From: Paludibacteraceae bacterium
GTDB lineage: Bacteria; Bacteroidota; Bacteroidia; Bacteroidales; Paludibacteraceae
NCBI GenBank assembly: GCA_017461505.1
Contig: JAFTXV010000003.1
Span: 53,013-117,012, forward strand
Reading direction: 5' to 3'
DNA length: 64,000 nucleotides
The notes beneath the pieces were generated by a model. The model searched no databases. It was not told where the DNA came from and saw only the letters and a list, made by a program, of their open reading frames with translations. This document shows, piece by piece, positions 1-64,000 of the stretch (positions within the stretch are counted from its first letter, which is position 1; the number at the start of each line of letters is the position of its first letter). A program made the position numbers and the translations under genes.

Positions 1-773
1 AGTTTACCGAATGCCTCTGTATAGCGCAGTCCGTGGTACGAAGCATCTGGTTCGGTGAGGCAGGTGAACTTATCGTGCTGAGCCTCCCAATCGAAGTTGC
101 CGCTGTCCACAATCACACCGCCTACTTGCACGCCATGACCATCCATATATTTGGTGGTGGAGTGGGTGACGATATCTGCACCGAACTCAAACGGACGGCA
201 GTTCACTGGAGTAGGAAAGGTATTATCTACTATCAATGGCACACCATGTTGGTGCGCGATTCCTGCTATCCGCTCAATATCCAAGATTCGTACGTTGGGG
301 TTGGAGAGTGTCTCGCCAAACACAAGTTTGGTGTTCGGACGGAACGCTGCTGCCCACTCCTCGTCGCTGGCATCTTGGTCGATGAAGGTGATCTCAATGC
401 CCATCTTTGGGAAGGTCACACCAAAGAGGTTGTATGTGCCGCCGTAGATACTGGTGGTAGTGATCATATGATCACCTGCGTGGCAGATATTGAAACATGC
501 GAAGAAGTTTGCTGCTTGACCTGACGAAGTGAGCATAGCCGCTACGCCACCTTCCATAGCAGCAATCTGTGCTGCGGTGGTGTCGTTGGTAGGATTTTGC
601 AGACGAGTGTAGAAATAACCGCTCTCTTCAAGGTCGAAGAGTTTGCCCATCTGCTCGCTGGTCTCGTATTTGAACGTAGTACTTTGTATAATAGGTACTT
701 GTCGGGGCTCTCCTTTGCCAGGGTTGTAGCCACCTTGTACGCAGAGCGTATCGATATGTAGGTTCTTTTTCAT
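1..773 (-). CDS. metY: O-acetylhomoserine sulfhydrylase, MetY (3' end outside window)
   Basis: PLP-dependent enzyme of the Cys/Met-metabolism family that makes homocysteine from O-acetylhomoserine and sulfide in the cytoplasm. I translated the minus strand from the ATG at 773. It begins MKKNLHIDTLCVQGGY, followed by SGYFYTRLQNPTND, the LTSSGQAAN segment and the PLP-lysine region HSTTKYMDGHG near residue 210. This order matches MetY better than MetB or MetC. About 257 residues are present; the usual length is about 425, so the C-terminal 40 percent lies beyond base 1. The leader is only about 14 nt from the predicted start site, leaving no room for a riboswitch. The gene is divergent from the SusC operon. 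Confidence 0.93.
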   Translation of the reverse strand, partial: MKKNLHIDTLCVQGGYNPGKGEPRQVPIIQSTTFKYETSEQMGKLFDLEESGYFYTRLQNPTNDTTAAQIAAMEGGVAAMLTSSGQAANFFACFNICHAGDHMITTTSIYGGTYNLFGVTFPKMGIEITFIDQDASDEEWAAAFRPNTKLVFGETLSNPNVRILDIERIAGIAHQHGVPLIVDNTFPTPVNCRPFEFGADIVTHSTTKYMDGHGVQVGGVIVDSGNFDWEAQHDKFTCLTEPDASYHGLRYTEAFGK

Positions 774-793
774 TTCAAAACAAAATTAGCATG

Positions 794-825
794 CAAAGGT
801 ACTGCTTTTTTTGCATATATGCAAA
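794..825 (-). promoter_or_regulatory. metY promoter with palindrome over the -33 region
   Basis: On the minus strand TTTG (822-825) lies exactly 20 bases before TACCTTTG (794-801), the Bacteroidota -33/-7 arrangement. A perfect 14-bp palindrome TTGCATATATGCAA (811-824) overlaps the -33 box and could be an operator. The latter is inference; no regulator gene is adjacent. Confidence 0.8.
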
Positions 826-889
826 TAATTTGTATAGAGTTTCGTATGAAATGGCTTGATGTCAGGTTAGTCTTACGGTAAAGATAGCC

Positions 890-933
890 TAATCACTAAC
901 TAATCACTAACTAATCACTAACTAATCACTAAC
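890..933. repeat. Tandem array, 4 perfect copies of TAATCACTAAC
   Basis: Four identical 11-base units lie head to tail between the metY and susC promoters. The unit length is close to one DNA helical turn, so repeated sites would sit on the same face. The rest of the 392-base gap (774-1165) holds only the two promoters and the susC leader. Confidence 0.95.
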
Positions 934-993
934 TAAAGGTAAGTAATTAGTAAGTGTTTTACAGCATAATTATAAAAATAATGCAGAAAAAAA

Positions 994-1024
994 TTGCATG
1001 TATCAAAAAAAAATAGTAACTTTG
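994..1024 (+). promoter_or_regulatory. Promoter of the first SusC operon
   Basis: TTG at 994-996 is followed after 20 bases by TAACTTTG at 1017-1024, matching the Bacteroidota consensus. The predicted start near 1031 leaves a leader of about 135 nt before the SusC ATG. Confidence 0.75.
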
Positions 1025-1034
1025 CGGTCGAATT

Positions 1035-1069
1035 TGTGTGATGTCCATATTTTGCGATGGTATCATACA
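1035..1069 (+). promoter_or_regulatory. Hairpin at the 5' end of the SusC leader RNA
   Basis: Bases 1035-1048 pair with 1057-1069 around an 8-base loop. The stem has 13 pairs, including two G-U pairs, and one bulged T. It sits at the very start of the predicted transcript, so it may protect the 5' end or act in post-transcriptional control. No function is shown. Confidence 0.5.
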
Positions 1070-1165
1070 AACGTCCACTTTTTTGCTACGTGGTGTAGTT
1101 TTTACTTAACTTCGTGTAAATGAGTTATATACCTTAAAAGCTAATAAAACAATAAAAACAATGTT

Positions 1166-4100
1166 ATGATGAACAAACACAAAGAGAAAGGCCTTCGTGG
1201 TCTGCTCATGACATTAACCATCTGTGTAATGTCATTGTTTAGCGTCACAGCAATGGCAGCACCTGTGTCTATTACAGGTAAAGTGTTGGATGCTAACGGA
1301 GAACCCCTGATTGGAGCGAGCGTTGTAGAGTCTGGTACATCAAATGGTACTGTTACCGATTTTGATGGTATGTTTACGCTTGTCGTAGAAAAGGACGTTT
1401 TGTTGACCGTATCTTATGTCGGTTATCGAAATCAAGAAGTTCGTGCGGCACAAGACATGGTTATCGTACTTCGTGAAGATCAAGAGTTGCTAGATGAGGT
1501 GGTGGTTATTGGTTACGGTACGCAGAAGCGTAAAGACGTGACCACTGCGATTTCTTCGGTGGATACAGAGGATTTGGAGAAGCGCCCTATTACCTCTGCT
1601 GCTCAAGCGATGCAAGGTAAGGCAGCGGGTGTGACCGTGGTTAAGCCTAGTGGTCAGCCAGGTGCGGGTATGGTAGTTCGCGTGCGCGGTACAACTTCTA
1701 TGAATGGTAGCAATGATCCATTGTACGTAGTGGATGGAGTGCCTATGACGGATATCGATTTCCTTGCGCCTAATGATATTGAGACTATGCAAATTTTGAA
1801 GGACGCGTCTTCTGCAGCGATTTATGGTTCTCGTGCGGCTAATGGTGTGATTATGATTACCACCAAGGCAGGCTCTGCTAATAAGGAGAAGATGAATGTG
1901 ACCTTCTCTATGTACGGCGGTTGGACCCAAGTGGCAAAGCGCATGGAGAGTTTGAATTTCGAGCAATATCGCGAGTACTTGAACGATTTGGGTTCGAATG
2001 TGGTATTGCCAGACGGTTTGAAGGATGAGACAAACTGGTTTGATGAGACTTATAAGACCGGTTCTACTCAAAACTATCAGTTGTCAGTAAGCGGTGGCAC
2101 AGAAAAAGTAAATTATTATTTGTCAGGTGGTTATACCAATGAACAAGGTATCGTTCCTACCACTAAGTATCAACGTTATAACTTCCGTACATCATTGGAT
2201 GCAGAGGTTACCAAGTGGTTGAATATTGGTGCGAATGTGGCATATGGTTATAGCGAAAATCAAGGTACCATTTCTTCGGGTACTGGTGCAAACCGTGGTG
2301 GTTTGGTATTGTCTGTGATTAACACACCAACCTACGCACCTATCTACGATCCTGAAAATAAAGAATATTATTACACCAATTTCTACGGTGTAAGTAATAT
2401 CACCCACCCATTGGAGAATATCGAGCGTTACAAAAACCAATATAGCAAGCAACATCGTTTGTTGGCTACGGGTAAGGGTATTGTGACCCTGTACGACACC
2501 AAGAAGTTTAATCGTGGTGATGAGTACAATCATTCCTTGAAGTTTACAACCACTTTCACAGAGGACCTCAGAATGAACAACTCTACCTCATTCTTGGATC
2601 CACATAAGACATCTTGGGGACGTAACCAATATGGTGAGGGTAGTGACACGCGTAGTACAGACCTTGTAACGGTTTGGGATAACGTGTTGAATTACACCAC
2701 AAATATCAATGGTCATAACTTGGATGTGATGTTGGGTAGTTCTTATACCCATTCGATGTGGACTCAATCGTATATCGCAGGTAGTCACTATGCAGATGGC
2801 ACGATTCAGACATTGAATGCAGCCAATAAGATAGATCCAGGAAGTACCAATACAAGTGCAAGTGAATGGGCTATTATGTCAGGTTTTGCACGTATCAGTT
2901 ATAACTACGATTCTCGTTATTTGATTTCTGCCAACTTCCGTGCGGATGGTTCTTCTCGTTTGGCTCCAGGTCACCGTTGGGCATATTTCCCATCTGTGAG
3001 TGCAGCTTGGCGTATCAGTGGCGAGCCATGGATGCAAGATGTAGAGTGGATTGATGATTTGAAGCTTCGTGGTGGTTGGGGACAAACTGGTAACCAAGGT
3101 GGTATCGGCGATTACGCATATTTGGAGCGCTATAGCATCAACCGTCAAAACTGGTGGGAGACTGGTAAAGAGCATGCCGTGCCTACCTATAGCCAGTCAT
3201 CGTTGCGCAATACCGATTTGACCTGGGAGCGCACTACACAAACCAACGTAGGTTTGGATTGGACGATGCTGAAGAACCGATTGACCTTCAATTTTGATTG
3301 GTATTACAAGTACACTACTGATATGCTCATGTGGGTATCGTTGCCAGCAGGTTCTGCTGCGGTATCGTCTATCCAACGTAACGAAGGTGAGATGAGCAAT
3401 ATGGGTGTGGAATTCACCATTACTTCGCACAACTTCGTGAAGAAGAATTTCAAATGGGATACTCAGTTGAATATCTCTCATAATAAGAACCGTCTGGAGA
3501 AATTGGCTACTAGCCAAGTATATTATGATGCAAAGGTGACAGACGTGTTAGCAGATTATTGCGTTCGCAATACTCCGGGAATGCCATTGGGTTCTTTCTT
3601 TGGTTACAAGACAGGTGGTGTTAATCCAGAAACTGGTGAACTGATTTATCTAGATACCAATGATGATGGTGAGGTGACAGCTAACGATCGTACTTATATG
3701 GGTGATCCTAACCCAGACTTCACCTTTGGTATGACCAATACCTTCCAATTCTATGGTGTGACCATCAGTTTCCTCTTGCAAGGTTCGTATGGCAACGATA
3801 TCTTCAATGCTAGCCGTATTGAGACCGAAGGTATGTACGATGCAAAGAACCAATCGACTCGCGTATTGGATAGATGGCGTCGTCCTGGTATGATTACTAG
3901 CATTCCAAAAGCAGGTTTTGATATGAAGGTGAGTGACTACTTTGTGGAAGACGGAAGTTATATCCGTTTGAAGGACTTGACGATTGGTTATGAGTTCTCA
4001 GGCAATTGGATGAAGAAGATTGGTATGACTCGTTTGCAACCTTACTTCTCTGCTCAAAACTTGTTCACTCTGACTAAGTACCTAGGTATGGACCCAGAGG

Positions 4101-4198
4101 TGAACCAATATGGTAACTCAGGAACCGTGCAAGGTTTGGATTATGGTACCTATCCGCAAACCCGTAGCTTCGTGTTGGGTGTAAATATCGCATTTTAA
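1166..4198 (+). CDS. SusC/RagA-family TonB-dependent outer-membrane transporter
   Basis: A 22-strand barrel importer of oligosaccharides, working with the SusD lipoprotein encoded next. After a signal peptide (to about residue 32), the protein shows a carboxypeptidase-regulatory-like domain (ITGKVLDANGEPLIGASV, about 36-110), a TonB-box-like stretch (DEVVVIGYGTQKRKD), a plug domain (LYVVDGVPM, AAIYGSRAANGVI) and a long barrel ending in aromatic strand residues (FVLGVNIAF). 1010 residues is normal for the family. Two adjacent ATGs (1166, 1169) are possible starts. It heads an apparent operon with SusD, a surface lipoprotein, GH30 and SGNH genes. A beta-1,6-glucan fragment substrate is inferred from those neighbours only. 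Confidence 0.95.
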   Translation: MMNKHKEKGLRGLLMTLTICVMSLFSVTAMAAPVSITGKVLDANGEPLIGASVVESGTSNGTVTDFDGMFTLVVEKDVLLTVSYVGYRNQEVRAAQDMVIVLREDQELLDEVVVIGYGTQKRKDVTTAISSVDTEDLEKRPITSAAQAMQGKAAGVTVVKPSGQPGAGMVVRVRGTTSMNGSNDPLYVVDGVPMTDIDFLAPNDIETMQILKDASSAAIYGSRAANGVIMITTKAGSANKEKMNVTFSMYGGWTQVAKRMESLNFEQYREYLNDLGSNVVLPDGLKDETNWFDETYKTGSTQNYQLSVSGGTEKVNYYLSGGYTNEQGIVPTTKYQRYNFRTSLDAEVTKWLNIGANVAYGYSENQGTISSGTGANRGGLVLSVINTPTYAPIYDPENKEYYYTNFYGVSNITHPLENIERYKNQYSKQHRLLATGKGIVTLYDTKKFNRGDEYNHSLKFTTTFTEDLRMNNSTSFLDPHKTSWGRNQYGEGSDTRSTDLVTVWDNVLNYTTNINGHNLDVMLGSSYTHSMWTQSYIAGSHYADGTIQTLNAANKIDPGSTNTSASEWAIMSGFARISYNYDSRYLISANFRADGSSRLAPGHRWAYFPSVSAAWRISGEPWMQDVEWIDDLKLRGGWGQTGNQGGIGDYAYLERYSINRQNWWETGKEHAVPTYSQSSLRNTDLTWERTTQTNVGLDWTMLKNRLTFNFDWYYKYTTDMLMWVSLPAGSAAVSSIQRNEGEMSNMGVEFTITSHNFVKKNFKWDTQLNISHNKNRLEKLATSQVYYDAKVTDVLADYCVRNTPGMPLGSFFGYKTGGVNPETGELIYLDTNDDGEVTANDRTYMGDPNPDFTFGMTNTFQFYGVTISFLLQGSYGNDIFNASRIETEGMYDAKNQSTRVLDRWRRPGMITSIPKAGFDMKVSDYFVEDGSYIRLKDLTIGYEFSGNWMKKIGMTRLQPYFSAQNLFTLTKYLGMDPEVNQYGNSGTVQGLDYGTYPQTRSFVLGVNIAF

Positions 4199-4226
4199 TG
4201 GTTGAACGAATATTAATAGAACGATT

Positions 4227-5732
4227 ATGAAAAAGTATATATATATAATAGGTGTAGTCTTGGGCATCGCTCTCGTATCCTGCGACCTGAATATGGCGCC
4301 GATTTCAGATCAATCGGAACTTAATTTGGGCGCATCTACCGAAGATGATACTGTTCGTATCAAATTTAAGGATCGTGCTGCTATGATGGCAGTGTATGAG
4401 AACCTATACAATATCATGCGTGATCGTCAAGAGCATTGGTATCTAGATTATTTGCTTTTCGGCGAAGCGCGTGCCGATAATGCATATGCTGGTACAACAG
4501 GCGCTGAGGTAGTTCCTGTAGAGACCAATGCACTCGATGCATCCAATCCCGATATTGCCCGCGATTGGGATCGCTATTTGGAGGATATTGCGCAAGCCAA
4601 TGTGGTCATATCCAATATCGACCTTGTGCCAGACCCAACGTTTGCACAAGCAGAGCGTGAGCAATGGAAGGCAGAGGCGAAAATCTTCCGTGGTATGATG
4701 CTATTTGATCTTGCTCACTGGTTTGGTAATATTCCATTGAATTTGACTGAGGCACCAGATATCACGGCGGATAATATTGAGGAAGTATATCCTGTTTATT
4801 TCCCAATGCCAGTAACACAGGACTCTGCTTACAAGCAAGTGATTAAGGATTTGACCGAAGCCATTCCTTATGCTCCTGCGCTCGATCCTAACGACAAACG
4901 CATGCTGAGCAAGACCGTAGCATATGCATTGTTAGCCAAACTATATGCAGAGTTAGGCGAATGGGATAAGGTCATTGAGTATAGCGACAAGGTGTTTGCG
5001 GATGGTGTTGCGTTGGCAGACAATTATGCTGACCTCTGGAAATACGATGAGAACTTGGGTGATGCTACTCGCAACAACAAGGAGACTATCCTCGAGGCAC
5101 AATATACAGCAGCTAGTGGTAACTGGGTGACATGGATGTTCGGTCGCAACTTGTCTAACTGGGAGGAGTCTTTCACATGGGCTAAGTGGATCACTCCTAG
5201 CCGCGACTTAATCCGCACCTTCGAGAAAGAGGGTGACACCGTGCGCTGCAACCAAACCATCGTCTATTACGAGTGCGCATGGAGTAACTACTATTCAGCA
5301 GACAACTATCCATTTATGTACAAGTGTCGTTCGGCATATAATAGTATCATCAAACTTCGTGGTGCTGACATCTGGTTGCTCAAGGCTGAGGCATTAGCTC
5401 ATAAGGGAGACTTGAGTGGTGCTGTATCATTGGTGAATACCATTCGTAAGCGTGCGAAATTGGCTGACCTGCCTGCATCTCAAATGGGTAGTCAAGAGGC
5501 CGTATTGGATGCTATCTTGCACGAGCGCCGTCTGGAGTTGGCATTAGAAGGTCAACGTCTGTTTGACTTGATTCGTTTTGGCAAGTTAATGGAGGTGATG
5601 AACGGTATCAACTCGCGCGACGAAGGCCGTTTGCCACAGGCTCGTCCATTTGTGGAGGCACACAAACTCATGCCTATCCCACAAACCGCATTGGACAAGA
5701 ATTCTAATCTAGTTCAGAATGATGGTTATTAA
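4227..5732 (+). CDS. SusD/RagB-family nutrient-binding lipoprotein
   Basis: Cell-surface lipoprotein that caps the SusC pore and captures the glycan. The signal peptide ends in a lipobox (GIALVSC, Cys about residue 20). TPR-like helices follow (AEAKIFRGMMLFDLAHWFGNIPL, AYALLAKLYAELGEWDKV). The family C-terminal segment ILHERRLELALEGQRLFDLI is present, and the protein ends with the typical MPIPQTALDKN motif. 501 residues is standard. It starts 28 bases after SusC, consistent with one transcript. Confidence 0.95.
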   Translation: MKKYIYIIGVVLGIALVSCDLNMAPISDQSELNLGASTEDDTVRIKFKDRAAMMAVYENLYNIMRDRQEHWYLDYLLFGEARADNAYAGTTGAEVVPVETNALDASNPDIARDWDRYLEDIAQANVVISNIDLVPDPTFAQAEREQWKAEAKIFRGMMLFDLAHWFGNIPLNLTEAPDITADNIEEVYPVYFPMPVTQDSAYKQVIKDLTEAIPYAPALDPNDKRMLSKTVAYALLAKLYAELGEWDKVIEYSDKVFADGVALADNYADLWKYDENLGDATRNNKETILEAQYTAASGNWVTWMFGRNLSNWEESFTWAKWITPSRDLIRTFEKEGDTVRCNQTIVYYECAWSNYYSADNYPFMYKCRSAYNSIIKLRGADIWLLKAEALAHKGDLSGAVSLVNTIRKRAKLADLPASQMGSQEAVLDAILHERRLELALEGQRLFDLIRFGKLMEVMNGINSRDEGRLPQARPFVEAHKLMPIPQTALDKNSNLVQNDGY

Positions 5733-5765
5733 TTTGAGTACTAATCTGCAAATAATCAACAGAAT

Positions 5766-7205
5766 ATGAAACGTATATTTCAAGTCCTATTCCTTGCGTT
5801 GATCGCAATAGGCTATACCGCTTGTCAGCCCGACTCCTTCCGTGAGGTTTACCCTGCGGGTGACCCTCAGATGCAGGCAACAATGCTGACTGAGGAGGTG
5901 AATTTTGGTAGTGATAGTATCACTTTTGAAGTGACAGTTACAGAGAAAGAGACTCCATTATCCACGCTGGCCATTAAGGTGATAGTGGGTATTAATGTGA
6001 TTGCAAGCGAAGAGGTTCGTACACCTGGTTTGATGTATAAAGATACATTCACCTATGCAGTTCCTTTCGGTCCTAATATGCCAGAGGGTGAGCCAGTGAA
6101 AGTATATTTGACTGCTACCAATATAGAAGGAACTGTCAAGAATGTGATTCTAGACCAATGCGTGGGTCATCGTCCTGCTATTGAAACTATGTATGTTATG
6201 CCTCCTACCATCAACTACAAGCCTCTAGGCAAAGGTAAACAAATGACTTGGGACGGCGAGAAGTTCGTGGCATATGACTTGGGCTATCCAAAATCCATCG
6301 AATGTCTTTTGGCAGTAGTGGGAACGAAGTTCGGTCGCGTGGATTGGACAAAACCTGTAATGGGTATGCTGAATGGTCAACTATCCTTGATCACAGAGGA
6401 GCAATTCACAGCAGGCGAGGCTAGCTCTATCGTATTGGCGAATGACAATCTCGAGAGCATCGATACCATCACCTTCGATCCATTGACCTTTGAGTTGTAC
6501 TTTGGTGGTAAGGTAGCTCAACCTGTGTCTGCATTGGATGTGAATGTGGATTTGGCTGAGGTGGCAGGTAAGACCTATCGCCATGCGAAGATCTTCTTCG
6601 ATCCTGAAATGGAAGTGACTATCAATGGTGTGGCAAATCTGGCTACGGCATATAACTTGGACTACATGGAACTCAAGGACGGCAATGTAGTGAAGTTCTT
6701 GGGCGAAAAGGGTATGTATGAGGTATATTACTTGCCTGAAGAGGACTATATCGTGGTAGAGCCATTGAAGGATGCTATTTATCCTAATGTGATGTGGATG
6801 ACCGGTGTAGGCTTTGGTTTGCCAGTGGCATCACCTAAGGTTCAAGGCGGTTGGGGCTTTGACAACCTGGGACAATACATCGCATGCCGCACCGTGGCAC
6901 CTAAGGTATATCAATTCACCGCATACCTCAAGAATGGTGTGAATGCCGACTTTGAGATATATGGTTCGCTCAACTTCAAGTTCTTCCACCAAAAAGGTTG
7001 GGGTGGCGAAGAAGTAGGTGGCAACTATGAGCAAATTGGTTTGGATATCAAGGGTGTAGATTCTGAGGGCTTGACCAAAGTGAATGGCGACACAGGTGCA
7101 GAAGCTGGCAACTGGATAGCTGCTACTCAAGAAGAATTTGAGGGCATCTATCGCATTACACTGGATCAAAACAAGCTGACCACTACATACGAGAAATTAC
7201 GATAA
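5766..7205 (+). CDS. Surface glycan-binding-like lipoprotein (DUF5125/DUF5121-like)
   Basis: Signal peptide with lipobox (IGYTAC). The mature part has an Ig-like N-terminal region (about 35-140) and beta-rich modules with many aromatics toward the C terminus (WGFDNLGQYIA, FKFFHQKGWGGEEVGG). I recognise the overall pattern of DUF5125/DUF5121 lipoproteins that sit between SusD and glycoside hydrolases, but the assignment is from memory. In this operon position such proteins bind glycan at the cell surface. It lies 33 bases after SusD and 12 bases before the GH30 gene, so co-transcription is likely. Confidence 0.7.
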   Translation: MKRIFQVLFLALIAIGYTACQPDSFREVYPAGDPQMQATMLTEEVNFGSDSITFEVTVTEKETPLSTLAIKVIVGINVIASEEVRTPGLMYKDTFTYAVPFGPNMPEGEPVKVYLTATNIEGTVKNVILDQCVGHRPAIETMYVMPPTINYKPLGKGKQMTWDGEKFVAYDLGYPKSIECLLAVVGTKFGRVDWTKPVMGMLNGQLSLITEEQFTAGEASSIVLANDNLESIDTITFDPLTFELYFGGKVAQPVSALDVNVDLAEVAGKTYRHAKIFFDPEMEVTINGVANLATAYNLDYMELKDGNVVKFLGEKGMYEVYYLPEEDYIVVEPLKDAIYPNVMWMTGVGFGLPVASPKVQGGWGFDNLGQYIACRTVAPKVYQFTAYLKNGVNADFEIYGSLNFKFFHQKGWGGEEVGGNYEQIGLDIKGVDSEGLTKVNGDTGAEAGNWIAATQEEFEGIYRITLDQNKLTTTYEKLR

Positions 7206-7217
7206 AATTCTACAACA

Positions 7218-8723
7218 ATGACCAAAGTGAATAATCTATTATTTATAGGTATTGCAGCCGCTCTGCTCGGCTGCAATACTCCCGTAGAAAATCCGAATGA
7301 TAAAACTCCTAATGGCGATTCTGTTCCAGTACGTGATGTGATGACCTATGTCACCACCGCAGATGGTACAATGGGCTTTGTCGCTATAGGCAAGGATTAT
7401 GCGGAAGGACTCAATATGTCGCCAGAGCGTACACTGAAACTGAATCCGAAGGTACGTTACCAAGAGTTTGACGGCTTTGGTGCGGCTATCACAGGTGCTG
7501 CGGCGTTTAACTTGATGCAGATGCCTGCTGATCGTCGTCAGAAGCTGCTGGTAGAGACTTTCTCGCATGAGAAAGGTATGGGCTATGGCTATGTGCGCGT
7601 GCCTATCGGCGGTAGCGACTTCAACTCCCGCAGCAACTACGACTACACCTGCTGCGACACCAAGGGTATCGAGAACTTTGGTCTGACATCCGACGAAGTG
7701 GATTATATCATTCCTGTATTGAAAGAGATTTTGGCTATCAATCCTGATTTGAAAGTGATGGGTACCCCATGGAGCTGCCCTATATGGATGAAGGTGGATG
7801 ATATCCATAGCAAAGCACCTTATACGGGTGGCAACAAATGGGTAGGTGGCTATCTCAATCCTGACTACTATCAAGATTATGCGATGTACTTCGTGAAGTG
7901 GATCAAGGCTTTTGAGGCAGAGGGTATCAAGATCACTAGCGTGACGCCACAAAACGAGCCACTCAACTGGGGTAACTCGATGTCGCTGTATATGCCTTGG
8001 GATCAAGAGCGCGACTTTATCAAGTTGGCACTCGGTCCTGTGTTCAAGCGCGAGGGTGTGGAAGCAAAGATCATCTGCTTTGACCATAACTACAACTATG
8101 ATGGCAAGAAGGATCAATTGCAATATCCTATCAAGATTTATGCGGATGCAGAGGCAAGCCAATATATCGATGGTGCGGCTTATCACAGCTATGGTGGAAG
8201 CCCAGTGGAGTTGGATAATATCCACAAACAAGCTCCAGAGAAGAACCTCTACTTCACCGAGCAATCCATCGGTACATGGAACTACCAGAGTTTTGGTCAA
8301 TCGCTCATGTCTGAGATGAAGAATACTTGTATCGGTACCGTGACACGCTGGTGCAAGGCAGTGATAGTATGGAACTTCATGCTCGACGAGAACGGCGGCC
8401 CTCACGGTGGTCCTGGTGCGTGTGCTACTTGCTACGGTTCGGTGGATATCTCTTCGAAAGACTATACTACACTCACCAAGCGCAGCCACTACTATGTGAT
8501 TGGTCACCTGAGCAAGGCGCTCAAGCCAGGCTCTACCCGCATTGGTGTGTCGGGCTATATGCCTACAGGCCTGTCGGCTGTAGCATCGGAGAACCCTGAT
8601 GGCACCTATGGTTTGGTGCTGCTCAATGAGAATGCGACGGGTATGTCCTTCATCATCGAGCACGACGGCAAACACTTTGAGATACAATTGCCTGCTGAGA
8701 GTATCACCTCTTGCATCTTATAA
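7218..8723 (+). CDS. GH30 glycoside hydrolase lipoprotein, candidate endo-beta-1,6-glucanase
   Basis: Retaining glycosidase of family GH30. Lipobox AALLGC (Cys 19) predicts an outer-membrane lipoprotein. The TIM barrel begins near YQEFDGFGAAITGAAA (81-96). The acid/base Glu lies in TPQNEP (E247) and the nucleophile in LYFTEQSIGTW (E348). A C-terminal beta domain follows. Length (501) suits the family. GH30 includes glucosylceramidases and GH30_3 beta-1,6-glucanases; the SusCD and GH3 neighbours favour the second, but sequence alone does not settle it. The stop codon overlaps the next gene in TAATG, suggesting translational coupling. Confidence 0.88.
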   Translation: MTKVNNLLFIGIAAALLGCNTPVENPNDKTPNGDSVPVRDVMTYVTTADGTMGFVAIGKDYAEGLNMSPERTLKLNPKVRYQEFDGFGAAITGAAAFNLMQMPADRRQKLLVETFSHEKGMGYGYVRVPIGGSDFNSRSNYDYTCCDTKGIENFGLTSDEVDYIIPVLKEILAINPDLKVMGTPWSCPIWMKVDDIHSKAPYTGGNKWVGGYLNPDYYQDYAMYFVKWIKAFEAEGIKITSVTPQNEPLNWGNSMSLYMPWDQERDFIKLALGPVFKREGVEAKIICFDHNYNYDGKKDQLQYPIKIYADAEASQYIDGAAYHSYGGSPVELDNIHKQAPEKNLYFTEQSIGTWNYQSFGQSLMSEMKNTCIGTVTRWCKAVIVWNFMLDENGGPHGGPGACATCYGSVDISSKDYTTLTKRSHYYVIGHLSKALKPGSTRIGVSGYMPTGLSAVASENPDGTYGLVLLNENATGMSFIIEHDGKHFEIQLPAESITSCIL

Positions 8724-9784
8724 TGAATATGAAATCGTCGCGGACATATCTATTCTCTGCTCTTCTGCTAGTGACTTGCTCGCTATTTAACGCTTGCAAG
8801 TCACCTGCGGAGCAGCGCGTATGCTTCTTTGGCTCTTCTGTGTGCAGGGGCGTGGGTGCAGATGCGCTCCATGGCTATGCGGCGCAAGTGACCGAAGCTT
8901 TGCCTGCAGGTTGGGAGAGTGTGAATATCTCCATCGATGGCAATAATACCTACGACCTCTTTGCTCGTTTTGACTGCGATATGACGCCCGTAGAGGCAAA
9001 GTATGTGGTCATCGGCATCAGTCTGGGCAATGAGGGATTGCATGAGAAAGGTGCGCGTGCCGTGTTGTCGTATAAGGAGAACATGCCACGCCTGATTCGT
9101 ATGCTGCAAGAGCAGGGGAGAGTGGTGGTTGTTACTAACAACTATCCTCGTGCCGACTTCAATGAGGTGGACTATGAGGATCTCTGCGATGTGAACCTAG
9201 AGGTGCAGCAGTGGAATGTGCCCACCATCAATGTGTTCGGTACTATCGATGATGGCGCAGGTCGCTGGGCAGAGCATATGTGGAATGGTTCGGATATCTA
9301 CCACCCCAATCAGCTGGGACACGAGGCGATGGCTTCGGCTTTCCCGCTGACGATGTGGAAGGCGCTGCAAGCTGGCAAACCTTTGCCTGAGTATATCCCT
9401 ACGCAAGGCGATGAGAACGGTGTGGAGTGCCTAAGCTTCGTGCCAGAGGGACAAGTGCAGTCCTATACGTTGAGCTATACGAGCTCAGATACCATCTATA
9501 CGGAGGTCTATTCGGCGGCACAGCAGAAGATGTGGCAATATGCGAATGGACAACTGGTGGCTGCGAACGAAGGAATAGATAAGGCGGTCGATACGATTAC
9601 GATACAAGGAAGTAATATCCATCAGGTGCTGTTCTACCGTGCGGCAATGACCGAGAGGGAGGTGCGCGCGCTGGCAAGAGGCAAGATGTTACGCTCCAGT
9701 TTGGAGATATATTGCCCACTATTGGGTGGTGATACAAGCAATTATGCACAAACAATGAATTGTGTTACAATTCACAATAAATAA
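8723..9784 (+). CDS. SGNH/GDSL-type hydrolase lipoprotein with LamG-like tail
   Basis: Likely carbohydrate or lipid esterase. I chose the ATG at 8723, which overlaps the GH30 stop (TAATG). The signal peptide ends in lipobox LFNAC. SGNH block I is FFGSSVCRGVGA with Ser39 as predicted nucleophile (GSS in place of GDS). Block III-like GISLGNEG and block V DIYHPNQLGHEAM (Asp-x-x-His) complete the site. After about residue 235 there is a short tail (SLEIYCPLLGGDTSNYAQ) resembling the end of a LamG/concanavalin-like domain. It could remove acyl groups from the glycan attacked by GH30; this is inference from position. Confidence 0.82.
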   Translation: MNMKSSRTYLFSALLLVTCSLFNACKSPAEQRVCFFGSSVCRGVGADALHGYAAQVTEALPAGWESVNISIDGNNTYDLFARFDCDMTPVEAKYVVIGISLGNEGLHEKGARAVLSYKENMPRLIRMLQEQGRVVVVTNNYPRADFNEVDYEDLCDVNLEVQQWNVPTINVFGTIDDGAGRWAEHMWNGSDIYHPNQLGHEAMASAFPLTMWKALQAGKPLPEYIPTQGDENGVECLSFVPEGQVQSYTLSYTSSDTIYTEVYSAAQQKMWQYANGQLVAANEGIDKAVDTITIQGSNIHQVLFYRAAMTEREVRALARGKMLRSSLEIYCPLLGGDTSNYAQTMNCVTIHNK

Positions 9785-9787
9785 CTA

Positions 9788-9797
9788 ATTATTAACC
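9788..9797 (+). promoter_or_regulatory. Conserved ATTATTAACC box upstream of a secreted-protein gene
   Basis: The exact decamer lies 18 bases before the ATG at 9816. The same decamer occurs 17 bases before the ATGs at 55680 and 63725. This constant spacing suggests a translational or leader element. Confidence 0.5.
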
Positions 9798-9815
9798 AAT
9801 TTAAATTAATGTATT

Positions 9816-11072
9816 ATGAAAAAGATTTTTTCTCTTTTCGTTGCTTTGACAGCTATGATGGCTGTTCATGCTACTGATTACTACTTTGCTGGTGAAGCAA
9901 GTGGTTGGAGCAATAACAACGAGGCTTTCAAGTTCGTTGAAGTAGATGGCGTTCTCACTCTTGAGGTGGCTGACCTCTATGGTGAGTTCAAAGTAGCTGA
10001 AAATGGTGGTTGGCACCCACAACATGGTGCGGCTGCTGCTGGCGAAGGTGTGGCTATGAACACCCCTTACACTTTAGTAAAGTGCATCGACACTCCTGAA
10101 AAACCAGAGGCAGACGCTCCTGCTAATGCTGCTATTCTTATGCCTGAGAATTCTGGATTTGAGAAACCACGTTACAAAGATGCAAAGCTGACATTGGATG
10201 TTTCCAATCCAGACGCTATTGTAATCAACCTCGTTGCAGGTACTTTGTACGATTATGCTGCTGGCCCTACCACTTATCAAATCGTAGGTGCGTTCACCAA
10301 CAACTGGAGTCTTACTGACGCTATCCAATTTGAGGATGTTGACGGCGTATTGACCGCTAATGTACCAGACATGAACGGTACTTTCAAGGTAATCAAGGAC
10401 CGCGCTTGGGACGAGCAATGGGGTACCAACCGTGAGACTAATGCAGGTCTTGCATTAGGTGTTCCTTATGTGATGGGTGCTAAGAACGATACTGGCGATC
10501 CTGCTAACTTGGCATTTGCTAACCCTTTTGCTGGCTACAAGAACGCTACTCTTACCCTTGAGGCTAAGGATAATGGTGACATGGTATTGACTCTCGTTTC
10601 TGGTGAGTTTTATGCTGTTCAAGCAGATTGGCACATTCCTGGTTCAAAACTTGGTTGGAACTGCGATGTGGATCAACGCTTTACTCCTGTAGAAGGTGAA
10701 GCTAATACTTATGAGTTGTTGGCAGCTGAGTTTGGAGCAGATTTCAAGGTTGTTTATGGCAACTGGGCTGTAGAGTTTGGTGCTCCTGCTGATGATGCAT
10801 ACTGGAAAGTGAACGAGGAATATACTTGTGCATTTAAGGGCGGTAATATTCACTCTGTAAACGATAACGATGTATATATTGACTGTACCATTCGTTTGGT
10901 AGTTGACTACGAGAAAGCAGAGGTTAAGATTACCATTGAGTCAGAGACAGTTCCTACAGCTGTAGAAGATGTAGTTGCTCCTAATACAGTTACCAAAGTG
11001 ATTGAGAATGGTCAAATGTATATCCTTCGTGATGGCGTACGCTACAACGCATTGGGTGGTGTAGTGAAATAA
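9816..11072 (+). CDS. Secreted three-module SusE/F-like carbohydrate-binding protein with C-terminal tail
   Basis: Signal peptide MKKIFSLFVALTAMMAVHA, without a lipobox. Three similar beta modules follow: about 20-135 (YYFAGEASGWSNN), 138-260 (YQIVGAFTNNWS) and 265-375 (WHIPGSKLGW). Each has a W-containing opening, a dGvlT-type strand and an FKV strand, as in the C-terminal binding modules of SusE and SusF. The last 50 residues hold TAVEDV, then GQMYILRDG and GGVVK. Four other secreted proteins of the window have a comparable tail, probably a sorting signal. It likely binds the glucan target of the locus; the ligand is unknown. Confidence 0.75.
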   Translation: MKKIFSLFVALTAMMAVHATDYYFAGEASGWSNNNEAFKFVEVDGVLTLEVADLYGEFKVAENGGWHPQHGAAAAGEGVAMNTPYTLVKCIDTPEKPEADAPANAAILMPENSGFEKPRYKDAKLTLDVSNPDAIVINLVAGTLYDYAAGPTTYQIVGAFTNNWSLTDAIQFEDVDGVLTANVPDMNGTFKVIKDRAWDEQWGTNRETNAGLALGVPYVMGAKNDTGDPANLAFANPFAGYKNATLTLEAKDNGDMVLTLVSGEFYAVQADWHIPGSKLGWNCDVDQRFTPVEGEANTYELLAAEFGADFKVVYGNWAVEFGAPADDAYWKVNEEYTCAFKGGNIHSVNDNDVYIDCTIRLVVDYEKAEVKITIESETVPTAVEDVVAPNTVTKVIENGQMYILRDGVRYNALGGVVK

Positions 11073-11087
11073 TCCATCTCTCTTTAG

Positions 11088-11117
11088 TGTAGAGCGGCTG
11101 ACTACCGCTCTACATTT
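11088..11117 (+). terminator. Intergenic hairpin before the GH3 gene
   Basis: A perfect 10-bp stem (11088-11097 with 11105-11114) and 7-base loop are followed by a weak T-rich stretch. It starts 15 bases after the preceding stop. It could be an attenuator or processing site that sets the GH3 transcript level below that of the binding protein. Confidence 0.5.
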
Positions 11118-11140
11118 CTATCATTTATCAATTTAATGCT

Positions 11141-13390
11141 ATGAAAAAACCATTATTTTTCCTTTTTATCCTGTCTATGGTATGCTTGCCTATGAGGGGA
11201 CAAGTGTATTTGGATGCCAAAGCTCCACTTGAAGATCGTATTGAAGATGCACTCTCTCGTATGAGCTTGCAAGAGAAAATTGCTATTATCCACGCACAAT
11301 CTAAATTTTCCTCTCCAGGAGTTGCACGCTTAGGTATCCCTGGTATATGGTGCACCGATGGCCCTCATGGAATTCGTCCAGAGGTGTTGTGGGACGAGTG
11401 GAACCAAGCAGGTTGGACCAACGACTCATGTATTGCCTTCCCAGCCCTCACCTGCTTGGCTGCAACATGGAATACGGACATGTCCTACCTCTATGGTGTG
11501 AGCATTGGTGAGGAGGCACGCTATCGCAACAAGGACGTATTGCTTGGCCCTGGTGTGAATATCTATCGTACCCCGCTCAATGGTCGTAACTTCGAGTATA
11601 TGGGCGAAGACCCATGCTTGGCATCTAAGATGGTGGTGCCATATGTGAAAGGTGTGCAGGAGCAAGGCGTGGCTACATGCGTCAAGCACTATGCCCTCAA
11701 CAACCAAGAGGTGGATCGTCACTGGGTGAATGTGAACCTGTCTGACCGTGCGCTATATGAGATCTATCTGCCTGCTTTCCGCGCTGCTATGCAAGAGGGT
11801 GGCTCATGGTCTATCATGGGTGCATATAACCTCTACAAGGGCCAATATGCGTGTCACAACACCATCCTGCTTCAAGATATATTGCGCAAGGAGTGGGGCA
11901 GTGATGCGGCTGTGATCTCCGACTGGGGTGGCGCTATGAACACCGAGCAAGCTATCACCAACGGACTAGACCTAGAGTTCGGTACATGGACCGATGGCTT
12001 GTCGGATGGGGCTTCTAGCGCATACGATATCTATCACTTGGCTTTGCCTTATCTGCGCAAGATTCAAAGTGGCGAGGTGGGTACCAAAGAACTTGACGAG
12101 AAAGTGCGCAATGTCTTGCGTCTTATCTTCCGCACCTCGATGAACCCTAATAAAGCCTTTGGTGCGATGTGCTCAGAGGCACACAGTGCTGCGGCACGCA
12201 GGATTGCGGGCGAAGGTATGGTGCTCTTGCGCAATGAGAATCAGACATTGCCTATTGAACTGAAGGAGCGTCCTACTATCCTCGTCGTAGGCGAGAACGC
12301 TATCAAGATGATGACTGTAGGTGGCGGTTCGTCTTCGCTCAAAGCCAAGTACGAGATCTCTCCATTGCAAGGTATTCAGGAGCGTGCTGCGGGATTGGCA
12401 GAAGTGAAGTATGTGCGCGGATATGTGGGCGATGTAGGTGGTGAGTACAATGGTGTGACTACGGGTCAATCATTGCAAGACGACCGCACACCCGAGCAAC
12501 TCACGGCAGAGGCTATAGAAGCAGCTAAGAAAGCCGATTATGTGATATTTGTGGGCGGTATGAACAAGGCGCACAACCAAGACTGCGAGGACGGCGACCG
12601 CTTGCATTATGAGTTGCCTTATGGTCAAGATCAATTGATCTCGGCATTGGCGGCTGTCAACGATAAGGTGGTATTCGTTTCCATCTCAGGTAATGCACAT
12701 GGCATGCCATGGAGCCAAGAGGTAGGGGCTATTCTGCAAGCATGGTATAGTGGTTCGGAAACAGGTCATGCTGTGGCTGATGTGCTGTTTGGCGATGTGA
12801 ATCCTTCGGGTAAGTTGCCATATACTATCCAACCTACTTTGGCGGACTATCCTGCGCATCAATATGGTGAGGTGGCTTATCCAGGTGTGGACAAACAGGT
12901 GTATTACAAGGAAGATATCTTTGTAGGCTATCGCTATGCAGATCTCTATGGTACACGTCGTCCTATTAAGTATGTGAGCCAAGGAGAGCAATATACCATC
13001 CATCCTCCTAAGCGCAAAGCTCTATTCCCATTTGGCTTTGGTTTGAGTTATACTACTTTTGAATATGGTAAGGCTATGCTGAATGGCGATCAGATTACGG
13101 TAGCGGTTACTAATACGGGCAATCGTGCAGGTCAAGAGGTGGTACAACTCTATGTATCCGATTCGAAGGCATCGGTAGTACGTCCTAAGAAGGAATTGAA
13201 AGGATTTAGCAAAGTAGCATTGCAACCGGGTGAGACAAAGCAGGTTACATTCACGATAACACCTGAAATGTTGGCATTCTTTGATGCTGAAGCACATGAG
13301 TGGGTAACTGAAGCAGGACAGTTTGTGCTGCATATTGCTAGCAGCAGTGCGGATATACAGGCATCTGTTCCATATATGTATAATAAGTAA
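11141..13390 (+). CDS. GH3 beta-glucosidase
   Basis: Exo-acting retaining glycosidase. Signal peptide about residues 1-20 without a lipobox, so probably periplasmic. The N-terminal barrel shows GIPGIWCTDGPHGIR, the KHYALNNQE motif and the nucleophile in AAVISDWGG (Asp261). The second domain follows from about 355 (GEGMVLLRNENQTLPI, GGSSSL) and a fibronectin-III-like C-terminal domain from about 655 (QEVVQLYVSD, LKGFSKVALQPGE). 749 residues is typical. It would release glucose from oligosaccharides imported by the SusCD pair, completing the pathway begun by GH30. Confidence 0.93.
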   Translation: MKKPLFFLFILSMVCLPMRGQVYLDAKAPLEDRIEDALSRMSLQEKIAIIHAQSKFSSPGVARLGIPGIWCTDGPHGIRPEVLWDEWNQAGWTNDSCIAFPALTCLAATWNTDMSYLYGVSIGEEARYRNKDVLLGPGVNIYRTPLNGRNFEYMGEDPCLASKMVVPYVKGVQEQGVATCVKHYALNNQEVDRHWVNVNLSDRALYEIYLPAFRAAMQEGGSWSIMGAYNLYKGQYACHNTILLQDILRKEWGSDAAVISDWGGAMNTEQAITNGLDLEFGTWTDGLSDGASSAYDIYHLALPYLRKIQSGEVGTKELDEKVRNVLRLIFRTSMNPNKAFGAMCSEAHSAAARRIAGEGMVLLRNENQTLPIELKERPTILVVGENAIKMMTVGGGSSSLKAKYEISPLQGIQERAAGLAEVKYVRGYVGDVGGEYNGVTTGQSLQDDRTPEQLTAEAIEAAKKADYVIFVGGMNKAHNQDCEDGDRLHYELPYGQDQLISALAAVNDKVVFVSISGNAHGMPWSQEVGAILQAWYSGSETGHAVADVLFGDVNPSGKLPYTIQPTLADYPAHQYGEVAYPGVDKQVYYKEDIFVGYRYADLYGTRRPIKYVSQGEQYTIHPPKRKALFPFGFGLSYTTFEYGKAMLNGDQITVAVTNTGNRAGQEVVQLYVSDSKASVVRPKKELKGFSKVALQPGETKQVTFTITPEMLAFFDAEAHEWVTEAGQFVLHIASSSADIQASVPYMYNK

Positions 13391-13413
13391 ATTAGATACA
13401 TACATAATCATTA

Positions 13414-13447
13414 AGCCGTCTGCCATTTTGGCAGGCGGCTTTTATTT
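13414..13447 (+). terminator. Rho-independent terminator after GH3
   Basis: An 11-bp GC-rich stem (13414-13424 with 13430-13440, one G-U pair) and 5-base loop are followed by TTTTATTT. It closes the first utilisation locus. Confidence 0.88.
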
Positions 13448-13543
13448 AAAAAGGGCTTTGGTATGGGTTTTGTCTAAAAACTAGTAACGACCTTAAAGTC
13501 TTTAATGACCTTAAGGATCTTAATGACTAAAAAACATAGAACT

Positions 13544-15667
13544 ATGAATACAATGAACACCAAAACCGAAAACCTACAAAAGTTCGCTATCAACCTTTGC
13601 GAACGTGCCCAACAGGGCAAACTGGATCCTGTGATTGGCCGTGACGACGAGATTCGTCGCGTACTACAAATCCTCTCACGTCGTACAAAGAATAATCCTA
13701 TCCTCATCGGCGAGCCTGGTGTAGGTAAGACTGCTATTGTGGAGGGCTTGGCGCATCGTATCATCCGTGGTGATGTGCCTGAGAACCTCAAAAAGAAACA
13801 AATCTACTCCCTTGATATGGGTGCCCTTATCGCAGGCGCGAAGTACCAAGGTGAGTTTGAGGAGCGCCTCAAGGGTGTTATCACGGAGGTGACTAGTGCT
13901 GCGGGAGAGATCATCCTCTTTATAGACGAGATACACACGCTCGTGGGTGCGGGCAAGAGCAGTGGCGCGATGGATGCCGCCAATATCCTCAAGCCTGCTT
14001 TGGCACGAGGTGAACTGCGTGCCGTGGGTGCGACTACTTTGGACGAGTATCAGAAGTACTTTGAGACCGACAAAGCCCTCGAGCGTCGCTTCCAAATGGT
14101 GATGGTGGATGAGCCTGATGAGGCGGCTACTATCTCTATTTTGCGTGGATTGAAGGAGCGCTACGAGACTCACCACAAGGTGCGTATCAAGGACGATGCG
14201 CTGATTGCTGCGGTGACGCTATCAACTCGTTATATATCAGATCGTTTCCTTCCTGATAAAGCCATTGACTTGGTGGATGAAGCGGCGGCTAAACTACGCT
14301 TGGAAGTGGACTCTAAGCCCGAAGAATTGGACAACCTCAACCGTCAAATTATGCAATTGCAGATTGAGCGCGAGGCCATCAAAAAAGAGCATGACAAAGC
14401 CAAACTCGCCACTATTGAGGAGCAACTCCATGCGTTGCAAGTCGAGGCGAAGGAGATGAATGCGCGTTGGGAGCAGGAGAAGGGCTATGTGGCGACTATC
14501 CAAAACGAGAAAGCCAATATCGAGCAGATGAAACATGAGGCAGAGGTCGCTGAGCGAGAAGGCAACTACGGCAAGGTGGCAGAGATTCGTTATGGTCGTT
14601 TGCAGCAGGCAGAGGCGAACATCAAAGCGGCGCAAGAAGCATTGCACGCAATGCAAGGTGAGAGCCTCATCAAGGAGGAAGTGGACGAGGACGATATTGC
14701 CGAGATCGTAGCTCGTTGGACAGGTATTCCTGTGACCAAGATGATGCAATCCGAGCGAGATAAGCTCTTACATCTGGAGGAGGAATTGCACAAGCGTGTT
14801 GTGGGGCAAGACGAAGCTATTCAGGCAGTTAGCGACGCTATTCGTCGCTCTCGTGCGGGTTTGCAAGACCCTAAACGTCCTATCGGTTCGTTTATATTCT
14901 TAGGAACGACGGGTGTGGGTAAAACGGAGTTGGCGAAAGCCTTGGCGGAGTATCTCTTCGACGACGAGAATATGATGACTCGCATCGATATGTCGGAGTA
15001 TCAGGAGAAGTTCGCTGCCACCCGATTGATTGGGGCGCCTCCAGGATATGTGGGCTATGACGAGGGTGGACAATTGACCGAAGCCATCCGCCGCAAGCCT
15101 TATAGCGTGGTGCTCTTTGATGAGATTGAGAAGGCGCACCCTGATGTGTTCAATGTGCTGTTGCAGGTGTTGGACGATGGCCGCTTGACCGATAACAAAG
15201 GTCGCACGGTGAACTTCAAGAACACCCTGATTATTTTTACTTCTAATCTTGGCAGCCAACTCATCCGCGAGAATGAGGAGCAGGGGATTGACCATGAGAA
15301 GACGAGCCAGCAGGTAATGGAGCTATTGAAGCAGACAATTCGCCCAGAGTTCTTGAACCGTATTGATGAGACGATTATGTTCACTCCGCTCAATGAGAGT
15401 CAGATTCGCGATATCGTGGGCTTGCAGATAGAGGGTGTGCATAAGATGCTCTTGCAGAGTGGTGTAGATTTGCGCATTACCGATGATGCGATCGATTATA
15501 TCGCTCGTGAGGGTTATGATCCGCAGTTCGGTGCTCGCCCTGTGAAGCGTGCGTTGCAGCGATTGGTGCTCAACGAACTCAGCAAAGCCATCATCGCAGG
15601 CAAGGTAGACCACCAAAAGCCCGTAATTGTGGAGCTTCGCGACGGCGAGTTGCAATTTAAGAACTAA
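13544..15667 (+). CDS. clpB: ClpB-type disaggregase lacking the N-terminal domain
   Basis: AAA+ chaperone that threads aggregated proteins with DnaK help. NBD1 carries Walker [10 protein letters not shown] and Walker [10 protein letters not shown] coiled-coil middle domain spans roughly 315-430. NBD2 carries [37 protein letters not shown] and the C-terminal D2 small domain ([10 protein letters not shown]). I chose the ATG at 13544 ([14 protein letters not shown]), which starts about where NBD1 starts in other ClpBs. The usual roughly 150-residue Clp N domain is absent, and no trace of it lies in the 150 bases upstream. The protein has 707 residues against about 860 normally, and corresponds to the short ClpB isoform known in other bacteria. 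Confidence 0.93.
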
Positions 15668-15701
15668 ACTATAAATCGTTAACCTTTGATATAGAAATAC
15701 G

Positions 15702-15738
15702 CTACCCTTGCGCTACCTTTGCGCAAGGGTAGGTTTTT
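15702..15738 (+). terminator. Terminator after clpB
   Basis: A perfect 12-bp stem (15702-15713 with 15721-15732), a 7-base loop and TTTTT at 15734-15738. It lies between convergent genes and overlaps the last codon of the leftward gene. Confidence 0.9.
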
Positions 15739-16780
15739 ACTTATCCCAATAGATGTATTGCATATCGCTGACCTTCTCGGCAGCGGGTTCGACGATAAAG
15801 GTGGGCGTTTCTTTATCCCACCCCTGTAAATCTCCATTAACCGAGTCTTGGATGAAACGCTGCACATTCTCACCCCATTGCAACCAATGGCGCGTGTCGG
15901 AACATTGAGCGTCAATAGTGGTAAACTCTTCGTAGCGCGTTTGGCGACCAATCACGTTATTATGCAAGTCCATATAGTGGTCGCATGGAGCATTAGGACT
16001 CTTCCACTCCCAAAAAATATCCATAATAGCGTGGGATAACCATTCTCCGACATAAGTGCGCAACAACACATTTACATAGATATGTTTGAACGCATCACCT
16101 GGGCGACCATTATTGGTGGCTTCGCCATAGTAGTAATATGCTAGTTTTTCCGCACGTGCCTTACTTTGCAATACGCGGTAAAACATACGTGGACCGCGCC
16201 AGAGCAACAAGGATAGCAGGATATTCTCTTCCTCAAAGAATTCGATATTGAGCGTGTCAAACGTTTCGCGTGTGAGAGGTAGGTTACTATGGATAAGCGA
16301 TTGGAGTTTGTTCCAGTCTTGTTGCTCAGTGGGCGTGAGTTCTAGAGCTAGTAACTCGTCTTCTAACGAAAGGGAGTCTAGAAAGGCATATAGTTCGTGA
16401 CTGGGCGATTGACCAGATACCAATCGTATTTCTTGTTGCTTGGGGGCAAAGAGAGTAGGTCGTTGCGTGGAACTAACCAATAATAAGTCTGCTACGGAAC
16501 AGAGCTTGCTGATATACCCTTTGTATGCTTTTTCTGGATAGAGGCGTATGAGCTCTTGCTCAATAAAATCTGCAAGGTTTTGCTCTTTTTGCAACATACT
16601 GTCCGCTTCCCATCTTGCGCCTAAGACATAAAATGCCTCCGAAGGGAAAGTAGGGAGGGCAGTAGTATCAGGAGTGAAACCACCCCCCATCCCCTCCCTA
16701 GAGGGAAGAGTGTTCTGTGTGCGGCAGCCTATAAGGAGCAAAAAGAGCGGTAAGAATTTGAGAAGTTTTAAAATTTTCAT
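15737..16780 (-). CDS. DUF6973-like lipoprotein of unknown function
   Basis: The start at 16780 gives MKILKLLKFLPLFLLLIGC, a clear lipoprotein signal. Upstream in-frame codons overlap the promoter and are rejected. The C-terminal half has GDAFKHIYVNVLL, WLSHAIMDIFWEWKS and MDLHNNVIGRQTRY, the pattern I associate with DUF6973. Conserved His, Asp and Asn suggest an enzyme or metal site, but no function is known to me. Directly after the lipobox, a G-rich interspersed repeat is read in frame (PSREGMGGG). The gene is divergent from panB with overlapping promoters. Confidence 0.7.
   Translation of the reverse strand: MKILKLLKFLPLFLLLIGCRTQNTLPSREGMGGGFTPDTTALPTFPSEAFYVLGARWEADSMLQKEQNLADFIEQELIRLYPEKAYKGYISKLCSVADLLLVSSTQRPTLFAPKQQEIRLVSGQSPSHELYAFLDSLSLEDELLALELTPTEQQDWNKLQSLIHSNLPLTRETFDTLNIEFFEEENILLSLLLWRGPRMFYRVLQSKARAEKLAYYYYGEATNNGRPGDAFKHIYVNVLLRTYVGEWLSHAIMDIFWEWKSPNAPCDHYMDLHNNVIGRQTRYEEFTTIDAQCSDTRHWLQWGENVQRFIQDSVNGDLQGWDKETPTFIVEPAAEKVSDMQYIYWDK
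16678..16712. repeat. G/C-rich interspersed repeat read in frame in the lipoprotein linker
   Basis: On the coding strand the stretch contains CTAGGGAGGGGATGGGGGG with a short TCCCT/AGGGA stem. It encodes PSREGMGGGF in the flexible segment just after the lipid-attachment Cys, where an insertion would be tolerated. I recall similar G-rich repeats in other Bacteroidales, but cannot verify this here. Confidence 0.5.
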
Positions 16781-16802
16781 TGTTTCTTGCGCATTTATGC
16801 TG

Positions 16803-16834
16803 CAAAAGTACTGCTTTTTTTGGAGATGTGCAAA
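16803..16834 (-). promoter_or_regulatory. Promoter of the DUF6973 lipoprotein gene
   Basis: On the minus strand TTTG (16831-16834) is 20 bases before TACTTTTG (16803-16810). It overlaps the panB promoter on the opposite strand. Confidence 0.75.
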
Positions 16835-16850
16835 AAAATGTGTAATTTTG
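16819..16850 (+). promoter_or_regulatory. panB promoter
   Basis: TTTG at 16819-16822 and TAATTTTG at 16843-16850 are separated by 20 bases. The site shares 16 base pairs with the divergent promoter, so simultaneous polymerase binding should be limited. Confidence 0.78.
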
Positions 16851-16885
16851 CAACATATTTCAAAATTTATCATTCAAAACTTGTT

Positions 16886-17701
16886 ATGTCAGTACATATC
16901 CAAAATAGTCGTATGACGACCACACGCCTGAGAAAGATGAAACAAGAAGGCGAGAAGATTGCGATGCTTACTAGTTATGATTTTACCCTGACTCGTCTGC
17001 TAGATGAAGCAGGCATTGAGATGATCCTAGTGGGCGATAGTGCATCGAATATCGTATGTGGAAATAAATATACATTGCCAATCACAGTGGATGAGATGAT
17101 CTTCCTTACCAAGGGTGTTGTTCGTGCTGCGGAGCATGCACTTGTCGTGATAGATATGCCATTTGGAAGCTATCAAGTGAGTGAAGAACAGGCAGTTACG
17201 AATGCTCTAAAGATGATGAAAGAGTCGGGCGCTGATGCGGTAAAGTTGGAAGGTGGCGAGGAAATCTTGCCTGCCATTCGCCATATGGTGCAGGCGGGTG
17301 TGCCTGTGATGGGACACTTGGGCTTAACTCCACAAAGCGTGAACCAGTTGGGTGGCTATGGCTTGCGTGGTAAGGGCGAAGCGGAGGCAGAGAAACTATT
17401 GCATGATGCTCAACTGCTAGACGAGGCAGGTTGTTTTGCTATTGTATTGGAGAAGATACCTGCGGAGTTGGCTAAACGTGTGACAGAGGCAGTGAGTTGC
17501 CCAACGATTGGCATTGGTGCGGGCAATGCGACCGATGGACAAGTGCTTGTGTTGCATGATATGTTGGGATTGAATGAGGGCTTCAAGCCTAAATTCTTGC
17601 GCCAGTTTGCGCATCTGGGTGAGGCAGTAAAGACGGCTGTAGGCGAGTATGTGACAGCTGTGAAGGATTGCTCTTTCCCATCTCAAGAGGAGAGTTATTA
17701 G
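16886..17701 (+). CDS. panB: 3-methyl-2-oxobutanoate hydroxymethyltransferase
   Basis: First step of pantothenate synthesis: transfer of a hydroxymethyl group from methylene-tetrahydrofolate to 2-oxoisovalerate. The TIM-barrel motifs are clear: MLTSYDFTLTRLLDEAG, VGDSASNIVCG with metal-binding Asp, GADAVKLEGG, VMGHLGLTPQSVNQLGGY and PTIGIGAGNATDGQVLV. I chose the ATG at 16886 (271 residues); a second ATG at 16913 would also give a family-length protein. panC and panD are not nearby. Confidence 0.95.
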   Translation: MSVHIQNSRMTTTRLRKMKQEGEKIAMLTSYDFTLTRLLDEAGIEMILVGDSASNIVCGNKYTLPITVDEMIFLTKGVVRAAEHALVVIDMPFGSYQVSEEQAVTNALKMMKESGADAVKLEGGEEILPAIRHMVQAGVPVMGHLGLTPQSVNQLGGYGLRGKGEAEAEKLLHDAQLLDEAGCFAIVLEKIPAELAKRVTEAVSCPTIGIGAGNATDGQVLVLHDMLGLNEGFKPKFLRQFAHLGEAVKTAVGEYVTAVKDCSFPSQEESY

Positions 17702-17760
17702 GCGATATGATGAGGCTATAGGACGCGGCAGAGCCGCTATAGGCTATAGGCGATAAGGTG
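17702..17760. repeat. Interspersed GGCGA/CTATAGG repeat with GCGGC hairpin
   Basis: Contains GGCGATATGATGAGGC, the hairpin GCGGC-AGA-GCCGC (17725-17737) and CTATAGG repeated. Related pieces occur at 39010, 39786 and 41343. Confidence 0.6.
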
Positions 17761-17767
17761 AGTTTTT

Positions 17768-17798
17768 AAAAGCATTCTGCAGGAGAATGCTTTTTTTA
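17768..17798 (+). terminator. Terminator after panB
   Basis: An 8-bp stem (17771-17778 with 17784-17791) and 5-base loop, flanked by AAA and a run of seven or more T. Confidence 0.88.
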
Positions 17799-17850
17799 TG
17801 GGTGATTTTGTCACTTGGAAACTACAAAAGTGTTAAAGTTTCCTAAATTA

Positions 17851-17882
17851 TTTGGTTATTTCGAAGAAATATAGTACCTTTG
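17851..17882 (+). promoter_or_regulatory. Promoter of the TetR-efflux operon
   Basis: TTTG (17851-17854), 20-base spacer, TACCTTTG (17875-17882). The predicted start near 17889 gives a leader of about 150 nt that contains the 11-bp repeat array. Confidence 0.82.
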
Positions 17883-17947
17883 CACGCTTTTTGCAGTAGA
17901 GGTATTGCTTGATATAAGGGTAATCCTAGCATAAAGGTAGCGTTATG

Positions 17948-18013
17948 TTACGTATATGTTACGTATATGTTACGTATATCCTACGTATATCCTACGTATA
18001 TGGTACGTAATTG
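17948..18013. repeat. Tandem array of 11-bp TACGTATAT units in the TetR leader
   Basis: Six units of the type TTACGTATATG / CTACGTATATC / GTACGTAATTG, each with a palindromic TACGTA core. The array is inside the predicted 5' leader, not upstream of the promoter. Because 11 is not a multiple of 3, ATG codons within it open short reading frames whose ends depend on copy number. A related array in opposite orientation lies at 36519-36595. Confidence 0.9.
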
Positions 18014-18037
18014 AAAGCGGAAAGACATAGAAAAACA

Positions 18038-18655
18038 ATGAATGACGTAAGGGAAAATATATTGCAAGTGGCAATTGAACGAATGCAACAAGTGGGCATT
18101 CGTAGTGTGTCTGTGGATGATATATGTCATGAGTTGGGCATGTCGAAGAAGACGTTCTATGTTTATTTTGCTTCGAAAGATGACTTGGTACAGGCCATTT
18201 TGCATAAGCATGAGCAGAAAGTGGCACATGACCTAGACAATGCCCTATCTAAACGCACCATCACGCAGGTGATTGTGGAATGGACAAAGATTGCTCAGTC
18301 TACTCAAAAGAAAGATCTGAAGACACCCGCGATGATGTATGACCTGGAAAAGTACTATCCGCAACTGTTCGCAGCACACAAAAAAGTGATGCGCCAAACA
18401 GCAGAGAAGATTTTGGTACGGTTTTTGGAGAAAGGCGTGAACGAGGGAATATTCAGAGCCGAGATTGATGTGGATGTAGTAGCGATGATGTTCCTGGATA
18501 TGCAATACCGATTGCTGGATTTGATGACTAGTGGACAGATGACCAAAGAGGAAGTGCATCGCATAGGACATCAACGAATGGATATTTTGATGCGAGGCAT
18601 ATTGAGCGAAAGCGGTTTGGTGCGGTTGAGAGAGAAAGTGAAAAATAATATATAA
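18038..18655 (+). CDS. TetR/AcrR-family transcriptional regulator
   Basis: The N-terminal helix-turn-helix is about residues 5-50 (VRSVSVDDICHELGMSKKTFYVYFASKDDLV shortened: HELGMSKKTFYVYF is the recognition region). The remaining 155 residues form the helical ligand/dimer domain. The ATG at 18038 puts the HTH at the usual place; a TTG at 18011 is less likely. It is the first gene of an efflux operon and ends 17 bases before the TolC-like gene, so it is probably a local repressor that responds to a pump substrate. Confidence 0.9.
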   Translation: MNDVRENILQVAIERMQQVGIRSVSVDDICHELGMSKKTFYVYFASKDDLVQAILHKHEQKVAHDLDNALSKRTITQVIVEWTKIAQSTQKKDLKTPAMMYDLEKYYPQLFAAHKKVMRQTAEKILVRFLEKGVNEGIFRAEIDVDVVAMMFLDMQYRLLDLMTSGQMTKEEVHRIGHQRMDILMRGILSESGLVRLREKVKNNI

Positions 18656-18672
18656 TATATAAGGTATAAAAG

Positions 18673-20004
18673 ATGATGAAAAAAATTGTTTTAGCCATTG
18701 GCTTGTTCGCGTTTTTGGCGAACGGCATGCAGGCAGAAGATCATGTGATGGCAGCGACGAAGAAAGCTGAGGTGCGTGAGGTGCCTGCAACATTAAACCT
18801 AAGTCTTGCTCAGGCGCAAGATTATGCGGTAGAGACCAACCGCAGTTTGAGAAACGCCAGTTTGGCAGTGCAAAAAGTGTATGCGCAACGTTGGCAGACG
18901 ATAGCGAGTATGTTGCCATCGGCAGACTTGTCGTGGGGATATACCTCAATGATGGGCTACAAGATGAACTTTGGCGGTATGCCGATTGAGATGCCTGACA
19001 ATGGAACATTGGGCGTGACTGCTGCTGTGGGTATCAATGGTCAGGCGATCGTGGGTGCATTGTTGAACAATGTGGCGATTGACATGCAGAAGTTGAATCT
19101 TCAACAGTCGGAGGACAACTTGCGTGCGAATGTGAAGACTAGTTATGCAAGCGTGTTGGTACTGCAAAATGTGGTGACATTGCTGGAGAGCTCACTAGCA
19201 AATATCGAACGTATGGCAGAGATGACCCAACGTAGTGTGGAAGTGGGTGCAGCAGAACAAACAACTGCCGACCTTATCCAAGTGCGTGTGAACACGTTGA
19301 AAAACAATATCAATGCGAATCTGCGCAGCACCCAATTGGCGTTGAATGCGTTGAAGGTGTTGTTGGATGTACCCGCTGAGACGGAGTTGGTGCTGACCTC
19401 TACGTTGGAGGATTTCCTGTCTGCGGAGGCGGTATTGGCATTGCTGGGTAACGACTTTATCTTGGAGAATAACCTCAACTACCAATTATTGGAGAAGAAC
19501 GTGGAGTTGGCAAAGAAGAATGTGCATATGGCAGGTTGGGCGTATGGTCCAACTGTGGCATTGGCATACCAATACAGTAAAAAAGACTATTTTGGTGAGA
19601 AAGAGGGCTTCAACATGACCCCTCCAAATGCCGTGTCGCTGAATATCAGCGTGCCATTGTGGTCATCGGGTAAGCGTGCTGCAGGTGTAGTAGAAAAGAA
19701 GATAGCACTGGAAGAAGCGCGCAATACGTTTGCAGAGACAGCCAATAACCTCGGAATTCAAAACGAACAATTGCGCTACAACCTGCAAAACGGTTATGAG
19801 ACCTACATGAACGAGAAGGACAATATGGAGGTGACGCAACGCGTGTTTGAATCAACGACTAACAAGTTCAACCAAGGCGCGGCTTCGAACCTTGACCTCG
19901 TGAATGCGAGCAACGACCTCATCACCGCGCAAAGTAGCTACGTGCAAGCGGTATTGACATTGGTGAATGCACAAGTGGAGCTGGAGAAGTTCTTGAACTT
20001 GTAG
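18673..20004 (+). CDS. TolC-family outer-membrane efflux protein
   Basis: Outer-membrane channel of the tripartite pump encoded here. Signal peptide about residues 1-22 (LAIGLFAFLANGMQA), without a lipobox. Two outer-membrane-efflux repeats follow, with long amphipathic helices and family features such as LSLAQAQDYAVETNRSLRNA near the start and NLDLVNASNDLITAQSSYVQA near the end. 443 residues is normal. Two adjacent ATGs (18673, 18676) are equivalent. Confidence 0.93.
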   Translation: MMKKIVLAIGLFAFLANGMQAEDHVMAATKKAEVREVPATLNLSLAQAQDYAVETNRSLRNASLAVQKVYAQRWQTIASMLPSADLSWGYTSMMGYKMNFGGMPIEMPDNGTLGVTAAVGINGQAIVGALLNNVAIDMQKLNLQQSEDNLRANVKTSYASVLVLQNVVTLLESSLANIERMAEMTQRSVEVGAAEQTTADLIQVRVNTLKNNINANLRSTQLALNALKVLLDVPAETELVLTSTLEDFLSAEAVLALLGNDFILENNLNYQLLEKNVELAKKNVHMAGWAYGPTVALAYQYSKKDYFGEKEGFNMTPPNAVSLNISVPLWSSGKRAAGVVEKKIALEEARNTFAETANNLGIQNEQLRYNLQNGYETYMNEKDNMEVTQRVFESTTNKFNQGAASNLDLVNASNDLITAQSSYVQAVLTLVNAQVELEKFLNL

Positions 20005-20065
20005 TGAGTCCCGACACCCGACTCCGGACACCGAATAACATGGATAACTAAATAACAACAGATAA

Positions 20066-21073
20066 ATGAAAAAGATTGTATTAATGATGGCGGCAGCTGT
20101 ATGTTTGATTGGCTGCGGCAAGAAAGACGCTCAAGCTACTCAAGAGGCTGAGCGCGTGGAAGTGGTAAGCACCATGATCCTCGAAAATCATGAGATTGAG
20201 CGCGTGCTCAATATTAGTACTAACCTTCAAGGTTATTTGACACAAAACGTGGCACCTTCGTTGACAGGTAAGATTGAGCATATCTTCGTAGAGGTAGGTG
20301 ACCGCGTGAAAGAAGGCGATATGTTGGTGCGTATGGATCAAAACCAATACCTTACCAGCAAGATTCAATTGGCGAACTTGGAGGTTGAGATGAGCCGTTT
20401 GGAGGCATTGCTTGCTACGGGTAGCGTAAGCCAACAAACCTATGACCAAACCAAAGTAGGCTATGACCAATTGAAGCAAAACCTCTCATTCTTGGAGAAG
20501 AATACCTATGTGAAGGCTCCTTTTGAAGGCGTGATCTCAGCGAAGACCTACGAGGATGGCGAGTTGTACGGCGGTCAGCCAATCGTGGTTTTGACTCAGG
20601 TGAATAAGCTGAAAGCGCTTATCGCTGTTCCAGAAACCTACTATCCTTTGATCAAAGAGGGTATGAAACTTACCGTAAAGAGCGATATTTATCCAGAGGA
20701 GACTTTCGCGGCAACTATCGAGGTGGTATATCCAACTATCGATGCTGCGAGCCACACTTTCCAATGCAAGGTGGTGATTCCTAATGCAAGCGAGAAGTTG
20801 CGTCCTGGTATGTATGTAACTACTACTCTGGGACTTGGCAAGGAGAACACCATCGTGGTGCCTTATCAATCGGTAGAGAAACTGATCGGTTCGAACGAGC
20901 GTTTTGTGTTCATCAACGAGAATGGCTATGCAAAGCGTGTGAGCGTGAAACTGGGTCAACGTTTTGATGAGCAGATCGAGATCATCGCTCCAGAAATCCA
21001 ACCAGGTGTAGAGTATATCCACAAAGGTCAAAGCAAATTGGTGGATGGTGTGAAGATTGAAGTGAAAAAATAA
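20066..21073 (+). CDS. RND efflux periplasmic adaptor lipoprotein (HlyD/AcrA family)
   Basis: Links the inner-membrane pump to the TolC-like channel. Lipobox VCLIGC (Cys about 18). A lipoyl-type half motif (GKIEHIFVEVGDRVKEGDMLVRMD, about 70-95) is followed by a short helical hairpin, then the second half (VKAPFEGVISAKTYEDGELYGGQPIVVL), a beta-barrel and a membrane-proximal domain. 335 residues is typical. The 61-base gap from the previous gene contains a short G/C-rich direct-repeat stretch (ACACCCGACTCCGGACACCG). Confidence 0.93.
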   Translation: MKKIVLMMAAAVCLIGCGKKDAQATQEAERVEVVSTMILENHEIERVLNISTNLQGYLTQNVAPSLTGKIEHIFVEVGDRVKEGDMLVRMDQNQYLTSKIQLANLEVEMSRLEALLATGSVSQQTYDQTKVGYDQLKQNLSFLEKNTYVKAPFEGVISAKTYEDGELYGGQPIVVLTQVNKLKALIAVPETYYPLIKEGMKLTVKSDIYPEETFAATIEVVYPTIDAASHTFQCKVVIPNASEKLRPGMYVTTTLGLGKENTIVVPYQSVEKLIGSNERFVFINENGYAKRVSVKLGQRFDEQIEIIAPEIQPGVEYIHKGQSKLVDGVKIEVKK

Positions 21074-21212
21074 GATCGCCCTTCGGGCTGTAGATAGTAG
21101 ATCGCCCTTTGGGCTGTAGTTCGGCGCAAGCGCCTGTAGAATACTACAGCAAACAACGCGAGCGATCTGCAACGGAGCGAAAGCGAAGTGATCTTCAGCG
21201 AAGCGATCTAAA
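21074..21212. repeat. Modular hairpin repeat, copy 1 (before the RND gene)
   Basis: Fills the gap between the adaptor stop and the RND start. GATC is followed by stem GCCC-TTC-GGGC, TGTAGAT, GATC with stem GCCC-TTT-GGGC, then GGCGC-AA-GCGCC, then a linker with CAACGGAGCGAA and AAGTGATC, ending GATCTAAAAAC. Copy 2 at 24415 has the same linkers but different, still-paired stems. The element lies in the mRNA of the operon. Confidence 0.8.
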
Positions 21213-21224
21213 AACTAAAAAGCT

Positions 21225-24200
21225 ATGGCAATTTATAAAACCGCGATTAAAAACCCCGTAACGACCATGCTGGTGTTCGTTGCGGTGATGATCATAGGTC
21301 TGTTCTGCTTTGTGCAACTGCCTGTGGATCAGTTCCCTGAGATGGATCCTCCATACGTGATGGTGATGACCACCTATCCTGGAGCATCTGCCTCGGAGAT
21401 AGAAACGAATGTCTCCAAGATCATGGAGAACAGCTTGACTTCAGTGGACAACCTGAAGTATATCAACTCAACCAGCAAGGATAACGTCAGTCTTGTAATA
21501 TTGGAATTGGAGTGGGGATGTGATATTACGGAAGCCGTCAACGACGTGCGGTCGTTCTGCGATATGGCGAAGAACCAGTTGCCAGACGGTTGTTCGTCGC
21601 CAATGGTGTTTAAGTTCTCCTCAAGCACCATGCCTATCTGCCAATATTCTATCACGGCAGACGAGTCGTATCCTGCGCTCGACAAAATCCTCAACGACGA
21701 GGTAATTCCACAACTTAATAAGATTAACGGTATCGGTAACTTGTCGGTATCAGGTGCGCCTGACCGCTATGTGTATGTGGATATCGACCAACAGAAGTTG
21801 GACGCATACGGTATCTCTTTGGAGCAAGTGGGTCAGGTGATCTCCGCTAACAACTTGAACCTTTCTTCGGGTACGGTGAAGATGGAGAAAGAGCAATACC
21901 AAATGCAGGTGCGCTCTGAGTTTATCGAGAGTAGTGAGATCAATGACCTGATGGTGACTATCACCCCACAAGGACAACAAGTGTTTGTGCGCGATATTGC
22001 TACCGTGCGTGATACTATCAAGGACCTCTCATTGGACGAAAAGACCAACGGTCGTGAGGCTGCGCGTCTGATTGTGGCGAAGCAATCGGGTTCTAACACC
22101 GTGCAAGTCTGCGAGGATGTGCAAGAGGAATTGGCAAAGATTCAAAAGCAATTGCCTACCGACGTGAAGATCCAAGAGATCTACAACTCGGCTGACAATA
22201 TCCGCAATAGTATCAACTCATTGGAGGAGTCTGTGTTGTACGCGCTCTTGTTCGTGGTGTTGGTGGTGTTGTTCTTCCTGGGTAAATGGCGTGCGACGAT
22301 TATCATCTCGCTCACTATTCCAATCTCATTGATTGTGGCGTTCATCTACCTAAAGATGGCAGATTCTAGTATCAACATCATCTCGCTCTGTTCGCTGAGT
22401 ATCGCGATTGGTATGGTGGTGGACGACGCGATTGTGGTCTTGGAGAATATCACCCGCCATATCGAGCGTGGTGAAGCCCCTCGTGAGGCAGCTATCTACG
22501 CCACCAATGAGGTGTGGGTCAGCGTTATTGCGACAACCTTGGTGCTTGTGGCTGTGTTCGTGCCACTGACCATGATGGACGGTATGGCAGGTATCATGTT
22601 CGAGTCATTGGGTTGGATTGTGACGGTGGTTTGCTGTACATCAACCGTGATCGCTATCACCTTGACCCCTATGCTTTGCTCGAAGCTGCTCAAAGCTCGC
22701 AAAGTACGTATTGAGAATGGTAAACTGATTGACGAAGAGGCGACTACCAAGACATGGTATGACCGCACTGTGGTAGCATTCTTGGATAAGGTGGATGCTG
22801 CATATGCGAAGTCACTGGGCTGGTGCTTGCGCCATAAGGCATTAACAATCATTGCATTGTTCGTGTTCTTTGCCGCATCGCTATTGCCATTCATCATGGG
22901 CAAAGTGGGTACCGACTTCATGGCGCAACAAGATAATGCTCGATTGAGCGTGACAGTAGAGTTGCAACGTGGTACACGTATCGAAGAGACCGTGAAGACT
23001 GCCCGCCAGTTGGAAGAGCGTTTCATGCTGCTGGTACCTGAGATTGAGATGATTTCTACTTCTGCTGGTAGCAATGATGATGATGGTACAGGTGCAATCT
23101 TCTCTACCACAATGAATAATACCATCTCCATGACTGTTCGCTGCAACAAGAAATGGGAGCGTGAACGCACTATTTGGGAGATTGCCGAAGTATTGCGTCA
23201 GGAGTTGGCGCAATATCCAGAGATTATTGAGTATCAAGCTAATATCAGTAGTGGTGGCCCTGGTGGTGGTAATACGGTGGATGTGGAGATCTATGGTTAT
23301 GACTTTGATATTACCAACCAAATGGCGCAACAAATCATCGCCTTGACCAAGGAATTGCCAGGAGCACGCGACGTGTTTGCTGACCGTGACGACGACCGTC
23401 CTGAAATTAAGATCATCGTTGACAAGGAGAAGGCTTCTCGCCACGGATTGACCTCTGCTACTATTTCGTCTTACTTGCGCAACCGTGTGAATGGTATGGC
23501 TGTAGGCTTCCTGAAGGAGGATGGTGATGAGTATGATATTTTAGTGCGTTTGAAAGAGGAGAACCGCAACTCCATCTCTGATGTGCTTGATTTCTCTATC
23601 CCAACCCCAATGGGACAAACCATCAAACTCTCTGAAATCTGCTCGGTGGACGAATATTGGGCTCCACCAAAAATCGTGCGCAAGTCTCGTCAACGTATTG
23701 TGACTGTGAAGGTTACTCCATACGAGACATCACTTGGTGAGTTGGCGCAAGCTATCAACACACAAGTTTTGCCTCAAATCGACAAACCAGCTGGTTATTC
23801 CATCCGTTTGGCAGGTGCGTATGAGGATCAACAAGAGTCTTTCGGCAAACTCGGTATGTTGGGTGCATTGATTCTCATCCTCGTATATATCGTGATGGCG
23901 AGTCAGTTTGAATCGTTCAGCAATCCTGGTATCATCATGTTTACCGTACCATTTGCGCTATCGGGTGTGATCCTTGCGTTGTGGATAACAGGTGTATCAT
24001 TGGATATGATTGGTGCATTGGGTATTGTCTTGTTGGTGGGTATCGTAGTGAAGAACGGTATCGTGCTGGTGGACTATATCAACCTTATGCGCGAGCGTGG
24101 ATATGAGTTGAACGAGGCTATCCAAATGTCTGGTCAAAGCCGTATGCGTCCTGTGTTGATGACTGCGTTTACCACTATCCTTGGTATGGTGCCAATGGCT

Positions 24201-24407
24201 GTGAGCCAAGGTGAAGGTGCCGAGATGTGGCGTCCATTGGGTATTGTCGTGATTGGTGGTTTGACGGTGGCTACTTTCTTGACACTGTATATCGTACCTG
24301 TGATCTATGGTGCGATGTCGAAGAAAGGTGAGCGTGACAAGATCAAGAAAGTCCGCGAGAACTTCATTTTCATGGACATTGATGTGAAGGATTGCGAAGA
24401 GAAATAA
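21225..24407 (+). CDS. RND (AcrB/HAE1-type) inner-membrane efflux pump
   Basis: Proton-driven exporter of drugs or amphiphiles. 1060 residues with the RND layout: TM1 near the N terminus (TMLVFVAVMIIGLFCF), periplasmic porter domain with PGASASEIE, TM2-6 including the paired aspartates in SIAIGMVVDDAIVVLEN (about 400), a second porter domain and TM8-12 ending near LTLYIVPVIYG. The Asp pair and hydrophobic profile favour HAE1 pumps over metal exporters; the substrate is not predictable. It sits between two copies of the modular hairpin repeat. Confidence 0.95.
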   Translation: MAIYKTAIKNPVTTMLVFVAVMIIGLFCFVQLPVDQFPEMDPPYVMVMTTYPGASASEIETNVSKIMENSLTSVDNLKYINSTSKDNVSLVILELEWGCDITEAVNDVRSFCDMAKNQLPDGCSSPMVFKFSSSTMPICQYSITADESYPALDKILNDEVIPQLNKINGIGNLSVSGAPDRYVYVDIDQQKLDAYGISLEQVGQVISANNLNLSSGTVKMEKEQYQMQVRSEFIESSEINDLMVTITPQGQQVFVRDIATVRDTIKDLSLDEKTNGREAARLIVAKQSGSNTVQVCEDVQEELAKIQKQLPTDVKIQEIYNSADNIRNSINSLEESVLYALLFVVLVVLFFLGKWRATIIISLTIPISLIVAFIYLKMADSSINIISLCSLSIAIGMVVDDAIVVLENITRHIERGEAPREAAIYATNEVWVSVIATTLVLVAVFVPLTMMDGMAGIMFESLGWIVTVVCCTSTVIAITLTPMLCSKLLKARKVRIENGKLIDEEATTKTWYDRTVVAFLDKVDAAYAKSLGWCLRHKALTIIALFVFFAASLLPFIMGKVGTDFMAQQDNARLSVTVELQRGTRIEETVKTARQLEERFMLLVPEIEMISTSAGSNDDDGTGAIFSTTMNNTISMTVRCNKKWERERTIWEIAEVLRQELAQYPEIIEYQANISSGGPGGGNTVDVEIYGYDFDITNQMAQQIIALTKELPGARDVFADRDDDRPEIKIIVDKEKASRHGLTSATISSYLRNRVNGMAVGFLKEDGDEYDILVRLKEENRNSISDVLDFSIPTPMGQTIKLSEICSVDEYWAPPKIVRKSRQRIVTVKVTPYETSLGELAQAINTQVLPQIDKPAGYSIRLAGAYEDQQESFGKLGMLGALILILVYIVMASQFESFSNPGIIMFTVPFALSGVILALWITGVSLDMIGALGIVLLVGIVVKNGIVLVDYINLMRERGYELNEAIQMSGQSRMRPVLMTAFTTILGMVPMAVSQGEGAEMWRPLGIVVIGGLTVATFLTLYIVPVIYGAMSKKGERDKIKKVRENFIFMDIDVKDCEEK

Positions 24408-24414
24408 TAACCTA

Positions 24415-24560
24415 AGATCGTCCCTATGGGACTGTAGATGGTAGATCGGGCTTTGCCCTGTGGATCGGCACTTCGTGCCTGTAGACTACAGCGAGCAACG
24501 CGAGCGATCTACAACGGAGCGAAGCGAAGTGATCTATAGCCCCAAGGGTGATCTAAAAAC
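24415..24560. repeat. Modular hairpin repeat, copy 2 (after the RND gene)
   Basis: Stems are GTCCC-TAT-GGGAC, GGGC-TTT-GCCC and GGCAC-TTC-GTGCC, in the same order and with the same GATC and TGTAGA linkers as copy 1. The 3' part again has CGAGCGATCT, CAACGGAGCGAAGC and GATCTAAAAAC just before the next ATG. Confidence 0.8.
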
Positions 24561-24569
24561 TTTGAAGTT

Positions 24570-24863
24570 ATGAAAAGTATAATGATCATATTCAATCAAG
24601 CCAACACCGAGCGTGTGGAGTATATGCTTGATATGTTAGAAATACGCGGTTTCACCTTCTTTGAGGAGGTGCAAGGCCGTGGAAGTAAGAATGGCGAACC
24701 ACGCCGTGGTACCCACGCATGGCCAGAGATGAACTCTTGCGTCATCACTATCGTTCCTGACGAGAAAGCTCCTCTGCTACTTGAGGCGGTTAAGAAGCTT
24801 GACAAGCGCAACGAGGAAGTTGGTGTACGCGCTTTCATGTGGAATATCGAAGCAACTGTGTAA
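24570..24863 (+). CDS. PG0541-family PII-like transporter-associated protein
   Basis: 97-residue cytoplasmic protein with the beta-alpha-beta layout of the PII/GlnB fold (MIIFNQANTERVEYMLDMLEIRGFTFFEEVQGRG, shortened here as two halves of one ferredoxin-like unit). The G-rich loop GRGSKNGEPRRGTHAW is in the T-loop position. I recognise the family known from Porphyromonas as PG0541, usually beside RND or ABC exporters. It may sense a ligand and modulate the pump; this is inference. Last gene of the efflux operon. Confidence 0.8.
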   Translation: MKSIMIIFNQANTERVEYMLDMLEIRGFTFFEEVQGRGSKNGEPRRGTHAWPEMNSCVITIVPDEKAPLLLEAVKKLDKRNEEVGVRAFMWNIEATV

Positions 24864-24881
24864 GAATATAGAAATAGCTAT

Positions 24882-24923
24882 ATACTAAAAATGCCATTGG
24901 GATTCCAATGGCATTTTTAGTAT
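24882..24923. terminator. Bidirectional terminator
   Basis: A near-perfect 19-bp stem (24882-24900 with 24905-24923) and GATT loop. AAAAA in the left arm and TTTTT in the right arm allow it to work in both directions, between the efflux operon (+) and batE (-). Confidence 0.92.
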
Positions 24924-24935
24924 GTAAGATATTAG

Positions 24936-25688
24936 TTATATTCTCTCTAGGTGAGCAAGTTGCATCCAACCGATATTATTTCCTACGTGGATGCAGCACC
25001 AGTCTCCAATAGTTTCGGTAATTTTCACTTTTGTTCCCTCATGGATGGTAAAAAGTTCTGTACCCGAACGGTCGGGTGAAGCCTTTGCATTTACTACACC
25101 TTGAGTAATAATCGCTTCTGCACGCTGGGTATCTCGTTTGTATAGACTACCCGCATTTGCACAAGCACCAATAGATATGATCAAAGCCACGAGACTAAGG
25201 TAGAAGGCAGTCTTGCGTAACCAAATAGTACGGCTGAATGCGAAGAAGAAAAATCCTACTAATGCCAATATAAACAACGAGATAGATAGAGCAGTCCATG
25301 TGCGTTGGCTAAGTGCATTGCGCACTGCTTTGAGCCAATTGGAGAGGAAGAATGATTGGGTATCCTCAATATTATCAATGATTTGTGCCTGTGCAAAGAG
25401 CAGGTTATGCTTTGCATCTTTCATGGAAGGTTTGAGTCGTAATGCGCGCTCATAAGCGAGTATGGATTGTGCTAACTCTCCTTGCTTGAAATAGGCATTG
25501 CCGAGGTTATAGTAGATGACAGCATAATCAGTAGATAGGTCACTATACTGTAGGTTGGCTGCACCTGTGGATGGTATATCTTCGAGGATTTGCTCGTATG
25601 TAGCAGCAGCCTCGGCGTAGTTGCCCTCTGCGTATTGTATATTTGCCTCGGCGAAGAGGGTAGTTAATAGTATGAATAGAATTTTCAT
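24936..25688 (-). CDS. batE: BatE: TPR and SH3-domain membrane protein
   Basis: Last gene of the Bat operon. N-terminal hydrophobic segment, TPR repeats (about 15-95; YYNLGNAYFKQGELAQSILAYERAL), two membrane segments (about 135-155 and 165-185) and a C-terminal bacterial SH3 domain (GVVNAKASPDRSGTELFTIHEG). This layout matches BatE. Bat proteins are linked to oxygen and stress tolerance in Bacteroides, with an unknown mechanism. The start overlaps the batD stop by 4 bases, implying coupling. Confidence 0.88.
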   Translation of the reverse strand: MKILFILLTTLFAEANIQYAEGNYAEAAATYEQILEDIPSTGAANLQYSDLSTDYAVIYYNLGNAYFKQGELAQSILAYERALRLKPSMKDAKHNLLFAQAQIIDNIEDTQSFFLSNWLKAVRNALSQRTWTALSISLFILALVGFFFFAFSRTIWLRKTAFYLSLVALIISIGACANAGSLYKRDTQRAEAIITQGVVNAKASPDRSGTELFTIHEGTKVKITETIGDWCCIHVGNNIGWMQLAHLERI

Positions 25689-27529
25689 AGCTTTTCGTTT
25701 TCTAATTGGTTGATAATCTTGGTAGTATCGTTGTAGATGTCTTGCATTGCATGGTCGGATGTAGGTGCATAGCGTGCAAATTCAGCAGTAGAAAGCACAT
25801 GTAGCACCTCGTGGATAATGCTATTTGATACACCCTTAGTAGCAAGGATTTGTGCAATATTCTCTTTGTTGAGTTGTGCAGTAGGAATAGATAGACGGTC
25901 GCTCAGATAGGTCCACGCAGCACGTTCAATCTCCTCAATGAACGCCGTTTTATTATCAGCTTTGAGCAGTTGTTCTGCCACCTTGAGGCGACGTTTTGCC
26001 ACCTTATTGGCCTTCTTGTAGCGTACACGGGTAATATCTGCGTTCTCTTTGATCTGCTTACGGAAGATAACAAAGAGTAAGGCAGCTAACAGTGTAGGTA
26101 TCAAGTAGCATAACCAAAACGTGAATGAACCGAAGGCAATAGAGAAAGATCGGATATTGGCTATCGGATATTGGATATCAGAATGGATGTAGCGGATATC
26201 AGTTCCCAGTTGTTGAATATCTTCTTTTTGTACGAAGTTATTAACCACAGTAGCATTCGCATCTTCTCCTGTAGGACGTGTAATACGAAGGGTATATTCT
26301 GGAGTGCTCAGCGTCTTGTATGCATCGGTCTGGGGGTCAAAATAAGCAAAGCTAACAGCAGGAATGGTGTAGATACCTCCAGCTCGTGGAATTGCTAGGT
26401 ATTCAATCGTTTTGGTGCCACTTACCCCCAATGTGGTAGTCTTAAAATTATTGGTGACTTTAGGATCATATACCTCAAATCCCTCTGGCCAGTCAATAGC
26501 AGGGGTTTTGAGCAGTTTCATATTTCCAGAACCTTGGATGGTGAGTGTAAGAGTAACTGCCTCGTTGGCCTGCAGATCTGTGCTAGAGATATTGCTATTG
26601 ATACTAAATTGTCCTACGCCTCCATAGAAGTCCTTAGGTTTTCCAACTGGTAATGATGATACGTGAATAGTGACGCTAGGAGCTGTAAGTGGTTTGGTAA
26701 CAGTGGTATAGCTATTGAAGAAGTCGTCGAAGATACTACGTACTTGTGCACGGTTTTGTACGCGCAACAAAGCTTCAAATTGTGCTGCATCAATCACAAT
26801 ATCTCCACTACGTTGTGGGAACAATAGCGTTCTATAGAGGACCGCCACTTGATAGTTGCGACCATTATAATGCTCTAGTTCGGTTTGGATATCTCCTAAT
26901 TCGATATCTTGCTTGAGAAAACCTTTGAACTCTGGAAGCCGGGTGTTGTTGGTGAGTTGCGCAACATCTACCCCAGCGAAATAGAGTTTGTATGTCAGTA
27001 GTATAGCCTCTTGTTCGCAAACCTTTGTTTTGCTCACGATGGTGCGCATGAAGATGTTCTCCTCACTCACGTTGTTAGTGGATGTGTTGGAGGAAGTGCG
27101 TTGTTGGCTCGTGGTGCTCGTTTTGTTGGCAGAAGCGCTAGAAGGTTGATCAGGTGGCAACACCGTGATACGTACACCATTGGAGGTATGTTGTGTACCA
27201 TCCACCTTGATGGTTGCAGGAGGAATAGTGTAAGTACCTTCCTTGTTTGCCATAAGGGTATAGGTGTAGGTGATAGTGAAAGAAGAGGTACGCTTACCAT
27301 TTACAAACGAGGTGGAAGATGATTGCGAGGTATATGGACCTGCTAAGTAGTCAAAATCGGTAAATTCAGGTGCACGCAAATCTTTTGCACGTTGATTGAC
27401 CGAATAGGATAGTTGAAAGGGATTACCTACTATCACTTGTGCAGGTGCAGAGGCTTTGAACTCTACATCTTGTGCAAAGGCGGTCAGCGCTGTGCTGCAA
27501 ATCAATAATATCAATAGTATCTTTTTCAT
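25685..27529 (-). CDS. batD: BatD-family membrane protein
   Basis: 614 residues. Signal peptide (LLILLICSTALTAFA), a BatD N-terminal domain that opens VEFKASAPAQVIVGNPFQLSY, several Ig-like segments, a Ser/Thr/Asn-rich linker near 135-155, then one membrane segment (about 465-490, FTFWLCYLIPTLLAALLFVI) and a cytoplasmic helical C-terminal region (RRLKVAEQLLKADN). Fits BatD in length and layout. It ends overlapping batE and starts 4 bases after batC. Confidence 0.9.
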   Translation of the reverse strand: MKKILLILLICSTALTAFAQDVEFKASAPAQVIVGNPFQLSYSVNQRAKDLRAPEFTDFDYLAGPYTSQSSSTSFVNGKRTSSFTITYTYTLMANKEGTYTIPPATIKVDGTQHTSNGVRITVLPPDQPSSASANKTSTTSQQRTSSNTSTNNVSEENIFMRTIVSKTKVCEQEAILLTYKLYFAGVDVAQLTNNTRLPEFKGFLKQDIELGDIQTELEHYNGRNYQVAVLYRTLLFPQRSGDIVIDAAQFEALLRVQNRAQVRSIFDDFFNSYTTVTKPLTAPSVTIHVSSLPVGKPKDFYGGVGQFSINSNISSTDLQANEAVTLTLTIQGSGNMKLLKTPAIDWPEGFEVYDPKVTNNFKTTTLGVSGTKTIEYLAIPRAGGIYTIPAVSFAYFDPQTDAYKTLSTPEYTLRITRPTGEDANATVVNNFVQKEDIQQLGTDIRYIHSDIQYPIANIRSFSIAFGSFTFWLCYLIPTLLAALLFVIFRKQIKENADITRVRYKKANKVAKRRLKVAEQLLKADNKTAFIEEIERAAWTYLSDRLSIPTAQLNKENIAQILATKGVSNSIIHEVLHVLSTAEFARYAPTSDHAMQDIYNDTTKIINQLENEKL

Positions 27530-27533
27530 AATC

Positions 27534-28238
27534 TTACCATTCTTTCTCTACACGTCTTTTTTTGCCTTGTTGGCGTTGTAGTTTCTCTTGTGTTTCTTGT
27601 TCGTCTTGTTCGAGAGCTTGCAGGATCTGTTCGGCTGTCTCTTTGTCCATTTGTTGCTCTTGTTGCTGTTGCTGCTGCTGTTGATCTTGTTGCTGTTGAT
27701 CCTTCTGCTGTTGTTCTTGCTGCTGTTGTTCTTGCTGCTCTTGTTGTTGATTTTGATCTTGATTTTGTTGTTGCTGTTGCTGTTGTTGTTGGAGCTGCTG
27801 CATTGCTTTTACCAAATTGTAGCGTGTATCATTGTCTTTTGGATTACGGCGCAATGATTGTTGATAAGCAGCTACCGCTTTGTCATACTGCTGTTGTGCA
27901 TACAGCGCATTACCCATGTTGTGATATGTACTAGCAAAGCGGCTATTAATTTGTTCTTTGCGTGTTTTGTCGTCTTTTTTTAGTAGCTCTTCCGCCTTAG
28001 TGTATTGCTCCAATGCCTCGGGATACTTCTCCTGACGGAAGAGTGCATCCCCTAGATTGTAGTGCGCCTCGAATGATTGGTTGTTTTTATCTAGTGCACG
28101 ACGGTAATTCATCTCTGCCTCCACATAGTTAGAGTCATTGAATTGTTTATTTCCACGACGAACATCAGGACTCTCTTGTTGCGCAAAGAGCAGCGAGAAG
28201 GAACTTAACAATATAGTAGTCAATAAAATACGCATCAT
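27534..28238 (-). CDS. batC: BatC: TPR protein with Gln-rich C-terminal region
   Basis: The start at 28238 gives MMRILLTTILLSSFSLLFAQ, a signal peptide; the longer frame upstream runs through a purine-rich repeat and is rejected. TPR repeats span about 25-140 (EAHYNLGDALFRQEKYPEALEQY, TYHNMGNALYAQQQYDKAV). From about 150 to 205 the protein is nearly all Gln with a few Glu, Asp and Lys, followed by a charged helix. Known BatC proteins combine TPRs with a charged, low-complexity tail, so the tail is an exaggerated version of a family trait. Confidence 0.88.
   Translation of the reverse strand: MMRILLTTILLSSFSLLFAQQESPDVRRGNKQFNDSNYVEAEMNYRRALDKNNQSFEAHYNLGDALFRQEKYPEALEQYTKAEELLKKDDKTRKEQINSRFASTYHNMGNALYAQQQYDKAVAAYQQSLRRNPKDNDTRYNLVKAMQQLQQQQQQQQQNQDQNQQQEQQEQQQQEQQQKDQQQQDQQQQQQQQEQQMDKETAEQILQALEQDEQETQEKLQRQQGKKRRVEKEW
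27650..27801. repeat. CAG/CAA microsatellite coding for poly-Gln in batC
   Basis: Long run of TTG/CTG triplets on the + strand (CAA/CAG on the coding strand). It stays in frame as triplets, so copy-number change would alter tail length without frameshift. Confidence 0.9.
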
Positions 28239-28275
28239 ATTACATTTCAGTTTTTCGTTTTCACTTTTCCGTTTT
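28238..28275. repeat. Purine-rich short repeat at the batB/batC junction
   Basis: On the minus strand, units of the form GAAAA(C/G)TGAAAA run over the batB stop codon and spacer. Related to the stretch at 30345-30415. Confidence 0.5.
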
Positions 28276-29298
28276 TTCTCCAAATAAGTCCATACGTGTG
28301 AGGCGATGGTTCTTGCGTGAGAGGATAAAGAACTCAATAACTAACAGCAGCAATGCTATTAGCACGAATGATTGATATTGCTCGTTGTAGTCGGCATATA
28401 CGGTGGTTTCTAACTCTGAAGTGGCAATACGTTCCAACTCTTGTTGCAAGGTACGCATAGCTGTATTGGTATTGTCGCATCGTACATAGGCACCATTGCC
28501 TGCTTGTGCTATTTGTTGACACATTTCTTCGTTGAGACGGCTCACTACCACTTGTCCACTACGATCTTTGAAATAGTCGTTGGTACCAGGTTTTGGAATG
28601 GGTGAACCTTCTGGTTTACCAATACCAATCACAAATACTTGTATGCCCAATTCTTGAGCTTGTTTAGCAGCAGCGATGGCATCGTCTTCGTGGTTTTCAC
28701 CATCTGTGATGAGGATAATGGCACGTCCTGCTTCGCTCTCTTGTGCTCCAAAGGAGGTGATGGCTGTTTGAAGAGCAGCGCCAATAGCAGTACCCTGTGT
28801 TTGAATCAAGTTCGGTGTGATGGTATTGAGGAACATCTTGGCCGATACGTAGTCGCAGGTTATTGGTAGTTGTGTGAATGCTTCGCCTGCAAAAACGACT
28901 AACCCAACTTTGTCATCCACCATATTGTCAATCATCTTGCTAAGCATCTGTTTTGCTCGGTCTAAACGATTAGGTACCACATCCTCTGCAAGCATAGAGT
29001 TGGATATATCCAAGGCTACCATGACTTCAATACCTTGCCGCTTGACGATTTTTTCTTTTTGTCCGTATTGTGGACGTGCAGCAGCCACGGTGAGTAGCAC
29101 CAATGCTGCAATTAATAGACTGAACTTCCACACTGGGCGACTCTTAGAGGCGTCAGGCATAAGTTGTGCCATCAGTTCGGGATCACCAAATTCTGCCAAC
29201 TGACGACTTTTACGCTTGGTATAGATGATGTATGCAATCACGAATACGGGTATTGTGATTAGCCACCAAAGCATTTCTATATTTGCGAATCTAAACAT
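28261..29298 (-). CDS. batB: BatB: von Willebrand factor A domain membrane protein
   Basis: 345 residues. N-terminal membrane segment pair (WWLITIPVFVIAYIIY, LLIAALVLLTVAAA) followed by a VWA domain (about 90-285) with an intact MIDAS: DISNSM, the Thr region and TDGEN. A C-terminal membrane helix follows (FVLIALLLLVIEFFIL). Paralogous to batA next to it. VWA domains are periplasmic in Bat proteins and probably mediate complex assembly. Confidence 0.92.
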   Translation of the reverse strand: MFRFANIEMLWWLITIPVFVIAYIIYTKRKSRQLAEFGDPELMAQLMPDASKSRPVWKFSLLIAALVLLTVAAARPQYGQKEKIVKRQGIEVMVALDISNSMLAEDVVPNRLDRAKQMLSKMIDNMVDDKVGLVVFAGEAFTQLPITCDYVSAKMFLNTITPNLIQTQGTAIGAALQTAITSFGAQESEAGRAIILITDGENHEDDAIAAAKQAQELGIQVFVIGIGKPEGSPIPKPGTNDYFKDRSGQVVVSRLNEEMCQQIAQAGNGAYVRCDNTNTAMRTLQQELERIATSELETTVYADYNEQYQSFVLIALLLLVIEFFILSRKNHRLTRMDLFGEKTEK

Positions 29299-29342
29299 AT
29301 CTCTATTCTCTAAACACTAAACTTTAAACACTCAACTCTCAA
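29299..29342. repeat. Degenerate AAACACT/AACTCTC spacer between batA and batB
   Basis: Low-complexity tract made of short A/C/T-rich units; no promoter was found in it. Confidence 0.4.
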
Positions 29343-30332
29343 CTATTCCGCAAGGGTACGAATAACAAAGAAACGGATGAGTACTTCTAAAAGCAAGCAA
29401 AGTAATGCTGCTGTCAGGAATGGCATAAAGTGCTCAGTACGTTTGGAGTACTCGCGAACGCGAATTTTTGTTTTCTCCAGTTGGTCAATCTGTTGGTAGA
29501 TATTACGCAGACTATTATTGTCGGTTGCGCGGAAATACTCACCACCAGTTAGTTGGGCTATATTACGGAGTGTTGTCTCGTCAAACTCCGAACTCATTGT
29601 ACCATATTGTACACCGTATGGGGTATGGATGGGGACACGTACTTGGTCGCTATAGCTACCTACGCCAATTGCGTATACGCGTATATCAAAGGTCTTAGCA
29701 ATCTCGGCTGCTGTTTGTGGATCTATATCGCCACGGTTGTTACTACCATCAGTGAGCAGAATCACCACCTTTGACTTGGTAGTAGAGTCTTTCATACGAT
29801 TGACGGCGTTGGCTAGACCTAGACCGATGGCGGTACCATCTTCAATCATTCCGAATTTTACCGATTGGAATAGGTTGACCAATACTGCATGGTCGGTGGT
29901 CAATGGACATTGTGTGAAACTCTCACCTGCAAATACTACCAAGCCAATCTGGTCGTTTGGTCGCGATAGAACGAACTCAGTCGCGACTGCTTTAGCCGCG
30001 TCTAAGCGGTTCGGCTTGAGGTCTTCGCCAAGCATTGTACCTGAGATATCAAGCGCCATCATGATATCTATACCCTCAGTGGATTCGGATTGCCAACGGT
30101 TGCTGAGCTGTGGACGAGCTAGTGCCAAGGCTAATAGGGTGATGGCTGCTACGTGCAATACAAAGGGCACATGGATTAACCATACACGTATGCTCTTAGG
30201 TTGGTGCGACAAGTTCTCGGTAGATGATAATTGTACCGCTGCACGCGTGTTGTGAAGCTTCCATATATACCATCCTACTACTGGAATCAGTAGTAAGAGC
30301 AAAAATAAATATCCAGGATTAGCAAATGTCAT
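29343..30332 (-). CDS. batA: BatA: von Willebrand factor A domain membrane protein
   Basis: 329 residues with the same layout as batB: two N-terminal membrane segments (FLLLLLIPVVGWYIW, VLHVAAITLLALALA), a VWA domain with MIDAS DISGTM and TDGSNNRGD (about 90-290), and a C-terminal membrane helix. It precedes batB, the standard order. Confidence 0.92.
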   Translation of the reverse strand: MTFANPGYLFLLLLLIPVVGWYIWKLHNTRAAVQLSSTENLSHQPKSIRVWLIHVPFVLHVAAITLLALALARPQLSNRWQSESTEGIDIMMALDISGTMLGEDLKPNRLDAAKAVATEFVLSRPNDQIGLVVFAGESFTQCPLTTDHAVLVNLFQSVKFGMIEDGTAIGLGLANAVNRMKDSTTKSKVVILLTDGSNNRGDIDPQTAAEIAKTFDIRVYAIGVGSYSDQVRVPIHTPYGVQYGTMSSEFDETTLRNIAQLTGGEYFRATDNNSLRNIYQQIDQLEKTKIRVREYSKRTEHFMPFLTAALLCLLLEVLIRFFVIRTLAE

Positions 30333-30344
30333 GTTTCAAAACAA

Positions 30345-30415
30345 AAATCAATTATCCAAAATTCACCTCTCAGTTTTCACCTTTCAGTTTTCACTTTTCA
30401 CCTCTTCGATAGGGG
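30345..30415. repeat. Purine-rich minisatellite upstream of batA
   Basis: On the minus strand, tandem GTGAAAACTGAAAGG-type units run through the last codons and stop of the preceding gene (EVKSEN) into the spacer before batA. Confidence 0.6.
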
Positions 30416-31283
30416 TAGTTTCTTTCACAAACGTATATGCACTACGTAGGCTTGTTTCGTTTTCATCGGGAGTGGTAGTCCATTTGGCAAACTTTACGAG
30501 ATCTGCTAAAGTGAGCATTTTACGGAGTTGCTCAAATATATCCTTCTTTTCGCTCAATAGTGGGCGCATAGCACGCAAGGTCTCGTCAGAAGTTTGTTCT
30601 GCACTGTTCACCTCAAAGCGGCGGTCGATATATTCGCGTAGCACGTCGGTGAGTTGAGTGTGGTATTCTTTGACTTGTCCCGCTTGCCAAATCTTCTGCT
30701 CTCGGATAGCATCCAGTTTCTCCAATGCCACTTCTTCTGCAGGGCGCATTGGTTCGGTAGGAAGAGCCTCCTCCTCCTTCTTACCCATACGACTTTGCAG
30801 GTAATTGATAAGATAGTATCCACCAAATCCGACACCAACAATAGCTAATGCTAGTAATACCCAACGCAATATTCCCCACCACCAGATAGGTGCGCGATAG
30901 ATGCCCTTGATATCGGTGATGGCTATGTCGGTGCTATCTATCTCAAAGGGCTGTACTACATTGAGCATCAGTGACTCACTCCAAATTGTATCATTGCCAG
31001 TGATAAAAGGCAATGGCGCAATATAGAATAGCGAATCTTCGAATGATGTGAGTGTAAGGTATTGGTTGTATTGTATACGTCCGTCGTTGAGGGTCGTTGT
31101 ATCAATGATAGTGCGATCTACAATTTCAATGCCAGGAATGAGTTGTTCATCCAGCATTGGCAACTGCACTTGCTCACCCACTTCGCAGGTGGCGCGCAAA
31201 TGCAAGTCGGTTTGATCACCGATGAAGAGGGTAGTACTATCTATTGCGGCACTAACCACTAGTGCCAAAATTGTTGTTAGCAT
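30384..31283 (-). CDS. BatD-like/DUF4381-like membrane protein of the Bat operon
   Basis: 299 residues. Short signal peptide (MLTTILALVVSAAI), a periplasmic beta domain (about 20-170), one membrane helix (about 175-200, WWGILRWVLLALAIVGVGFGGYYL) and a cytoplasmic helical region (EKLDAIREQKIWQAGQ, VLREYIDRRFEV). Proteins of this type commonly lie between the DUF58 gene and batA. The start overlaps the DUF58 stop by 7 bases. Function unknown; it probably scaffolds the MoxR-VWA complex. Confidence 0.75.
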   Translation of the reverse strand: MLTTILALVVSAAIDSTTLFIGDQTDLHLRATCEVGEQVQLPMLDEQLIPGIEIVDRTIIDTTTLNDGRIQYNQYLTLTSFEDSLFYIAPLPFITGNDTIWSESLMLNVVQPFEIDSTDIAITDIKGIYRAPIWWWGILRWVLLALAIVGVGFGGYYLINYLQSRMGKKEEEALPTEPMRPAEEVALEKLDAIREQKIWQAGQVKEYHTQLTDVLREYIDRRFEVNSAEQTSDETLRAMRPLLSEKKDIFEQLRKMLTLADLVKFAKWTTTPDENETSLRSAYTFVKETTPIEEVKSEN

Positions 31284-32140
31284 TTGAATAGGTGCATTAA
31301 AGCTTTCACATAATCTTGATCTGTACGTACACTGACATGATTGACACCAGTACGGGTAAAGAGTTGCTCTATGTCATTTTGGTTATCGCGCCAAGCTTGT
31401 CCGTACTGATTGCGTACTGAAGCAATAGCAGTGTCAACCCACAAGTCATTGCCCGTTTCGGCATCGTGGAACTTCACCAATCCAATATTTGGTAGTTCTG
31501 CTTCACGACGATCGTATATCTGTATAGCATTCACCTCATGGCGATTGGATGCGATGAGCAATGGTTTGTACATTGCTCCTGCCCCGATAAAGTCGGAGAT
31601 AAGGAATGCCGTACAATGGCGTTTCTGTGCATTGGTAAAATATTGCAGTGCTTGCGCGACGTCAGTGCCTGTAGATGTTGGCTCGAAGTTTAGCAATTCG
31701 CGGATAATATGCAGCACATGCGTTTTACCTTTCTTAGCTGGGATAAACTTCTCAATCTTGTCGGAGAAGAATATCACACCCACCTTATCGTTGTTAGCGA
31801 TGGTGGAGAAAGCCAATGTAGCCGCCACCTCTGCCATCATATCGCGTTTCATTTGGCTGAGCGTACCAAAATTACGACTGCCCGACACATCCACGAGGAG
31901 CATCACAGTCAGTTCGCGCTCCTCTTCAAACACCTTGATATAGGGTTTGTTGAGGCGTGCTGTCACGTTCCAGTCAATAGAGCGTACATCATCCCCGGGC
32001 TGATACTCACGCACTTCGGAAAACGCCATACCGCGTCCTTTAAACTGCGAGTGGTATTCGCCTGCGAAGATATTGCGACTCAGTTTGCGAGTCTTGATCT
32101 CTATCTTCCGTACCCGTTTAAGTAATTCTTCTGAAGTCAT
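31277..32140 (-). CDS. DUF58-domain protein of the Bat operon
   Basis: 287 residues. The DUF58 signature is near SIDWNVTARLNKPYIKVFEEERELTVMLL (given in part: DVRSIDWNVTARLNKP), with a VWA-like DVSGSRNFGT following. No signal peptide, so cytoplasmic. DUF58 proteins are partners of MoxR ATPases. The start is 2 bases after the moxR stop. Confidence 0.9.
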   Translation of the reverse strand: MTSEELLKRVRKIEIKTRKLSRNIFAGEYHSQFKGRGMAFSEVREYQPGDDVRSIDWNVTARLNKPYIKVFEEERELTVMLLVDVSGSRNFGTLSQMKRDMMAEVAATLAFSTIANNDKVGVIFFSDKIEKFIPAKKGKTHVLHIIRELLNFEPTSTGTDVAQALQYFTNAQKRHCTAFLISDFIGAGAMYKPLLIASNRHEVNAIQIYDRREAELPNIGLVKFHDAETGNDLWVDTAIASVRNQYGQAWRDNQNDIEQLFTRTGVNHVSVRTDQDYVKALMHLFKC

Positions 32141-32141
32141 T

Positions 32142-33137
32142 TTATGGTACTTGAACAGCGTTCAATACTTCGGTGATAATATCCTCTGTAGTGATGTTGT
32201 TGGCTTCAGCCTCGTAGGTGAGACCAATACGGTGGCGAAGTACGTCGTAGCAAACAGCTCGTACATCCTCAGGGATTACGTAACCACGACGGTGGATAAA
32301 GGCGTATGCACGCGCTGCCAATGCCAAGTTGATACTTGCACGTGGTGAGCCACCAAACTGAATCATAGGTTTGATATTATCCAAACCGTATGCCTCTGGT
32401 TGACGGGTAGCAAATACGATATCCACGATATACTTTTCGATTTTTTCGTCAAGATATACTTCGCGTACTATTTGGCGTGCTTTGATAATATCAGCGGTAT
32501 TGAGGATCGCATTGACTTTAATCTTTTCGCCTGTGATGTTTTGGCGAATGATTTGCATTTCCTCTTCCTTCTTTGGATAACCAATCACTACTTTGAGCAT
32601 GAAACGGTCGGTTTGTGCCTCTGGCAATGGATAGGTACCTTCTTGCTCAATAGGGTTTTGGGTCGCCAATACAAGGAAAGGCTCATCGAGTGGGAAGGTC
32701 TTCTCACCGATGGTGATTTGACGCTCTTGCATTGCCTCAAGGAGAGCAGATTGTACCTTAGCAGGAGCACGGTTAATCTCGTCTGCTAGTACGAAATTAG
32801 CAAAAATAGGACCTTGCTTTACCTTAAACTCTTCGCTCTTTTGTGAATAGATTTGCGTACCAAGCAAATCGGCAGGCAAGAGATCGGGAGTAAACTGAAT
32901 ACGACTGAAGTCTGCTTTTACTAATTTAGCTAAAGTGTTGATGGCTAATGTTTTTGCCAAGCCAGGTACACCTTCTAAAAGGATGTGTCCATCAGCCAAA
33001 AGACCTATCAAAAGACTTTCTACCAAGTGCTTTTGACCTACAATCACTTTGTTCATACCCAATGTGAGGGCATCTACGAACGAACTCTCGCGCTCAATGC
33101 GTTCTTGCAGTTCGCGAATATCTACAGTTGTTTGCAT
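32142..33137 (-). CDS. MoxR-family AAA+ ATPase
   Basis: 331 residues. Walker A is in the GVPGLAKTLA segment, Walker B in FVLADEINRAPAKVQ, sensor 1 in VLATQNPIEQEGTYPLPEAQ, and the lid carries GGSPRASINL. MoxR ATPases are chaperones acting with VWA proteins, here DUF58, BatA and BatB. It is the first gene of the eight-gene operon. I could not identify a good TAnnTTTG promoter before it, so it may depend partly on readthrough from the upstream valS transcript. Confidence 0.93.
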   Translation of the reverse strand: MQTTVDIRELQERIERESSFVDALTLGMNKVIVGQKHLVESLLIGLLADGHILLEGVPGLAKTLAINTLAKLVKADFSRIQFTPDLLPADLLGTQIYSQKSEEFKVKQGPIFANFVLADEINRAPAKVQSALLEAMQERQITIGEKTFPLDEPFLVLATQNPIEQEGTYPLPEAQTDRFMLKVVIGYPKKEEEMQIIRQNITGEKIKVNAILNTADIIKARQIVREVYLDEKIEKYIVDIVFATRQPEAYGLDNIKPMIQFGGSPRASINLALAARAYAFIHRRGYVIPEDVRAVCYDVLRHRIGLTYEAEANNITTEDIITEVLNAVQVP

Positions 33138-33191
33138 ATGATAATAAGTTGTTTTGTCCGTATTCTATTCCACAAAAACCGTGCCAAAGTA

Positions 33192-33228
33192 AAAGAAAGC
33201 GTCAAGATTCAACCCTGACGCTTTCTTT
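33192..33228 (-). terminator. Terminator after the chorismate mutase gene
   Basis: A perfect 13-bp stem (33192-33204 with 33216-33228), an 11-base loop and T-rich sequence on the minus strand. It overlaps the last codons of the chorismate mutase gene. Confidence 0.8.
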
Positions 33229-33462
33229 ATGTAATGCTTCCATCACTTCGCGGATAAGCGTTTCACTCAACCCTTGCTGCTTACCCAATTCGAGGCACCG
33301 ATTGAGTACCTGTTGGTAGCGCTCTGGTTGTAGCACTTGTTCGCCGTTCGCACGTTTCCACTCACCAATCTCGCGAGCGGTATTCACACGCTGTGCGATA
33401 ATATCCCACAACTGTTTGTCCAGTTGGTCAATCTTTGTGCGTAGTGAGGATAGCTCTTTCAT
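33202..33462 (-). CDS. AroQ-type chorismate mutase
   Basis: 86 residues, the size of a free-standing AroQ domain. It catalyses chorismate to prephenate for Phe and Tyr synthesis. The three-helix pattern is visible: LRTKIDQLDKQLWDIIAQRVNTAREIG (in part), KRANGEQVLQPERYQQVL with the active-site Lys and Arg, and LIREVMEALHKESVRVE. The start overlaps the valS stop by one base, so it is coupled to valS, an unusual partner. In many Bacteroidales this domain is fused to other aromatic-pathway enzymes. Confidence 0.9.
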   Translation of the reverse strand: MKELSSLRTKIDQLDKQLWDIIAQRVNTAREIGEWKRANGEQVLQPERYQQVLNRCLELGKQQGLSETLIREVMEALHKESVRVES

Positions 33463-36209
33463 TATTTCAGTTGTGCAATAGCCTCTTTGAGTGTAGCGAT
33501 ACGCATCTCCGCATCCGCTTTCTTCTTGCGCTCCAACTCTACCACCTCTGGTTTAGCGTTTTGCACAAAGCGCTCGTTGTTGAGCTTGCCCATCACACCA
33601 CGAAGGAAACCCTCTTGGTGAGCCAACTCTGCTTCAAGTTTCTTCAATTCTTCATCCACATTGATGAATTTCTCCAATGGCACGCTATACTCGGTGGTAC
33701 CGATGATGAAAGACGCGCTACCGGCGCTCTTCTCGGTGCCTACTGCCAACTCCACATTCGCCAATTTCACTACCACTGCTGGCAATACCTCTGGGCAAAC
33801 GAGTGTCAACAACTCCTTCGGAGAGATATTCTTTTGTGCACGGATATTGCGGATAGCAGAGATAATGTCGAAGCATTGTGCAGCAGCTTGCATTATCGCC
33901 TCATCGCCTTTCGCCTGCGGGGTCCCCGAAAAATCTGCTGATTTTTGGGGTGCACTTTCGCCTATTTTCTCCATCGGAGAAACCATCAAACTTTCGCCTT
34001 CTTTGCGCTCCTCGATAGCTTGCCACAATTCTTCGGTGATGAATGGCATGAATGGATGGAGCAGTTTGAGCATCGTATCCATAAATTGGATCGTCTTCTC
34101 ATAGGTTGGCTTGTCGATAGGTTGACCGTATGCAGGTTTGATGATCTCCAAGTACCAACCCGAGAAATCGTCGCAGAAGAGTTTGTAGATAGCCATCAAT
34201 GCTTCGCTGAGGCGGTATTTGCTGAAGAGGTCAGCCACCTCTGCTTGTGCTTTGGCGAGTACTGCCTCAAACCACTTTACGCCCCATTGATTGGTCTCTG
34301 GCATAGCTATGTCGGCAACTTCCCAACCCTTAATCAATCGGAAGCAGTTCCAGATCTTGTTGCAGAAGTTTCTTCCTTGCTCGCAGAGGCTATCGTCGAA
34401 CAAGATATCATTGCCCGCAGGAGCGCAAAGCATCATACCCATACGTACGCCGTCAGCGCCAAAGCGCTCAATGAGATCCAATGGATCAGGACTATTACCG
34501 AGTGACTTAGACATCTTGCGACCGAGTTTGTCGCGCACTATACCTGTGAAATACACATGCTTAAATGGCATCTTGCCGATATACTCATAACCCGCCATGA
34601 TCATACGTGCCACCCAGAAGAAGATAATATCTGGACCAGTCACTAAGTCAGCGGTTGGATAGTAATAGTTAATCTCCTCATTACCAGGGTTCTCGATACC
34701 ATCAAACAAGCTGATTGGCCAGAGCCAAGATGAGAACCATGTATCGAGTGCGCCTTCGTCTTGTACCAACGCATCTACGCTCAAGCCTGATTTCTCAGCA
34801 GCCGCCTCAATGCTTGGTGCCACGATGATCTTATCCTCTGGATAGTTCTCTGCGCCTGTCTCCTCGAGCAATGCTTTTTCGTAGTACGCTGGGATACGGT
34901 GTCCCCACCAGAGTTGGCGTGAGATACACCAGTCTTTGATGTTCTCGAGCCAGTTGCGGTAGGTGTTTTTGTATTTCGTTGGATAGAATACAATGTCGTC
35001 GTTCATCACTGGTGGCAACGCGATATCAGCAAAGTGCTGCATGCGAATAAACCATTGCAAACTCAAGCGTGGTTCAATAGGTACATTGGTACGCTCAGAA
35101 TAACCCACTTTGTTGGTGTAGTCTTCCACTTTCTCCACCAATCCCTCAGTTTGGAGATCCACTACGATTTGCTTGCGGCAGTCGAAGCGGTCCATGCCTT
35201 GGTATGCAGCCACGTTTGGATAAATGTCTGCCTCCAATCCTTCTACATTCACGTGCGCATCTGCGGTAAATATATCATAGGTGGTGAGGTCATATTTTTG
35301 TCCCAATGCGTAGTCGTTCACGTCGTGTGCAGGAGTAACCTTCAAGCAACCTGTACCGAACTCAATCTCCACATAGCGGTCCTCGATGACAGGAATCACG
35401 CGACCCACCTTAGGCACAATCACATGTTTACCCTTCAACCATTGGTTCTTAGGGTCTTTAGGGTTGATACACATTGCCACGTCACCCATAATAGTCTCAG
35501 GACGAGTAGTAGCAACTACGGCATAATAACCTTTCTCATCTTTGTGAATCACATTGCCTTCCTCGCCTTTCGCCTCTTCGCCTTTCGCCTCATCGCCTTC
35601 AAGGACGTAGTACTTCATATAGTACAACTTGCTATGCTCCTCTTGGTAGATCACCTCCTCATCGCTCAATGCTGTTTGGCGCTCTGGGTCCCAGTTTACC
35701 ATACGCAGTCCGCGATAAATCAGTCCCTTGTTGTATAGGTCGCAGAACACATCTATCACCGCTTTGGAGCGTGTCTCATCCATCGTAAACGCAGTACGGT
35801 CCCAGTCGCATGAGCAACCGAGTTTGCGCAATTGCTTCAGGATGATACCTCCGTGCTCCTCGGTCCAAGCCCAAGCATGTTTGAGAAACTCCTCACGGGT
35901 GAGGTCGCTCTTGTTGATACCTTGTTCTTTGAGGCGTTTGATCACTTTGGCTTCGGTAGCAATACTCGCGTGGTCAGTACCAGGTGCCCAACACGCGTTC
36001 TTGCCTTCGAGACGTGCACGACGCACAAGAATATCTTGGATAGTGTTATTGAGTACGTGTCCCATATGCAGTACACCTGTCACGTTTGGTGGAGGAATAA
36101 CTACGGTGTATGCCTCACGTCCGTCAGGAGTGCTGTGGAATAATTTCTTGTCTTGCCAGTATTGATACCACTTGGCTTCAATGTCTTTAGGATTGTATTT
36201 TGCGTCCAT
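33462..36209 (-). CDS. valS: Valyl-tRNA synthetase
   Basis: Charges tRNA-Val; essential. 915 residues with HIGH-type motif in [15 protein letters not shown], an editing domain, KMSKSLGN near residue 580, an anticodon-binding domain and the C-terminal coiled coil ([20 protein letters not shown]). Two segments look inserted from an interspersed repeat. One is [14 protein letters not shown] in the editing-domain region (35561-35600). The other is [19 protein letters not shown] in the late anticodon-binding region (33895-33963). Neither disrupts known catalytic motifs. Confidence 0.96.
33895..33963. repeat. Interspersed repeat inside valS (hairpin plus GGCGA units)
   Basis: On the coding strand a CCCC/GGGG hairpin with AAAAATC and GATTTTT arms is followed by GGCGAAAGGCGATGAGGCGA. 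Read in frame as a Ser/Pro/Lys/Glu-rich stretch. Confidence 0.65.
35561..35600. repeat. GGCGAAGAGGCGAAA tandem units inside valS
   Basis: Near-tandem 15-base units on the coding strand, each coding for five residues (GEEAK type). Same GGCGA core as the intergenic copies. Confidence 0.7.
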
Positions 36210-36370
36210 ATATTTTGTATTTTATTTCCTATTTCCTTTACCGTTCGTGGAGTTTTTATCTCACTCCGTTGAACAATCGGCTTCGCTGTACGATGCGAAC
36301 TAAAGTTGTTGATTTTGGTTGTTGGCGTTATTGATAATATTTGTTTTGTAACCAAAAGCCAAAAATCGCA

Positions 36371-36401
36371 CAAAGTTACTACAAAAAATGCAAATACGCA
36401 A
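36371..36401 (-). promoter_or_regulatory. valS promoter
   Basis: On the minus strand TTG (36399-36401) is 20 bases before TAACTTTG (36371-36378). The predicted leader of about 155 nt can form small hairpins (GGAGT with ACTCC, TTCGC with GCGAA). No T-box features (specifier loop or T-box bulge sequence) were recognised. Confidence 0.7.
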
Positions 36402-36518
36402 GTTTAACGAGTATTTTTTTGAAAAAGAAGGAAATATCTATCGAATCCCCCTACTTTTTTCAGTTCCATTTCCTCTTTACCTCTTCATCTCCTCTTTTAT
36501 GTAACAATCTCTTACCTA

Positions 36519-36595
36519 TTACGTATCATTTACGGTAGATATACGTAGGATATACGTAAGATATACGTAAGATATACGTAGGATAAACGTAATAT
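36519..36595. repeat. Tandem array of 11-bp ATACGTAGGAT units
   Basis: Seven units. The central four are ATACGTA(G/A)GAT and the outer three are degenerate. The reverse complement matches the units at 17948-18013. The array lies about 120 bases upstream of the valS promoter. The rest of 36402-36730 holds A/T-rich sequence with a CGCGCGCG run near 36668 and no supported gene. Confidence 0.9.
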
Positions 36596-36730
36596 TTAGC
36601 CACCTTTACCGAAAGATAACAATGACATAACGAAAAGATTTTTCTGTGATTATTATATTATTGTTTCGCGCGCGTGCGTACTTTGAACATTGAAGATAAG
36701 ACCTTGCAAGCGAGTGAAAAGTCACAGTAC

Positions 36731-36757
36731 ACAAAAAAAGCAACCCGTAGGTTGCTT
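36731..36757 (-). terminator. Terminator after tRNA-Asp
   Basis: On the minus strand an 8-bp stem AAGCAACC/GGTTGCTT with a 4-base loop is followed by seven T, 6 bases after the tRNA. Confidence 0.9.
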
Positions 36758-36763
36758 CTTTTG

Positions 36764-36837
36764 CGGTGCGGACGAGACTCGAACTCGCGACCCCATGCGT
36801 GACAGGCATGTATTCTAACCAACTGAACTACCGCACC
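36764..36837 (-). tRNA. tRNA-Asp (anticodon GTC)
   Basis: 74-nt cloverleaf on the minus strand. The acceptor GGTGCGG pairs with CCGCACC, the D arm has AGTTCAGTTGGTTAGA, the anticodon loop is CTGTCAC, and the T arm has GTTCGAGTC. The discriminator is G, as expected for tRNA-Asp. CCA is not encoded. It has its own promoter and terminator. Confidence 0.97.
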
Positions 36838-36877
36838 AATTTGTATTTCAAAATCACTTCCTTTTCGAAAGCGGGTG

Positions 36878-36909
36878 CAAAGGTACTGCTTTTTTTTGAT
36901 ATGACCAAA
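36878..36909 (-). promoter_or_regulatory. tRNA-Asp promoter
   Basis: TTTG (36906-36909), 20-base spacer, TACCTTTG (36878-36885) on the minus strand. Confidence 0.9.
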
Positions 36910-37007
36910 TTTTTGACAAAAAAAAGTAGAATTTCATGCATTTTTGTTAAATTGACTTGGCAAAAACGAGAAAAACATGTTATAAAACATATTTTTTGTG
37001 CAAAATA

Positions 37008-37039
37008 TTTGGTCATATCAAAAAAAAGCAGTACCTTTG
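37008..37039 (+). promoter_or_regulatory. Promoter of the candidate small RNA
   Basis: TTTG (37008-37011), 20-base spacer, TACCTTTG (37032-37039). Sequence is identical to the tRNA-Asp promoter. Confidence 0.88.
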
Positions 37040-37045
37040 CACCGT

Positions 37046-37116
37046 GTTTTTCATGGTATTAGATTTAAGGTTAAGTAAAGATTGGGTTGTCGGGATGACA
37101 ATCCTTCTTTTTTTTT
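37046..37116 (+). ncRNA. Candidate small RNA of about 70 nt
   Basis: A strong promoter is followed within about 40 bases by an intrinsic terminator (stem 37084-37091 with 37097-37104, one G-U pair, then TTCTTTTTTTTT). No annotated gene is downstream on this strand, so the transcript would be free-standing. The body contains TATTAGATTTAAGGTTAAG. An ATG at 37053 opens a 34-codon frame with a hydrophobic stretch (MTILLFFYIRFFF), but it runs past the terminator, so a coding role is less likely. The sequence gives me an impression of a recurrent Bacteroidales RNA that I cannot verify. Confidence 0.6.
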
Positions 37117-37157
37117 ATATCCGTTTTTTCTTCTCGCGCGATCGCGCGTGCGCGTAA

Positions 37158-38348
37158 TCATATTATTCTTAATGTGCTTCCAGGGAAGTAGTGAGCAAGG
37201 ATTTGTTCGTAGGTGTAACCTTTGTCTGCCATGACGGCGGCACCGATTTGGCAAAGTCCTACACCGTGTCCCCAGCCTGCACCTGTGAGGATAAAGTCTC
37301 CATTCTCGTTGCGATCTATTACAAAGGCGCTACTATACAAGTGGCTCTTGCTTAGCCATTTGCGAATCTCTAACTCCTTACCAATCACCATCGTGCGCTT
37401 GCTGCCGACAATTTGCATCTCGTACAAACGAGCAGATGGACCACGTTTGATAGGTACGAGGTCGAGAATCTCGCCAAAGTCAATACCCGAACGCTCACGG
37501 ATGATCTCGCTAAGTTCCTCTTTGGTGTATTGTACGGTCCAACGGTAGAAATCCTTGGTCTCCTGGTCGTAGTTGTTCAATACTTGGCTGAGGATGCGCT
37601 CGTCGGTAGTATTGCAATAAGCAGAAGGCGAGGTGCGGATAAACGCTTGTGCATTGGCCTCGATGGTCAAGTCGGGTAGGAGAGTGCCTATCTCATCGCG
37701 GACTGCCTCAAGGTATGGATAATGTTCGTTTGCCCAAGCGTTCTCGAAGAGTTCGGTAGCACCGCCGCAGGACTTATAGAAGCGTGCATCGCACACTTTT
37801 CCGTCATACATCAGCACTTGTCCGCGTGTCGCATCAATGGCTTTTTGGACGTTGGCTGCTGCCTCGGGGTGCTCATCACGGCGGGTGATACCCTCGTAGC
37901 GTTGACAGTGGTCGTCGGCGCATACATCAAAGCCCTCATGTGCGTCACGTTCGTACCAAACGACATGGCGATCAGGGTCGCTGAGGTCGGGTTTGTCGGT
38001 GCAGGTGGATGGACTGATGATAGGACGGAGTACCCAACTGCGGGAGATGACAGCATGTGCTTTCAGCAGTTCGAGCGAGGAGGTGGCTGACATCTCAGAG
38101 GTGATAACCGAACTGAGGTAGTCTTCTACATCGAGTCGGTTGATGGCAGTCTGTGTGCCATCTGCGTTATCGCGTATTTCGAGTGTACCTTCAAACTCTT
38201 GGTCTTCAAGGCGATCCCAGTGGAATCCAATACCAATACGGACATTCTTGAGTAGGAAGGTCGGACGCTCTGGTGTAGAGTGAGGACCTGGAATGACTGC
38301 TTCAATCTTTGGGGCGGTCATTACGCCCACTGCAATGTCGTGTTTCAT
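37158..38348 (-). CDS. SpoIID/LytB-domain protein without signal peptide
   Basis: SpoIID domains cleave glycan strands from which the stem peptides have been removed (lytic transglycosylase activity in Clostridia and Bacillus). Family signatures are VEDYLSSVITSEMSATSSLELLKAHAVISRSW (in part), CDARFYKSCGGATELFENAW and GAGWGHGVGLCQIGAAVMAD. The start at 38348 (MKHDIAVGV) gives 396 residues. No signal peptide or membrane segment is seen from this or any upstream start, so the protein seems cytoplasmic. It is in a gene group for amino-sugar and muropeptide metabolism, suggesting action on imported material. Confidence 0.85.
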   Translation of the reverse strand: MKHDIAVGVMTAPKIEAVIPGPHSTPERPTFLLKNVRIGIGFHWDRLEDQEFEGTLEIRDNADGTQTAINRLDVEDYLSSVITSEMSATSSLELLKAHAVISRSWVLRPIISPSTCTDKPDLSDPDRHVVWYERDAHEGFDVCADDHCQRYEGITRRDEHPEAAANVQKAIDATRGQVLMYDGKVCDARFYKSCGGATELFENAWANEHYPYLEAVRDEIGTLLPDLTIEANAQAFIRTSPSAYCNTTDERILSQVLNNYDQETKDFYRWTVQYTKEELSEIIRERSGIDFGEILDLVPIKRGPSARLYEMQIVGSKRTMVIGKELEIRKWLSKSHLYSSAFVIDRNENGDFILTGAGWGHGVGLCQIGAAVMADKGYTYEQILAHYFPGSTLRII

Positions 38349-38371
38349 GAGTGTATAGTTTTTGTTGTTAA

Positions 38372-38737
38372 TTATCGTTCTACTGCGCCCTTCCACGAGT
38401 TGAAACCTGTGTTAAGTTCTACGACTTGGTAGCCGTGTTGGGCGAGTTGCATGGCGGCATTTTTGCTTCTTCTGCCTGAACGACAGTAGAGAGCAATGGT
38501 TTTATCTTTAGGAAGCAGTTGCTCTGCTTTTTGGATAAAGTCGGCTTGTGTGACATCTATAAGCAGCGCGCCAGGGATATGCCCTTGCGCATATTCGTTG
38601 GCTGTTCTGACATCCAGGCGCACAACGGTGGTATCCTCAATGACTTGCGCAAAAGTATTCGCATCCACCGATCGGAAGTCAGCTGCTTTGCAACCTAAAA
38701 AACTCATTAGGCAAAGTAGGAAAGGGAAGTGTTTCAT
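38372..38737 (-). CDS. Rhodanese-like lipoprotein
   Basis: 121 residues: signal peptide with lipobox (LMSFLGC) and one rhodanese domain with LDVRTANEYAQGHIPGA and the active-site loop CRSGRR. Sulfur-transfer or redox role at the periplasmic membrane face; substrate unknown. It lies between the SpoIID gene (23 bases) and the DUF4922 gene (11 bases), so it is in the same operon. Confidence 0.88.
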   Translation of the reverse strand: MKHFPFLLCLMSFLGCKAADFRSVDANTFAQVIEDTTVVRLDVRTANEYAQGHIPGALLIDVTQADFIQKAEQLLPKDKTIALYCRSGRRSKNAAMQLAQHGYQVVELNTGFNSWKGAVER

Positions 38738-38748
38738 TAAAGGTGTGT

Positions 38749-39741
38749 TTAATTATTAGATTCAGTTAATTGAGATATTTGTTCTGTTGGTTTTGTTCCA
38801 ACTCTGCAAAGATACTGCATTTCAGCTACTTCGCGGATGATGTCGCGGAGTTTCTCTGGGGTAAGTCGGTCGAAACTCTCACGGTTGGCTACAATGCCGA
38901 TACCTGCCATCTCTACCGTGGCAGGAGAGAACAATATGCGCTCTTCCTCGGGAGCGAAGAAACACATGGGGCGGGATTCTTTTCTGAAGAATACGATTGT
39001 GTTGAATTTAGGCGATGAGGCGATAAGGCTATTAGGCGATGAGGCGGGCTCATACCACGAAACAATATTCCAGCGGGGTTCGTATTCTTCGGCATGAGAG
39101 GCACCGATAGTCAGCGAGCCTGTTTGGCTGGCTTCTTCAGGGATAGTACCCATAGCAAGCACGCGCTTGACAGCTGCCAAATGGGATTGTAAATCAGATT
39201 CTTGCACCAAGATAGCATTGGCGTAGTTGGTGGAGAAATGGTCTTCTATTGGGAGACTGTGGCGAGGCACAGCTTGGAAATGCATATGGTCGGGGGCACT
39301 GGCTCCGCACATAGGACCATTGTAGAAAATGGTCATCTCGGGCAACTCCTTCGCCAAGTGCAACATGGCTTCGAGGTGAGGCAGCAGTTCTTGGCGTTCG
39401 TGTACGGAGGAAGAAACGGTGAAATGCGGAGAGAAAATTGGGAAAGGGTTTACGCGTATATAATAGGTGTGCTCTGTAGGGGATTCCCAGTTGTGGGTGA
39501 GTTGGTTTTCCTCTACGCCATCGGGGCAGAGGAAGCATGCGCGCTGTTGCAGAGCTTCAGGGCTGACGTCCGCCATCACGCTGCGGACACGAGCAGGGTT
39601 GAAAAACAATTTGGCAGGGAAACCGTCGATAGTCATGTCTTTGACTTCGACCCTAGATAAGGCTTGGTAATTAACAAATGCTCTCCCGTGAGCATTGAGC
39701 TCGCGGGAGAACATGTCTGTTATTTGTTGATAAAGTGTCAA
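38749..39741 (-). CDS. DUF4922 protein (HIT/GalT-like fold)
   Basis: 330 residues. The central GPMCGASAPDHMHFQAVPR contains an HxHxQ-type motif as in HIT and galactose-1-P uridylyltransferase-like enzymes, and an N-terminal CFLC segment may bind metal. I recognise the DUF4922 pattern. It probably transfers or hydrolyses a nucleotidyl group on a sugar phosphate; the substrate is unknown. An interspersed repeat is read through in the variable loop SSPNSLIASSPKF (39010-39047). Co-directional with GT2 and NagB/PIG-L genes. Confidence 0.75.
   Translation of the reverse strand: MTLYQQITDMFSRELNAHGRAFVNYQALSRVEVKDMTIDGFPAKLFFNPARVRSVMADVSPEALQQRACFLCPDGVEENQLTHNWESPTEHTYYIRVNPFPIFSPHFTVSSSVHERQELLPHLEAMLHLAKELPEMTIFYNGPMCGASAPDHMHFQAVPRHSLPIEDHFSTNYANAILVQESDLQSHLAAVKRVLAMGTIPEEASQTGSLTIGASHAEEYEPRWNIVSWYEPASSPNSLIASSPKFNTIVFFRKESRPMCFFAPEEERILFSPATVEMAGIGIVANRESFDRLTPEKLRDIIREVAEMQYLCRVGTKPTEQISQLTESNN
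39010..39047. repeat. GGCGATGAGGCGATAAGGC repeat inside the DUF4922 gene
   Basis: AGGCGATGAGG occurs twice around GCTATT. The 15-mer AAGGCTATTAGGCGA recurs on the minus strand at the intergenic copy ending near 41400. Read antisense to the valS copies, giving Ser/Pro/Ala-rich residues. Confidence 0.7.
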
Positions 39742-39769
39742 AACAGTTTAAAGTTTATAGTTTAAAGTT

Positions 39770-39836
39770 TATAGGCACGGAGTATGCGGCTCTGCCGCCC
39801 TCGCCTTTAACCTCTAACCTTTAATCTTTAACCTAA
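39770..39836. repeat. Intergenic repeat with GCGGC hairpin and CCTTTAA units
   Basis: Hairpin GCGGC-TCT-GCCGC (39786-39798), followed by CTCGCCTTTAACCT and degenerate CCTTTAA units up to the glycosyltransferase stop. Confidence 0.65.
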
Positions 39837-39839
39837 TGA

Positions 39840-41264
39840 TTACTTTCCCTCGTTCATTTGGATACGTGCCTTCAACTCCCATGTACGGATACGATCTTTG
39901 TACAAGTGGTTGTTGTTCATGGTCACGATATCGCAGTTAGCATCAGAGTTGTCATCCCAACGACGGCAGTTATACACTACGTCATAGATACGACCGATTT
40001 GATACTCACGGCTTACGCGCAAACCAACTGCATAATCCTCACCATACTTGGTAGTTGGGAAGTTGATAGTGCGAAGCATTGGGGTGTAGAAACCACGTGG
40101 TGCGCCGAGACCGTGGATACGGAGAGCGTTGTTGCGACCGTTGTCTGGTGTCCACTCTTTATGGTCAATAATTCCTGGAGGAATCATATTGCCGTCAAAG
40201 TCGGTGAGTTGGTATGTACCTACTACCATTGCGCAGTTTTGCTCGTGGAAAGCATCAATGAACTTTTGTACGGTGTTCTCGTCGAAGTAAGTGTCGTCAG
40301 AGTCCAATTGGATCGCGAAGCGACCGCATTTCTCGTGGTGGAGAGCTACGTTCCAGTTGCCACCGATAGCGTGCCATGTCTTATCTTGAGCGATATAAAC
40401 GAGATTGTCGTGACCCTCAGCAACGATGCTCTTGATTACATCTACGGTGCCGTCTTCTGAGTTGTCATCTACAACAATAACATTGTATTTATAAGGAGCG
40501 TTTACTTTTTGATTGAGCGCGCTCTTAATAGCAGTACCAATGGTACGAACGCGGTTCTTGCAAGGGATAATTACAGATGCCTCATACTCGAAGCCACCAC
40601 CTTGGAGGTCAATGTCTTTGAAGCCAGGAGCGAGGTAACCGTTGATGTCTTTGAGGTGTTGGGTAGCCGCTTGCTCCATCTCGATTTGTACGCCACGGTT
40701 CTTAGGATCCACATAGTCGAAGTTCTTCTCGCCAGTGGTACGGTTGTCGAGCTCTACATCATAATAGAGGTACTCGTTGATGTGCTCCAAGGCTCCCTTT
40801 TGGCTCACTTTGAGGCGGAGATCATAGAGACCTGCATATTGATAATCCACATCCATGCGAGCTACAGCCTCTTTGATAGCGCTAGTGCGATAGAAAAGAA
40901 CAGAACCGAACTCGAAGTCGTCACGGATAGAACCCAATTGGTAGTCGATAACAGGAGCGTTGGTACGAACGTCACCTACTTGGTTGAAGTGGTCAGCGTA
41001 AACCATAGCAGCCTTGGTGTCCTCGATAAGAGCCTCCATTCGCTCGAGCGCGAAGAGAACGAATGAGAGGGTGGTGTACTTGGTGTAGATCAAGGTATAC
41101 TCGGTGTTAGCCTTCTCAGCGATCTCGCGAACAGTAGCTGTTGAGCGGATGTCACCGTGCAAGAAATGAATGTCTGCTACGAGCTCTTGAGCCTTCAAGT
41201 TAGCCACGGTAGCTTGTACTTGTTCCTCACTTTGGAAAGGAATAAAACATGTGATATTTTTCAT
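39840..41264 (-). CDS. Family 2 glycosyltransferase
   Basis: 474 residues, no signal peptide. The GT-A domain starts near residue 230 (ASVIIPCKNRVRTIGTAI, VIVVDDNSEDGTVDV) with the metal motif LDSDDTYFDE. The C-terminal part includes FPTTKYGEDYAVGLRVSREY. The N-terminal 220 residues also look like a diverged GT2-type fold (MKNITCFIPFQSEEQVQATV), so this may be a tandem arrangement with only the second domain active. Its acceptor is unknown. The company of NagB/PIG-L and SpoIID suggests an amino-sugar polymer. Confidence 0.82.
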   Translation of the reverse strand: MKNITCFIPFQSEEQVQATVANLKAQELVADIHFLHGDIRSTATVREIAEKANTEYTLIYTKYTTLSFVLFALERMEALIEDTKAAMVYADHFNQVGDVRTNAPVIDYQLGSIRDDFEFGSVLFYRTSAIKEAVARMDVDYQYAGLYDLRLKVSQKGALEHINEYLYYDVELDNRTTGEKNFDYVDPKNRGVQIEMEQAATQHLKDINGYLAPGFKDIDLQGGGFEYEASVIIPCKNRVRTIGTAIKSALNQKVNAPYKYNVIVVDDNSEDGTVDVIKSIVAEGHDNLVYIAQDKTWHAIGGNWNVALHHEKCGRFAIQLDSDDTYFDENTVQKFIDAFHEQNCAMVVGTYQLTDFDGNMIPPGIIDHKEWTPDNGRNNALRIHGLGAPRGFYTPMLRTINFPTTKYGEDYAVGLRVSREYQIGRIYDVVYNCRRWDDNSDANCDIVTMNNNHLYKDRIRTWELKARIQMNEGK

Positions 41265-41342
41265 AAATTTTAATAAATAAAATGATTATTTTTCTTTGTT
41301 TAGTGTAGGGCGTAGAGTGTAAGGTGTTTAGCCAGGAATTAT

Positions 41343-41398
41343 GCGGCATAGCCGCTATCCCCTCGCCTTTAACCTTTAACCTTTCGCCTAATAGCCTT
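41343..41398. repeat. Intergenic repeat with GCGGC hairpin between GT2 and NagB genes
   Basis: Hairpin GCGGC-ATA-GCCGC (41343-41355), then CCCTCGCC and CCTTTAACCTTTAACCTTT, ending in TCGCCTAATAGCCTT. Same module order as at 39770-39836. Confidence 0.7.
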
Positions 41399-43388
41399 AA
41401 AGAATATGATATTGTACAAACGCCTCGATAGCCTCATATTCTGCCAAGCCGAGGTCAGAGTACATTTTCGCAGTATCGTGGTTGCGATCCTCAGCGCGTT
41501 GCCAGAACAGACGCTCATCATCACCAAGGAATGGAGCAGATTCCATTTGGCTTGCATGACGGAGAATTGCGTTACGTTTAGAGCGGAGCTCCTCTGGTGA
41601 CATAGGTACAGCCATCTCTACGAGATCCATCTCCCATTCCATCCATGCACCACGGTACATCCAGATGCGACAGTCTTTCAACCACTCGTCCCATGCAGCG
41701 GTGTGCTTGAGCTCATCGAGAGCAGCGAGCACAGCGTCAAGACATACGCGGTGAGTACCATGAGGGTCTGCGAGATCGCCAGCAGCGAAGATTTGTTGTG
41801 GTTTAACCTCTTCAAGGAGCGCTTTTACGATGTCCACATCGGCTTGAGAAAGAGGACCTTTCTTGATAGTACCAGTCTCGTAGAATGGCAAGTTGAGGAA
41901 GTGGATATTCTCGGTAGGGAGACCCATGTAGCGGCAAGCTGCGGTAGCCTCACCACGGCGAATAAGTGCCTTGAGGTTGAGAATCTCACGGGTGTCGTTG
42001 TCGCCCACCTTCTCGTTGTGGAAGAAGTTCATATATTCGTCGTACTTCTTCTCAATTACTTGATCTTCAGGAAGGTGCATGAGTTTGTAACCCTTCATGA
42101 AGTCCATGAAACGAACTACCTCCTCGTCGCATACAGCGATACAACCACTGGTCTCGTAAGCCACGTGCACATTGTGACCTTGGTTGATAAGGCGTTGGAA
42201 AGTACCACCCATAGAGATGACATCATCATCTGGGTGAGGAGAGAAGATTACGATATCTTTTGGGAATGGTTTAGCACGCTCAGGGCGGTTGGTGTCATCT
42301 GCATTTGGTTTGCCACCTGGCCATCCGGTGATGGTGTGTTGTAGGTCGTTGAATACCTTGATATTGCACTTGTATGCAGATTCAAATTTGGTAATAAGTT
42401 CGCTCAATCCGAAATCGTTATAGTCCTTATTGGTGAGTTTGAGGATTGGCTTTTTGGTTTGTTCGCAGAGCCATACCACAGCGCGGCGAACAAGTTGGTC
42501 GGTCCACTCGCAGTTGGTCACTTTCCAAGGATGATTGATGCGGGTGAGTTTGTTAGCTGCTTCCAAGTCGAGAACAAATGAAGCATTTTTATGCAGTTGC
42601 AAATATGAAGCAGGGCAAGCAGAAGATGCAACTTCTTCGATAGCTTGTTTCACGATGCTGGCCTTGTGTTGACCAAAGGCGAGGAGAATCACCTCTTTGG
42701 CTTGTAGAATGGTTTCGATACCTAGTGTGATGGCGCATGTGGGTACTTGCGCTACATTGCCAAACAACGACTTAACATCCACACGTGAGTTGTCATCCAT
42801 GATTACCAAACGAGTAGAAGAGTTTGGCTGTGTACCTGGCTCATTCATCGCGATATTGCCACATTGACCAATACCCAATACTTGAATATCAATGCCACCC
42901 GCCTCTGTGATAGCTTTCTCGTACTCTTCGCAGAATGCAAAAATGGTCTCTTTAGGCAGGTCACCAGGGAATGTATGTACGTTCTCTGGAAGAATATCGA
43001 TGTGATCAAGTAGCTGGCTTTGGATTTGTGCCATACTACCCATAGAAGAGTCTGCAAGTGGGTAGAATTCGTAAGAACCAAAAATAACCACGTTCTTGAA
43101 ACTAAGTCCCTCTTCTTTGTGCTTACGAACCAACTCTACAAACAAATCACGCATTGAGCGACCTGATGCCAATGATAAAACAGTCTTCTGACCATTAGCA
43201 TCACGGCGGTTGATCAATGTTGCGATACGTGTAGCCACTGCGGCAATTCCCTCTTGAGGGTTCTCAACAATAGTCGTGTTCACGTGCTCCATGCGAGTAA
43301 CGCGTGACTGCTCATATGCGTCCACAGGGCGATACAATTTCTCTTCAACTTTGCTCAGAGAAATCAACTGGCTAAGATTATTTCTCAT
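41397..43388 (-). CDS. NagB-like deaminase fused to PIG-L/LmbE deacetylase
   Basis: Start at 43388 (MRNNLSQLI), 663 residues. The N-terminal part (about 50-300) is a glucosamine-6-phosphate deaminase/isomerase domain (LSLASGRSMRDLFVELV, VLGIGQCGNIAMNEPGT). The C-terminal part (about 375-560) is a PIG-L-type zinc deacetylase with SPHPDDDVISMGG and the second metal site in DPHGTHR. The fusion could couple removal of an N-acetyl group with deamination of amino-sugar phosphates. It is divergent from the kinase and MurQ genes that would supply GlcNAc-6-P. Confidence 0.9.
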   Translation of the reverse strand: MRNNLSQLISLSKVEEKLYRPVDAYEQSRVTRMEHVNTTIVENPQEGIAAVATRIATLINRRDANGQKTVLSLASGRSMRDLFVELVRKHKEEGLSFKNVVIFGSYEFYPLADSSMGSMAQIQSQLLDHIDILPENVHTFPGDLPKETIFAFCEEYEKAITEAGGIDIQVLGIGQCGNIAMNEPGTQPNSSTRLVIMDDNSRVDVKSLFGNVAQVPTCAITLGIETILQAKEVILLAFGQHKASIVKQAIEEVASSACPASYLQLHKNASFVLDLEAANKLTRINHPWKVTNCEWTDQLVRRAVVWLCEQTKKPILKLTNKDYNDFGLSELITKFESAYKCNIKVFNDLQHTITGWPGGKPNADDTNRPERAKPFPKDIVIFSPHPDDDVISMGGTFQRLINQGHNVHVAYETSGCIAVCDEEVVRFMDFMKGYKLMHLPEDQVIEKKYDEYMNFFHNEKVGDNDTREILNLKALIRRGEATAACRYMGLPTENIHFLNLPFYETGTIKKGPLSQADVDIVKALLEEVKPQQIFAAGDLADPHGTHRVCLDAVLAALDELKHTAAWDEWLKDCRIWMYRGAWMEWEMDLVEMAVPMSPEELRSKRNAILRHASQMESAPFLGDDERLFWQRAEDRNHDTAKMYSDLGLAEYEAIEAFVQYHIL

Positions 43389-43458
43389 AATGTGTATATG
43401 TTTATTTTTATTATTGTCAGGCAAAGTACGCACACAATTATGCATGCTAATTCGACTG

Positions 43459-43490
43459 CAAAATTACATTATTTTATCAAATTATGCAAA
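43459..43490 (-). promoter_or_regulatory. Promoter of the NagB/PIG-L operon
   Basis: TTTG (43487-43490), 20-base spacer, TAATTTTG (43459-43466) on the minus strand. Confidence 0.8.
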
Positions 43491-43557
43491 CGGTTGCGAA
43501 AAAAAAGTTTTTTTTTTACTTTTTATATGTTTTACAACATAAATCGCATGATAACGC

Positions 43558-43588
43558 TTGCGCGCGTGAAAAAAAAATAGTACTTTTG
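43558..43588 (+). promoter_or_regulatory. Promoter of the kinase-murQ operon
   Basis: TTG (43558-43560), 20-base spacer, TACTTTTG (43581-43588), with an A9 tract just before the -7 box. Confidence 0.8.
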
Positions 43589-43648
43589 TAGGCTATTTTG
43601 TGTGTAACGGGTTTGAAAATATATGAAAATAACAAAAATAGAAACGAT

Positions 43649-44506
43649 ATGATTTTAATTGCAGATTCAGGATCAACCAAGACTCATTGGTGTTTAATGG
43701 CGGCAAATGGCCATTGCAGTGAGTATTTTACGGATGGTATTAATCCATTCCAACAAACATCTGATGCTATCAAGAATAGTGTAAGTAATCAGCTTTTACC
43801 TAAAATGGCAGGTGAGATGTGGGCTGGTAAGATTACTAATATTTATTTTTATGGCGCAGGTTGTACACCGGAGAAGACCCCTGTGGTAGAGTATGCGTTG
43901 GAAGGTATATTTAAGGATGCAAAGATTAATGTGTATTCTGATATGGTGGGTGCGGCCTGCGGTTTGCTTGGCGAGGAAACAGGCATCGCTTGCATTTTAG
44001 GTACTGGTGCTAATTCCTGCTTATGGAATGGCAAGGAGATAGAGAAAAATGTACCTGCGCTTGGTTTTATTTTGGGTGATGAAGGAAGTGGCGCTGTGTT
44101 GGGTAAGCGTCTCGTGGCTGATTTGCTGAAGAATCAATTGAATGATGAGTTGAAGGAGAAATTCTTGACTCAGTATAATATTACTGCTGCAGACATTATT
44201 GAAAATGTGTACCGCAAGCCTTTCCCTAATCGCTATTTAGCCTCTCTCAGTCGCTTCTGCGCTGAAAATATGGATAACCCATTGATTGCTCAACTCGTTT
44301 ACGATCACTTCGATTATTTTGTAAAGCGTATCTTGCCACAGTATCCCGCGCTTCCTGTTGGATTTATTGGTTCGATTGCGTACTACTATCAAGATGTGCT
44401 TAAACAAGTCTTGGCTGACAATGGATTCCAAGTTGGTAAGATTCTTCAAGATCCTATGGAGGGCTTGAAGGAGTATCATAAGAAAGATGTTGTTCCTACA
44501 ATGTAA
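43649..44506 (+). CDS. BadF/BadG-type sugar kinase, candidate MurNAc/GlcNAc kinase
   Basis: ASKHA-fold ATPase of 285 residues. The ATG at 43649 places the phosphate-1 motif at the N terminus (MILIADSGSTKTHWCL). Phosphate-2 is ACILGTGANSCLWNG, and GFILGDEGSGAVLGKRL follows. BadF-type kinases include human N-acetylglucosamine kinase and MurK of Tannerella forsythia. The murQ gene 84 bases downstream supports a MurNAc kinase that provides MurNAc-6-P. Known specificity varies, so GlcNAc is also possible. Confidence 0.85.
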   Translation: MILIADSGSTKTHWCLMAANGHCSEYFTDGINPFQQTSDAIKNSVSNQLLPKMAGEMWAGKITNIYFYGAGCTPEKTPVVEYALEGIFKDAKINVYSDMVGAACGLLGEETGIACILGTGANSCLWNGKEIEKNVPALGFILGDEGSGAVLGKRLVADLLKNQLNDELKEKFLTQYNITAADIIENVYRKPFPNRYLASLSRFCAENMDNPLIAQLVYDHFDYFVKRILPQYPALPVGFIGSIAYYYQDVLKQVLADNGFQVGKILQDPMEGLKEYHKKDVVPTM

Positions 44507-44589
44507 TTGTGAATACCCTATCTCTTACGGGTTCTTGACGGGTTCATACTGAAGGATTACCGAGAGAGTAGCGAATAAAAATAAGAATT

Positions 44590-45408
44590 ATGGAATTCAA
44601 AAAAATTACAGAACAAAGTTCATTGCACGACAATCTTGACCAAAAATCTGTTGGTCAGTTACTTGTGGAAATGAATGAGGAAGATCAAAAGGTGGCTTTG
44701 GCTGTTAAGGAGTGTATTCCTCAGATAGAGAAACTCGTAGAAGGTATTGTAGAACGCATGAAGCAGGGCGGACGTATCTTCTATATGGGGGCAGGTACTA
44801 GCGGTCGTTTGGGTGTGTTGGATGCTAGCGAGATTCCTCCTACATTTGGTATGCCACCATCATTTGTGATTGGCTTGATTGCAGGTGGCGACCATGCTTT
44901 GCGTAACCCTGTAGAGAATGCAGAAGATGATCCAGAAAAGTCTTGGAAAGAATTGTTGGATCACAATATCACTACGCTTGATACGGTGGTAGGTATTGCT
45001 GCTTCAGGTACAACACCTTATGTAATAGGCGCGCTCGAGCGCGCACGCGAGTTTGGCTGCTTGACCGCTGCTGTTTCGTGTAATCCAGGTTCGCCTGTAG
45101 GCCAAGTGGCAGAGATTGCTATTGAGCCGTTGGTGGGACCTGAGTTTGTGACGGGCTCTACTCGCTTGAAATCGGGAACAGCGCAAAAACTGGTATGCAA
45201 TATGATTACCACGATTACCATGATAAAGATGGGGCGTGTGAAAGGGAATAAGATGGTAAATATGCAACTATCTAATAAGAAGTTAGTCGATCGTGGAACG
45301 CGTATGCTTGTTGATGAACTGGGACTAGAGTACGATAAAGCGAAAGATTTACTCTTATTGCATGGAAGTGTGAAGAAGGCAATGGATGCATATCGCGAAA
45401 AACAATAA
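44590..45408 (+). CDS. murQ: N-acetylmuramic acid 6-phosphate etherase
   Basis: Removes D-lactate from MurNAc-6-P to yield GlcNAc-6-P, the entry step of muramic acid catabolism. SIS-domain protein of 272 residues, close to the usual 270-300. Diagnostic segments are MGAGTSGRLGVLDASEIPPTF, IAGGDHALRNPVENAEDD with the catalytic Glu region, GIAASGTTPYVIGAL and TGSTRLKSGTAQKLV. It follows the kinase gene on the same strand and precedes the second SusCD locus. Confidence 0.96.
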   Translation: MEFKKITEQSSLHDNLDQKSVGQLLVEMNEEDQKVALAVKECIPQIEKLVEGIVERMKQGGRIFYMGAGTSGRLGVLDASEIPPTFGMPPSFVIGLIAGGDHALRNPVENAEDDPEKSWKELLDHNITTLDTVVGIAASGTTPYVIGALERAREFGCLTAAVSCNPGSPVGQVAEIAIEPLVGPEFVTGSTRLKSGTAQKLVCNMITTITMIKMGRVKGNKMVNMQLSNKKLVDRGTRMLVDELGLEYDKAKDLLLLHGSVKKAMDAYREKQ

Positions 45409-45421
45409 AAATGCTTTAAGG

Positions 45422-45453
45422 TTTGGTGATTTCGATATTTTTTTGTATCTTTG
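45422..45453 (+). promoter_or_regulatory. Promoter of the second SusC operon
   Basis: TTTG (45422-45425), 20-base spacer, TATCTTTG (45446-45453). It leaves a leader of about 45 nt, much shorter than for the first SusC gene. Confidence 0.82.
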
Positions 45454-45504
45454 TCGCCGAATAAATGTGATGATGAATCGAAATATTTCTAAATTCTAAT
45501 ATTT

Positions 45505-48500
45505 ATGAAGAAAATACTCTTTATTATGGCCTGTTTGCTGTTTTCAATTGCTGGAATGGCAAGTATAACAGTGACGGGTACTGTGATTTCAGCAGAAGAT
45601 GGATTGCCAGTGATTGGAGCGTCTGTCTTGGAGAAAGGTACATCAAATGGTACGATTACCGATTTTGATGGTATGTACGCACTAACAGTGGCTGATAACG
45701 CTGTTTTGGTGTTTAGTTATGTGGGTTTGACTTCGCAAGAACTGAAGGTTTCGGGCTCTGTGATGAATGTTACCCTTAAAGGTGATGCCATTGCGATGGA
45801 GGAAGTTGTGGTGACCGCGATGGGTGTGGTTCAAGAGAAAAAACGCTTGAACTTCGCTGTGCAAAATGTGGGTGCAGAAGGGCTTACCGAGGGCAAGTCG
45901 GCCAATGTCCTGAATTCGCTGCAAGGTAAGGTTGCTGGTGTGAATGTGACTACAGCGGGTGGTTCTCCTAACGCTGGTAGCCAGTTGATTATTCGTGGTG
46001 TGACCTCCATTTCTTCTACTCAGTCCAACGAACCTTTGGTGGTCTTGGATGGTATGCCTTTGACTGGTGGAGCGGGAGATATCAACCCTAATGATATTGA
46101 ATCAATCACAGTGCTCAAGGGTGCTGCTGCTTCTGCTTTGTATGGTCAGGAAGCTGCCAATGGTGTGTTGATGATTACGACTAAGAGTGGTACCTCTGGT
46201 AAGTTGACTGCTACAGTGAATGGCTCTTGGCAATTTGATACACCTGCCAATTTGCTGCAATTGCAGAATATGTATATGCCAGGTTCCAATGGTTTTTATC
46301 GTGAGCAAACTAAAAATGGTTGGGGTCCTGTCTTGGGCGAAGGTGTACAGACTTATAATAACGTACGCAATTATTTCAAAGACTTTGGTTTCTATCATAA
46401 GTATGATATTTCGCTCTCTGGAGGTACAGATAAATTCCAAAGTGTAGCTTCTATCTCATACTCCAATGCAGATGGTATTGTGGTGAATGACTACCGTCAA
46501 AAAGTAACTGCAATGCTCAAAGGCTCTTACTCGCCTAATAAATATATCACAATGAGTATGATGGCAAATATCATTCATAATAAATATCGTAGTGCGGGAG
46601 GTATTAGCTCTATCTATTCTTGGCCTATTAATGATGATATTCGTAACTATGAAACAGAGTCTGGTGATATTCGTTTCTTGTATTTTGCAGACGAGAAAGC
46701 TAATTCTCCATTCTCTCCTCTCTATGCTCGCTATCATGATCAAGGTGTGAATAAGAGTACTCGTACTCTGTTAACAGGTTTTGTTACTGTAAAACCGGTT
46801 AAGGGATTAGAGATTACTGCTCGATTGAGTATGGATCAAAATAACTATAACTACGATGGTTATTCAGTACCACGTTTCTCAGATACAAACTTGTCTGCAG
46901 AACCTAATATTACTGACCCTTATCTGACTCAAGAGCAATTGGATAAAATCGACAAATCTGCGTTGGGTTCCTATAGCAATAGCCAATCAGAAAGTCGCCT
47001 ATTGACTGGTAACTTGTTGGCTACCTATCATTTGGCGTTGCCTAAAGACTTTGCTTTGGACTTTATGCTTGGTGGTGAATTGAAGGATCGTAGCAGTTTA
47101 GGTACATCAGTATCTGGTAACGACTTTATTATTCCTGGTGTATATAGTGTGCAGAACTTGAAATATATCAATGGTACTGATGACGTAAGTGTTTCGCATA
47201 CTCAACGTCGCAATGCAGGTGTATATGGTGAGATTCGTGCAGATTATAAGGGCTTAGCTACTTTGTCATTTACTTCTCGTTGGGATTGGTCTTCAACGCT
47301 TAAGCAAGAGTTTTGCCCATATTGGTATCCTTCTGTTACAGCGGGTTTAATCTTTTCAGAGTTGATCCCTGGCTTGAACGAGACCAAAGACAATTGGTTT
47401 AGCTATGGTAAGTTGCGTGGTAACTTCGCTATGGTAGGTAAGGATGCTCCTGCGTATTTGATGGACCGTCGCTTCACCCAGTTTGCTACTTTGCCTGATG
47501 GTGGTTATAGTGTAAATGCAAGTGCATCGGTAGGTCACGATATTATTCCTGAGATTTCTAAGTCATGGGAGATTGGTATGGATCTTCGTTTCTTAGATAA
47601 TCGTTTGCGTTTGGATGCTGCGTACTACAGCCAAATTACTGAGAACCAAATCGTGACTGTGCGTGTGAGTCATGCTGCGGGCTATGTGCTCCAAACTCGC
47701 AATGAGGGTACTGTAAAGAACCATGGTCTTGAGTTTACATTGGATGGTGATATCGTTAAACGCAATGGATGGACCTGGACAGCTGGTCTCAATATTGGTC
47801 TCAACCGTGGTACAGTACTTAAATTGCCAGAGGGTATGGTGGAAATTCAAGGTACTCAATATGGTGACATTTTCCCAACAGCATACCTCAATGGAAGTAC
47901 AACGGCTATCTCTGGTAAAGATTATTTACGTACAGAAGAAGGTAAGATCATTTGCGATGAGAATGGTTACCCACAAATCAACCCTGCTAAAGGTGTGCTC
48001 ATTGGTAATCGTGAGCCACTCGTGATGGCAGGTTTGAATACTTCGCTGAAGTACAAAGGCTTGTCTATTGGCTTGCAATTTGACGGTCGTATAGGTGGTG
48101 ATGTGGTGAATGTGACAGCGCGTAGCCTATGGTCAAGCGGTATGCACCCTGCTATTCCACAATATCGTGGACGTCAAGTGGTATGGGATGGTGTGGTACA
48201 AGCAGGTACTGATGCTAATGGCAATCCAATCTATGAGCAAAATACCAAACCTATCGTATTGGATGCTACTACCATTTCTAACTACTATTATGGTGTATCG
48301 TCCAACTTCTTGGAGGATGGTTCATACATTCGCTTGCAATATGCTACTATTGCATATGATTTTGGTCATTTGCTGAAAAACGTGAAAGGAATTGAGAGCG
48401 TGCGTCTTTCATTTACAGGTACTAACTTGTTCTTGTTGACCAAGTACACGGGTGCAGATCCTCAAACCAATGCTAATACGAGTGGTGCTGGTACAGGTTC

Positions 48501-48570
48501 GGCTGGTATTGATAACTATGCTATTCCTAACACGCGTGGCTACAATATGGCAGTGCAAGTAACATTCTAA
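45505..48570 (+). CDS. SusC/RagA-family TonB-dependent transporter (second locus)
   Basis: 1021 residues: signal peptide, carboxypeptidase-regulatory-like domain (VTGTVISAEDGLPVIGASV), TonB-box region (MEEVVVTAMGVVQEKKRL), plug (LVVLDGMPLTG, SALYGQEAANGVLMI) and barrel. The N-terminal TSNGTITDFDGM is nearly identical to the first SusC (TSNGTVTDFDGM), but the rest differs. From the adjacent murQ, amidase, GHL10 and NAGPA genes I infer import of cell-wall-derived saccharides or muropeptides. Confidence 0.95.
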   Translation: MKKILFIMACLLFSIAGMASITVTGTVISAEDGLPVIGASVLEKGTSNGTITDFDGMYALTVADNAVLVFSYVGLTSQELKVSGSVMNVTLKGDAIAMEEVVVTAMGVVQEKKRLNFAVQNVGAEGLTEGKSANVLNSLQGKVAGVNVTTAGGSPNAGSQLIIRGVTSISSTQSNEPLVVLDGMPLTGGAGDINPNDIESITVLKGAAASALYGQEAANGVLMITTKSGTSGKLTATVNGSWQFDTPANLLQLQNMYMPGSNGFYREQTKNGWGPVLGEGVQTYNNVRNYFKDFGFYHKYDISLSGGTDKFQSVASISYSNADGIVVNDYRQKVTAMLKGSYSPNKYITMSMMANIIHNKYRSAGGISSIYSWPINDDIRNYETESGDIRFLYFADEKANSPFSPLYARYHDQGVNKSTRTLLTGFVTVKPVKGLEITARLSMDQNNYNYDGYSVPRFSDTNLSAEPNITDPYLTQEQLDKIDKSALGSYSNSQSESRLLTGNLLATYHLALPKDFALDFMLGGELKDRSSLGTSVSGNDFIIPGVYSVQNLKYINGTDDVSVSHTQRRNAGVYGEIRADYKGLATLSFTSRWDWSSTLKQEFCPYWYPSVTAGLIFSELIPGLNETKDNWFSYGKLRGNFAMVGKDAPAYLMDRRFTQFATLPDGGYSVNASASVGHDIIPEISKSWEIGMDLRFLDNRLRLDAAYYSQITENQIVTVRVSHAAGYVLQTRNEGTVKNHGLEFTLDGDIVKRNGWTWTAGLNIGLNRGTVLKLPEGMVEIQGTQYGDIFPTAYLNGSTTAISGKDYLRTEEGKIICDENGYPQINPAKGVLIGNREPLVMAGLNTSLKYKGLSIGLQFDGRIGGDVVNVTARSLWSSGMHPAIPQYRGRQVVWDGVVQAGTDANGNPIYEQNTKPIVLDATTISNYYYGVSSNFLEDGSYIRLQYATIAYDFGHLLKNVKGIESVRLSFTGTNLFLLTKYTGADPQTNANTSGAGTGSAGIDNYAIPNTRGYNMAVQVTF

Positions 48571-48608
48571 TAAACGAAACTTTAACTTTGATAAGAAAGA
48601 ATAAAGAT

Positions 48609-50486
48609 ATGAAAAGAATACTGTATATATTAAGTGTAGTGATTCTTACTACTATGCTTACAGGGTGCGAGGATTGGTTGGATGTAAATACCTCAAAAGA
48701 TGCGCCAGTAACTGTTGTATGCGAAGAGGTAATGCCATCCTTGTTGTATTTTGCAACACAGGGAGTGTATGACTTTACAGAGTATGCTACTTATCTTAGT
48801 CAGTGTCTGACTACAGGTGGTAAAGCCACTACATCCTCTTTGCCTTATAAGAATGGTTGGGGTGGTTTTATGAATATGAACCGTCACCCACAATGGCGTC
48901 GTCATTATTACGATGTAGGTGTAAATGCACAATATTTGATTGCCGATGCAGAGGCTAAAGGCGCTCGTAACTATATCTTGGTTACTCGTACATTGCTGCT
49001 TAATTCCTTGATGCTCACTACTGATTTGTTTGGTGATATGCCTTTATCAGAGGCATACAAGTCCAATAACCCTCCTTATGATTCTCAAGAGGAAGTGTAT
49101 GCATATATGGAGCAAGAGTTTAAGGATCTATTAGCGTTGTATGATGATGATGAGTGGATTAATTGTCCTACTAATACAGCGATGAACGAAAAGCGTGATC
49201 GTATGTATGCGGGTGACTTGCTCAAGTGGCGTGCATTTACCAAGGCGCTGTATTGCCGTTTACTAATACGTAAATTGCCTAACTGGGACAATACTCCTGA
49301 AACATGCCAGCAAATCATCAAGGCAGTTGACGATGTGCTTACGGATGGCAATTGGGCAGAACCTCTGTATAAGTTCTCTGGAGGTGTGGCTGAGCAAAAC
49401 TGCCCTTGGGGACCAAGTATGCCAAAGATGAACCTAGGTTGGGCGCAAGCGCGTGAAAACCTTTTGAACTCAGCTCTTCCTTCTACTTTCTTTGGTAGTA
49501 TCATGGGATTTTATCCAAAAGCGACCAAAACAGCAAACTCTGTAAAAGGTGAAGATGGAAAGGCTCTCAAATCAGGAACAATCTTTGCGTTGGATCCTCG
49601 TGCATCACGTATGATGCAGTATCGAGCAGATGGTGAGGGCACAAATTCTTTACGTATGTTGCGCAATAATATTGGTATGGATGTATCTATGAAGAATACC
49701 TATTTCCCTGATTTGTACTGCACAACGCTTAAAGATTCACTCAAGAATACCTATAAATCCAATCCTTATACTCGTGATGATGGATATATCGCATACATCA
49801 CCGAAGAGGAGTTGCTCTTTATCAAAGCTGAGGCACAGTATTGGTTGGGACAAAAAGCAGAAGCTTATAACACGACCAAACAAGCGATTGAACGTAGTTT
49901 CGAGCGCTATGCTGTACGTGGTAATATCGGAGAACTAGACAAGGATGGAGATATCAAGGTAGATGAAGAAGGACTTATTAACTTGTTCTATTCATTGCGT
50001 ATGCCAGCAGATAACTTTACCATTGCTACATTGATGCAACAAAAGTATGTGGCAATGTATCTCCAACCTGAGCAATGGACCGACGTACGTCGCTACAACT
50101 ATAGTAGTTCTACTAATGGTATCATGTATGATGGAGTACCTGTATATGTGGTGGAGAAAGTTTACGACCAAACGAAGGATGGTATGGTGAAACCAGATAA
50201 CTTTAGCCAAACATTTGCCTTGACACGTCCATATAATATCTATGAGCCAGAGTGGATGACATCAAAAGACTTGGGCAGCCAGTTTAAGTTCACTGCCAAT
50301 GCTTGGGTGAATCGAATTTCTGCTGACCCTGAGACAGAGGAGAAGTACAACAAGGGAGAACTCGAGCGTATTGGCGCATACAAGAATCCTAATTGGATGC
50401 GCAAGCGCATGGTATGGCAACGTAATATCAATTCTGGTTCTGCTATTACCTCTAAGGGTGAAGGAAACTGGGATGATTGGAATTAA
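48609..50486 (+). CDS. SusD-like surface lipoprotein (second locus)
   Basis: The ATG at 48609 gives MKRILYILSVVILTTMLTGC with a clear lipobox; the frame upstream is not needed. 625 residues, longer than classical SusD and closer to the SusD-like subgroup with an extended helical scaffold (RTLLLNSLMLTTDLFGDMPLSEAY, LLKWRAFTKALYCRLLIRK, EELLFIKAEAQYWLGQKAEAYN). The C-terminal ERIGAYKNPNWMRKRMVWQ replaces the usual SusD ending. Partner of the SusC gene just upstream. Confidence 0.9.
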   Translation: MKRILYILSVVILTTMLTGCEDWLDVNTSKDAPVTVVCEEVMPSLLYFATQGVYDFTEYATYLSQCLTTGGKATTSSLPYKNGWGGFMNMNRHPQWRRHYYDVGVNAQYLIADAEAKGARNYILVTRTLLLNSLMLTTDLFGDMPLSEAYKSNNPPYDSQEEVYAYMEQEFKDLLALYDDDEWINCPTNTAMNEKRDRMYAGDLLKWRAFTKALYCRLLIRKLPNWDNTPETCQQIIKAVDDVLTDGNWAEPLYKFSGGVAEQNCPWGPSMPKMNLGWAQARENLLNSALPSTFFGSIMGFYPKATKTANSVKGEDGKALKSGTIFALDPRASRMMQYRADGEGTNSLRMLRNNIGMDVSMKNTYFPDLYCTTLKDSLKNTYKSNPYTRDDGYIAYITEEELLFIKAEAQYWLGQKAEAYNTTKQAIERSFERYAVRGNIGELDKDGDIKVDEEGLINLFYSLRMPADNFTIATLMQQKYVAMYLQPEQWTDVRRYNYSSSTNGIMYDGVPVYVVEKVYDQTKDGMVKPDNFSQTFALTRPYNIYEPEWMTSKDLGSQFKFTANAWVNRISADPETEEKYNKGELERIGAYKNPNWMRKRMVWQRNINSGSAITSKGEGNWDDWN

Positions 50487-50527
50487 TGCATAAAATGTGT
50501 TGTAATTTATTAAGAACAGATTGAAAT

Positions 50528-51379
50528 ATGAAAACGATGAAATATATAGCAATACTAACCATGGCGTTAGGAGTATTGGTGGCTTGCGATAAACACGACA
50601 CATTGGATGACCAAGTGTTTATCGGAAATATGGCTCCACAAGTCTATTGGGAGGTGCCTAACACAACAGTGACTGCTGGTAGTGATGTGGCGTTTACGGC
50701 TCAATATTACACAACTGGTGAGCGTCCACTTTCGCATCTCGAAGTGTGGTACAATACGGTTGAGGTAGAAGATAAGCAAGTTTCTGCACCTTGGGTGACG
50801 AGTACTACTTACTCAGTAGTGTCATCCCAAACTAGCGAGCGTATCCCTATGACTTCAGCACAAGTCAAATATATGCACAATGAAGAGTGGTGGAACGAAA
50901 AGGAGCGTGCATATCAATTTGAGGCAGGATTCCCAACTTCACCTACCAAGAGTAAAGTAGAGTGGTCGAATACGGCATGGGATTCTACATTGGTAAAACG
51001 CTACTTTGGCGAGAACTTTATGCAACACTTCAAGGATAGTTTGGAAACCATACTAAAGACAGACGTAGATGCTTCTTATAAAGATTATAAGGCGCTATAT
51101 GTGGCAAAAGGTGGTGATGAGCGAGTGTTTGTAGAAGCATATACAGATTCTACCTTTAACGATAACACCCAAGAGTATGATAAGCACTTCAAAAATCACG
51201 AGTTGCCTGCTGCAATAGATTCATTATACAAGGCATGTACCTTCGGAGATTTGATTTTCAAAGGGGGTGACTATAGTATCTCGTATAAGAAGCAATTCAC
51301 ATTGAATGCTATTTTGCGTTGTTATGATGATGAGGGTACCTATGGCATCGCATTGTCAAAAGAGATTACATTGAACTAA
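50528..51379 (+). CDS. Lipoprotein of unknown function (SusE position)
   Basis: 283 residues; lipobox ALGVLVAC. The mature part opens with an Ig-like stretch (MAPQVYWEVPNTTVTAGSDVAFTAQYY) and is then rich in Trp and Tyr (NEEWWNEKERAYQFEAGF), followed by a charged helical region and a final beta segment. I do not recognise a named family. Position after SusD suggests a surface binding protein. A second in-frame ATG (50537) is an equally good start. Confidence 0.7.
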   Translation: MKTMKYIAILTMALGVLVACDKHDTLDDQVFIGNMAPQVYWEVPNTTVTAGSDVAFTAQYYTTGERPLSHLEVWYNTVEVEDKQVSAPWVTSTTYSVVSSQTSERIPMTSAQVKYMHNEEWWNEKERAYQFEAGFPTSPTKSKVEWSNTAWDSTLVKRYFGENFMQHFKDSLETILKTDVDASYKDYKALYVAKGGDERVFVEAYTDSTFNDNTQEYDKHFKNHELPAAIDSLYKACTFGDLIFKGGDYSISYKKQFTLNAILRCYDDEGTYGIALSKEITLN

Positions 51380-51402
51380 TGACCATTTAAATCATTGAAT
51401 AT

Positions 51403-53067
51403 ATGAAAAAGATATATGTATTTTTGGTGGCAATGCTAGCGCTGACAATGGTTGGCTGTAGAGAGCATATGATTAGCGAGGAGAATCTGCCACAACCAGT
51501 GATTGACTTTGCCTATGAGGTAATCAATGATACGGTGTACAACTTGGACTACTATGAAGGTTGTGAAGTGCGTATCTTCCCTATAGTACCTTTGGCTACG
51601 GATTGCGATTGGGAGATTAGCGATGGACGTACATTCAAAGGACAAGACACCTTGATTGTAAAATTCCCGAAAGCAGGTGAGTATATGATTACCGCATTTG
51701 CTAATGGTGGTAAGAAGACTAATCCTATTCAGATTGCTGCTATTCGTCCGATTGTGACATTGATTCAAACAGACTCTATCTGTACTGTGGATAGTTCGTA
51801 TATCGCATTCGATGTAGAACTTCCTAACCCACAAAATTTGGAAGCAATCTATCAATGGACTTTCCCTAGTGTAAAGGATGAGGCTGGACAAGTGCTAACT
51901 GATTATGAAGGTGTGAACCCAGGTAAAGTGATGTTTACCAAGTCGGGGTCGCAACCAGTGAAACTACAAGTGTTCTTAGGTGGCCAACAGTTGGATGTTG
52001 TTACCAAGAACGTACAAGTAGCTCTTAAAGATCCTGCTCCAACTCTATACTATGCGGTGAAGAATGGTAATATTATGGCGCGTAAACTCACTGATCTGTC
52101 AACTGCAGAGAAGTATGATATGGGCGTATCTTCGGGACAACATCCATTCAATCTCGTGTTTGCAGATAATACATTGTTCATCTTGAATCCAGGTAAGCAA
52201 TTCAACTATGTGAATGATGAGAATGGCGTAATGGGTGATGGCTCTATCACCGCGATGGCTGCGGATGCTTCTGCTATCTCTACCGTGATTAGCAATGTGG
52301 GAGGACCTGCTTTCCAAGATCCATTCTATGGCTATGTAGATGGAGATAAACTCTACTATTCAGATCGTAATACGGGTATCTTTAGTATTCCTCTCAATAC
52401 ACGTAACCAAGTATGGAGTCTTGCCAACTATCCTTATTTTGTACAAAACGCACAGTTGGGATATTATGGCAAAGGCTTGGCATATGGTGCTATCACAGGT
52501 GGTTTGTGCAAAGTGGAAGGCGTATGGTATTGGTCTAAGACCTTTAACGGTCAAGGTATTTGGCGCTTTGTAGATGCTGATATTTTGCCCGATGCAAGTT
52601 CATATGATAAAGCGACTAAACCTGCTGCTGGTGAAATATTGACTGCTTTCTATGTCAAGGCGATGGCATACGATGCAAAGAATAAATTGTTCTATTTCTC
52701 TACCTATGATTTGGCAAATGGTATCTATTGCATGACTTATGATCAATTGCAAGATGCTGCATTGATGAAGAGTTTGGGTTCGTCAAGTGATTTGAAGAAC
52801 TATCAATTGAAGGGTTCGGTAGAGTTGTTACCTATTATTGAGGGTGGTAAGGATGAAGGTTCTAGCGGAGAGTTTGCAGGTATCTGCCAATTAGCTATTG
52901 ATGAGGCAACGGGAGATGTATATTTTGCATATCGTGCTTCAGATAAAGCAGAGAGTGGTCTATATCGCTACGATTTTGCAAAACAAACATTCTCTGTGAT
53001 TGAGGATACCAAAGGTATTGACATCTATGGTGTAGCCATCAATCAAAAGCCTACTAAGTTATTCTAA
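51403..53067 (+). CDS. PKD-like family lipoprotein with predicted beta-propeller
   Basis: 554 residues; lipobox LTMVGC. Two PKD/Ig-like domains (about 30-115 and 120-210; CDWEISDGRTFKGQDTLIVKFPKAGEY in part) are followed by a region of repeated four-strand patterns (LYYAVKNGNIMARKLTD, LYYSDRNTGIFSIPL, VYFAYRASDKAESGLYRYD) that suggests a propeller. Matches the PKD-like lipoproteins often encoded after SusD. Probably a glycan- or peptide-binding surface protein. Confidence 0.78.
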   Translation: MKKIYVFLVAMLALTMVGCREHMISEENLPQPVIDFAYEVINDTVYNLDYYEGCEVRIFPIVPLATDCDWEISDGRTFKGQDTLIVKFPKAGEYMITAFANGGKKTNPIQIAAIRPIVTLIQTDSICTVDSSYIAFDVELPNPQNLEAIYQWTFPSVKDEAGQVLTDYEGVNPGKVMFTKSGSQPVKLQVFLGGQQLDVVTKNVQVALKDPAPTLYYAVKNGNIMARKLTDLSTAEKYDMGVSSGQHPFNLVFADNTLFILNPGKQFNYVNDENGVMGDGSITAMAADASAISTVISNVGGPAFQDPFYGYVDGDKLYYSDRNTGIFSIPLNTRNQVWSLANYPYFVQNAQLGYYGKGLAYGAITGGLCKVEGVWYWSKTFNGQGIWRFVDADILPDASSYDKATKPAAGEILTAFYVKAMAYDAKNKLFYFSTYDLANGIYCMTYDQLQDAALMKSLGSSSDLKNYQLKGSVELLPIIEGGKDEGSSGEFAGICQLAIDEATGDVYFAYRASDKAESGLYRYDFAKQTFSVIEDTKGIDIYGVAINQKPTKLF

Positions 53068-53084
53068 ATAAAATAATTTGTACT

Positions 53085-55625
53085 TTGAAAAAGAGTAAAT
53101 ACATACTGTTAGCAGTATTGGCTACATGGGTAGTCAGTACTGCTATGGCTGTAACTCCATCTCCCAAACGTGATTTTCGTGGAGCATGGCTGAGTACAGT
53201 ATGGGCAATAGATTGGCCTAGTCATCGAGATATTACTGAAGAAGCCGTAAAGAGCCAGAAGGTGGAATTGCGTAATATATTAACTAATTATGAAAAGTGT
53301 AATATAAACGCATGCTATTTTCAGGTTCGTGGTATGTCAGATGCAATGTATGATTCTAAATACGAGCCATGGAGCCAATATCTGACAGGTAAACGTGGGT
53401 TGGCACCTACTTATGACCCATTTCAATACCTTATAGATGAGGCGCATGCGCGCGGAATAGAGGTGCATGCATGGATTAATCCTTATCGTTATGCTACATC
53501 TGAAGAGAATTATGGTAGGTTAGCGACCGACTATTCCAATACGCATCCTGACTGGTTGATTAACTGTGGTGGTATCCATATCTTGAATCCTGGCTTGCCT
53601 GCAGTGCGCGAGCAGATTGTAAATATCGTGGTGGATATATTGGAGAAGTATGATGTGGATGGTATCGTGTTTGATGATTATTTCTATCAAAGTGGTATGC
53701 TGGATGAATATGACGATGCTTTATATGCCAAGTACAATCCTGATTCATTGGAGCGCGGTGATTGGCGTCGTCGTCAGGTTAACTTGATGGTGCAAGATGT
53801 GTATAACGCCATTAAGGCGCGTAAGCCATGGTGTAGGTTTGGAATTTCACCAGCGGGTGTTGCTGCCTCCAGCAAAGCAATTGCTGACAAGTATGGTATT
53901 ACGCCTTGTCCATCGGGTAGCGATTGGCAATACAATCAGATTTATGCAGAGCCAGTACAATGGCTCGTGGATCAAAGCATTGATTATATTTCGCCACAAG
54001 TATATTGGACGATTGGAGCAGCAGCTGACTATGCTAAGATTACGCCATGGTGGTATATGGTGGCTAATCATTTCGGGCGTCATTGTTATATTAGTCAATC
54101 GTTGTCGAGTCTGTCGCATACGAAGACTATGCCTGCAAAGATTTCCGACCGCGAAAATGCTGCAGCGGCAACTAACTTCTATGCAGATGAGATTTCTAAT
54201 CAAATCATGATTAACCACAGTTCCGCAAAAGAAGGTGCTCCTGGAACGGTATTCTTCTCTTCCAAGCAGATTGCAAAGACCGGTTTTATCAAGACCATCG
54301 TACGGGATGTATATACTCGTAAGGCACTCGTGCCTGTCTTGACATGGTTCAAGCCTGCTGAGCAACAAGGATTGGTAACGAATCTCAAGCGCGAGGGACA
54401 AACCCTAACATGGGACTATGCTGTGGAAGGTCAGCGATATGGCGTTTATGCAATGCCTAAAAACAAACGTAATGATGTAGAGGCATTAACCACTACGCTC
54501 TATTATCAAGGTCTGACCTATTCACCTACTTATGTGTTGGATGATAGCATTGCTGCGGACTATGCCGTGTGTGTGACGGTGGTTGATCGTTATGGCAACG
54601 AGTATGCGCCACGATTTTTAGGTGAAGAACTGCTGGATCCTATAACCCCGACATTGCTATCCCCCGCAGATGGTGCTAATATATTGTTGCCCAACTATCT
54701 AGAGTGGGAGTATATAGATGATGCGATGGGGTATCAATTGGAAATAGCGTATGATAAGGCATTCGAAGATATTATAGCTGTGGTACCAGTAGATACCAAT
54801 CTGTTCTTCACGCAGCCACTTGTTGAAATCAATGGCGATACGGTATATTATTGGCGTGTAAGTGCACAAGTTGCCAATCGGGAGAGTCGTTATTCTGAGG
54901 TGCGCAGTTTTACCGGCGATTTGTTCTCGGTGACAAGTCCGATCAATGGTGAGATAGAAGTGTCAGTTACTCCTACTATCACTTGGGATTTTGTGCGAGA
55001 AGGGGCTGATTATTATGTGGAGATAGCAACCTCTAACACGTTTAAAAACGCAGAGATTGTGTTTGCTGAGTCCACAAAGAATACTTCTATTGTAGTACCA
55101 GAGAATATTCTGAAATATGGCAATACTCACTATGTTCGTGTGACAGCCACTACCTCTGATATGACGGTGACTTCAGCAACCAATCAGTTTGTAACAGCAG
55201 ATGTTGTCATGGTGCCTCCTGTGATTGTTGCTCCCACTAATGGTGCGACAGTAGGTGGTGCTAGCGTTTTGTTACAATGGCAGGAAACTCCTAATAATGG
55301 TTTCCGCTTGGAATGGGCTAAGTCGGCTTCTTTCCCAAATCGCAGCAAGAAAATCAAGACACTGGGGTTGGGCGTGTATGAATATGCGCTTACGGAATTA
55401 GATGAGGGTACATGGTATGTTCGTATTGCAACGATCAAAAAAGATGAAACTTGGACGGATTACAGCGAGGTGGTGGCATTCACCTATTCGTTGAGTACAG
55501 ATGTGGAAAATGTATGGGGTAATACTACCCATGGGCAATGTTATGATTTGTTGGGGCGTCCTGTAGGAGAACCACAATCTGGGCAAGTTGTTATTCAAAA
55601 TGGTAAATTGATTTATCAATTATAG
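53085..55625 (+). CDS. GHL10 (DUF187)-type glycosyl hydrolase with Ig-like domains
   Basis: 846 residues from an unusual TTG start at 53085, needed to include the signal peptide (MKKSKYILLAVLATWVVSTAMA). The next in-frame ATG falls at the end of that peptide. The catalytic TIM-barrel-like domain spans about 28-400 (RGAWLSTVWAIDWPS, GIEVHAWINPYR, DVDGIVFDDYFYQ, YISPQVYW). Several fibronectin/Ig-like domains follow, then a tail with DVENV and CYDLLGRPVGE. GHL10 enzymes include peptidoglycan-active YngK-type proteins; here a role in cutting cell-wall glycan is inferred from the neighbours. Confidence 0.87.
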   Translation: MKKSKYILLAVLATWVVSTAMAVTPSPKRDFRGAWLSTVWAIDWPSHRDITEEAVKSQKVELRNILTNYEKCNINACYFQVRGMSDAMYDSKYEPWSQYLTGKRGLAPTYDPFQYLIDEAHARGIEVHAWINPYRYATSEENYGRLATDYSNTHPDWLINCGGIHILNPGLPAVREQIVNIVVDILEKYDVDGIVFDDYFYQSGMLDEYDDALYAKYNPDSLERGDWRRRQVNLMVQDVYNAIKARKPWCRFGISPAGVAASSKAIADKYGITPCPSGSDWQYNQIYAEPVQWLVDQSIDYISPQVYWTIGAAADYAKITPWWYMVANHFGRHCYISQSLSSLSHTKTMPAKISDRENAAAATNFYADEISNQIMINHSSAKEGAPGTVFFSSKQIAKTGFIKTIVRDVYTRKALVPVLTWFKPAEQQGLVTNLKREGQTLTWDYAVEGQRYGVYAMPKNKRNDVEALTTTLYYQGLTYSPTYVLDDSIAADYAVCVTVVDRYGNEYAPRFLGEELLDPITPTLLSPADGANILLPNYLEWEYIDDAMGYQLEIAYDKAFEDIIAVVPVDTNLFFTQPLVEINGDTVYYWRVSAQVANRESRYSEVRSFTGDLFSVTSPINGEIEVSVTPTITWDFVREGADYYVEIATSNTFKNAEIVFAESTKNTSIVVPENILKYGNTHYVRVTATTSDMTVTSATNQFVTADVVMVPPVIVAPTNGATVGGASVLLQWQETPNNGFRLEWAKSASFPNRSKKIKTLGLGVYEYALTELDEGTWYVRIATIKKDETWTDYSEVVAFTYSLSTDVENVWGNTTHGQCYDLLGRPVGEPQSGQVVIQNGKLIYQL

Positions 55626-55652
55626 TAAAAACGAATTTAATAAACAATCTTT

Positions 55653-55662
55653 ATTATTAACC
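55653..55662 (+). promoter_or_regulatory. Conserved ATTATTAACC box
   Basis: Exact copy of the decamer at 9788, 17 bases before the ATG at 55680. Confidence 0.5.
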
Positions 55663-55679
55663 TTTTAATACGAAATGTT

Positions 55680-58136
55680 ATGAAAAAAATCTTTACTTTT
55701 GTAGCAGCACTGATGGTGGCTACGATGACATTCGCTGAGGTATCTTATGAATACAACGGCGGTTGGGCCAACGAAGATGGTTGGCAAAATAAGCAAGACA
55801 TGTATGAGGGCTTGAATGCGCTCTGGCAAGATTACAAAGACGTCCCTGAAGACTTTGCACATTATACCTGGGCTTCGTTGGATTCTTGTGCAGGTGATGT
55901 GGCAAAAGGTATTCCTACAGCGACCGACATTTCTACTAACAACTATGGACTAGATGGTGCGATGTTTGAAGTAGAAGAAGTGAAAAATAAGTTTGGTTGG
56001 TTAATGGATTACATGATTTATGTATGTACTTTACAAAAAACTGAGACTAATTTGAAAGATGCTGGTAATCATGCATTCTTGCGTTACAACTTGCAGGCAT
56101 TCTTCTTGAATAGCCAACGTACCTCATGGCCTGTTTCTGCTGATTATGCAGATCAAGGTAAGGTGGACTATTTCCAACCTTATTGGAAAAAAGGTTTTGT
56201 TAACCCAACTTCTGTAACCGAGCCTTATGCATTGCAAAAACCTTATAAAGAGGAAGTTATCGATGGCTTGACAGTGAAATATACTTTCGATGGTTGGTAT
56301 GCTAGTGCTGATTTCTCTAGTGAGAAAATTGATACTTTGCTTCCTGAAATGTCAGGTACCCTTTATGCAAAATGGGTAGAGTATATTCCTTCTGTAAAAG
56401 AAGTAGTTGCTATGGAAGATGGCGCAGAGACCAAGATTAGCGCTATTACCACTTATATTGATGGTACCATGGCTTATTTGCAAGATGAGTCTGCTGGTAT
56501 GCGCGTAGTATTCCCAGAGGGTACTGAGTTAAAAGACAACGTTCGCTATGTCGTGAAAGGTATCAAGTCTGTAGTAGATGGTGCGCCAACATTGACTGTT
56601 TCTGTTATTGAGAAGAGTTTCGCTGTAGAGGCAATTAAGCCTATTGTTGTTGAGGCAGTGAAATCATTGGGTGATTATGTAGGTACTTTGATTCAGTTGG
56701 ATGGTAAGCGTATTGCTGGTTATGATGCAGCTGGTGACCCATTGTTCCGCGATGACCATGATACTATTGCTTCTTACAAATTGCCTATCGACCAAGCTAC
56801 TTTCACTGTTCGTCGCAAATCAGACGTGGTAGCTGTGGTAGAGCAAGCCAATGGTTTGCGCCTTCGCGCTTATGTAGCAAATGTGAAGCCATCTGCTCCT
56901 GCAGGTAGTGATCCTCACGAATATGAATCAATGACCCTTGATGGTACTACTTATGGTTTGACCAACGACTGGTTGTTTAGTATTGTATTGGAGAACTTCA
57001 ACTCTAACAAACCTAATGATATTGCTTCTGGTAGCCGTTCAGTTGTATTGTACAATGGTTATCTCTACTTCCCTAACCGCGACGCGAATGAACCTTCCTA
57101 CCTCAACTTCAAGAAGGTAAATGTGGCAGATGGTGATATGTTTGATGCTATTCCAGCAGCAGACTATTTGTTCCGTAGCAGAGGCAAAGCAGGAAATGCC
57201 TTTGTATTTTGTCCTGCTAACGACTTGAAGGTGGACAACGCAGGTAACATGATTGCTTCTAACTTGATTACTAGTGCAAAGGGCGAGTTCCAAGTATGGT
57301 TGATGACAGATATTGACAAAGGTGAAGGTCGTTTGCTTATCTGCGATACTACTTTGAATGACGATTATTACGAAAATGCCACTCTTCGTATTGATGCAGT
57401 CGGTGTATATGGTGATGTAACCAAAGATGCGATTATCATGGCAGCAGCTTCTTCTACCAGTGATGTGTATTATTGGATGATTGAGGATGGTGAGTGGGAT
57501 GGTAATCACGAGTGGATTCCTACTGAAGGTGGTTACAACTGGGGTACAGCACCTCAATGTTTCCCAATCGAAAATGATATGTTCTATGTAGATGGATTCA
57601 GTACCTACCCAGTGCTCTTCAATATGGATGGTGAGGTAATGGACTTCTTTGACACTGAAGATGAGGCATGCTTGGCATTGCTCACCAACCGCAATGGTAA
57701 AACCCGTGCTATGGGTCACAACGGTTTGGCTGAGTTTGAGCTAGGTGGCGAGTACTTCCTCTTGATGGCAGGTGCTAACACAGCTAATAGTCCTGCTTCT
57801 ACTTTCGTGCTCTACAAGTGTGCTGACGAGAACCGCGTATTTGCTGAGATGACCCAAATGTGGGAGTTCCCTTACGATGGTATGGGTAATGTAAGTAACG
57901 ACGTGCGTACTGCTGTACCTTACGTATTGAAGGTGGATGACAACACTGTGAAATTCTGCGTATATACCAACAACAATGGTTATGGTGTATATACCTTCAC
58001 TAATAATGCTGTTCCATCAGCAGTGGAGAATACCACAAGCACTACTATGGGTGTAGAGAAGCACGTGGTAGATGGTCAACTTTATATCATCCGCAATGGT
58101 GTACGTTACTCTGTAATGGGTAGTGTAGTAAAATAA
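55680..58136 (+). CDS. Secreted protein with InlB-like repeat, beta-propeller-like region and C-terminal tail
   Basis: 818 residues. Signal peptide without lipobox (MKKIFTFVAALMVATMTFA). An N-terminal region of about 165 residues (VSYEYNGGWANEDGWQ) resembles the start of the truncated protein at 63725. A Listeria-Bacteroides/InlB-type repeat follows (FDGWYASADF, GTLYAKW, about 195-235), then an OB-like segment (about 240-410). A beta-rich region ends it (SRSVVLYNGYLYFPNRDANEP, YYWMIEDGEWDGN, DMFYVDGFSTYPVLF). The tail has SAVENT, GQLYIIRNG and GSVVK. Probably a surface or extracellular binding protein; no enzyme motif found. Confidence 0.7.
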   Translation: MKKIFTFVAALMVATMTFAEVSYEYNGGWANEDGWQNKQDMYEGLNALWQDYKDVPEDFAHYTWASLDSCAGDVAKGIPTATDISTNNYGLDGAMFEVEEVKNKFGWLMDYMIYVCTLQKTETNLKDAGNHAFLRYNLQAFFLNSQRTSWPVSADYADQGKVDYFQPYWKKGFVNPTSVTEPYALQKPYKEEVIDGLTVKYTFDGWYASADFSSEKIDTLLPEMSGTLYAKWVEYIPSVKEVVAMEDGAETKISAITTYIDGTMAYLQDESAGMRVVFPEGTELKDNVRYVVKGIKSVVDGAPTLTVSVIEKSFAVEAIKPIVVEAVKSLGDYVGTLIQLDGKRIAGYDAAGDPLFRDDHDTIASYKLPIDQATFTVRRKSDVVAVVEQANGLRLRAYVANVKPSAPAGSDPHEYESMTLDGTTYGLTNDWLFSIVLENFNSNKPNDIASGSRSVVLYNGYLYFPNRDANEPSYLNFKKVNVADGDMFDAIPAADYLFRSRGKAGNAFVFCPANDLKVDNAGNMIASNLITSAKGEFQVWLMTDIDKGEGRLLICDTTLNDDYYENATLRIDAVGVYGDVTKDAIIMAAASSTSDVYYWMIEDGEWDGNHEWIPTEGGYNWGTAPQCFPIENDMFYVDGFSTYPVLFNMDGEVMDFFDTEDEACLALLTNRNGKTRAMGHNGLAEFELGGEYFLLMAGANTANSPASTFVLYKCADENRVFAEMTQMWEFPYDGMGNVSNDVRTAVPYVLKVDDNTVKFCVYTNNNGYGVYTFTNNAVPSAVENTTSTTMGVEKHVVDGQLYIIRNGVRYSVMGSVVK

Positions 58137-58159
58137 TGACACTAAAGTTGTAAAATAAC

Positions 58160-58212
58160 AGTTTATGCTCCTCTCTGCCAGCAAATAGGTTGGCAGAGAG
58201 GTAGTATAAACT
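58160..58212. terminator. Long intergenic hairpin
   Basis: A 21-bp stem (58160-58180 with 58191-58212) with one G-U pair, one bulged T and a 10-base loop. There is no T run, so it is more likely a processing or stability element than a true terminator. Confidence 0.5.
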
Positions 58213-58244
58213 ATTACGTAAAACATTAAAAAACCGTGAATAGC

Positions 58245-60575
58245 ATGAAAAAAATACTACTCCTTGCCATAGGCTTATTTGTTTCGATTAGTTATTGCGA
58301 TTTGAACGCACAAGCAGACATTACGTTGGGTAATGTAGCGTACACTATTGACACGTTGGAGACCTTTCAATGTGGTCCTGGTAGTGAGTATATTGCTATT
58401 CAGATGCGTCGTGTGAGCGATCGTCAAGGACGCTTAGATGCATATATATTGAAAGTGGATTCCAAGAATCCATATATATCGTTTGAGGAAGTATTGGGTA
58501 GCGGTAAGGTGGTAGGAACGGAGCGTCCATCGGATATGGCAGCGCGCAATACCACTGGTACTAAAATCTTTTTTGGTGGCACTAATGGTGACTTCTTTGT
58601 CACACAAGGCGATGTAGGTAAGCCAGTAGGTGTAACGATTGTGAACAATGAGTTTGCCACTTTCCCAGATCATCATGAGGGACGTCGTATAGGCGCCATT
58701 GATGAGCAGATGCGTGGTGCGATTGGCTATGCAGCTAGTTTTTCGGGAAGTGTGACTATTGCTGAGGAAACGAAAGCGATAAAACGAGTGAATTATAGTC
58801 GTGGAGAGAATGAGTTGGTGCTTTACAATGCACACAACGGTACCTCTACGAACACCAATGAACATGGTACCGAGTTGTTGGTACAATTAGTGGAGGGGGA
58901 TACTTGGCATACCAATTGCAATGTCAAGGCTGTGGTAAAGACTGTGGAAACGGGCAAAGGTAATATGACGATTCCTGCAGGAATGAATGTGTTGTCAGGA
59001 CATGGCGAGATGGCTACGTTCCTAGCAACAGCTAAAGAAGGAGATACGATCGCCATCCAATTGGCATTCACCATAGATGGCGAAACTAAGAATATATCGC
59101 AGTGTATAGGTGCAGATACCTATGCATTGATTGTGGACAATGGAGTAGTAGTAGAATCTAATTTTTGGGATGAGAAGCACCCACGTACTGCATTTGGCCA
59201 ATCAGCCCAAGGTGATACCTTGCTCTTCTGTGTGGTAGATGGACGTGGTAAGTCCATCGGTTGCAATACGAAGGATCTGGGTAGTATTATGAAGCATTAT
59301 GGTGCATATAAGGCCGTTAACTGGGACGGAGGTGGTAGCTCTTGTATGTATATCAAGCATTTTGGTCAGGTCAATAATGGCTCTGATGGTTGGGAACGTT
59401 CGGTGGGTAATGCGATGTTTGCCGTAGCTACGCTCCCTGAGGAGGATAGTACCATCATAAAACTGCGTGCATATTCCTCTACGCTTAATCTGCCTAAATA
59501 TGGAGTTCATACTCCTAAGATATTGGGTTATAATCAATACGAAGTATTGTTGGATCCTAATGTACAAGGTGTAGAAATGGTGTGTGATCCAGAGGTGGGC
59601 TATGTGAATGAAGATGGCGCCTTTGTATGTTTGGGTAATGGTGTAATAACGCTGAAGAAAGATAATGCATCAGGACAAGTGCAGGTGCGTCTTGCTGAAA
59701 ATGTAGAGATTGGTATGCGTTTGGATACTGTGATTGTGTATGATAAATCCAATTATCCAGTTGAGGTAGTGTCAACCGTTGGTAAAAACGTGATTACCAT
59801 CCAACCATCTGCCCTTGAGTGGTCGGTGAAGGATGAGACTATTGCAACGATCGATGAAAATGGTCTATTAAATGGTGTGGCTAATGGTGTAACTGAGATT
59901 TATGGTAGTCTCAATGGTCAAATTGATACATTGGCAGTCAAAGTAATGATTCCAGAGTCGAATCCACTGTGCTTTGATGACTTTGTGAAAGATTATACTA
60001 CTCGTTGGGAAATGAAGGCAAGTAATGACAAATGGGGAGCAACGATGCAGGAAATCAATGGAAAAGCAAATCTGTATATGAATTATACAGCAGGTCGTCA
60101 AGCAAATATCCGATTTGCAACTGAGCAACAGTTATATTCTGCACCTAATGAATTGCTGTTGCGTATGACACCTCAGGGTGATTTAATTGAAAAGATTACT
60201 ATTGGTTTGCGTGCTGCTAATGGTGTAAATTCGGTGAATTATTCTACTGAGAACATCGCGCAAGACCAACCGATGGAAATCGTTGTGGATTTGGATAGTC
60301 TCTTTGCTGTAAAGAACGACATAGCTATTTATCCAGTGACGATAGAATTTATTACTTTTGCGTTTAATATGAAGGCTGAGAAAAAGGAATATAACATTCC
60401 TATTGACGGCATTTATTTGACATACAACGATGGTAAGGAGACTACTGATATGGAGAATGTATCAGTGACTCCAGCAGCAGGTGATAATGTAGGTGTGAAG
60501 TTTGTACAAGGAGGACACCTATATATAATGCGTAATGGCAAAATCTATACAATCTTAGGAACGCAAATTCAATAA
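58245..60575 (+). CDS. NAGPA-type phosphodiester glycosidase with Big2 domain and C-terminal tail
   Basis: Start at the ATG 58245 (MKKILLLAIGLFVSISYC...); an in-frame GTG at 58236 is less likely. The catalytic domain (about 30-395) carries KIFFGGTNGDFF, CVVDGRGKSIGCN and AVNWDGGGSSCMYI, typical of N-acetylglucosamine-1-phosphodiester alpha-N-acetylglucosaminidase proteins (DUF2233). A Big2 Ig-like domain (ATIDENGLLNGVANGVTEIYG) and a CBM-like domain (DDFVKDYTTRWEMKASN) follow. The tail has DMENV, GHLYIMRNG and GTQIQ. It could release sugars joined by phosphodiester links, as in teichoic acids. Confidence 0.85.
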   Translation: MKKILLLAIGLFVSISYCDLNAQADITLGNVAYTIDTLETFQCGPGSEYIAIQMRRVSDRQGRLDAYILKVDSKNPYISFEEVLGSGKVVGTERPSDMAARNTTGTKIFFGGTNGDFFVTQGDVGKPVGVTIVNNEFATFPDHHEGRRIGAIDEQMRGAIGYAASFSGSVTIAEETKAIKRVNYSRGENELVLYNAHNGTSTNTNEHGTELLVQLVEGDTWHTNCNVKAVVKTVETGKGNMTIPAGMNVLSGHGEMATFLATAKEGDTIAIQLAFTIDGETKNISQCIGADTYALIVDNGVVVESNFWDEKHPRTAFGQSAQGDTLLFCVVDGRGKSIGCNTKDLGSIMKHYGAYKAVNWDGGGSSCMYIKHFGQVNNGSDGWERSVGNAMFAVATLPEEDSTIIKLRAYSSTLNLPKYGVHTPKILGYNQYEVLLDPNVQGVEMVCDPEVGYVNEDGAFVCLGNGVITLKKDNASGQVQVRLAENVEIGMRLDTVIVYDKSNYPVEVVSTVGKNVITIQPSALEWSVKDETIATIDENGLLNGVANGVTEIYGSLNGQIDTLAVKVMIPESNPLCFDDFVKDYTTRWEMKASNDKWGATMQEINGKANLYMNYTAGRQANIRFATEQQLYSAPNELLLRMTPQGDLIEKITIGLRAANGVNSVNYSTENIAQDQPMEIVVDLDSLFAVKNDIAIYPVTIEFITFAFNMKAEKKEYNIPIDGIYLTYNDGKETTDMENVSVTPAAGDNVGVKFVQGGHLYIMRNGKIYTILGTQIQ

Positions 60576-60585
60576 ACATTATATC

Positions 60586-63500
60586 ATGAAAAAGCAACTA
60601 ACTATTTTATTAGGTATCGCGTTGTGCCTCTGTGCACAAGCAGACATTCGTGTGCTGAGCGATGTGAAATTGGGCGAAGGTTTCTTCCCGCGTTTTGCTG
60701 ATGCAGAAACTGTTGTCTATTTGGAACATAGTAAAGCAGATTATCTAGCTTCTCAAGAAGACGCAATGCTTTGTGTGGATAATGACAATTTGGACCTCAA
60801 TCTGTATCGTAATGGAGAGAAGACGGTATTGAAACCTCATGGCGATGTCAATTATATTTGGGTATCGCTTTCTCCTAATCAAGAGATGATTTTGTTTAAT
60901 ACCAAACATGGTACTGGTATTTGCAACCTAGATGGTGAAGAAATTATCAATTTAGGTTTAGATTTTGATGCGCCAGTATGGTATGGCAATGACTATGTGG
61001 TGGGTATGGATGATAATCACGATGGTTATTACAATATAGAGTCATCTATTATGATAGCTTCGGTAGATGGTAAGGTTGTAAAACGTTTGACCTCTCCAGA
61101 GGGTATGGGTATGTATCCAAACGTAGATGCTAAGTCGGGTCGTGTGGTATATAATACCGAAGATGGCGACATTCGTATGTTGCAATTGAATTTGACAGAG
61201 CAACCAATTCGTAAAGAGTTGCCACGTATGGTAAAGCAATTGGATGGTACCTTGCTTAACAAACTGCAACGTCAAGCAAAACGTGCGGCAAGCAAGAATC
61301 CTGCTGACTATAAGATTTATATCAACCCAGGTCACGGTGGTTATGACTCTGATGACCGTTTGATGTATCTATATCCTATTTTTGATGGTACCAACGTACG
61401 TGAGGGTTATACTCGTGAGCAAAGTTTCTGGGAGAGTACTTCTAACTTGGATAAGGGCTTGCGTCTTGATACCATGTTGAGTGCACTGGGTTTCCAAACC
61501 AAATTGTCACGTATTCACAATACTACAGAAGATGACCGTAGTCTTTCTGCTATTTCTGCTGAGGCGAGTGATTGGAATGCTGATTTTATGCTCTCTATTC
61601 ACTCCAATGCAGGCGCACCATCTAACTATGTGCTTCAAATCCACTCAGGTATCACTCCTGGTGATCCAAAGGGTTTGGATGGTTATCCAGAGCAAGTGCC
61701 AGAATGGGTATGTAATGAGGCACGTGCCATCACCACTCTGATGGGGGCAAATCAATACTCTAACGAGGTGAGTTGCTGGTCAAAAGAGCCTACTATTGCA
61801 GGCGATAAGACTTTTGCTCGTACTATCATGGGGTGGAGTAATGGCTATGGCGTGTTGCGCAATTTGAGAGTACCAGGAACTATCTCAGAAGGTATGATGC
61901 ACGATTATTTGCCAGAGACCTATCGCCTTATGAATATTGATTATAAGCGTCAAGAATCGTTCTACTTTGCGAAGACGTTTATAGAATATTTCTGTGAGGG
62001 TGAGTTGCCTTATGGTGCGATAGGTGGTCAGTTGCGCGATGATTTCCAAAAGCAACTATTCCCTAACTACAATGCCCGCAAGAATACACGCGATGTGTTG
62101 TTGCCAATCAATCGTGGTAAAGTGGAGTTGTATAATGAAGCTGGTGACCTATTGCAAACATATGTGACAGATACCTTGTATAATGGATGCTATTTCTTCT
62201 GGAATCTCCAACCAGGTACGTATATAGTAAAGGCAGAGGAAGCAGCATACTATCCAAAGACTGATACATTGGTAGTAGAGAATAACAAAATCTCTTATGC
62301 TAACTTTATGATGTCGTTGCGTCGTCAAACTCCTCCAGAAGTAATCTCTTATTCACCTAATGTGGCAATCGAGGATAGTGTGAATGTGGCTACTCCTATT
62401 GTGATAAACTTCAACTGGGATATGTGGGAAGAACCTACTCGTGCAGCGTTCTCTATCACTCCAGAGGTGGAGGGTACATTGGAGTTTGAGAACTCACAAC
62501 GTACATTGCGCTTTACTCCAAAATCGGTGTATGCTCCTGCTACAGAATACACGGTTCGCTTAGCAACCACTGCTGCGCACCCCGATACCAATTATGTCAA
62601 CACCTTGCAAGAGGAGTTTGTGATAAAGTTCCGTACAAAGAATCGTCCTTATTTGCAAGTGATGAATACCTATCCTGCAGAGGGAGAAACAGGTGTAGAT
62701 TTGAAACCATCTATCTTTGTTCTTTTCGATCAAAAGATTTCGAAGGATAGCAAGCAAAGTTTGTTTAAGGTAACGGATAATGCAGACTTTAGTTACACGC
62801 CTGCTGCTCGTAACTTCAAGAAGAATGCGGTGGAGTCGCCATACGGATCTGTGTCAATTGATGTGAATGAGGAATTGTTGCCCAATACCCAATATCAATT
62901 GGTGATTGATGGCGCATTGAAAGATACAGACAATGTTGTATTGTACCATCCTTACGTATTGACATTCACAACAGGCAATGGTCAGTCAGTAGAGGAAGGT
63001 GAAGTATTCCACTCATTGGATGATGTGATTTTTGATGTGGATGCTGAGAATACAATGGGCTTGGAGTCTAAGAAGATTATGCAAGGTGGTTCTTTGAAAC
63101 GTACTGAGGGTGAGAACTCTAACTCGATAGAATATACCTTTGATGTCAATGAGAAAGAGTCTAATATGATGCTCCGAACCGTACAACTGAGTCAGATATT
63201 CCGATCTACGGACAAGTTGATAGTGGATATCTATGGCGACTTTACGTTCAATGAGGTGTATGTAGAGTTTGCTACAGAGGGTGACTTGCATCGCTATAAA
63301 GTATGTGACTTGGATTACTTGGGTTGGAGAACCCATGTATTGGATCTCTCTACCACTGATTTGCCTACTGGTGTAGATTACCAATGTATGGGCTTTAATA
63401 TCGTGAAGACTCAGGTAGAGCCAATCTTGTGCAATAATGGTCATATTTATTTGGATCGTTTAGCCATTGTGAAAGGTCAGTCTGGTGAGACCGCAGTAGA

Positions 63501-63624
63501 GAATGTAGAAGCATCAGGTGTAGAGAAAACGCCTATCTATGACTTGTTAGGTCGTCCTACAGAGAAGAAATATCCGTATCAAATATATATACAAGACGGA
63601 AAGAAAATAATTACTAACCAATAA
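60586..63624 (+). CDS. N-acetylmuramoyl-L-alanine amidase (Amidase_3), multidomain
   Basis: 1012 residues; signal peptide MKKQLTILLGIALCLCAQA. A beta-propeller-like N-terminal part (NYIWVSLSPNQEMILFNTKHG in part) precedes the zinc amidase domain (about 240-480) with YINPGHGGYD, the Glu in QSFWES, LSIHSNAGAPS and SEGMMHDYLPE. Ig-like Big5 domains (FNWDMWEEPTRAAFSITPE), a CBM-like domain and a tail (TAVENV, YDLLGRP) complete it. It cuts the stem peptide from MurNAc, which would create the peptide-free glycans favoured by SpoIID-type enzymes. It starts 10 bases after the NAGPA gene. Confidence 0.9.
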   Translation: MKKQLTILLGIALCLCAQADIRVLSDVKLGEGFFPRFADAETVVYLEHSKADYLASQEDAMLCVDNDNLDLNLYRNGEKTVLKPHGDVNYIWVSLSPNQEMILFNTKHGTGICNLDGEEIINLGLDFDAPVWYGNDYVVGMDDNHDGYYNIESSIMIASVDGKVVKRLTSPEGMGMYPNVDAKSGRVVYNTEDGDIRMLQLNLTEQPIRKELPRMVKQLDGTLLNKLQRQAKRAASKNPADYKIYINPGHGGYDSDDRLMYLYPIFDGTNVREGYTREQSFWESTSNLDKGLRLDTMLSALGFQTKLSRIHNTTEDDRSLSAISAEASDWNADFMLSIHSNAGAPSNYVLQIHSGITPGDPKGLDGYPEQVPEWVCNEARAITTLMGANQYSNEVSCWSKEPTIAGDKTFARTIMGWSNGYGVLRNLRVPGTISEGMMHDYLPETYRLMNIDYKRQESFYFAKTFIEYFCEGELPYGAIGGQLRDDFQKQLFPNYNARKNTRDVLLPINRGKVELYNEAGDLLQTYVTDTLYNGCYFFWNLQPGTYIVKAEEAAYYPKTDTLVVENNKISYANFMMSLRRQTPPEVISYSPNVAIEDSVNVATPIVINFNWDMWEEPTRAAFSITPEVEGTLEFENSQRTLRFTPKSVYAPATEYTVRLATTAAHPDTNYVNTLQEEFVIKFRTKNRPYLQVMNTYPAEGETGVDLKPSIFVLFDQKISKDSKQSLFKVTDNADFSYTPAARNFKKNAVESPYGSVSIDVNEELLPNTQYQLVIDGALKDTDNVVLYHPYVLTFTTGNGQSVEEGEVFHSLDDVIFDVDAENTMGLESKKIMQGGSLKRTEGENSNSIEYTFDVNEKESNMMLRTVQLSQIFRSTDKLIVDIYGDFTFNEVYVEFATEGDLHRYKVCDLDYLGWRTHVLDLSTTDLPTGVDYQCMGFNIVKTQVEPILCNNGHIYLDRLAIVKGQSGETAVENVEASGVEKTPIYDLLGRPTEKKYPYQIYIQDGKKIITNQ

Positions 63625-63697
63625 AGAATAATCAAAAGAACAGAAAAGACAAAAATCGGGATATGAATTCCCAACCAACAATTTTTATTTAACCAAA

Positions 63698-63707
63698 ATT
63701 ATTAACC
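63698..63707 (+). promoter_or_regulatory. Conserved ATTATTAACC box
   Basis: Third exact copy of the decamer, 17 bases before the ATG at 63725. Confidence 0.5.
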
Positions 63708-63724
63708 AAAAAAACAAAATCATT

Positions 63725-64000
63725 ATGAAGAAATTATCGTTTCTTATGTTTGCCCTCGCGGCAACGATGATGCTCTCCGCGCAGACCTTTAAGGTAACGT
63801 GGAATCTTGATGGTGGTGCTACCAACCAATATGGTGCTGCCAACAAGTCAGAGTTGTTCAATGCATTTGTAGCAGATTGTGGCATTACTTTGCCAGCAGA
63901 TGTTACATTGGAGTCTTTGATGGCATATGCTGCTGAGAATCCTGACAACCCATGTAAGAATTTGGGTATTGGAAAATACCTTACTAAAGTTGGCGCTTTA
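63725..64000 (+). CDS. Secreted protein, 5' part only (runs off the window)
   Basis: 92 codons are present. Signal peptide MKKLSFLMFALAATMMLSA, then FKVTWNLDGGATNQYG, an InlB-repeat-like opening, and a helical region (SELFNAFVADCGITLPADV). The overall start resembles the protein at 55680, and the upstream box is shared, so it is probably a paralogue. If so, it should have the same C-terminal tail beyond the window. Confidence 0.7.
   Translation, partial: MKKLSFLMFALAATMMLSAQTFKVTWNLDGGATNQYGAANKSELFNAFVADCGITLPADVTLESLMAYAAENPDNPCKNLGIGKYLTKVGAL

Follow-up and report, generated by a model that had tools for sequence, protein, structure and literature searches.

Tannerella forsythia carries an operon for the use of muropeptides and MurNAc, ampG-murTKQ, which, in the available part of its description, also includes lytB and two gtf genes (PMC5388701). 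T. forsythia MurK has been solved with MurNAc (8ow9), according to the accessible part of the report (PMC10465942), and Cwp19 of Clostridioides difficile is described, in the available portion of another, as a lytic transglycosylase acting in autolysis (PMC6016235). No peptidoglycan-directed SusCD locus or importer was found in the literature searched. Peptidoglycan is plentiful in gut and rumen.

The window is a 64,000-nucleotide stretch of contig JAFTXV010000003.1, whose source is a gut Bacteroidales bacterium with an 82% complete genome. The locus was read at window positions 37158..64000; the contig stops where the window stops, and the locus is therefore seen only up to there, with its 3' end beyond the contig. 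Gene identities were assigned by Pfam and NCBIfam scans of the window proteins, and the features are as follows.

37158..38396, minus strand: SpoIID/LytB-domain protein (TIGR02669, 181 bits, cut-off 83.3)
38372..38737, minus strand: rhodanese-like protein (PF00581)
38749..39741, minus strand: DUF4922 protein (PF16269, 162 bits)
39840..41264, minus strand: GT2 glycosyltransferase (PF00535)
41397..43445, minus strand: NagB/PIG-L fusion, glucosamine-6-phosphate deaminase-like (PRK02122, 985 bits)
43446..43597, unstranded: divergent intergenic region, 152 bp, with a TAnnTTTG element on each strand
43598..44506, plus strand: MurNAc/GlcNAc-type sugar kinase, MurK-like (292 bits to chain 8oqw, 291 bits to 8ow9)
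44590..45408, plus strand: MurQ, MurNAc-6-phosphate etherase (TIGR00274, 317.5 bits, cut-off 302)
45422..45453, plus strand: promoter-like site TTTG-N20-TATCTTTG between murQ and susC, full motif match
45505..48570, plus strand: SusC/RagA TonB-dependent importer (TIGR04056, 636 bits)
48588..50486, plus strand: SusD-like lipoprotein (PF12771, PF12741; profile matches to solved SusD homologues)
50528..51379, plus strand: surface lipoprotein LP283 (lipobox by eye)
51403..53067, plus strand: surface lipoprotein LP554 with a PKD-like domain (profile matches to PKD domains, about positions 52-114)
53085..55625, plus strand: GHL10 protein, secreted (PF02638, 195 bits)
55680..58136, plus strand: secreted protein P818, 818 aa (no Pfam family)
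58236..60575, plus strand: NAGPA phosphodiester glycosidase, secreted (PF09992, 91 bits, cut-off 25)
60586..63624, plus strand: Amidase_3 N-acetylmuramoyl-L-alanine amidase with Big_5 domains, secreted (PF01520, 37.8 bits, cut-off 27)

From comparative genomics we propose, at a probability of about 0.78, that the locus is a polysaccharide-utilisation-type locus (PUL) for bacterial peptidoglycan. All protein families named in an earlier sequence-only reading of this DNA were recovered in 37158..64000 by the Pfam and NCBIfam scans, the kinase via matches to MurK-type structures; beyond its list, the locus holds rhodanese, DUF4922 and GT2 proteins, two lipoproteins and the secreted 818-aa protein. 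The SusC and SusD genes adjoin, and GHL10, NAGPA and Amidase_3 as well as LP283 and LP554 stand beside them and are kept in relatives, both of which are marks of a PUL. Pfam scans of the locus genes covered turned up no regulator gene, and AmpG, NamZ and MurT were not called in the visible part of the locus; likewise, no inner-membrane transporter (MurT or AmpG) was called within the operon in the part of the window read, the locus running off the contig.

The kinase was identified by its full-length alignment with MurK-type kinases of solved structure, since its score against Pfam BcrAD_BadFG is under the cut-off (20.3 bits, cut-off 31.5). Aligned to MurK, with the start at residue 18, it retains the catalytic Asp plus the sugar-contacting Asn and Asp. 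In the lactyl pocket, S-P-L of MurK is replaced by P-A-L, the residues being small, and F35 is changed to Q and T94 to S.

Among the secreted proteins, GHL10 matched Cwp19 (5oq2) at 243 bits as its sole PDB match at E <= 0.01, and by homology it would be a peptidoglycan glycosidase of lytic-transglycosylase type. The NAGPA protein matched 3ohg at 41 bits, with weaker matches (18 bits) to chains that bear the NAGPA name, and its R317 and D364-G367 are invariant among 11 aligned sequences; no substrate of bacterial NAGPA/DUF2233 proteins was found in the literature searched. H250, E283 and H339 of Amidase_3, presumably the zinc ligands, are invariant among six aligned sequences. P818 had no PDB profile match, and its C-terminal tail resembles the tails of two other window proteins. 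As for type IX secretion, tails are alike by eye among the GHL10, P818, NAGPA and Amidase_3 set and SprA is in the genome; no sorting-domain model matched within the E-value limits used. Both LP283 and LP554 are probably glycan-binding proteins. DUF4623 was considered for LP554 because a DUF4623 gene adjoins GHL10 in genome G109, and was rejected, as profile comparison matched nothing outside the signal-peptide region; nor was any likeness found when the profiles of LP554 and P818 were compared.

The NagB/PIG-L fusion, which had been placed in the pathway, is present, but it is not exclusive to it: within the genus it occurs in 20 of the 25 genomes with MurQ and also in 16 of the 66 without MurQ, and was thus rejected as an exclusive marker of the MurQ pathway, although enriched with MurQ. 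One of the five MurQ genomes that lack the fusion, G070, carries a NagA gene (TIGR00221, above cut-off) directly after murQ, and this single case hints that the PIG-L domain supplies the deacetylase step.

The TAnnTTTG element, which is of Bacteroidales type, is found on each strand of the intergenic region. The claim of two divergent operons around one intergenic region holds for the divergence, but the plus strand may not be a single unit: because a full promoter-like site stands between murQ and susC, transcription there may be divided in two, with susC apart from murKQ. Sites of the TTTG-N20-TATCTTTG type occur in 6 of 36 MurQ-SusC gaps of related loci, with about 0.1 expected from base-shuffled gaps, a count that depends on gap ends set by our own gene calls.

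What was established directly is which genes and families are present, that their linkage is conserved and that they co-occur; the substrate, the cellular location of each enzyme, the step order and the regulation are as we infer them in the following scheme. Secreted or surface Amidase_3, GHL10 and NAGPA would remove peptides and phosphodiester-linked side polymers from the wall and cut the glycan, while LP283, LP554 and SusD would hold the wall fragments and SusC would take them up, energised by TonB. SpoIID might trim the glycan in the periplasm, and a permease encoded elsewhere (AmpG-like) would carry fragments or MurNAc inward. The MurK-type kinase would convert MurNAc to MurNAc-6-phosphate, from which MurQ would remove D-lactate, leaving GlcNAc-6-phosphate for conversion to fructose-6-phosphate by the NagB/PIG-L fusion.

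The peptidoglycan reading is supported by the comparison of gene order across Bacteroidales genomes that the sequence-only reading had called for. In the genus, where this SusD was found in 23 of 91 genomes, many of them incomplete, MurQ is present in 23/23 genomes with this SusD versus 25/91 overall, and MurQ and SusC lie no more than about 4 kb apart in 20 of the 23. In the order set, MurQ is present in 11/11 genomes with this SusD (10 genera) versus 88/393, or, counted by genus, in 10/10 versus 54/206 (hypergeometric 8e-7, kinship uncorrected). An unrelated SusD of the window, taken as a control, likewise shows enrichment with MurQ within the genus, where MurQ accompanies 9 of its 12 close orthologues (p 3e-4) and 13 of all its 30 hits (p 0.02), so clade structure accounts for part of the within-genus signal and the within-genus p is not to be taken at face value. 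It is hardly credible that an unrelated utilisation locus abuts the mur genes by chance: susC does have its own promoter-like site, and MurQ is on a different contig from this SusD in five genomes (G162, G410, G403, G218 and G011, the last of which would suit such a reading), but MurQ accompanies this SusD in all ten order-set genera and the mur-SusCD linkage recurs in differing arrangements (G150, G445, G470).

Cell-wall genes recur near the SusCD cassette in relatives. The islands of G446, G199 and G328 hold, on the same contig, AmpG, NamZ, a MurT-like protein, SpoIID, GT2, a second amidase, MurK and MurQ, and peptide-side genes (NlpC/P60, L-Ala-D/L-Glu-epimerase-like) lie near the cassette in G162, G328, L102 and L154. 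Named relatives, Bacteroides salyersiae and Barnesiella among them, also carry the SusC-SusD-lipoprotein-lipoprotein-GHL10 unit and together give 80 loci, 67 of them assessable for upstream markers and 58 with enough downstream sequence. Among the 58, LP283 is present in 56 and LP554 in all; among the 67, MurQ or MurK is found in 47 and any cell-wall marker in 52, the five marker-positive loci without MurQ/MurK carrying AmpG, NamZ or NlpC/P60. The other 15 of 67, three of them Barnesiella, have no cell-wall marker in the stretch read, and one of these three, L157, whose contig is as long as that of G199, has a mur island further downstream. Two genomes from other orders carry SusC-SusD-lipoprotein-LP554-GHL10, and no mur genes appear over the 45 kb covered.

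Loci without mur genes nearby would suit a SusCD unit whose cargo is some other aminosugar or phosphodiester glycan, such as one of host or fungal origin, with murKQ adjoining since both feed one aminosugar pool. The NAGPA family, by its name, acts on GlcNAc-1-phosphodiesters generally and NagB/PIG-L is a general enzyme, which fits such an import too. However, frequent occurrence of this SusCD set without mur genes and beside other glycan enzymes was not seen: eight of the 15 marker-less loci were scanned, and among ten chosen neighbour genes the single glycan enzyme was an alpha-amylase, next to L168. Pfam called no further glycoside hydrolase family in the operon, although three of its proteins (LP283, LP554 and P818) match none of its families at E <= 0.001. 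GHL10 is the enzyme that relatives keep with the importer (55 of 58 loci), AmpG, NamZ, NlpC/P60 and amidases are recurrent among them, and together these findings make another glycan improbable.

AmpG was not found in the owner genome, which is 82% complete, while 11 of the 12 genus genomes examined for it encode an AmpG-like permease, away from the locus. Such permeases would equally serve a cell that recovers or remodels the wall it sheds itself instead of living on that of other bacteria, and GHL10 and amidases also serve self wall turnover, Cwp19 acting in autolysis in the available part of its report (PMC6016235). We regard this as quite unlikely, because a TonB-powered SusCD pair with surface lipoproteins suits uptake from outside, and a SusD carried by 23 of 91 genus genomes (many incomplete) seems unneeded for self turnover, although the pair may also recapture some shed fragments.

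An unexpected observation is that the block from SusC to NAGPA is swapped between species whose MurQ is 95-98% identical. Mammalian NAGPA cuts GlcNAc-alpha-1-phosphate-6-mannose, leaving mannose-6-phosphate, and in the walls of many Gram-positives teichoic acid is joined through GlcNAc-alpha-1-phosphate-6-MurNAc. Given the like linkages, an equivalent NAGPA cut would yield a glycan that bears MurNAc-6-phosphate, the MurQ substrate. It is a tentative and rather doubtful extension that the NAGPA enzyme strips wall teichoic acid and that the locus equips a scavenger or predator to exploit decorated walls of Gram-positives; if so, the block exchange between close species would reflect switching of wall types.

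Under the peptidoglycan reading, the five-gene unit of SusC, SusD, LP283, LP554 and GHL10, often with mur genes, would mark cell-wall feeding across Bacteroidales, and carriers among named species (Bacteroides salyersiae, Barnesiella) make the idea directly testable. Similar to the T. forsythia operon, as given in the available part of its paper (PMC5388701), the window has a MurK-type kinase, MurQ and LytB/SpoIID, with GT2 and DUF4922 as presumed counterparts of the two gtf genes, and related order loci carry AmpG, NamZ (ybbC) and a MurT-like gene near MurQ. Unlike that operon, the window also holds SusC/SusD, a pair of lipoproteins, GHL10, NAGPA and Amidase_3, and its visible portion yielded no call of AmpG, NamZ or MurT; neither SusC nor TonB is mentioned in the available text on the operon (PMC5388701). 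The NAGPA domain and common motifs are shared with the mammalian NAGPA uncovering enzyme and the DUF2233 protein 3ohg, whereas the window NAGPA is a secreted multi-domain bacterial protein. The GHL10 catalytic domain is like that of Cwp19 (243 bits), but, in the accessible part of its description, Cwp19 is a Gram-positive autolysin with CWB2 repeats, while the window domain is encoded with a SusCD importer (PMC6016235). As in Sus-type PULs of Bacteroidota, a SusC/SusD tandem is clustered with surface lipoproteins and with secreted enzymes for degradation; in contrast to those PULs, no regulator is called among the genes scanned, the enzymes are of peptidoglycan type instead of ordinary CAZymes, and MurK/MurQ are attached.

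The window lies at one end of its contig, in a genome of 1.74 Mb that is estimated to be 82% complete. Family scans and translations of 37158-63624 gave 15 genes in two divergent groups, as follows:

Within 37158-63624, minus strand (family scans): SpoIID, rhodanese, DUF4922, GT2 and NagB/PIG-L
Within 37158-63624, plus strand: MurK-type kinase, MurQ, SusC, SusD, two lipoproteins (LP283 and LP554), GHL10, an 818-aa secreted protein (P818), NAGPA and Amidase_3

Close to the end of the contig, the start of one more gene is visible before the sequence stops. The gene list of the sequence-only reading, which had proposed a candidate SusCD-linked cell-wall (muropeptide) scavenging locus, proved correct. 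The best named relatives of SusD belong to Paludibacteraceae genomes from herbivore guts, with JAFNUD010000124.1 (dairy cattle cecum) at the top. As well, a tRNA-Asp (gtc; 36763-36837, minus strand) is present between ValRS and the locus, and short tandem repeats of 11-bp units with TACGTA or ATACGTA are located outside the listed genes at 36520-36592 and 17944-18009. A second SusC/SusD locus (1166-13390), which possesses a protein close to the BT3312 endo-1,6-beta-glucanase family (682.8 bits, just below the cut-off of 700), is probably a beta-1,6-glucan utilisation locus.

Linkage of the cassette SusC-SusD-LP283-LP554-GHL10 to mur genes recurs among relatives. In the genus (G000-G090, 91 of 150 relatives, membership inferred), MurQ was found in 25 genomes and the window-type SusD in 23, all 23 of which carry MurQ; MurQ without SusD occurred in two genomes (G019 and G057). 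LP554 scored highly in the same 23 genomes, while two further genomes gave weak matches only. SusC stands directly after MurQ or one gene later in 18 of the 23, window included. As for the others, G074 and G070 have another arrangement with MurQ and SusC within about 4 kb, in G078 one contig breaks off within SusC directly behind MurQ and SusD is at the end of another, G023 has MurQ and SusD both at or near contig ends, and G011 has them on different contigs.

Among 198 named relatives, the best 80 loci were kept, and 67 of them could be assessed, with 1 kb or more of sequence ahead of SusC; the remaining 13, including Bacteroides nordii, could not. Upstream of SusC, MurQ or MurK was present in 47/67 loci and any cell-wall marker in 52/67, the five marker loci without MurQ or MurK having AmpG, NamZ or NlpC/P60. 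For instance, a MurK-type gene (45% identity) is directly upstream of SusC in Bacteroides salyersiae. An SGNH/GDSL esterase (PF14606/PF14607), which could remove O-acetyl groups from peptidoglycan, is situated between MurQ and SusC in some relatives (L047, 10290-11441; L050, 15184-16299; L124, L133 and L134). The other 15 of the 67 loci showed no cell-wall marker in the stretch read, and three of these are from Barnesiella (L157, L159 and L160). In G199, taken as the counterpart of L157, a mur island is located downstream, beyond the fetched stretch, and we infer the same for L159 and L160. Ten genes that we chose near the unit, from 8 of the 15 marker-less loci, were scanned and comprised CorA, DHH, hexapeptide, class II tRNA synthetase, peptidase C25, PorV, DNA polymerase I, an outer-membrane transport protein, one alpha-amylase (L168) and a carbon-nitrogen hydrolase. 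Downstream, the 58 loci with room carried LP554 (58/58), LP283 (56/58) and GHL10 (55/58); beyond LP554, 54 loci with room held GHL10 in 52, P818 in 46 and NAGPA in 39.

In the order set, the SusD profile matched 11/393 genomes (10/206 genera), which are lower bounds because scoring was limited to the three best candidates of each genome. MurQ occurs in 88/393 genomes, including all 11 with SusD, that is, in 10/10 genera with SusD versus 54/206 overall (hypergeometric 8e-7, without kinship correction); leaving out the weakest two SusD matches (G218 and G470, <240 bits) gave 8/8 genera and 1.5e-5. In G150 the arrangement is complete and AmpG is added to it. In G445, SusC is divergent from a group made up of AmpG, MurQ, GT2 and DUF4922; G470 has a distant SusC with MurQ just upstream, and in G162 the cassette is closely preceded by NamZ, NlpC/P60 and an epimerase-like gene. 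The MurQ of G445 (L081, 3774-5456) belongs to an open frame of 560 aa whose C-terminal half contains the SIS domain, possibly a fusion. In G446, G199 and G328, an island on the SusD contig, within about 38 kb of SusD, comprises MurK, a second amidase, GT2, SpoIID, AmpG, NamZ, an FAD/Fe-S dehydrogenase, a MurT-like protein and MurQ; DUF4922 was called in those of G446 and G328. The dehydrogenase, which was above no NCBIfam cut-off, may oxidise the D-lactate released by MurQ. In other families, too, such a dehydrogenase stands next to the cassette or mur genes (L089, 9484-12303; L083, 18517-20000, cut by the stretch; L121 and L172). MurQ and SusD lie on separate contigs in G162, G410, G403 and G218. 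A phylum scan (395 genomes) added two weak SusD matches from other orders; both genomes hold SusC-SusD-lipoprotein-LP554-GHL10, and no mur genes were present in the 45 kb read.

The SusC-to-NAGPA block probably has a history of its own. Six species (G058, G072, G014, G039, G025 and G066) have MurQ 95-98% identical to that of the window, while SusD is 48-51%, LP554 36-39% and NAGPA 42-47% identical (NAGPA having been read in five of them); Amidase_3 is 72-80% identical in the four for which its N-terminal 175-502 residues were read. In G054, MurQ is 97% and the whole block 72-91% identical. The MurQ + MurK + GT2 tree unites the window, G054 and the six with support of 1.0, while the SusC + SusD + LP283 + LP554 + GHL10 tree places the window and G054 with G074 (1.0), and next with G038 and G070 (0.99), well apart from the six species. 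Therefore, 45505-60575 was probably replaced in one line, and the flanking cytosolic genes and amidase stayed. Substrate switching and escape from phages using SusCD are both possible causes.

MurQ was above its NCBIfam cut-off, and the kinase matched its Pfam family below cut-off only. The latter aligned over its full length with 1zxo of B. theta (309 bits) and with chains 8oqw and 8ow9 (292 and 291 bits); 8oqk and 8ow7 reached 216 and 215 bits. According to PMC10465942 and its deposit list, 8OW9 shows T. forsythia MurK and 8OW7 its paralogue K1058, each with MurNAc; in MurK, S133-P134-L135 give the lactyl group room, and D95 is catalytic. Aligned to MurK-type chains, the window kinase keeps G67, D95, N119 and D141 and departs in P-A-L at the lactyl pocket, S for T94 and Q for F35; P-A-L recurs in 20/21 other genus loci where a motif search located the site, and A-A-L in one. 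MurNAc is a plausible predicted substrate.

Escherichia coli DigH, an enzyme active on denuded glycan, contains a GHL10 domain, and a text search of the accessible DigH literature found no mention of GHL10 by name. The single PDB relative of the window GHL10 at E <= 0.01 was Cwp19 (243 bits), which PMC6016235 reports as a lytic transglycosylase. NAGPA matched 3ohg and, weakly, chains named NAGPA, with shared motifs; the amidase is a distant member of Amidase_3, and all six aligned sequences share H250, E283 and H339, and profile comparison placed a PKD-like domain in LP554. By eye, the amidase, GHL10, NAGPA and P818 each show a signal peptide and, at the C-terminus, a tail similar to a sorting signal, the family scans with sorting-domain models matched none of the four, and SprA of the type IX system is present in the genome. 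Three secreted proteins (9816-11072, 55680-58136 and 58236-60575) share a similar end (YI, one residue, R, N or D, G, followed by a short LG- or MG-containing stretch), possibly a sorting signal not matched by the models used.

While the gene facts are observed, the following order of steps is drawn from family roles. Amidase, GHL10 and NAGPA would process wall material outside the cell, SusD, LP554 and LP283 would act at the cell surface, and import would proceed through SusC. SpoIID and an AmpG-like permease would serve the periplasm and inner membrane, followed by the MurK-type kinase, MurQ and NagB/PIG-L in the cytosol. The permease was found in 11/12 genus genomes tested and not in the window's incomplete (82%) genome. 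A promoter-like site of Bacteroidales type precedes susC at 45422, and the divergent region has TAnnTTTG elements in both orientations, both findings judged against the Bacteroidales consensus. Such a promoter-like site occurred in 6/36 other MurQ-SusC gaps versus ~0.1 expected from base shuffling, the gap ends hinging on start-codon choice. Co-regulation of the two divergent groups is possible, and transcription of murKQ may be separate from that of susCD.

In the literature searched, largely outside subscription journals (peptidoglycan with SusC, SusD or utilisation loci, MurK/MurQ, GHL10 and DUF4623), no peptidoglycan-directed SusCD locus was recognised, which hints weakly at novelty. The accessible text of PMC5388701, where the words SusC and TonB are absent, describes the Tannerella operon as a xanthan-lyase-annotated gene, two gtf genes, lytB, ampG, ybbC and murTKQ.
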